Positions 1 through 19,480 of a DNA stretch of 19,480 bases are shown one piece after another. Source of the stretch: Vicinamibacteria bacterium (GTDB taxonomy: Bacteria > Acidobacteriota > Vicinamibacteria > Vicinamibacterales > UBA2999). Made by a program: the position numbers and the translations under genes. Below the pieces are notes generated by a model. The model searched no databases. It had not been told where the DNA came from and worked only from the letters and a program-made list of their open reading frames with translations. The DNA lies in NCBI GenBank assembly GCA_025938035.1, contig JAICQE010000073.1:1-19480 (forward strand). The letters are read 5' to 3'. Numbering within the stretch: position 1 is the stretch's first letter; every line of letters starts with the position of its first letter.

Positions 1-6
1 ACGCCA

Positions 7-189
7 ATGCCAAATCCGAAACGCTGTCACTCCAAGGCACGCACCGCCAAGCGGCGCACGCACGACACGTTGACCGCCGCGACCACGGGGATGTGTCCGC
101 AGTGCCACGAGCCCAAGGCGCCGCATCGCATCTGTCCGCATTGCGGCTACTACAAGGGCCGAGCCGTACGACCTGTAGACGAAGAATAG
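7..189 (+). CDS. rpmF: 50S ribosomal protein L32
   Basis: Small protein of the large ribosomal subunit. The 60-residue product has the family's usual length and layout. A basic N-terminal arm contains MPNPKR and AKRRTHD, and is followed by a zinc ribbon with CPQC (Cys30, Cys33) and CPHC (Cys43, Cys46), so all four metal ligands are present. The ATG at 7 gives the normal N-terminus. Its ribosome binding site lies largely outside the window, since only six bases precede it. rpmF directly upstream of plsX is a widely conserved order, linking ribosome and membrane lipid synthesis. The 115-nt gap to plsX holds a hairpin repeat. Identification is secure. Confidence 0.97.
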   Translation: MPNPKRCHSKARTAKRRTHDTLTAATTGMCPQCHEPKAPHRICPHCGYYKGRAVRPVDEE

Positions 190-199
190 TTTCCGGGAT

Positions 200-215
200 G
201 CTTTCACCGGAAAGC
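200..215 (+). other. Small perfect hairpin after rpmF
   Basis: GCTTTC (200-205) pairs perfectly with GAAAGC (210-215) across a 4-nt loop, 11 nt after the rpmF stop. No T-run follows, so it is not a classical intrinsic terminator. Its last base touches the larger octad hairpin at 215-290, so the two stems could stack. Confidence 0.4.
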
Positions 216-290
216 GACACACAGAGACACCGAGACACCGAGGACGTTTTCAAGCATCTGATCTCGGTGCCTCAGTGCCTCGGTGTGTCG
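215..290 (+). repeat. Octad hairpin repeat upstream of plsX (CACNGAGN type)
   Basis: The left arm 215-242 and right arm 263-290 are reverse complements at 24 of 28 positions, separated by a 20-nt AT-richer loop (243-262). Each arm is a tandem array of 8-nt units: the left reads CACAGAGA, CACCGAGA, CACCGAGG. The element ends 14 nt before the plsX GTG. It is the same unit family as 4607-4672 and 16776-16845. Confidence 0.85.
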
Positions 291-304
291 TCGGCGGTGA
301 TCGT

Positions 305-1309
305 GTGATCCGCATTGCGGTCGACGCGATGGGCGGTGATCACGCCCCGGATACCATGGTCGACGGCGCCGTTGCCGCCGCGCGGCACCTGGAGGCCGAG
401 ATCCTGCTCGTCGGCGCGCGGGATCGGATCGAAGCGGCGCTCCTGCCGCACCTCCACGCCGGGCGCCAGCGCATCCGCGTCGTCGACGCTCCTGAAGTCG
501 TGGAAATGACCGAGGCGCCCGCGGCCGCCCTCCGCCGGAAACGGCGGGCGTCGGTCCGCGTGGCCGCCGAATGCGTGGCGAAGGGCGAGGCCGTTGCGCT
601 GGTCAGTGCCGGACATACCGGCGCCTCCGTCATGGCCGCCTATTCCGCCTTCGGAACGCTCGCCGGCGTCGATCGGCCTGCCCTGGCGACCACCATCCCC
701 ACTCGCACGAGCCCCGCCGTGCTGCTCGACGCCGGTGCCAGCGTCGAATGCCGGCCGCAGCATCTCCTGCAGTTTGCGGTCATGGGCGGTGTGTACGCCC
801 GTGTGGCGCTGGGCGCGCCGAACCCGCGTGTGGGTCTGCTCTCGATCGGCGAGGAAGCCAACAAGGGCAACGAACTGACGCGCGAGGCGCATCGCCTGCT
901 GAAGCAGGCGCCGATCAACTTCGTCGGCAACGTCGAGGGCCGGGAGATTTACAGCGGCGTGGCCGACGTCATCGTCTGCGACGGCTTCACGGGAAACATC
1001 GTGCTCAAGACGAGCGAAGGGCTCGTCGAGGCGGTGGAGACGCTGCTCGGGGACGAGCTGCAGGGGACGTTTTCCAGTCAGGTTGGATATCTGTTGTCCC
1101 GCCGGGCGTTTCGCCGCTTCCGCCGGCGCGTGGACTACTCGGAGTACGGCGGCGCCATCCTGCTGGGTGTTGCCGGCCTGGCCGTGGTGTGCCACGGCCG
1201 CTCGTCGGCGAAAGCGGTTCGCAACGCCATCGCGATGGCCTACCGCTTCGCGTCCAGCGATTTCATTCATCGCGTCGAACGTGAGATCGCGGCGGCGGCC
1301 GTCTCGTGA
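305..1309 (+). CDS. plsX: Phosphate acyltransferase PlsX
   Basis: Converts acyl-ACP plus phosphate to acyl-phosphate, the acyl donor for PlsY in phosphatidic acid synthesis; peripheral membrane enzyme. From the GTG at 305 the product is 334 residues, typical of the family. It opens IRIAVDAMGGDHAP (residues 2-15), and carries LSIGEEANKGNE near 180-190 and CDGFTGN from Cys225, all PlsX hallmarks. An upstream in-frame GTG at 275 is rejected because it lies inside the octad hairpin and would add ten non-homologous residues. GGCGGTGA just before 305 is a weak ribosome binding site. The gene overlaps fabD by 4 nt (GTGA), implying coupled translation. No fabH sits between plsX and fabD, where it commonly occurs. 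Confidence 0.96.
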   Translation: MIRIAVDAMGGDHAPDTMVDGAVAAARHLEAEILLVGARDRIEAALLPHLHAGRQRIRVVDAPEVVEMTEAPAAALRRKRRASVRVAAECVAKGEAVALVSAGHTGASVMAAYSAFGTLAGVDRPALATTIPTRTSPAVLLDAGASVECRPQHLLQFAVMGGVYARVALGAPNPRVGLLSIGEEANKGNELTREAHRLLKQAPINFVGNVEGREIYSGVADVIVCDGFTGNIVLKTSEGLVEAVETLLGDELQGTFSSQVGYLLSRRAFRRFRRRVDYSEYGGAILLGVAGLAVVCHGRSSAKAVRNAIAMAYRFASSDFIHRVEREIAAAAVS

Positions 1310-2250
1310 TCGCGTTCATCTTTCCAGGGCAGGGTTCCCAGAGAGTCGGGATGGGGCGCGAGCTTGCTGACGCGTATCCCGCTGCCCGCCACGCGTTCGC
1401 GGAGGCCGACGCTGCTTTTGGCGACGGCAGTGACTCCAGGCATCTGAGCGAGCTGTGTTTTCACGGCCCGGAGGATCAGCTGACGCTGACGGAGACGACG
1501 CAGGCGGCCATTCTTGCCGTCAGCACGGCCGCCTGTCGCGTCCTCGTCGAGCATGGCGTAGAGCCTGCGTTTGTCGCCGGTCACAGCCTCGGCGAATACT
1601 CGGCCAACGTTGCGGCCGGCACATTCGAATTCGGCGACGCGGTGGCGACGGTCCGGCGGCGCGGACGCTACATGCAGGAGGCGGTTCCCGTCGGCACCGG
1701 TGCGATGGCCGCGATCCTGGGCAGCGACGTGGACACCGTGACACGGGCCTGCGAGGAAGCTGCGGGCGGCGAGGTGGTCAGTCCGGCGAACATCAATGGG
1801 CCCGGGCAGGTCGTCATCGCGGGCGCTGCGGCTGCCGTTCAACGGGCGTGCGAGCGGGCGAGGGCGCTCGGGGCGAAACGGGCAGTGCCGCTGTCGGTCA
1901 GCGCCCCATTCCACTGCGCGCTGATGAAGCCGGCTGAAGATCGCCTGGCGCCCGAGCTGCGGGCGCTCCCGGTCCGCGCCCCGCGCGTCCCGGTGGTTGC
2001 CAACGTCGACGCCGAGCCGAAGCGCGATGCGGCGGCCGCCATCGAGGCGCTCGTCCGCCAGGTATCGGCGCCCGTCCGCTGGGAAGCGGTGGTCCGCCGC
2101 CTTGCGTCCGAGGGCGTTACTACGTATGTTGAGGTAGGCCCGGGAACGGTGCTGAGCGGTCTCGTTAAGAAAATCCACCCGGATTCACGCATAGTCTCGT
2201 TCGGGTCGCCGGCGGATCTCGCCGCGGTCGTCGCTGCATGCTCGACTTAG
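1306..2250 (+). CDS. fabD: Malonyl-CoA:ACP transacylase FabD
   Basis: Transfers malonyl from CoA to acyl carrier protein, supplying the extender unit for fatty acid elongation in the cytoplasm. The product is 314 residues, normal for FabD. It opens IAFIFPGQGSQ (residues 2-12). The nucleophile elbow GHSLGEYSA places the catalytic Ser at 94, and SAPFHCALM gives the catalytic His at 203. The QAAI segment is near 66-69. The GTG start at 1306 overlaps the plsX stop in GTGA and no separate ribosome binding site is visible, so translation is probably coupled. Its 3' end overlaps fabG by 13 nt. Every catalytic residue I looked for is present. Confidence 0.96.
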   Translation: MIAFIFPGQGSQRVGMGRELADAYPAARHAFAEADAAFGDGSDSRHLSELCFHGPEDQLTLTETTQAAILAVSTAACRVLVEHGVEPAFVAGHSLGEYSANVAAGTFEFGDAVATVRRRGRYMQEAVPVGTGAMAAILGSDVDTVTRACEEAAGGEVVSPANINGPGQVVIAGAAAAVQRACERARALGAKRAVPLSVSAPFHCALMKPAEDRLAPELRALPVRAPRVPVVANVDAEPKRDAAAAIEALVRQVSAPVRWEAVVRRLASEGVTTYVEVGPGTVLSGLVKKIHPDSRIVSFGSPADLAAVVAACST

Positions 2251-2978
2251 CCGGAAAGATTGCGATCGTGACGGGCGCCTCGCGCGGCATCGGCCGTGCG
2301 ATCGCGCACACGCTTGCGGCCCGCGGCGCCGTGGTCGTTGCGGCGGCGCGCGGTGAGCACTCCGCCGCCACGGTGGCCGAGATTCGCGAGGCGGGACGGC
2401 AGGCCGAAGCCGGATCCGTTGACGTCACCGACGCCGCGTCCGTCGACGCGCTGGTTGCCGGTGTGCTGGAGCGCCACCAGCGCATCGATATCCTCGTCAA
2501 CAACGCCGGCATCACGCGCGATCAGCTGATGCTGCGGATGAAGCGCGACGACTGGGATCAGGTGCTGTCCACGAATCTGACGGCGGCGTTCACGTGCGTG
2601 CAGGCGGTGTTGAAGCCGATGATCAAGCAGCGCAGCGGCCGCATCATCAGCATCAGCTCCGTCGTCGGACAGATGGGCAATGCGGGGCAGGTGAACTACG
2701 CCGCGTCAAAGGCCGGACTGATCGGGTTCAGCAAGGCGCTCGCGCGCGAAGTCGCGTCCCGCAACATCACCGTGAACGTCGTGACGCCGGGATTGGTCGA
2801 CACGGACATGACGAAGGCGATCACAGACAAGGCGCAGGCCGATTGGGCGTCCGCAATTCCGCTCGGCCGCCTCGGAACGGCGGAGGAAGTCGCCGCGGCC
2901 GTCTGTTTCCTGGCCTCGGATGAGGCGGCGTATATTACAGGGCACGTACTCGCCGTTAATGGCGGTATGTACATGTGA
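2238..2978 (+). CDS. fabG: 3-oxoacyl-ACP reductase FabG
   Basis: NADPH-dependent reductase of the 3-ketoacyl-ACP intermediate in fatty acid elongation. It is a 246-residue short-chain dehydrogenase. The cofactor loop TGASRGIG is at residues 12-19, NNAG at 88-91, and the catalytic triad is Ser141, Tyr154 and Lys158 (YAASK). The C-terminal GHVLAVNGGMYM is typical of FabG and argues against a generic short-chain dehydrogenase. The ATG at 2238 lies inside the end of fabD, giving a 13-nt overlap. The 101-nt gap to acpP is largely filled by a heptad hairpin, so acpP may be expressed partly independently. Confidence 0.96.
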   Translation: MLDLAGKIAIVTGASRGIGRAIAHTLAARGAVVVAAARGEHSAATVAEIREAGRQAEAGSVDVTDAASVDALVAGVLERHQRIDILVNNAGITRDQLMLRMKRDDWDQVLSTNLTAAFTCVQAVLKPMIKQRSGRIISISSVVGQMGNAGQVNYAASKAGLIGFSKALAREVASRNITVNVVTPGLVDTDMTKAITDKAQADWASAIPLGRLGTAEEVAAAVCFLASDEAAYITGHVLAVNGGMYM

Positions 2979-2990
2979 GGGCGTGTAAGG

Positions 2991-3053
2991 CAAAAGTCAA
3001 AAGGCAAAGGTCAAAAGATCTTTTGCCTTTTGCCTTTTGACTTTTGACTTTCA
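2991..3053 (+). repeat. Heptad hairpin repeat upstream of acpP (CAAAAGN type)
   Basis: Nine consecutive 7-nt units run without a register slip. Four CAAAAGN-type units fill 2991-3018. Five complementary units of the NCTTTTG type fill 3019-3053, the last imperfect. Arms 2991-3018 and 3019-3046 match as reverse complements at 26 of 28 positions with no spacer at the centre (CAAAAGATCTTTTG, 3012-3025). The element begins 12 nt after the fabG stop and ends 26 nt before acpP, leaving the acpP ribosome binding site free. It is strikingly AT-rich against flanking GC-rich genes. Confidence 0.9.
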
Positions 3054-3069
3054 AGTTTCACTTGGAACC

Positions 3070-3079
3070 GGAGGAATAG
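3070..3079 (+). promoter_or_regulatory. Strong ribosome binding site of acpP
   Basis: GGAGGA at 3070-3075 with short spacing to the ATG at 3080. This is the clearest Shine-Dalgarno sequence in the window, in keeping with the very high ACP output cells need. It lies just outside the preceding hairpin, so it stays accessible when the hairpin folds. Confidence 0.8.
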
Positions 3080-3322
3080 ATGGCAGTCGCAGACAAGGTG
3101 AAGAGCATCATCGTCGAGCAGCTGGGCGTGGACGAGGAAGAAGTGACGCCGGACGCGTCGTTCGTCGACGATCTCGGCGCCGACTCGCTCGACACGGTGG
3201 AGCTCGTCATGGCGTTCGAAGAGGAGTTCGGGATCGAGATTCCGGACGAGGACGCCGAGAAGATCACCCGCGTGAAGGAAGCCATCGAGTACATCGAGGC
3301 CCACGGCAAGGGCAAGAAGTAG
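3080..3322 (+). CDS. acpP: Acyl carrier protein
   Basis: Carries growing acyl chains on a 4'-phosphopantetheine arm for FabD, FabF, FabG and PlsX. It is an acidic 80-residue protein. The prosthetic group attaches at Ser36 in [14 protein letters not shown], the canonical position. The helix II-III region [15 protein letters not shown] follows. The start is set by the strong GGAGGA site. The lysine-rich tail GKGKK is slightly longer than in E. coli ACP. It sits between fabG and fabF as in the standard cluster, with 31 nt to fabF. Confidence 0.98.
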
Positions 3323-3344
3323 TTTCGGGCCGAGTCCCTGGAAT

Positions 3345-3353
3345 GGAGCAGCG
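3345..3353 (+). promoter_or_regulatory. Ribosome binding site deciding the fabF TTG start
   Basis: GGAG at 3345-3348 lies 5 nt before TTG 3354. Together with the expected FabF N-terminus (NRRVVITGIG) it supports a rare TTG start. Confidence 0.55.
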
Positions 3354-4595
3354 TTGAACAGGCGGGTCGTCATTACCGGCATCGGACTGGTGTCGGCGCT
3401 CGGTCTCGGCACGCGCGAGACGTGGGTGGCACTGCTGGCCGGGCAGAGCGGCGTCACGCGGGTCACGCGCTTCGACATCACCGGCTACGCGGCGCAGATC
3501 GCCGCCGAGGTCAAGGGCTTCGACCCGCTCAACTGGATCGAGAAGAAGGACATCAAGAAGATGGACCTCTTCATCCAGTATTCGATCGCGGCGGCGCAGT
3601 TCGCGATGGACGATGCGAAGCTGACGATCACGCCGGAGATCGCGCCCGACGTCGGCGCCTTCATCGGCTCCGGCATCGGCGGGTTCATCACCATCGAACG
3701 CGAGCACGAGGCGCTGCTCAAAGGCGGGCCGCGGAAAATATCGCCGTTCTTCATTCCGTCGGCGATCATCAACCTGGCGTCGGGCCAGGTGTCGATCCGG
3801 TTCGGGGCCAAGGGGCCCAACCTGGCGACGTGCACCGCGTGCTCGGCGTCGGCGCATGCGGTCGGCGAGTCGTACGAGATCATCAAGCGCGGCGACGCGA
3901 CGGCGATGATTGCCGGCGGCTCCGAGGCGGCGATCACGCCGATGAGCCTCGGCGGGTTCGCGCAGCTGCGGGCGCTCTCGACCCGGAACGACGCGCCGGA
4001 GCGCGCCAGCCGGCCGTTCGACGTCGATCGCGACGGCTTCATCATCGGCGAGGGGGCGGGCGTCCTGATCCTCGAGGAGCTGGAACACGCCCGGCAGCGC
4101 GGCGCGACAATCTACGCGGAGATCGTCGGCTACGGCTCGACGTCCGATGCGTACCACATGACCGCGCCGTCCGAGGACGGCGACGGCGCGCGGCGGGTCA
4201 TGGCGATGGCGATCCGCAAGGCGGGGGTCGCACCCGACCAGGTGGATTACATCAACGCCCACGGCACCTCGACCCCCTACAACGACAAGCTGGAAACGCT
4301 CGCCATCAAGAACTGCTTCGGCGAGCACGCCCGGAAGCTGGCGATTTCCTCCACCAAGTCGATGACCGGTCACCTTCTCGGCGGGGCCGGCGGGCTCGAG
4401 GCCGGGATTTCGGCGCTGGCGGTCTTTCACGACGAGGTGCCGCCGACGATCAACCTCGACAATCCCGATCCGGAGTGCGATCTCGACTACGTCCCGCACA
4501 AGAGCCGGAAGATGCCGGTTCGCTACGCGCTCTCGAACTCCTTCGGTTTCGGTGGCACGAACGCTGCTTTGCTGTTCAAGAAGTACGAAGGCTGA
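3354..4595 (+). CDS. fabF: 3-oxoacyl-ACP synthase II FabF
   Basis: Condenses acyl-ACP with malonyl-ACP to elongate fatty acids. The 413-residue product matches FabF length and begins MNRRVVITGIGLVSALG from a TTG start backed by GGAG. The catalytic triad falls at the textbook positions: Cys163 (TACSAS), His303 (NAHGTSTPYND) and His340 (TGHLLGGAGG). The glycine-rich NSFGFGGTNA is near the C-terminus. It is the last gene of the fatty acid synthesis run. The next gap holds an octad hairpin, and electron transfer flavoprotein genes follow in the same direction. Because fabH is absent here, this is the only condensing enzyme in the window. Confidence 0.97.
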   Translation: MNRRVVITGIGLVSALGLGTRETWVALLAGQSGVTRVTRFDITGYAAQIAAEVKGFDPLNWIEKKDIKKMDLFIQYSIAAAQFAMDDAKLTITPEIAPDVGAFIGSGIGGFITIEREHEALLKGGPRKISPFFIPSAIINLASGQVSIRFGAKGPNLATCTACSASAHAVGESYEIIKRGDATAMIAGGSEAAITPMSLGGFAQLRALSTRNDAPERASRPFDVDRDGFIIGEGAGVLILEELEHARQRGATIYAEIVGYGSTSDAYHMTAPSEDGDGARRVMAMAIRKAGVAPDQVDYINAHGTSTPYNDKLETLAIKNCFGEHARKLAISSTKSMTGHLLGGAGGLEAGISALAVFHDEVPPTINLDNPDPECDLDYVPHKSRKMPVRYALSNSFGFGGTNAALLFKKYEG

Positions 4596-4606
4596 TATCC
4601 GAAATC

Positions 4607-4672
4607 GCCACGGAGGCACGGAAACACGGAGCATAAACAGGATTCTTCTCCGTGCCTCGGTGTCTCCGTGGC
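4607..4672 (+). repeat. Octad hairpin repeat upstream of etfB (CACGGAGN type)
   Basis: Arms 4607-4631 and 4648-4672 are reverse complements at 21 of 25 positions around a 16-nt AT-rich loop (4632-4647). Each arm holds three CACGGAG-like units at an 8-nt period, with outer ends GCCACGGAG and CTCCGTGGC. It starts 11 nt after the fabF stop and ends 21 nt before etfB. The left arm contains GGAGG and the right arm CTCC, so Shine-Dalgarno-like and anti-Shine-Dalgarno-like sequences pair with each other. Confidence 0.88.
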
Positions 4673-4693
4673 CTATGAGCATGGGGCCCACGG

Positions 4694-5455
4694 ATGAAGA
4701 TTGCTGTCTGTATCAAGCAGGTCCCCACCCGGGAGTGGCAGCCGCGTCTCAACGACGACAAGACGTGGATTCGCGAGCAGGACGCCAGCTACGAGATGAA
4801 CGAGCCGGACGCCTATGCGCTCGAAGAGGCGCTGCGTCTGCGCGAGCAGCACGGCGGGGAGGTGGTTGTCTGTTCGGCCGGCCCCGCCCGCGTCCAGCAG
4901 GTGATTCGCGAGGCGCTGGCGCGCGGAGCGGACCGCGCGATCCATGTGGAAGACGATCGCCTCGCCGCCGCTGATGCGTTCGTCACGGCGGACGCCCTTG
5001 CCGCCGCGATGACCGACGAACGATTCGACCTGGTCCTGACGGGGCTGCAGTCGGACGATCAGGGCCAGGCGCAGACGGGGGTGGTGCTGGCCGAGCGGCT
5101 GGCGATGCCGCACTCGACGATCATCATGGACGTCCAGATCAGCGATTCCTCGCTGAAGGTCAAACGCGAGCTCGAAGGCGGCTGGTTCCAGTGGATCGCG
5201 ATGCCGCTGCCGGCGCTGCTGACGATCCAGAGCGGCATCAACCAACTGCGCTACGCGACGTTGAAGGGCATCATGGCGGCCAAGAAGAAGGAGATCCGGA
5301 AGGCCGCCATGCCGGCCGACCTTCGACCGAGCCAGCAGATCGTCGGCCTGGCGGTGCCGGCGCGCGCGAAACAGACGCGGCTGATCGACGGATCCGCCGG
5401 CGAGGCCGCCAAGGAGCTGACGCGCCTCCTCCGTGAAGAGGCGAGGGCGCTGTGA
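4694..5455 (+). CDS. etfB: Electron transfer flavoprotein beta subunit
   Basis: Beta subunit of the ETF heterodimer, which collects electrons from acyl-CoA and related dehydrogenases. The product is 253 residues and opens MKIAVCIKQVP. GLQSDDQGQAQTG (about 115-127) is the AMP-binding segment. VKRELEGGW followed by LLTIQSGINQLRYATLKG and IMAAKKKEI form the conserved ETF-beta signature and the loop that docks to partner dehydrogenases. The ATG at 4694 has GGGG about 9 nt upstream as a weak binding site. It overlaps etfA by 4 nt (GTGA). Placement right after the fab genes puts lipid synthesis beside the electron acceptor for lipid oxidation. Confidence 0.96.
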   Translation: MKIAVCIKQVPTREWQPRLNDDKTWIREQDASYEMNEPDAYALEEALRLREQHGGEVVVCSAGPARVQQVIREALARGADRAIHVEDDRLAAADAFVTADALAAAMTDERFDLVLTGLQSDDQGQAQTGVVLAERLAMPHSTIIMDVQISDSSLKVKRELEGGWFQWIAMPLPALLTIQSGINQLRYATLKGIMAAKKKEIRKAAMPADLRPSQQIVGLAVPARAKQTRLIDGSAGEAAKELTRLLREEARAL

Positions 5456-6441
5456 TTCTCGTCATCGCCGAGCAGCGGGACGGGAAGCTGAATCGCGCCT
5501 CGTGGGAAGCGATCGCCGCGGCGCAGGCGTTTGCCGGCTTGTCCGCCGGAGCCTCGGCGACGGCCGATCCTGTAAAAGTGGCCATCCTTGGCGCGTCGAT
5601 CGGCGCTCCCGCATCCGAGCTGGCGGCCGCGGCCGTCGCGGAGGTCCTGGTCGCGGAGAACGCAGCGTTCGCGTCGTACACGCCCGACGGCTACACGATG
5701 GGCATCAGCGCGCTCGTGGATCAGACGAAGCCGACCTTCGTGCTGATGCCGCACACGTATCAGACCCGCGATTGCGCTCCGGCGATTGCGGCGCGGATGC
5801 GGAAAGCGCTCATCACGGACGTCACCGGAATTTCCGGCGCCGGCGCGAACGCGACGTTCACGCGTCCGATGTTTCAGGGGAAGCTCGCCGCACAGGTGAA
5901 GCCGCTTGGCGATCCGCCATTTTTTGTCACGGTCCAGATCGGCGCCTTCCGCGCCGACGCAGTGCAAAAGGGCGGTTCCGCCCAGGTGACACCGGTGGCC
6001 GTGCCGATTGACGCCTCGGCGATCCGGCAGAAGCCGGAGCCGCCCTTTCAAGAGGCGAAGCAGGCCGTCGATCTCGGCCAGGCCGAACGCATCGTCGCCG
6101 TCGGCCGCGGCATCAAGTCGCAGGAGAACATCGCCGTCGCCGAGAAGCTGGCGAAGGCGATGGGTGCGGAGCTCGCGGCGTCGCGCCCGATCTGCGACAA
6201 CGGCTGGCTGCCGATGGAACGGCAGATCGGCAGTTCGGGTCAGACCGTGGCGCCCAAGCTGTACGTCGCGCTCGGGATCTCGGGCGCCATCCAGCATCTC
6301 GTCGGCATGAAGGGCGCGCGCACCATCGTCGCCATCAACAAGGACGCCGACGCCCCGATCTTCGAAGTCGCGGACTATGGCATTGTCGGCGATCTGTTCG
6401 AGGTCGTGCCGGCACTGATCGCCGAGCTCGAAAAGTCTTAA
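5452..6441 (+). CDS. etfA: Electron transfer flavoprotein alpha subunit
   Basis: FAD-binding partner of EtfB. The 329-residue product has an ETF N-terminal domain ([20 protein letters not shown]) and a C-terminal FAD domain. The latter contains [27 protein letters not shown], and [20 protein letters not shown], the family signature. The GTG start at 5452 overlaps etfB in GTGA, ensuring balanced subunit synthesis. The final base of its TAA stop is also the first base of the nonad repeat at 6441. The partner gene after the repeat is ETF:quinone oxidoreductase, as expected for a respiratory ETF. No bifurcating partner such as Bcd is present. Confidence 0.96.
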
Positions 6442-6520
6442 ACCGCGAAGCTCGCGAAGAAAAACTACAATTTGGGTTGTGTGCGTCGCGGCCTTCGCGT
6501 TCTTCGCGCCCTTCGCGGTT
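6441..6520 (+). repeat. Nonad hairpin repeat upstream of ETF-QO (CGCGAAGNN type)
   Basis: Left arm 6441-6460 and right arm 6501-6520 match as reverse complements at 18 of 20 positions. CGCGAAG occurs at 6444 and 6453. CTTCGCG occurs at 6493, 6502 and 6511, a strict 9-nt period. The right side has one more unit than the left. The intervening bases (from 6461) are AT-rich. The element shares a base with the etfA stop and ends 8 nt before the ETF-QO start. Confidence 0.87.
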
Positions 6521-6528
6521 GAAAACCG

Positions 6529-8181
6529 GTGACACGCGAAACACTCGACGTAGACATCCTCATCGTCGGCGGTGGCCCGGCCGGGATGTCGGCGGCCCTG
6601 CGGCTGGCGCAGCTGCAGAAGGAGCACGGCGGCGAGCCGATGTCGATCGCCGTGCTCGAGAAGTCGCGCGAGCCCGCCGCGCACGCGCTGTCGGGGGCGG
6701 TGCTCGATCCTTCAACGCTTCGGGATTTGATGCCGGAGTTCCCGCAGAAGGGTGCACCGCTTGCCGTACCGGTGCTTGCCGATCACGTCTATTTCCTGAC
6801 GCAGGCCGGCCGCATCGCGTTTCCGATCATCCCGCCGCCGCTCAGCAATCACGGTAACTTCATCATCTCGCTCAACCTTTTCACGCGCTGGCTGGCGCAG
6901 CAGGTGGAGTCCGAAGGCATCGATGTCTTCACCGGGTTCGCCGGACAGGACATCCTGATGGATGGTTCGCGCGTCGTCGGCGTGCGGACAGGAGATCGCG
7001 GGATCGGGCGGCACGGTGAGCAGAAGCCGACGTTCGAGCCGGGCGTCGACGTGGTGGCGAAGGTCACGATCTTCTGCGACGGCGTTCGCGGCAACCTGAC
7101 CAAGGAGCTGGAACGCAGGCTCCAGCTCGGCGCCGGGCGGCAGCCACAGCAGTTCGCCCTTGGCCTCAAGGAGCTGTGGGACATTCCCGCTGGCCGCCTT
7201 CCAGCCGGAACCGTCATGCACACGATGGGTTACCCGCTCCGGCTGGAGGAGTTCGGCGGCGGTTTCGTTTACGCGATGGGAGATGGGCAGCTGTCCGTTG
7301 GCTTCGTGGCCGGCCTCGACTACAAGGATCCGCTGTTCGATCCGCACATGGCGTTCAACCGCTTCAAACAGCATCCATTCGTTGCGTCGCTGCTCGACGG
7401 CGGAACGATGGTGCGCTACGGCGCGAAGGCGCTGCCGGAAGGTGGCTGGAACACCATTCCGCGTCTGTACATGGATGGCGGGCTCATTGCGGGAGACGCC
7501 GGCTCCTTCCTGAACTCGATGCGGCTCAAGGGCATTCATCTCGCGATGCGAACGGGAATGCTGGCGGCCGAATCGGCGTTCGAAGCCGTCCGCGAGAACG
7601 ACACGTCGGCATCCAGCCTGGAGCGGTATCAGCGGAAGATCGACGCCAGTCCGGTTCGAGCCGAGTTGTATCCCGTTCGCCACGTGCATCAGGCATTTGG
7701 TCACGGCCTCCTGGCCGGCCTCGCCTTCTCGGGCGTCTCGCTGGTGACGCGCGGCTGGTCACCCGTCGACCTTCACGGCGACGCCGGTCATGCGCGGATG
7801 CGAAAGCTGGATACATCCGTCTCACCTCAACGCGACTTGCGCGCGAGCAATGAGACAGCGATCGACCGCCGCCTGACGTTCGACAAGGTCACCAACGTGC
7901 ATTACTCCGGCACCGCGCACGACGAGGATCAGCCGGCGCACCTCCTCGTGCATACCGAGGTCTGCAGCTCGATTTGTGGTCCGGAGTACGGCCACCCGTG
8001 CACGCGGTTCTGCCCGGCCAACGTCTATGAGATCACGCGCGATGCGGATGGCACGCCCAGGCTGCAGATCAACGCGTCGAACTGTGTGCACTGCAAGACG
8101 TGCGACATCATGGACCCCTATCAGGTCATCACCTGGGTGCCGCCCGAGGGGGGCGGCGGGCCGCAATACAATGGAATGTAA
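6529..8181 (+). CDS. Electron transfer flavoprotein:ubiquinone oxidoreductase (ETF-QO)
   Basis: Membrane-associated flavo-iron-sulfur enzyme that passes electrons from reduced ETF to the quinone pool. The 550-residue product matches the family. FAD-binding VGGGPAGMSAALRL is at residues 13-26. The middle carries EKSREPAAHALSGAVLDP and later FLNSMRLKGIHLAMRTGMLA. The C-terminal ferredoxin-like domain gives [4Fe-4S] ligands Cys495, Cys519, Cys522 and Cys525 (FCPANVYE and NCVHCKTCDI). The GTG at 6529 produces the conserved RETLDVDILIVGGG opening. No Shine-Dalgarno sequence is visible because a nonad repeat ends 8 nt upstream. It forms a functional unit with etfB-etfA for beta-oxidation. Confidence 0.96.
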   Translation: MTRETLDVDILIVGGGPAGMSAALRLAQLQKEHGGEPMSIAVLEKSREPAAHALSGAVLDPSTLRDLMPEFPQKGAPLAVPVLADHVYFLTQAGRIAFPIIPPPLSNHGNFIISLNLFTRWLAQQVESEGIDVFTGFAGQDILMDGSRVVGVRTGDRGIGRHGEQKPTFEPGVDVVAKVTIFCDGVRGNLTKELERRLQLGAGRQPQQFALGLKELWDIPAGRLPAGTVMHTMGYPLRLEEFGGGFVYAMGDGQLSVGFVAGLDYKDPLFDPHMAFNRFKQHPFVASLLDGGTMVRYGAKALPEGGWNTIPRLYMDGGLIAGDAGSFLNSMRLKGIHLAMRTGMLAAESAFEAVRENDTSASSLERYQRKIDASPVRAELYPVRHVHQAFGHGLLAGLAFSGVSLVTRGWSPVDLHGDAGHARMRKLDTSVSPQRDLRASNETAIDRRLTFDKVTNVHYSGTAHDEDQPAHLLVHTEVCSSICGPEYGHPCTRFCPANVYEITRDADGTPRLQINASNCVHCKTCDIMDPYQVITWVPPEGGGGPQYNGM

Positions 8182-8185
8182 GGTG

Positions 8186-8212
8186 AACTCCCAAGTCCCA
8201 AAGTTGGGAGTT
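8186..8212 (+). repeat. Short heptad hairpin between ETF-QO and acyltransferase (CTCCCAA type)
   Basis: AACTCCCAA (8186-8194) and TTGGGAGTT (8204-8212) pair perfectly over 9 bp with a 9-nt loop. The loop itself begins with a second unit, GTCCCAA, at a 7-nt period (units at 8188 and 8195). It starts 4 nt after the ETF-QO stop and ends 3 nt before the chosen acyltransferase GTG. GGGAG inside the right arm (8206-8210) could be that gene's Shine-Dalgarno sequence. Confidence 0.75.
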
Positions 8213-8215
8213 GGC

Positions 8216-8890
8216 GTGAACGACTGGCGTGCGTCCGCGTGGAAGCGCGCGCAGGTGTCGCTCATCGCCGGCCTGGGATATCCGCTGATCAACATTCTGG
8301 GTCAGACCCTGCGGTTCCATGTCGAGGGCCTGCACCACTACGACGCGATCATCGCGTCCGGGCGCCAGCCGGTGATGGCCTTCTGGCACGGCCGCATTCT
8401 CCCGGCCACCTTCTACTTCCGCCGCCGCGGCATCGTCGTCATCACCAGCGAGAACTTCGACGGCGAATGGATCGCGCGAATCATCGAGCGCTTTGGCTAC
8501 GGAACCGCCAGGGGTTCGACAACGCGGGGCGGACGCCGGGCGATGGTGCAGCTGATCCGCGCGATGAGAGCGGGCAAGCCGGCCGGCTTCACGCTCGACG
8601 GACCGCGCGGGCCGGCGCACAGCGCGCAGCCCGGGGCCGTCTGGCTCGCCCATGCCACCGGAAATCCGATCCTGCCGTTTCACCTCGAGGCGGCACGCGC
8701 GTGGACGCTGCGCAGCTGGGACCGGACTCAGATTCCGAAACCGTTCACGAACGTGGCGCTGGTTGTTGGTGAGCCCATGCCCGTCGGCGCGGACGCCACC
8801 GACGCGCAGCTGGAATCTGCGCGCGTGGAGCTGGAGCAGCGGTTGGCGAATCTGGAGCGCCGCGCGCAGGAAATGGTCAGGTCCGCCTGA
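8216..8890 (+). CDS. DUF374 lysophospholipid acyltransferase family protein
   Basis: Predicted membrane-associated acyltransferase. The DUF374 branch of the LPLAT superfamily transfers acyl chains to lysophospholipids or lipid A-like acceptors; the exact substrate is unknown. From GTG 8216 the product is 224 residues. AFWHGR (His58) is the family's active-site variant. It is followed by ARGSTTRGG (98-106), TLDGPRGP (126-133), and later RSWDRTQIPKPF and VVGEPMPV. A hydrophobic N-terminal stretch lies at about 14-32. Alternative in-frame starts exist at 8171 (ATG, overlapping the ETF-QO stop) and 8183 (GTG), but both would translate through the hairpin. The stop codon lies within the left arm of the inverted repeat at 8881. 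Confidence 0.85.
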   Translation: MNDWRASAWKRAQVSLIAGLGYPLINILGQTLRFHVEGLHHYDAIIASGRQPVMAFWHGRILPATFYFRRRGIVVITSENFDGEWIARIIERFGYGTARGSTTRGGRRAMVQLIRAMRAGKPAGFTLDGPRGPAHSAQPGAVWLAHATGNPILPFHLEAARAWTLRSWDRTQIPKPFTNVALVVGEPMPVGADATDAQLESARVELEQRLANLERRAQEMVRSA

Positions 8891-8951
8891 AGGCGGACAC
8901 TACGACCGTACGGACACTACGACCGTACGTAGTGTCCGCCTTCAGGCGGAC
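8881..8951 (+). repeat. Perfect 24-bp inverted repeat around a 17-nt tandem duplication
   Basis: Arms 8881-8904 and 8928-8951 are exact reverse complements over 24 nt. Each arm contains a nested near-palindrome (GTCCGCCT, two bases, AGGCGGAC). The interior shows an exact 17-nt tandem duplication, 8894-8910 and 8911-8927 (CGGACACTACGACCGTA twice). The first copy overlaps the left arm. The element sits between two convergent genes, overlaps the acyltransferase stop codon and ends 3 nt before the stop of the opposite gene. It could act as a bidirectional transcription barrier, though no T-run is present. Confidence 0.9.
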
Positions 8952-8954
8952 TTG

Positions 8955-9611
8955 TCAGGCGCTCTTCACAGCCAGAATCTTGCGGCCCTGTAGGACCGCT
9001 TCGGTAATCAGCAGCGGCAGGGCCCATGAACCCCACGCCGCCATGGCGAGCTGTTCCTGCACGTTGCCGACCCCGCTCGTCTGAAGCAGCGGAAACATGA
9101 TGCGGAAGGCCACGAACGCCGTCGTGACCACATAGCTGCGGATCATCCACTCCTTGTGCTGGTCGTACAGCTGCCGCCTGATCGCGGTGAACGCCATGCC
9201 CGTTGTAATCAGCCAGGCGGTTGCCAGACCGGCCAGACCTGAACCGAATGCGACGCTGAGGTCAGTCGTGAACGCCAGATAGTAGGCAGTCGCCGCGCTG
9301 AGGACGATAGCCGTCATGTAGACGTATCCGAGCCGGCGATGCAGTCCCGGCCGTTGATCGCTGATTCCGAGCCACAGCTGAAACGGGCCGGACAGCAGGG
9401 CCACGATGCCGGTCGAGATATGCGCCAGCAGCCACCAGCGGCGCGGCCAGTAGCGATCGAACTGCGCCTCGTTGAGGGCGAAATACGGCAGCGCCGCGAC
9501 CACGATGAACACCGCACCCGCCAGGAAGACCAACGACAGCACGACCAGTGCTGTGCGATGAGTGCGTGCCGGGGACGCGGCGGGCAGTTGCGACTCGAGG
9601 GTAACGGCCAT
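8955..9611 (-). CDS. DUF2306 family membrane protein
   Basis: Integral membrane protein of unknown function. The 218-residue product from the ATG at 9611 shows about six hydrophobic segments (roughly residues 21-41, 59-80, 92-112, 119-142, 160-175 and 189-206). The DUF2306 pattern is visible: a histidine in the second segment (LLAHISTG), then SGPFQLWLG and LHRRLGYVYM, and a later HKEWMIRSYVVT. Conserved His and Arg residues suggest a haem- or quinone-linked role, but that is speculation. A longer frame reaching 9755 adds 48 non-hydrophobic residues and is less likely. It is convergent with the acyltransferase, with the inverted repeat between their stops, and divergent from the molybdenum hydroxylase genes. 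Confidence 0.8.
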   Translation of the reverse strand: MAVTLESQLPAASPARTHRTALVVLSLVFLAGAVFIVVAALPYFALNEAQFDRYWPRRWWLLAHISTGIVALLSGPFQLWLGISDQRPGLHRRLGYVYMTAIVLSAATAYYLAFTTDLSVAFGSGLAGLATAWLITTGMAFTAIRRQLYDQHKEWMIRSYVVTTAFVAFRIMFPLLQTSGVGNVQEQLAMAAWGSWALPLLITEAVLQGRKILAVKSA

Positions 9612-9769
9612 GGGTGCGCATTGTGCCACAACCGCGGTTCGCCTCACGATGCTGCCGGGGTGTGGTAGCTTCTGACCGTGAATGTCTTGCGCGCGATCAA
9701 GTATGCGACGCTCGCTCGTCAGGAGGGGTCGTTTACCGTTGCGAATGCGCGCCACGGCCGCGCCAGATC
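9612..9769. promoter_or_regulatory. Divergent intergenic region with two abutting palindromes
   Basis: This 158-nt gap separates the DUF2306 gene (-) from the molybdenum hydroxylase genes (+) and should hold promoters for both. Two palindromes overlap by two bases: TTGTGCCACAA (9621-9631) and AACCGCGGTT (9630-9639). They lie just upstream of the DUF2306 start, a plausible operator position. AGGAGGGG (9721-9728) looks like a strong Shine-Dalgarno sequence but is 41 nt from the annotated ATG 9770. I found no convincing -35/-10 pair. Confidence 0.4.
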
Positions 9770-9773
9770 ATGA
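9678..9773 (+). CDS. Possible 31-residue leader ORF (LysR-like N-terminus)
   Basis: GTG 9678 opens a 31-residue frame whose TGA overlaps the ATG of the next gene in ATGA. The peptide begins MNVLRAIKYATLARQEGSFT, which resembles the first helix-turn-helix region of LysR-type regulators (an LR-x-F-x-x-V-A-x-x-GSFT-x-A pattern). It ends well before a complete domain. It could be a coupling leader peptide, a decayed regulator start, or chance. No good ribosome binding site precedes it. Confidence 0.2.
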   Translation: MNVLRAIKYATLARQEGSFTVANARHGRARS

Positions 9774-10237
9774 GTCGCATCACGCTCAGAGTGAACGGCA
9801 CGCCACAGACGGTCGACGTGGACCCGGCCACACCCCTCTTGTACGTCCTCGCCGACGATCTCCAGTTGAACGGGCCCAAGTTCGGATGCGGCCTCGGCCA
9901 GTGCGGATGCTGCACCGTGCTGATCAACGGGCAGGCAGTGCGATCGTGCATCGCTCCGGTATCGACGGTGGCTGGCGCCGAGGTGACCACGCTCGAGGGA
10001 TTGGGCAGCGTGGAGAAGCCTCACCCCATTCAGCAGGCCTTCATCGACGAGCAGGCCGTGCAGTGCGGCTTCTGCCTCAGCGGTGTTGTCCTGACGGCCA
10101 AGGCCCACCTCGATCGGAATCCGAAGGCGAACGAAGCCGAGCTCCGCAAGGCGATGTCCGGAGTCCTGTGCCGGTGCGGAGCCAACACCCGGATGCTGAA
10201 GGCAATCATGCGCTACGCGCGCGGAGTGAAAGCGTGA
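9770..10237 (+). CDS. Molybdenum hydroxylase small subunit, 2x[2Fe-2S] (isoquinoline 1-oxidoreductase alpha-like)
   Basis: Iron-sulfur subunit that carries electrons from the molybdenum site of a xanthine dehydrogenase-family enzyme. The 155-residue product has a plant-ferredoxin-type cluster with Cys40, Cys45, Cys48 and Cys60 (FGCGLGQCGCC, later RSC). The second cluster has Cys99, Cys102, Cys134 and Cys136 (QCGFC, LCRCG). It opens ITLRVNGTPQTVDVDPATPL, usual for the family. No signal peptide is visible. ATG 9770 is chosen by homology because no near Shine-Dalgarno sequence exists; coupling to a 31-residue upstream frame is possible. It overlaps the large subunit by 4 nt (GTGA). Confidence 0.92.
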   Translation: MSRITLRVNGTPQTVDVDPATPLLYVLADDLQLNGPKFGCGLGQCGCCTVLINGQAVRSCIAPVSTVAGAEVTTLEGLGSVEKPHPIQQAFIDEQAVQCGFCLSGVVLTAKAHLDRNPKANEAELRKAMSGVLCRCGANTRMLKAIMRYARGVKA

Positions 10238-12558
10238 ACCGTCGCCGCTTCATCGTCCGAACGGGCGCACTGATCGTCAGCTTCGGCGCGGCACGGCTGG
10301 CGGAGAATCTTGCGCTGGGGACGACGGTTGCGGCGCAGGGATTGAATGGTCCGGGCAGCCGGCAGCTCGATGGCTGGATCGCGATACGGGCCGACGGCAG
10401 CATCACCGCGTTCACCGGCAAGTGCGAGCTGGGCCACGGTTTGTACACCGCGCAGACACAGCTCATCGCCGAGGAGCTCTGCGTTCCTTTCAGCCGCGTC
10501 ACGCTGGTGCAGTGCGACACCGCGGTCACGCCGGATCAGGGCACGACATCCGGAGCACAGTCACATCCTGCGAATTTCAACAACAGCAACCTGGCGCTGG
10601 CCGGTGCCACGGCGCGCGAGGCGCTGGTGGCGATGGCGTCGGAACGCCTGGGCGTGCCTGCGGGACAACTGGCTGTCAGAGACGGGGTAATCAGCGCCGC
10701 GAGCGACTTCGCGAAGCGCGTGAGCTACGCGGAGCTCATAGGCGGCCGGACGTTCAACCTGACGCTGAACCCGAACGCCAAGCGGAAGTCGGCGTCGGAC
10801 TGGACCGTTCTGGGGACGCCGGTCCCGCGCGTCGAGATCCCGGCAATGGTGACCGGGCGGTTCGAGTTTGTCCATAACGTCCGCGTGCCCGGAATGCTCC
10901 ACGGTCGCGTCGTGCGTCCGCCATCGACCAACGGCGCTGTCGCCGGGGTGGATCGTCGTTCGATCGAGCACATGCCTGGAGTTGTCCGTGTCGTCGTCAA
11001 GAACAACTTTGTTGGCGTTGTGGCGGAGAAGCCGTGGCAGGCCCTTCGGGCTGCCGCCGCGCTGAAAGTCACCTGGACACCTGGCGCTGCGCTGTCACCA
11101 CAGAGCGATTTCCATACGCGTCTGCGCGGTCAGGCGCCGACGCGCGATACGCGCATGGTGGATTCGGGAGATGTGGACGCGGCGCTATCGAAGGCCGGCA
11201 CGATCATTCGCGCGACGTACCTCTACCCATACCAGATGCACGGCTCCGTTGGCACCGCCTGCGCTGTTGCCGATGTGCAGGGCGACACGGCCACGCTCTG
11301 GGCCGCATCTCAGGCGGTATGGCCGCTGCGGAGTTCAGTGGCGCTGGTGCTCGGCTTGCGGCCCGAGAACATCCGTGTCGTCTTCAAGCAGGGGCCTGGC
11401 TGCTACGGCATCAACGGCGCCGATACCGTCGCATACGACGCGGCGATCCTGTCGCAGGCTGTCGGCAAGCCGGTTCGCGTGCAGTTGTCACGCGCCGACG
11501 AAATGGCGTGGGAGAACTACGGCGTCGCCTACGTCAGCGAAGAGCGCGCCGCGGTCGATCAGGAAGGTACGATCGTCGCCTGGGACTACGAGGCGTGGAC
11601 GCCGACCCGCGGCGGTCGGCCGGGCGCCGGAACGCCCGGCAACCAGGTAACCGGGACGCTGGCCGGATTCGAACCGGCGGCATTTCAGCCGCGAAGCCCG
11701 GCACCTGCGCCAACGGCATTCGCCAACGGCAACAACTCGGTGCCGAGTTATGTGACTGGCACCGTCAACGGCCGCGCAGGAGGTACCGGACGAATTGCCT
11801 CGGAACGTGTGGTCATTCACAGCGTGCGGTCGCCGTTGTTCACGGGTCCGCTGCGTTCTCCCGATCGGCTGCAGAATACGTTCGCCCATGAATCGTTCAT
11901 CGACGAGATTGCGGCCTCACGCCGCGTCGATGCCGTCGAATACCGGCTGAAACATCTCAGCGATCCCAGGTTGATCGCGGTCGTCAACGCGGCCGCAAAG
12001 GCGGCGAACTGGCAATCGCGCCCGTCGCCCTTGGGCGCCGGAGCCTTGCCGGGGGCGGCCCCCGCCTTGATTCGCCGCACGGGAATCGCGAACGGTCGTG
12101 GCATCTCCTGCGTGCTCTACGAAGGCAACAACGGCTACTGCGCGATGGTCGCCGACGTCGAGGTGAACCGGGACACCGGCGCGGTCGCCGTCAAGCGTCT
12201 GGTGATTGCCAACGATTCAGGGCCGATCTCCAATCCCGACGGCTTGCGCAACCAGCTGGAGGGCGGAGCGATTCAAGGCATCAGCCGGACGCTCCTCGAG
12301 GAAGTGACCTGGGACGGGCGGCGGGTGACCTCGGTCGATTGGAGAACCTACAAGCCGCTCTATCTCAGCGACGAGATGCCCGTGATTGAGACAGTCCTCA
12401 TCAACCGCCCGGACATGCCTGCCGCCGGCGCCGGCGAAACGGCAGTGACCGTCGTCGCGGGGGCAATCGGGAACGCAATCTTCGATGCCACCGGCGTGCG
12501 GCTGCGCCAGGTTCCGTTCACGCCGGAGCGCGTGAAGAGAGCGCTGGCTGCGAAGTAG
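10234..12558 (+). CDS. Molybdenum hydroxylase large subunit, Tat-type signal (isoquinoline 1-oxidoreductase beta-like)
   Basis: Molybdopterin-binding catalytic subunit of the xanthine dehydrogenase/aldehyde oxidase family, 774 residues; the substrate cannot be told from sequence. The N-terminus has a twin-arginine signal (NRRRFIV at 2-8, a short hydrophobic run, VAAQ near 32-35), suggesting periplasmic location. Further motifs are PYQMHGSVGTACAVAD, QGPGCYGINGADTVAYDA and, at the C-terminus, AGAGETAVTVVAGAIGNA with the catalytic Glu735 and then FDATGVRLRQVPF. A Gly/Pro/Asn-rich stretch lies at about 450-515. No FAD subunit gene is adjacent, so electrons probably leave through a cytochrome or quinone, as in the Ior type. 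GTG start, coupled to the small subunit. Confidence 0.92.
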   Translation: MNRRRFIVRTGALIVSFGAARLAENLALGTTVAAQGLNGPGSRQLDGWIAIRADGSITAFTGKCELGHGLYTAQTQLIAEELCVPFSRVTLVQCDTAVTPDQGTTSGAQSHPANFNNSNLALAGATAREALVAMASERLGVPAGQLAVRDGVISAASDFAKRVSYAELIGGRTFNLTLNPNAKRKSASDWTVLGTPVPRVEIPAMVTGRFEFVHNVRVPGMLHGRVVRPPSTNGAVAGVDRRSIEHMPGVVRVVVKNNFVGVVAEKPWQALRAAAALKVTWTPGAALSPQSDFHTRLRGQAPTRDTRMVDSGDVDAALSKAGTIIRATYLYPYQMHGSVGTACAVADVQGDTATLWAASQAVWPLRSSVALVLGLRPENIRVVFKQGPGCYGINGADTVAYDAAILSQAVGKPVRVQLSRADEMAWENYGVAYVSEERAAVDQEGTIVAWDYEAWTPTRGGRPGAGTPGNQVTGTLAGFEPAAFQPRSPAPAPTAFANGNNSVPSYVTGTVNGRAGGTGRIASERVVIHSVRSPLFTGPLRSPDRLQNTFAHESFIDEIAASRRVDAVEYRLKHLSDPRLIAVVNAAAKAANWQSRPSPLGAGALPGAAPALIRRTGIANGRGISCVLYEGNNGYCAMVADVEVNRDTGAVAVKRLVIANDSGPISNPDGLRNQLEGGAIQGISRTLLEEVTWDGRRVTSVDWRTYKPLYLSDEMPVIETVLINRPDMPAAGAGETAVTVVAGAIGNAIFDATGVRLRQVPFTPERVKRALAAK

Positions 12559-12560
12559 AG

Positions 12561-13586
12561 ATGGCGCTGACTGTTTTTGCTTCTGACCGCTTCGCGGATC
12601 ACCTCACGCCACCGGGTCACCCTGAGCGGGTGGAGCGCCATGCGGTGATGCAGGTGGTTGCCGACGAGTTTCGCAGGAATGGCGGGTCTGTCCGCGATCC
12701 AGGGCCGGCAACCCACGAGGATCTCGCGCGAATCCACGACGACAGTTACCTCACATTCCTTCGTGAAACGGCGGGCCGGGCAATCGCGCTCGATCCCGAC
12801 ACGTTTACTTCGCCCGACACGTACGACGTGGCGTGTCTCGCCGCCGGCGCCGCGGTGACGGCAGTCGATCATGTTCTCGACGCCGGCGCCGGGACGCGTG
12901 CGCTGGTGCTGGTCAGGCCGCCCGGCCACCATGCGGAACGAAACCGGGCGATGGGGTTCTGCTTCTTCAACAACATCGCCGTTGCCGCCGCCCATGCGCG
13001 GGCCCGCGGACTGTCCCGCGTGGCGATCGTCGACTACGACGTTCACCATGGCAACGGCACGCAGTGGAGTTTCTACAGCGATCCGTCGGTGCTGTTCGTG
13101 TCGTCGCATCAGTATCCCTACTACCCGGGAACAGGCGCTGCCAGCGAGGTGGGCTCCGGGGCTGGCGCCGGTTTGACGGTGAACCTCCCGCTGGCGGCTG
13201 GCGCCACCGACGCCGACTACGAACGCGCGTACGACGCAGTCGCCTGGCCGATCCTCAGGGCCTTCAAGCCGCAGCTGCTCCTGATTTCGGCGGGGTTCGA
13301 CGCCTACAAGGACGACCCGCTGGCCGGGATGCGCCTCGAAGCCGAATGCTTCGGCCGCCTGACGGCGCGGCTCGTCGCGATTGCCGACGAGTGTTGCGAC
13401 GGCCGCATCGTCGCGCTCACGGAAGGCGGGTATCACCTCCGGGGGATCGCGGACTCGCTGCGCTCGGTCATCGCGGCGTTCGAAGGCAATCGAGCGCCGG
13501 CGGCGCCGCCACAGACTGACGCTCCGCGCGGAGAGGCCGCGATCGCGGCCGTAAAACCGCACTTAGCGAAGTACTGGCCTTTATAA
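12561..13586 (+). CDS. Histone deacetylase-fold amidohydrolase (acetylpolyamine/AcuC-like)
   Basis: Predicted zinc-dependent deacetylase of the arginase/deacetylase superfamily, 341 residues. RPPGHHA (119-125) supplies the catalytic His123-His124 pair, GFCFFNN follows, and DYDVHHGNGT gives zinc ligands Asp160 and His162. SAGFDAYKDDP gives the third ligand Asp247, and EGGYH the catalytic Tyr291. All active-site residues are intact. In bacteria such proteins deacetylate polyamines, acetoin-related substrates or acetyl-lysine; the sequence alone does not choose. The ATG lies 2 nt after the molybdenum hydroxylase stop, so it is probably co-transcribed with that enzyme. A repeat begins 4 nt after its stop. 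Confidence 0.93.
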   Translation: MALTVFASDRFADHLTPPGHPERVERHAVMQVVADEFRRNGGSVRDPGPATHEDLARIHDDSYLTFLRETAGRAIALDPDTFTSPDTYDVACLAAGAAVTAVDHVLDAGAGTRALVLVRPPGHHAERNRAMGFCFFNNIAVAAAHARARGLSRVAIVDYDVHHGNGTQWSFYSDPSVLFVSSHQYPYYPGTGAASEVGSGAGAGLTVNLPLAAGATDADYERAYDAVAWPILRAFKPQLLLISAGFDAYKDDPLAGMRLEAECFGRLTARLVAIADECCDGRIVALTEGGYHLRGIADSLRSVIAAFEGNRAPAAPPQTDAPRGEAAIAAVKPHLAKYWPL

Positions 13587-13590
13587 TTAG

Positions 13591-13672
13591 AAGGCCCCGG
13601 GAATCAGGCCTCAGGCCTCAGTGCGTGCTGAGGTCTGCGGCCTGAGCCCTGTGGCCTGGGCCCTGTGGCCTT
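13591..13672 (+). repeat. Heptad hairpin repeat upstream of leuS (CTGNGGC / CAGGCCT type)
   Basis: The right side is six consecutive 7-nt units starting with CTG at 13628, 13635, 13642, 13649, 13656 and 13663, in perfect register. The left side has CAGGCCT at 13605 and 13612. The inner stem pairs 13604-13621 with 13628-13645 at 16 of 18 positions around a 6-nt loop. AAGGCC (13591-13596) also pairs with GGCCTT (13667-13672) at the base. The arms have unequal unit counts. The element fills the gap, 4 nt after the deacetylase stop and 3 nt before the leuS ATG. Confidence 0.85.
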
Positions 13673-13675
13673 CCC

Positions 13676-16222
13676 ATGCCTGACTACAAACCCCAAGATC
13701 TGGACAAGAAGTGGCAGCACCGCTGGACCCATACGCGCGCCTTTGAAGTAGAAGTCGATCCGGCCCGGCCGAAGTTCTACTGCCTCGAGATGTTCGCGTA
13801 CCCCTCAGGGCACGCGCACATGGGGCACGTCCGCAACTACAGCATCGGCGATGTGCTGGCGCGGACGAAGCGCATGCGCGGCTGCAACGTGCTGCACCCG
13901 TTTGGCTGGGACGCGTTCGGCCTGCCCGCGGAAAACGCCGCCATCAAGAGCGGAACTCACCCGGAAGCATCCACACGCGCGAACATCGCGCACATGAAGG
14001 GGCAGCTCCAGCGGCTCGGCATCAGCTACGCGTGGGAGCGCGAGCTGGCCACCTGCGACAGCGAGTACTACAAGTGGAACCAGTGGCTGTTCATCAGGAT
14101 GTTCGAGCGCGGTCTGGCCTATCGACGCCGGTCGTCGGTCAACTGGTGTCCGAGCTGCCAGACTGTTCTCGCCAACGAGCAGGTCGTTGACGGCGGCTGC
14201 TGGAGGTGCGGGACCCCGGTTGAAACGCGCGACCTCGAGCAGTGGTTCTTCCGCATCACGGCCTACGCCGACGAACTGCTCGACCAGACCCGCGACCTGA
14301 CGCAATGGCCCGAAAAGGTTCTGACGATGCAGCGGAACTGGATTGGGCGATCGGAAGGCGCTCAGCTCAGCTTCGCGGTCGACGGCGATCCGGTAACGCG
14401 TATCGAGGTGTTCACGACACGGATCGACACCATCTTCGGGGCGACGTTCGTGCTGCTCGGTCCGGAGCATCCGCTGGTGGCTCAGTTCGCCGAGCGCTCG
14501 TCGGACCCGGCGGCGTTTCGCAAGAGAGTCCAGGCGTTTCGCACGCAGGATCGCGCCGCGCGCATCAGCGGCGAAATCGAGAAAGACGGGTTCGATACGG
14601 GTGTCCGCGCCGTGAATCCGTTCACGAGCGACACGGTGCCCGTGTGGGTCGCCAATTTCGTTCTCGGTGACTACGGCACCGGTGCAGTCATGGCGGTACC
14701 GGCACACGACCAGCGCGACTTCGAGTTCGCACGCAAATTCAGCCTGCCCATCCGGGTCGTCGTCACGGCCGATGGAAAACCGCAGTCGAGCGACGCGCTG
14801 ACGGAAGCGGCCGACGCCTACGGCATGCTCGTCGACTCCGGCGAGTTCAGCGGGCTGCCGTCCGAGGACGCGCAGAGGAAGATGGTTGCGCTCGCCAGGG
14901 AGCGCGGCATTGGCGACGCGACGGTCCAGTACCGCTTGAAGGACTGGGGAATCTCGCGCCAGCGGTACTGGGGCACGCCAATTCCGATGATCTACTGCGA
15001 GAAGGACGGCACCGTCCCTGTCCCGGACGACCAGTTGCCCGTGCTGCTGCCGAAAGTCACGGAATTCACCGGCCGCGGCGATTCGCCGCTGGCGCAGGTT
15101 CCCGAATTCGTGAACGTCACGTGCCCGCAGTGCCACGGTCCGGCCCGGCGCGAGACGGACACGATGGATACGTTCGTCGATTCGTCCTGGTACTTCTACA
15201 GGTTTGCCGATCCGCGGAACGACCGGACGCCAGTCGATCCGGCGACGGTAAAGTACTGGCTGCCTGTTGATTTTTACGTTGGCGGTGTCGAGCACGCCAT
15301 CCTGCACCTGATCTACTCGCGGTTTTTTGCGCGCGTGTTCCGCGATCTGGGCCTTGTCGATCACAGCGAGCCGTTCACGCATCTGCTGACGCAGGGAATG
15401 GTGCTGAAGGACGGCGCGGTGATGTCCAAGTCGAAGGGCAACGTCGTTGACCCGGACGCGATGATGCAGAAATACGGCGCGGATGCGCTGCGGCTGTACG
15501 TGATATTCGTCGCCCCGCCTGAAAAGGAGATCGAGTGGACCGACGCCGGCATCGAGGGAAGCTTCCGCTTCCTCGCACGTGTGTGGCGGCTGGTCGACCA
15601 TTGGAACGAGACGATTGCCGGAGAAGGCATCGACAGTCCGGACGCCTGCGATTCGCTGAACGCCGACGAGAAGGCGCTGCGCCGGAAGACGCACGACACG
15701 ATCCGCCGGGTCACCGCCGACATCGAGCAGCGCCAGCAGCTCAACACCGCAGTCTCCGCCATGATGGAGCTGGTCAACGAGCTGTATGCGTTCAGCGAGA
15801 AGACCGTCACCGGCGGGCCTGCGCGGCGCGTCGACGAAGACGTGGAACACGCCGGGAAGGTAGAGCGGAAGGAAACGATCTGCGTCGTTCGTGAAGCCGT
15901 CGAGGCGCTGATCCGCATGCTGGCGCCGTTTGCGCCGCACACGGCAGAGGAAATGTGGGAAATGCTCGGCTACGACAGCGGGCTGACTGCCGCGTCCTGG
16001 CCGGAATTCAACGCCGACGTGGCGAAGGCGGACGAGATCGTGATTCCCGTCCAGGTCAACGGAAAGGTGCGCGGCAGGGTCACCGTCCCCGTCGACATCT
16101 CCGACGACGAGCTGCAGCGAATCGCCCTGGCGGACTCGGGCGTTCAGGGACACCTTGCCGGCAAGAGCGTGAAGAAGGTTGTCGTGGCGAAGGGCCGGCT
16201 GGTATCGGTGGTGGTGGGATAG
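13676..16222 (+). CDS. leuS: Leucyl-tRNA synthetase
   Basis: Charges tRNA-Leu in the cytoplasm. The 848-residue product is close to the usual length for bacterial LeuRS. The HIGH-equivalent HMGH is at 48-51, within [21 protein letters not shown] complete zinc ribbon has Cys158, Cys161, Cys175 and Cys178. The CP1 editing domain is recognisable by [13 protein letters not shown] and [24 protein letters not shown] is at 583-587. The C-terminal [14 protein letters not shown] is typical. [14 protein letters not shown] from ATG 13676 is the standard opening. The hairpin ends 3 nt before the ATG, so there is no Shine-Dalgarno sequence. It runs directly into lptE with no gap. Confidence 0.98.
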
Positions 16223-16768
16223 GTGAAACAGGTATCCGCACTGGCGTTCGTCGTCGTCAGCACAGTCGTGATATCCGGCTGCGGCTACGCATTAGCGGGT
16301 CGTGGTTCGTTCCTGCCGGCTGACATCCGCGTTGTCGGGATCCCGCTGCTTGAAAACCGCACGCCGATACAGCGCATCGATCAGGTGATCACCGAGAAGG
16401 TGCGCACGGAATTCATCGAGCGCGGGAGGAAATACGAGATCCGGCCGGCGCCGGGAGGCGCCGATGCCGTGCTGTCCGGCGCGATTACCGGCTTCGTCAG
16501 CCAGCCGGTCGGATTGGACCAGCAGCTCGCATCGGCGTCGCGATATCGATTCACCGTGACGATGCGCGTGCAGTTCACCGATTCGCGCAACGGCGAAGTG
16601 CTCTGGTCGAACGAAACGCTGACGTTCAGCGAGGAATACGACGTGCGGACGCGCAGCGGCGCGCAGCTCGAGGGCGCGGTGCTCATCGAGCAGGAAGGGC
16701 CGGCGATCGATCGCCTGGCTACGGATCTGGCGCGGTATGTCGTGTCCTCCATCTTGGAGGCCTTCTGA
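16223..16768 (+). CDS. lptE: LPS-assembly lipoprotein LptE
   Basis: Outer-membrane lipoprotein that plugs LptD and helps insert lipopolysaccharide. The 181-residue product has a lipoprotein signal: a hydrophobic run at 5-18 and lipobox VISGC with Cys20. CGYALAGRG and DIRVVGIPLLENRTP follow. Later FIERGRKYEI and the RYRFTVTMRVQFTD beta segments are typical of LptE (RlpB). GTG 16223 follows the leuS stop with zero gap, and GGTGGG at the end of leuS may serve as a binding site. The order leuS-lptE-holA is conserved in many Gram-negatives and supports the call. It implies the host makes LPS or a similar outer-membrane glycolipid. Confidence 0.88.
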   Translation: MKQVSALAFVVVSTVVISGCGYALAGRGSFLPADIRVVGIPLLENRTPIQRIDQVITEKVRTEFIERGRKYEIRPAPGGADAVLSGAITGFVSQPVGLDQQLASASRYRFTVTMRVQFTDSRNGEVLWSNETLTFSEEYDVRTRSGAQLEGAVLIEQEGPAIDRLATDLARYVVSSILEAF

Positions 16769-16775
16769 TGACCGA

Positions 16776-16845
16776 GCCACGGCGTCACCGAGGCACGGAG
16801 CAAGAATCAACGTTTCTGCACTCCGTGTGTCCGTGTCTCCGTGGC
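16776..16845 (+). repeat. Octad hairpin repeat upstream of holA (CACGGAGN type)
   Basis: Arms 16776-16800 and 16821-16845 are reverse complements at 20 of 25 positions around a 20-nt AT-richer loop (16801-16820). The 8-nt units on the right are CTCCGTGT, GTCCGTGT and CTCCGTGG. The outer ends GCCACGG/CCGTGGC match those at 4607-4672, 12 kb away, and the arms are again exactly 25 nt. It starts 7 nt after the lptE stop and ends 11 nt before holA. Confidence 0.88.
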
Positions 16846-16856
16846 CCCCTCGATTG

Positions 16857-17822
16857 ATGCCGGTCGTAACCGCTGCCGCGCTGCGCAAGGACATCGCTTC
16901 GGGCGAGACGGCACCGCTCTACGTGCTGGTTGGCGCCGACGAAGTCGAGAAGGCTGACATCGCCGCGCAATTTCTCGAACTGGTCGACGAGGGGCTGCGG
17001 GCGTTCAACGTCGATCGGTTCTACGGCGCCGACGTCTCGGCCGCGCAGGTGATCGACGCCGCCAACACCCACCCGATGATGGTGCCCAGGCGTGTCGTCG
17101 TGGTCCTCGAGGCGGAGAAGCTGCTGATCCCGAAGCGCGAGAGCAAGGCCGCGGAGGAGGACCAGGAGCGGCTCGCGGCGTTCGTCAAGTCACCAGCGCC
17201 CCATTCAACCGTCGTTCTCGTCTGCGGCGCCCTCGATCGGCGGCGCAACATCGTGAAGCTCCTGCTCAAGGAGGCACATGTCGTGGACTGCGGGACGATC
17301 GAGGACGGGGCGGACGCGGAACGCTGGGTGAAGGCGCGCGCCGCGCGCGAGCGTGTGTCGTTCGAGCCGGCGGCCGTGCGGGCGCTGATCGAACGGGCCG
17401 GGCTCGACATCGTCCGGCTGAGAGCGGCGTTCGACCGCGTGGTTCTCTACGCCCTGGGCCAGGCCACGATCACCATGGCGGACGTCCGCGAGTCCGTCCC
17501 GGCGGGCCCCGAAACGCCCGCTGACTTCGGGATCGCCAACGCGATCAGGGACAACGATGCGGCGGAAGCGCTCACGCAGCTGGCGGCGGCGCTCGATAGC
17601 GGGGCAGTGCCGGTGATGGTCCTCGGGCAGCTTCGGGTGGCGGCCGAGCGCCTGCCGAAGCCGCGCGTGCGGGCGGCCGTCGATGCGCTGTTCCGCACGG
17701 ACCTCGCCCTGAAATCGTCGGGCGGCGATCCGCGGATTCTGCTGGAACGGCTGGTGGTGGAGCTGTGCGGCGAGGCACCCCGCCGAAGCTTCAGCGGAGG
17801 CGGTCGTCCTTCACTACGCTGA
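16857..17822 (+). CDS. holA: DNA polymerase III delta subunit HolA
   Basis: Clamp-loader subunit that opens the sliding clamp during chromosome replication. From ATG 16857 the product is 321 residues, near family length. PLYVLVGADEVEK opens domain I, VVVVLEAEKLL and STVVLVCGALDRR follow, and the C-terminal DLALKSSGGDPRILLERLVV is the family's most recognisable segment. The frame is open upstream to 16737, but those codons cross the octad hairpin and lptE, so they are not credible coding sequence. A TTG at 16854 is an alternative start giving one extra residue. No Shine-Dalgarno sequence is seen. The last 9 nt overlap the 3' end of rpsT on the other strand. Confidence 0.92.
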   Translation: MPVVTAAALRKDIASGETAPLYVLVGADEVEKADIAAQFLELVDEGLRAFNVDRFYGADVSAAQVIDAANTHPMMVPRRVVVVLEAEKLLIPKRESKAAEEDQERLAAFVKSPAPHSTVVLVCGALDRRRNIVKLLLKEAHVVDCGTIEDGADAERWVKARAARERVSFEPAAVRALIERAGLDIVRLRAAFDRVVLYALGQATITMADVRESVPAGPETPADFGIANAIRDNDAAEALTQLAAALDSGAVPVMVLGQLRVAAERLPKPRVRAAVDALFRTDLALKSSGGDPRILLERLVVELCGEAPRRSFSGGGRPSLR

Positions 17823-18080
17823 CTTGGCGAGCCGCGCCGTGAGCCGTGACTTGTAGCGGCCGGCGGTGTTGCGGTGGATGATGCCCTTCGTCGCCATCTT
17901 GTCGACAATCGACACCGTCGCGCTGAGCGCCTTCTTCGCGCCGTCCACGTCGTTGGAATCGAGCGAGGCGCGGATTGCTTTCAGCGCGGTGCGCAGGCGC
18001 GATCGCAGTTCACGGTTGTGCTCCCGGCGCTTGATGTTCTGGCGGTTTGCCTTCAGGGCGGATTTCGTACGCTTGGCCAC
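17814..18080 (-). CDS. rpsT: 30S ribosomal protein S20
   Basis: Small-subunit ribosomal protein binding 16S rRNA. The 88-residue, lysine- and arginine-rich helical product fits S20. It opens AKRTKSALKANRQNIKRREHN, with KATKG-like KMATKGIIHRNTAGRYKSRL near the C-terminus. The start is GTG at 18080, with AGAGAGGA about 10 nt upstream as ribosome binding site. It is convergent with holA and shares 9 nt with it. rpsT beside holA is also seen in other bacteria. A weak promoter candidate lies upstream, after the stop of the DUF4440-like gene. Confidence 0.96.
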   Translation of the reverse strand: MAKRTKSALKANRQNIKRREHNRELRSRLRTALKAIRASLDSNDVDGAKKALSATVSIVDKMATKGIIHRNTAGRYKSRLTARLAKSA

Positions 18081-18104
18081 GGTTACTGGCGTCCTCTCTG
18101 TCTG

Positions 18105-18132
18105 ATGATCTGCTGACCCGACAAAACGTCAA
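18105..18132 (-). promoter_or_regulatory. Weak candidate promoter for rpsT
   Basis: On the minus strand TTGACG (18132 down to 18127) is followed after 16 nt by GATCAT (18110 down to 18105), a fair -35 with a poor -10. It lies in the 57-nt gap upstream of rpsT, the only sizeable co-directional gap without a tandem-unit repeat. The implied leader would be very short, so this is tentative. Confidence 0.28.
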
Positions 18133-18137
18133 TTCTA

Positions 18138-19022
18138 TCATTCACCGGGCGGATGGACGTCCATCACCACGTTCCACTGGCCGTTCCGCTCGCGCTGCCA
18201 GACGCGCACGTAAAACCCCTTCGCCGCCGGTTTCTGCGGCGGCCCGACGGTGTAACTGCCCCACGTGTAGCCGAGATCGCCCGATCGGGCCGCCTCGGCA
18301 AACCGTGAATCAATCGTCGAATAGGGTTTCTGGGTGGCCAGCCACCGCAGGGCCGCCCGGTCGCCAACGACGGGCGCCATGTTCTGCCGCAGGAAGCGCA
18401 CGCTGGCGGCAAGCCGGCCGCGATATCCCTGCGTCTGGCTGACGCGCAGGCTGCTGTTGAGCACGCCGTCGGCGGCCGACAGCGGTGGCGTCGTGTCGTC
18501 GTAGTCGCCGCTGAATCGATTCGCGACTGGCGCACGGGTGAAGCCGGCTGCAAACGGCACCGGACCCGGTGTGCTGACGCCGAAGTCCATCACCACCTTG
18601 AACGAGCCGTCGCGCTGGCGCTTCCAGAGTGACGCGTAGGTCGAATGCCGCGGCCGTCCGTTATCGCGCGACTTCCGCACGTTGCGGACCGGCCCGGTGA
18701 GATATCCCAGCTCGCCGCTCGCCGCGACGTCGCCGTAGCGCGGTTCCCAGATGAGTTGAAGATCGGCGGGCGGATCCGGGTTCTTCCTGATTTGATCTTT
18801 CGCCAGGCCGGCGCCGCCTTCAAAGCCGACCGCGTCGTCGGCGAAGAACTCCAGGAAGGCCTGTTTCCATCCAACGACCAGCGCGCGCGCGGCGAAGGCA
18901 CGCTCCGCATCGATCATCTGGGTCAGCGCTTCGGGCAGGCGGCGCTGAGTCTGCGCAGTCAGTGCGACTGCGGCAAGGAGCACAAGCGCCGGGGCGGCGA
19001 GAAGTCGGAGTCGCCAGGGCAC
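18138..19022 (-). CDS. Secreted protein with two SnoaL/DUF4440-like domains
   Basis: Unknown function. The 294-residue product has a Sec-type signal peptide (RLRLLAAPALVLLAAVALTA, cleavage probably after Ala23). Two related NTF2-like segments follow. The first (about 35-150) runs from IDAERAFAARALVVGWKQAF to ASLWKRQRDGSFKVVMDFG. The second (about 180-290) runs from LRVSQTQGYRGRLAASVRFL to VRVWQRERNGQWNVVMDVH. The closing motif W(K/Q)R(Q/E)R-(D/N)G-(S/Q)-(F/W)-(K/N)VVMD is shared, pointing to internal duplication. Such folds serve as small-molecule binding or lyase scaffolds. No catalytic residue can be assigned. The GTG start is chosen for the signal peptide. Confidence 0.78.
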   Translation of the reverse strand: MPWRLRLLAAPALVLLAAVALTAQTQRRLPEALTQMIDAERAFAARALVVGWKQAFLEFFADDAVGFEGGAGLAKDQIRKNPDPPADLQLIWEPRYGDVAASGELGYLTGPVRNVRKSRDNGRPRHSTYASLWKRQRDGSFKVVMDFGVSTPGPVPFAAGFTRAPVANRFSGDYDDTTPPLSAADGVLNSSLRVSQTQGYRGRLAASVRFLRQNMAPVVGDRAALRWLATQKPYSTIDSRFAEAARSGDLGYTWGSYTVGPPQKPAAKGFYVRVWQRERNGQWNVVMDVHPPGE

Positions 19023-19044
19023 GGCCAGATCGTAACCGGGATCG

Positions 19045-19072
19045 GTTGTCAGTTATCAGTTGTCAGTTGTCA
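19045..19072 (-). repeat. Single-arm heptad array (GTTGTCA type)
   Basis: Four 7-nt units in perfect register on the plus strand: GTTGTCA at 19045, 19059 and 19066, and GTTATCA at 19052, followed by a further GTTG. There is no complementary arm, so this looks like half an element. On the minus strand it lies between the transglycosylase stop, which is formed by bases inside the array (19070-19072), and the start of the DUF4440-like gene. Confidence 0.85.
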
Positions 19073-19480
19073 GTTGAGGACTTCGTACGGTCCCCGGCGC
19101 GGCGGGTCCTGGGTGAACTTCGGCACGATGCGGTCGCCGACGATTTCAAACCATTTGTAGAGAATGGTGCGCTTCGGGGCGCTCGTGCCGGCGCCGGCCT
19201 TCGAGCCGACTTTCCGGACGTAATCCTTGGTCTCGCGGTACGGCGGAACGCCGTCGTATCGGTCGACGGCGCCGGGCCCGGCGTTATAGGCCGCGAGCGC
19301 AAGCTGTTCGCTGCCGAACTTGTTGAGCAGCTGACGGAGATAGGCGGTGCCGCCGCGGATGTTCTCCTCCGGGTCGTAGGCATCGACCACGCCAAGCGAG
19401 CGTGCGGTGTCTGGCATCAATTGCATGAGGCCCATCGCTCCCTTTGGCGATGTCGCGCGCGGATCGAAGCCGGATTCCAC
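19070..19480 (-). CDS. Lytic transglycosylase, SLT domain, C-terminal part (truncated by window edge)
   Basis: Cleaves peptidoglycan glycan strands in the periplasm. Only the C-terminal 136 residues or so are inside the window; the N-terminus continues past 19480. The visible part starts in the SLT core. [20 protein letters not shown] includes the catalytic Glu of the ES motif, [10 protein letters not shown] follows, and [12 protein letters not shown] is the third signature. [14 protein letters not shown] lies between them. The tail (about 95-136) ends [14 protein letters not shown]. The first codon visible is an internal valine, not a start. Its stop codon is built from the heptad array that follows. 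Confidence 0.93.

Follow-up and report, generated by a model that had tools for sequence, protein, structure and literature searches.

Most gaps between co-directional genes in a 19,480-nt stretch of a Vicinamibacteria genome (assembly GCA_025938035.1, contig JAICQE010000073.1; hereafter the window) carry arrays of short tandem units that usually fold back on themselves. This raises the question of whether an architecture independent of sequence is made or maintained at these junctions, as the first-pass annotation proposed, or whether the arrays are copies of a defined element.

Arrays of period 7–9 in the window and in related genomes

For each gap of the window, the best score for a period of 7–9 was compared with 500 dinucleotide shuffles, and an RNA fold z-score was calculated against 200 of these; gene bounds are those of our own ORF calls, with the starts of plsX, holA and the gene at 8.2 kb being uncertain. 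An array beyond the shuffles was obtained in seven of the nine co-directional gaps (p ≤0.004). Three are 8-mer hairpins, located in the rpmF-plsX gap (215..290; TRF period 8 in both arms; p 0.002, fold z -4.1), the fabF-etfB gap (4607..4672; p 0.002, z -3.8) and the lptE-like/holA-like gap (16776..16845; p 0.002, z -4.4), and all three belong to one family, CACNGAGN. A 9-mer hairpin of the CGCGAAGNN family lies between etfA and a FixC-like gene (6442..6520; p 0.002, z -3.2), and 7-mer hairpins occupy the fabG-acpP gap (2987..3053; AAAAGKC and its reverse complement GMCTTTT; TRF period 7/14; p 0.002, z -5.0) and the gap between a histone-deacetylase-like gene (hdac) and leuS (13591..13672; TCAGGCC family; p 0.004, z -5.6). 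The seventh, at 19045..19076, is a direct 7-mer array of GTTGTCA without an inverted partner (TRF period 7, 92% matches; p 0.002, fold z 0.1). An eighth, 3' of the FixC-like gene and before the gene at 8.2 kb, is marginal: a short 7-mer hairpin (ACTCCCA/AGTCCCA; 8186..8212; p 0.040, z -1.7) with two units and a fold-back that is present, though weak. None of the eight is assigned to a strand. The array positions given by the first-pass annotation thus all hold, its count of eight arrays in nine gaps being firm for seven and marginal for one, and the gap before rpsT is, as it had noted, the exception (no period 7–9 array; p 0.12 against shuffles); an array is also absent from the 31-nt acpP-fabF gap. 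As three of the eight arrays share a single family, the window contains six families, not eight.

Arrays are not restricted to this contig, being also present in other stretches and genomes. Across 316 gaps from Acidobacteriota relatives, periods 7, 8 and 9 account for 32, 16 and 4 arrays, respectively, against one array for periods 3–6 and one for periods 10–12 together: periods outside 7–9 are nearly absent. With 32 period-7 arrays, tandem intergenic heptamers are numerous per genome, as in STRR sequences, and the period 7–9 arrays, when set against shuffles, are tandem repeats of a 5–11-nt unit that are longer than chance, as in long simple sequence repeats. An inverted partner was found for 37 of the 51 period 7–9 arrays in relatives, with 1.5 expected. 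That arrays fill most gaps is correct for the window but not for the relatives, in which, at a conservative cut-off, they occupy 40/199 co-directional, 8/57 convergent and 7/60 divergent gaps. One relative with the same operon, G123, is without arrays: none of its 60 gaps holds a period 7–9 array, and neither the 8-mer nor the 9-mer pattern occurs genome-wide.

Gene order is kept in all 30 relatives, whilst the contents of the junctions vary. Arrays occur at 28 of 187 orthologous junctions and mostly belong to different families: the hdac-leuS junction holds four arrays from four unit families in ten relatives, all other than the TCAGGCC of the window; the fabF-etfB gap in 30 relatives contains the 8-mer, the 9-mer, 7-mers or nothing; the fabG-acpP gap contains 7-mers other than that of the window; and the etfA-FixC-like gap contains 7-mers, other sequence or is minimal. 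Array-free junctions often overlap or measure ≤12 nt (25/27 for etfB-etfA, 14/16 for fabD-fabG). In G127, the plsX-fabD junction has gained a hairpin that alters the PlsX tail and provides the stop; in 13 of 17 genomes, the two genes overlap there by 4 nt. Comparison of G004 and G141, which are 81% identical over 15.9 kb, reveals six junctions with an element in at least one of the two: by eye, one holds a related unit, one different units and four are one-sided. On this basis, the refilling of operon junctions with unrelated units can outpace the divergence of the flanking genes. A common architecture with interchangeable units, as first proposed, is therefore seen at orthologous junctions, which hold unrelated unit families or none at constant gene order, and in the heptamers, for which 30 of 33 classes are single-place.

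Unit classes

The 8-mer forms a single family, CACNGAGN, in which six positions are fixed and two are free, and its hairpins occur in about ten phyla. In about 200 third units, which the search pattern did not demand, the six fixed of the eight positions are retained at 98–100%. Units outside the matched arms, which by construction had failed the search pattern, retain the motif in 25 of 290 cases, with the fixed positions there at 58–82% each. At free position 4, the arms agree in register 267 times versus 243 in within-element shuffles (reached by 0/1000), and at free position 8, 194 times versus 179 (reached by 39/1000). Distribution is patchy, with the 8-mer present in 23 of 162 genomes. 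By crude ORF calls, 166 8-mer elements divide into 51 co-directional, 40 convergent and 17 divergent, with 47 inside ORF calls and 11 unplaced. For this class, a sequence-independent architecture is contradicted by the core that recurs across phyla, and it is probably wrong for the 9-mer, CRCGAAGNN, too. Some of the listed 9-mer matches look coding (that of G016 and one of G015). The 8- and 9-nt unit classes tend to be found in the same genomes (Fisher p 0.005, uncorrected for relatedness; most genomes are metagenome bins). GTAC lies in the hairpin tips of 25 of 63 8- and 9-mer elements versus 5.1 expected; the pattern had been spotted before the count was made, and the genomes counted (G015, G060, G061, G064–G068) were selected for it, so that it is a lead only. 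The count omits the 9-mers of G015 and G062, a single 8-mer of G064, one copy each from the three near-identical tandem copies of G065 and the two inverted copies of G068, and every element of the remaining genomes.

Heptamers, in contrast, look locus-specific: at a slightly laxer cut-off, 30 of 33 classes are confined to one stretch each. Relatives and 117 stretches have one heptamer class in common, with 1.06 expected, and this one comes from the same genome, G004 (L004, L177); cross-phylum heptamer families are thus not supported here. GTTGTCA, the unit of the 19045 array, is also that of the etfA-fixC hairpin of G021, and a GTTGTCA hairpin is present in 1 of 37 genomes searched; an exact heptamer-hairpin search of 162 genomes was too strict, missing its own source element.

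Copying of elements and competing explanations

The first-pass annotation had suggested that the arrays are not copies of one mobile element, and for the 8-mer this is overturned in several genomes. In G140, 8 of 30 listed elements share a loop (18/435 loop pairs versus 0.3 expected), the other 22 loops being mutually unrelated. Of 14 Azospirillum loci, the element is present at four and absent from seven, with three unscored. In Endozoicomonas, G201 lacks three copies at exact sites, and G199 also lacks two of these; by eye, one of the three G201 sites has an exact 3-nt duplication (TTC) and the other two an imperfect one. The 8-mer hairpin is there the core of repeats of about 155 bp; these precise insertions are those of a longer element that has inverted ends of its own. 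Elements of the 8-mer family are thus duplicated inside single genomes, and one relative may have a copy that another lacks. MITEs are defined by terminal inverted repeats and a target-site duplication. The Endozoicomonas elements resemble them in inverted ends and in exact empty sites around the hairpin core, whereas for 152 elements outside Endozoicomonas, target-site duplications are at chance (2-nt 11, null 11.4; 3-nt 1, null 3.1; 4-nt 0, null 0.7; 5-nt 1, null 0.3), and inverted ends were not seen beyond the arms and a few palindromic bases. A plasmid search with one element gave no match, and the Prevotella relatives are too distant to show empty sites.

Selection on mRNA structure, with the hairpins acting as stabilisers, processing sites, attenuators or translation insulators whose unit is free provided that the stem forms, seems to us unlikely. 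The strong stems of the window, the inverted partners of most arrays (37/51), one compensated double change between Azospirillum orthologues and the apparent preference of 8-mer elements from many phyla for gene 3' ends (40 convergent versus 17 divergent, by crude ORF calls) are all in line with it. However, the wobble test is flat: in transcript orientation, G-U (34) is about as frequent as A-C (38) at the free positions (p 0.72), which lends no support to the selection on RNA structure suggested at first. Conserved positions are kept as sequence rather than through compensation, arrays of relatives are as common in convergent as in divergent gaps (8/57 and 7/60), and G123 lacks them despite having the same operon. 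Rfam gave no matches above the curated cut-off for the window and six loci, those in the window being sub-threshold only (a microRNA hairpin and CsrC).

Plain replication slippage in which the polymerase favours steps of about 7 nt, as for long simple sequence repeats, appears improbable. In the summary of Mrazek 2007 given in PMC4679880, such repeats have units of 5–11 nt with heptamers commonest, and a slippage step near 7 nt is suggested; heptamers dominate here as well, their classes are mostly single-place, and 6–9 bp repeats are reported as enriched in prokaryotic phyla (PMC12699852). Slippage leaves the inverted arms (37/51), the constant 8-mer core of many phyla and the presence or absence of whole elements unaccounted for, and that same summary describes neither hairpin arms nor cross-phylum cores.

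We give quite a low probability to REP-like elements that a RAYT-type (Y1) transposase would move by recognising a lineage-specific hairpin. REP/BIME and CGTC repeats are palindromic and intergenic, lie between co-directional and convergent genes and occur as several types per genome (abstract of PMC3733652), as do the elements here; the 8-mer elements have such a placement (51 + 40 versus 17 divergent) and are without target-site duplication. Y1_Tnp is found in 26/30 element-rich genomes (8- plus 9-mer count at least 4) versus 78/132 others (Fisher p 0.005, with genome size, completeness and relatedness uncontrolled). Yet G049, with 19 counted hairpins, has no Y1_Tnp match, nor do G125, G128 and G132. 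REP/BIME elements are 20–40 bp long with a GTAG or CGTC tag at one end and a RAYT link for GTAG, and tandem 7–9-nt arms are not mentioned in that abstract (PMC3733652). Within 10 nt of the palindrome, such tags are not enriched in 328 flanks (GTAG 5, CGTC 0, about 9 expected; reversed CTAC 1, GACG 14), and the single RAYT-like gene examined is flanked by a different palindrome (by eye), with no array within 1.5 kb.

Least probable are protein-binding iterons, in which a widespread DNA- or RNA-binding regulator would read CACNGAGN and CRCGAAGNN at arrays of putative sites: the near-invariant six positions beside two free ones would fit, and a similar idea was proposed for TAACTGA repeats (PMC4679880), but the 8-mer is patchy (23/162 genomes) and the heptamer units are diverse.

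A proposed mobile scaffold with a rewritable unit

The elements are mostly about 40–110 nt long and intergenic, with two arms that repeat the same 7-, 8- or 9-nt unit in opposite orientation. Our preferred explanation, held tentatively and a little short of even confidence, is a mobile hairpin scaffold combined with local rewriting of its repeat unit. First, a junction between genes would acquire a whole element, in most cases with no target-site duplication, as seen for the 8-mer and presumed for the rest; the element could be copied within the genome, and its spread suggests passage between distant bacteria. The unit may then be rewritten in place by one-unit slippage, with one arm templating the other through fold-back DNA synthesis. 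A variant that spreads in this way through both arms would leave orthologous junctions differing in unit on the same scaffold and heptamers locus-specific. Elements would persist in places where they disrupt no gene, after one stop codon and ahead of the following start, mostly as spacers that are tolerated and may have side effects on operon mRNA. For this explanation we count the period limit of 7–9, the inverted partners, the junction turnover, the short or overlapping array-free junctions, the gain in G127, the presence or absence of copies in Azospirillum and Endozoicomonas, the shared loops of G140, the arm register, the co-occurrence of the 8- and 9-nt classes and the absence from G123; against it, the constant CACNGAGN core, the longer element of Endozoicomonas and the 22/30 unrelated loops of G140. 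As a fixed core in about ten phyla is unlike the prediction of free rewriting, the 7-mers may represent a phenomenon separate from that of the 8- and 9-mers.

Heptamer arrays have precedents. STRR heptamers are direct repeats and are not known to have an inverted arm. This direct-only form is not what we find, given inverted partners for 37/51 arrays. In Nostoc and Anabaena, STRR and csR1.1 are intergenic heptamer arrays in many copies, as here: csR1.1, ttgtcagttgtcagttgtca, has 44 copies in Nostoc PCC 7120 (PMC2408588, Table 3), and the array at 19045 in the window is built from its heptamer. It is listed there without a hairpin, unlike most arrays here, and inverted arms, 8-/9-nt classes and junction exchange, all present here, do not appear in the passages of PMC2408588 on csR1.1. 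As described in PMC4679880, the TAACTGA repeats of Beggiatoaceae, cyanobacteria and Bacteroidetes are likewise heptamer arrays that lie in gaps between genes and have a scattered distribution among distant phyla, and for which horizontal spread has been proposed; unlike those here, they favour a single heptamer, lie mostly near start codons and in their main genome form 169 direct sets and one inverted (PMC4679880).

Bacterial intergenic repeats are usually classed as slippage SSRs or as small mobile palindromes, and these elements resemble both; one 8-nt word with two free letters is retained in hairpins of about ten phyla. Arrays can be read as open frames (47/166 inside crude ORF calls) and can thus mislead metagenome gene calling. 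It is conceivable, though we consider it doubtful, that in many phyla inverted arrays are built and rewritten at junctions, in 7–9-nt steps, by a DNA-synthesis activity, whether dedicated or emergent, that is on in some and off in others of a set of close relatives, and that the hairpin rather than the sequence is passed on, with CACNGAGN and CRCGAAGNN as its most successful, horizontally spread forms. Our findings point to a poorly known process by which intergenic DNA is added and rewritten and, if the rewriting is true, this would be a new route for the birth of non-coding DNA.

Period 7-9 arrays in intergenic gaps

The window (19,480 bp, G+C 0.66) carries rpmF, plsX, fabD, fabG, acpP, fabF, etfB, etfA, a FixC-like oxidoreductase gene and an acyltransferase-like gene; later in the stretch come a histone-deacetylase-like gene, leuS, an lptE-like gene, a holA-like gene and rpsT. 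The names PlsX, FabG, FabF and LeuS and the likeness to FixC come from NCBIfam matches (ten proteins searched), with the other names being our interpretation of the sequences. The first-pass annotation had described arrays in eight of nine co-directional gaps of at least 34 nt, seven of them folding back on themselves. When each gap was scored against 500 dinucleotide shuffles, an array of period 7, 8 or 9 was found at p 0.004 or less in seven of the nine, that at 8186-8212 was marginal (p 0.04) and the exception before rpsT held, with no period 7-9 array in that gap. Folding was strong in six arrays (z -3.2 to -5.6), weak at 8186-8212 (z -1.7) and without signal at 19045-19076 (z 0.1). A different, REP-like palindrome lies at 8881-8951 between two convergent genes (GTCCGCCT-AGGCGGAC twice, plus a 17-nt direct repeat); it has one match, in locus L084, among all fetched loci with one mismatch allowed.

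Window FabF is 85% identical to that of the best relative (162 genomes of the order; Acidobacteria bin, locus L004 of genome G004). Genes were called by a simple ORF method in about 0.69 Mb of sequence from 19 relatives (39 stretches, 24 of which come from four of the relatives), and 316 gaps of 20-400 nt were kept. The best non-overlapping arrays had period 7 in 32 cases, 8 in 16 and 9 in four, while periods 3-6 and 10-12 gave one array altogether each and periods 13-30 scattered ones and twos; shuffled gaps gave 0 to 1.4 arrays per period (0 to 0.2 where the period was 7-9), and equal lengths of coding DNA gave 0 to 0.6. Arrays of period 7-9 are a general feature beyond the window. An inverted partner was present in 37 of the 51 array-bearing gaps (period 7-9), against 1.5 expected when the rest of the gap was shuffled. 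In the co-directional gaps, 37 in number, the element lies a median of 12 nt from the stop and 8 nt from the next start, and is therefore essentially the gap. In one genome, G123, none of 60 gaps held a period 7-9 array, and neither the 8-mer nor the 9-mer matched genome-wide. Among 308 gaps without the 8-mer motif, from 117 stretches chosen for containing an 8-mer hairpin, there were 20 arrays of period 7, six of 8, five of 9, eight of 14 and five of period 6.

Sequence families and locus-specific units

The window arrays at 215, 4607 and 16776 belong to a single 8-mer family, CACNGAGN, whose hairpin was found in at least 117 stretches of named genomes. The 80 titles listed cover Acidobacteria, Chloroflexi, Gemmatimonadetes, Verrucomicrobia, Planctomycetes, Bacteroidetes, several Proteobacteria classes, Myxococcales, Geobacteraceae/Syntrophobacteraceae and Abditibacterium, with the isolates Azospirillum rugosum, Endozoicomonas acroporae, Roseateles oligotrophus and Lacibacter cauensis among the matches listed. 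Counts were 1 to 62 per genome in 33 genomes from the scan (overlapping matches counted more than once), and the reversed pattern gave none in all 33. In third units, which lie beyond what the search pattern required, positions 1-3 were CAC and 5-7 GAG at 98-100% (about 200 of 291 cases, given a match at four of the five other positions), with positions 4 and 8 varying freely. The outer ends frequently read TTCACCAC/GTGGTGAA (TTCAC on the left in 21 of 164, GTGAA on the right in 26 of 164). The 9-mer pattern CRCGAAGNN matched in 11 of 37 genomes; counts alone place it in the genomes of one Chloroflexi (Oscillochloris), one Verrucomicrobiales and one Myxococcales and in the Endozoicomonas locus, and a few of the matches listed for other genomes look coding.

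Within the order, the 8-mer occurs in 23 of 162 genomes (up to 55 counts each) and the 9-mer in 43. The two classes co-occur: twelve genomes hold both, 11 and 31 one class and 108 neither (Fisher p 0.005, Spearman 0.26, kinship not corrected for). A second 8-mer family, AATTNACG, is common to genomes G127 and G140 (L155 5462, L180 12029, L181 6849, L182 17107). GTAC, chosen after the fact, is the most enriched 4-letter word inside 63 8-/9-mer hairpins of G015 and G060-G068 (L251-L269, L270, L273-L276, L285, L289), as if the tip were common and the arm units exchanged. By eye, L271 and L276 show nested hairpins, with a second, outer arm pair of related units beyond the 8-mer element.

Of 33 heptamer classes in the relatives, 30 are confined to one stretch each, and overlap with the 117 other stretches does not exceed chance (1 shared, 1.06 expected). 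The architecture is thus common, but in these data only the 8-mer, and less certainly the 9-mer, emerges as a sequence family that crosses phyla. A sequence-independent architecture, as originally proposed, stands for the heptamers, which look locus-specific, but not for the 8-mer and, less surely, the 9-mer. The window unit GTTGTCA is an exception already published: it equals Nostoc csR1.1 (PMC2408588) and is close to the TAACTGA repeats (PMC4679880). Six exact 8-/9-mer strings did not occur in the literature searched, which lies outside subscription journals and preprints; among repeat-string matches there, only a Nostoc paper concerns bacterial repeats by its title. Titles and abstract starts of the keyword matches listed held no description of inverted tandem-unit arms with exchangeable units; the nearest literature among them covers REP, STRR, TAACTGA and simple repeats.

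Orthologous junctions, gain and copying

The order fabD-fabG-acpP-fabF-etfB-etfA was retained in all 30 relatives compared (the 30 best among 157 genomes in which FabF matched), wherever the fetched locus spans it, and at these orthologous gaps unit families differ between relatives or the array is absent. At fabF-etfB, seven of 30 reached the cut-off: three carry CACNGAGN, one carries CACGAAGNN and three have unrelated heptamers. Further arrays there were recognised by eye, and four relatives have abutting or overlapping genes. The hdac-leuS junction gave four of ten, in four unit families, none the window's own. At etfA-fixC, for which the window's array is a 9-mer, three of 13 reached the cut-off, with three heptamers. 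Taken together, arrays were present at 28 of 187 junction instances (shuffle expectation under 1). Array-free junctions are often minimal, with a gap of 12 nt or less in 25/27 etfB-etfA and 14/15 plsX-fabD cases, the latter after a filter that excluded G127 and one other genome. In G127, a AATTGACG hairpin (L155 about 5462-5607) alters the C-terminal residues of PlsX and provides its stop codon, at a junction that is a 4-nt overlap in 13 of 17 genomes. No array was found at acpP-fabF (3323-3353 in the window) in the 30 relatives, although neighbouring junctions do carry arrays. At fabG-acpP, the related heptamers CTACCGA, CTACCAA and CCACCAA occur in several relatives, by eye with both arms altered together, which is the best hint that units may be rewritten in place.

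In G140, loops are shared among eight of 30 listed 8-mer elements (18 of 435 loop pairs against 0.3 expected), but not by the remaining 22. For Azospirillum (41 genomes searched, 14 loci fetched), an element between two genes was present in four loci, absent in seven and unscored in three; anchor spacing is 22-42 nt where it is absent versus 113-118 where present, and one orthologue shows a double change preserving pairing. In Endozoicomonas (12 genomes), the 8-mer hairpin is the core of repeats of about 155 bp whose inverted ends begin with GGAAYTGTCC (L043 914-1071, 6872-7026, 7693-7843); matches number in the dozens across several genomes of the genus. Three copies are missing from G201 (93% identical) at precise positions, and two of these from G199 too. 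Flanking direct repeats were at chance level in 152 elements outside Endozoicomonas. A RAYT-like gene at L181 15567-15893 has, by eye, its own long G+C-rich palindromes alongside, not 7-9-nt arrays.

Arm agreement and function

Across 150 8-mer elements, the arms match each other at free position 4 more often than by chance, and do so in register within an element as well (267 of 409 against 243, reached by none of 1000 within-element shuffles); the effect is weak at position 8 (194 of 408 against 179, reached by 39 of 1000). Such agreement would be expected if one arm had been copied from the other. Selection on RNA structure, the alternative raised at first, gains no support from the transcript orientation of 51 co-directional 8-mer elements, in which G-U and A-C mispairs are equally frequent (34 and 38). 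The 8-mer elements lie at 40 convergent versus 17 divergent junctions, an excess absent from the relatives' gaps (arrays in 8/57 convergent, 7/60 divergent). Because the RNA-stem test is flat and the relatives' gaps lack this excess, we infer that the elements are spacers that are tolerated and may have local effects, rather than a regulatory code.
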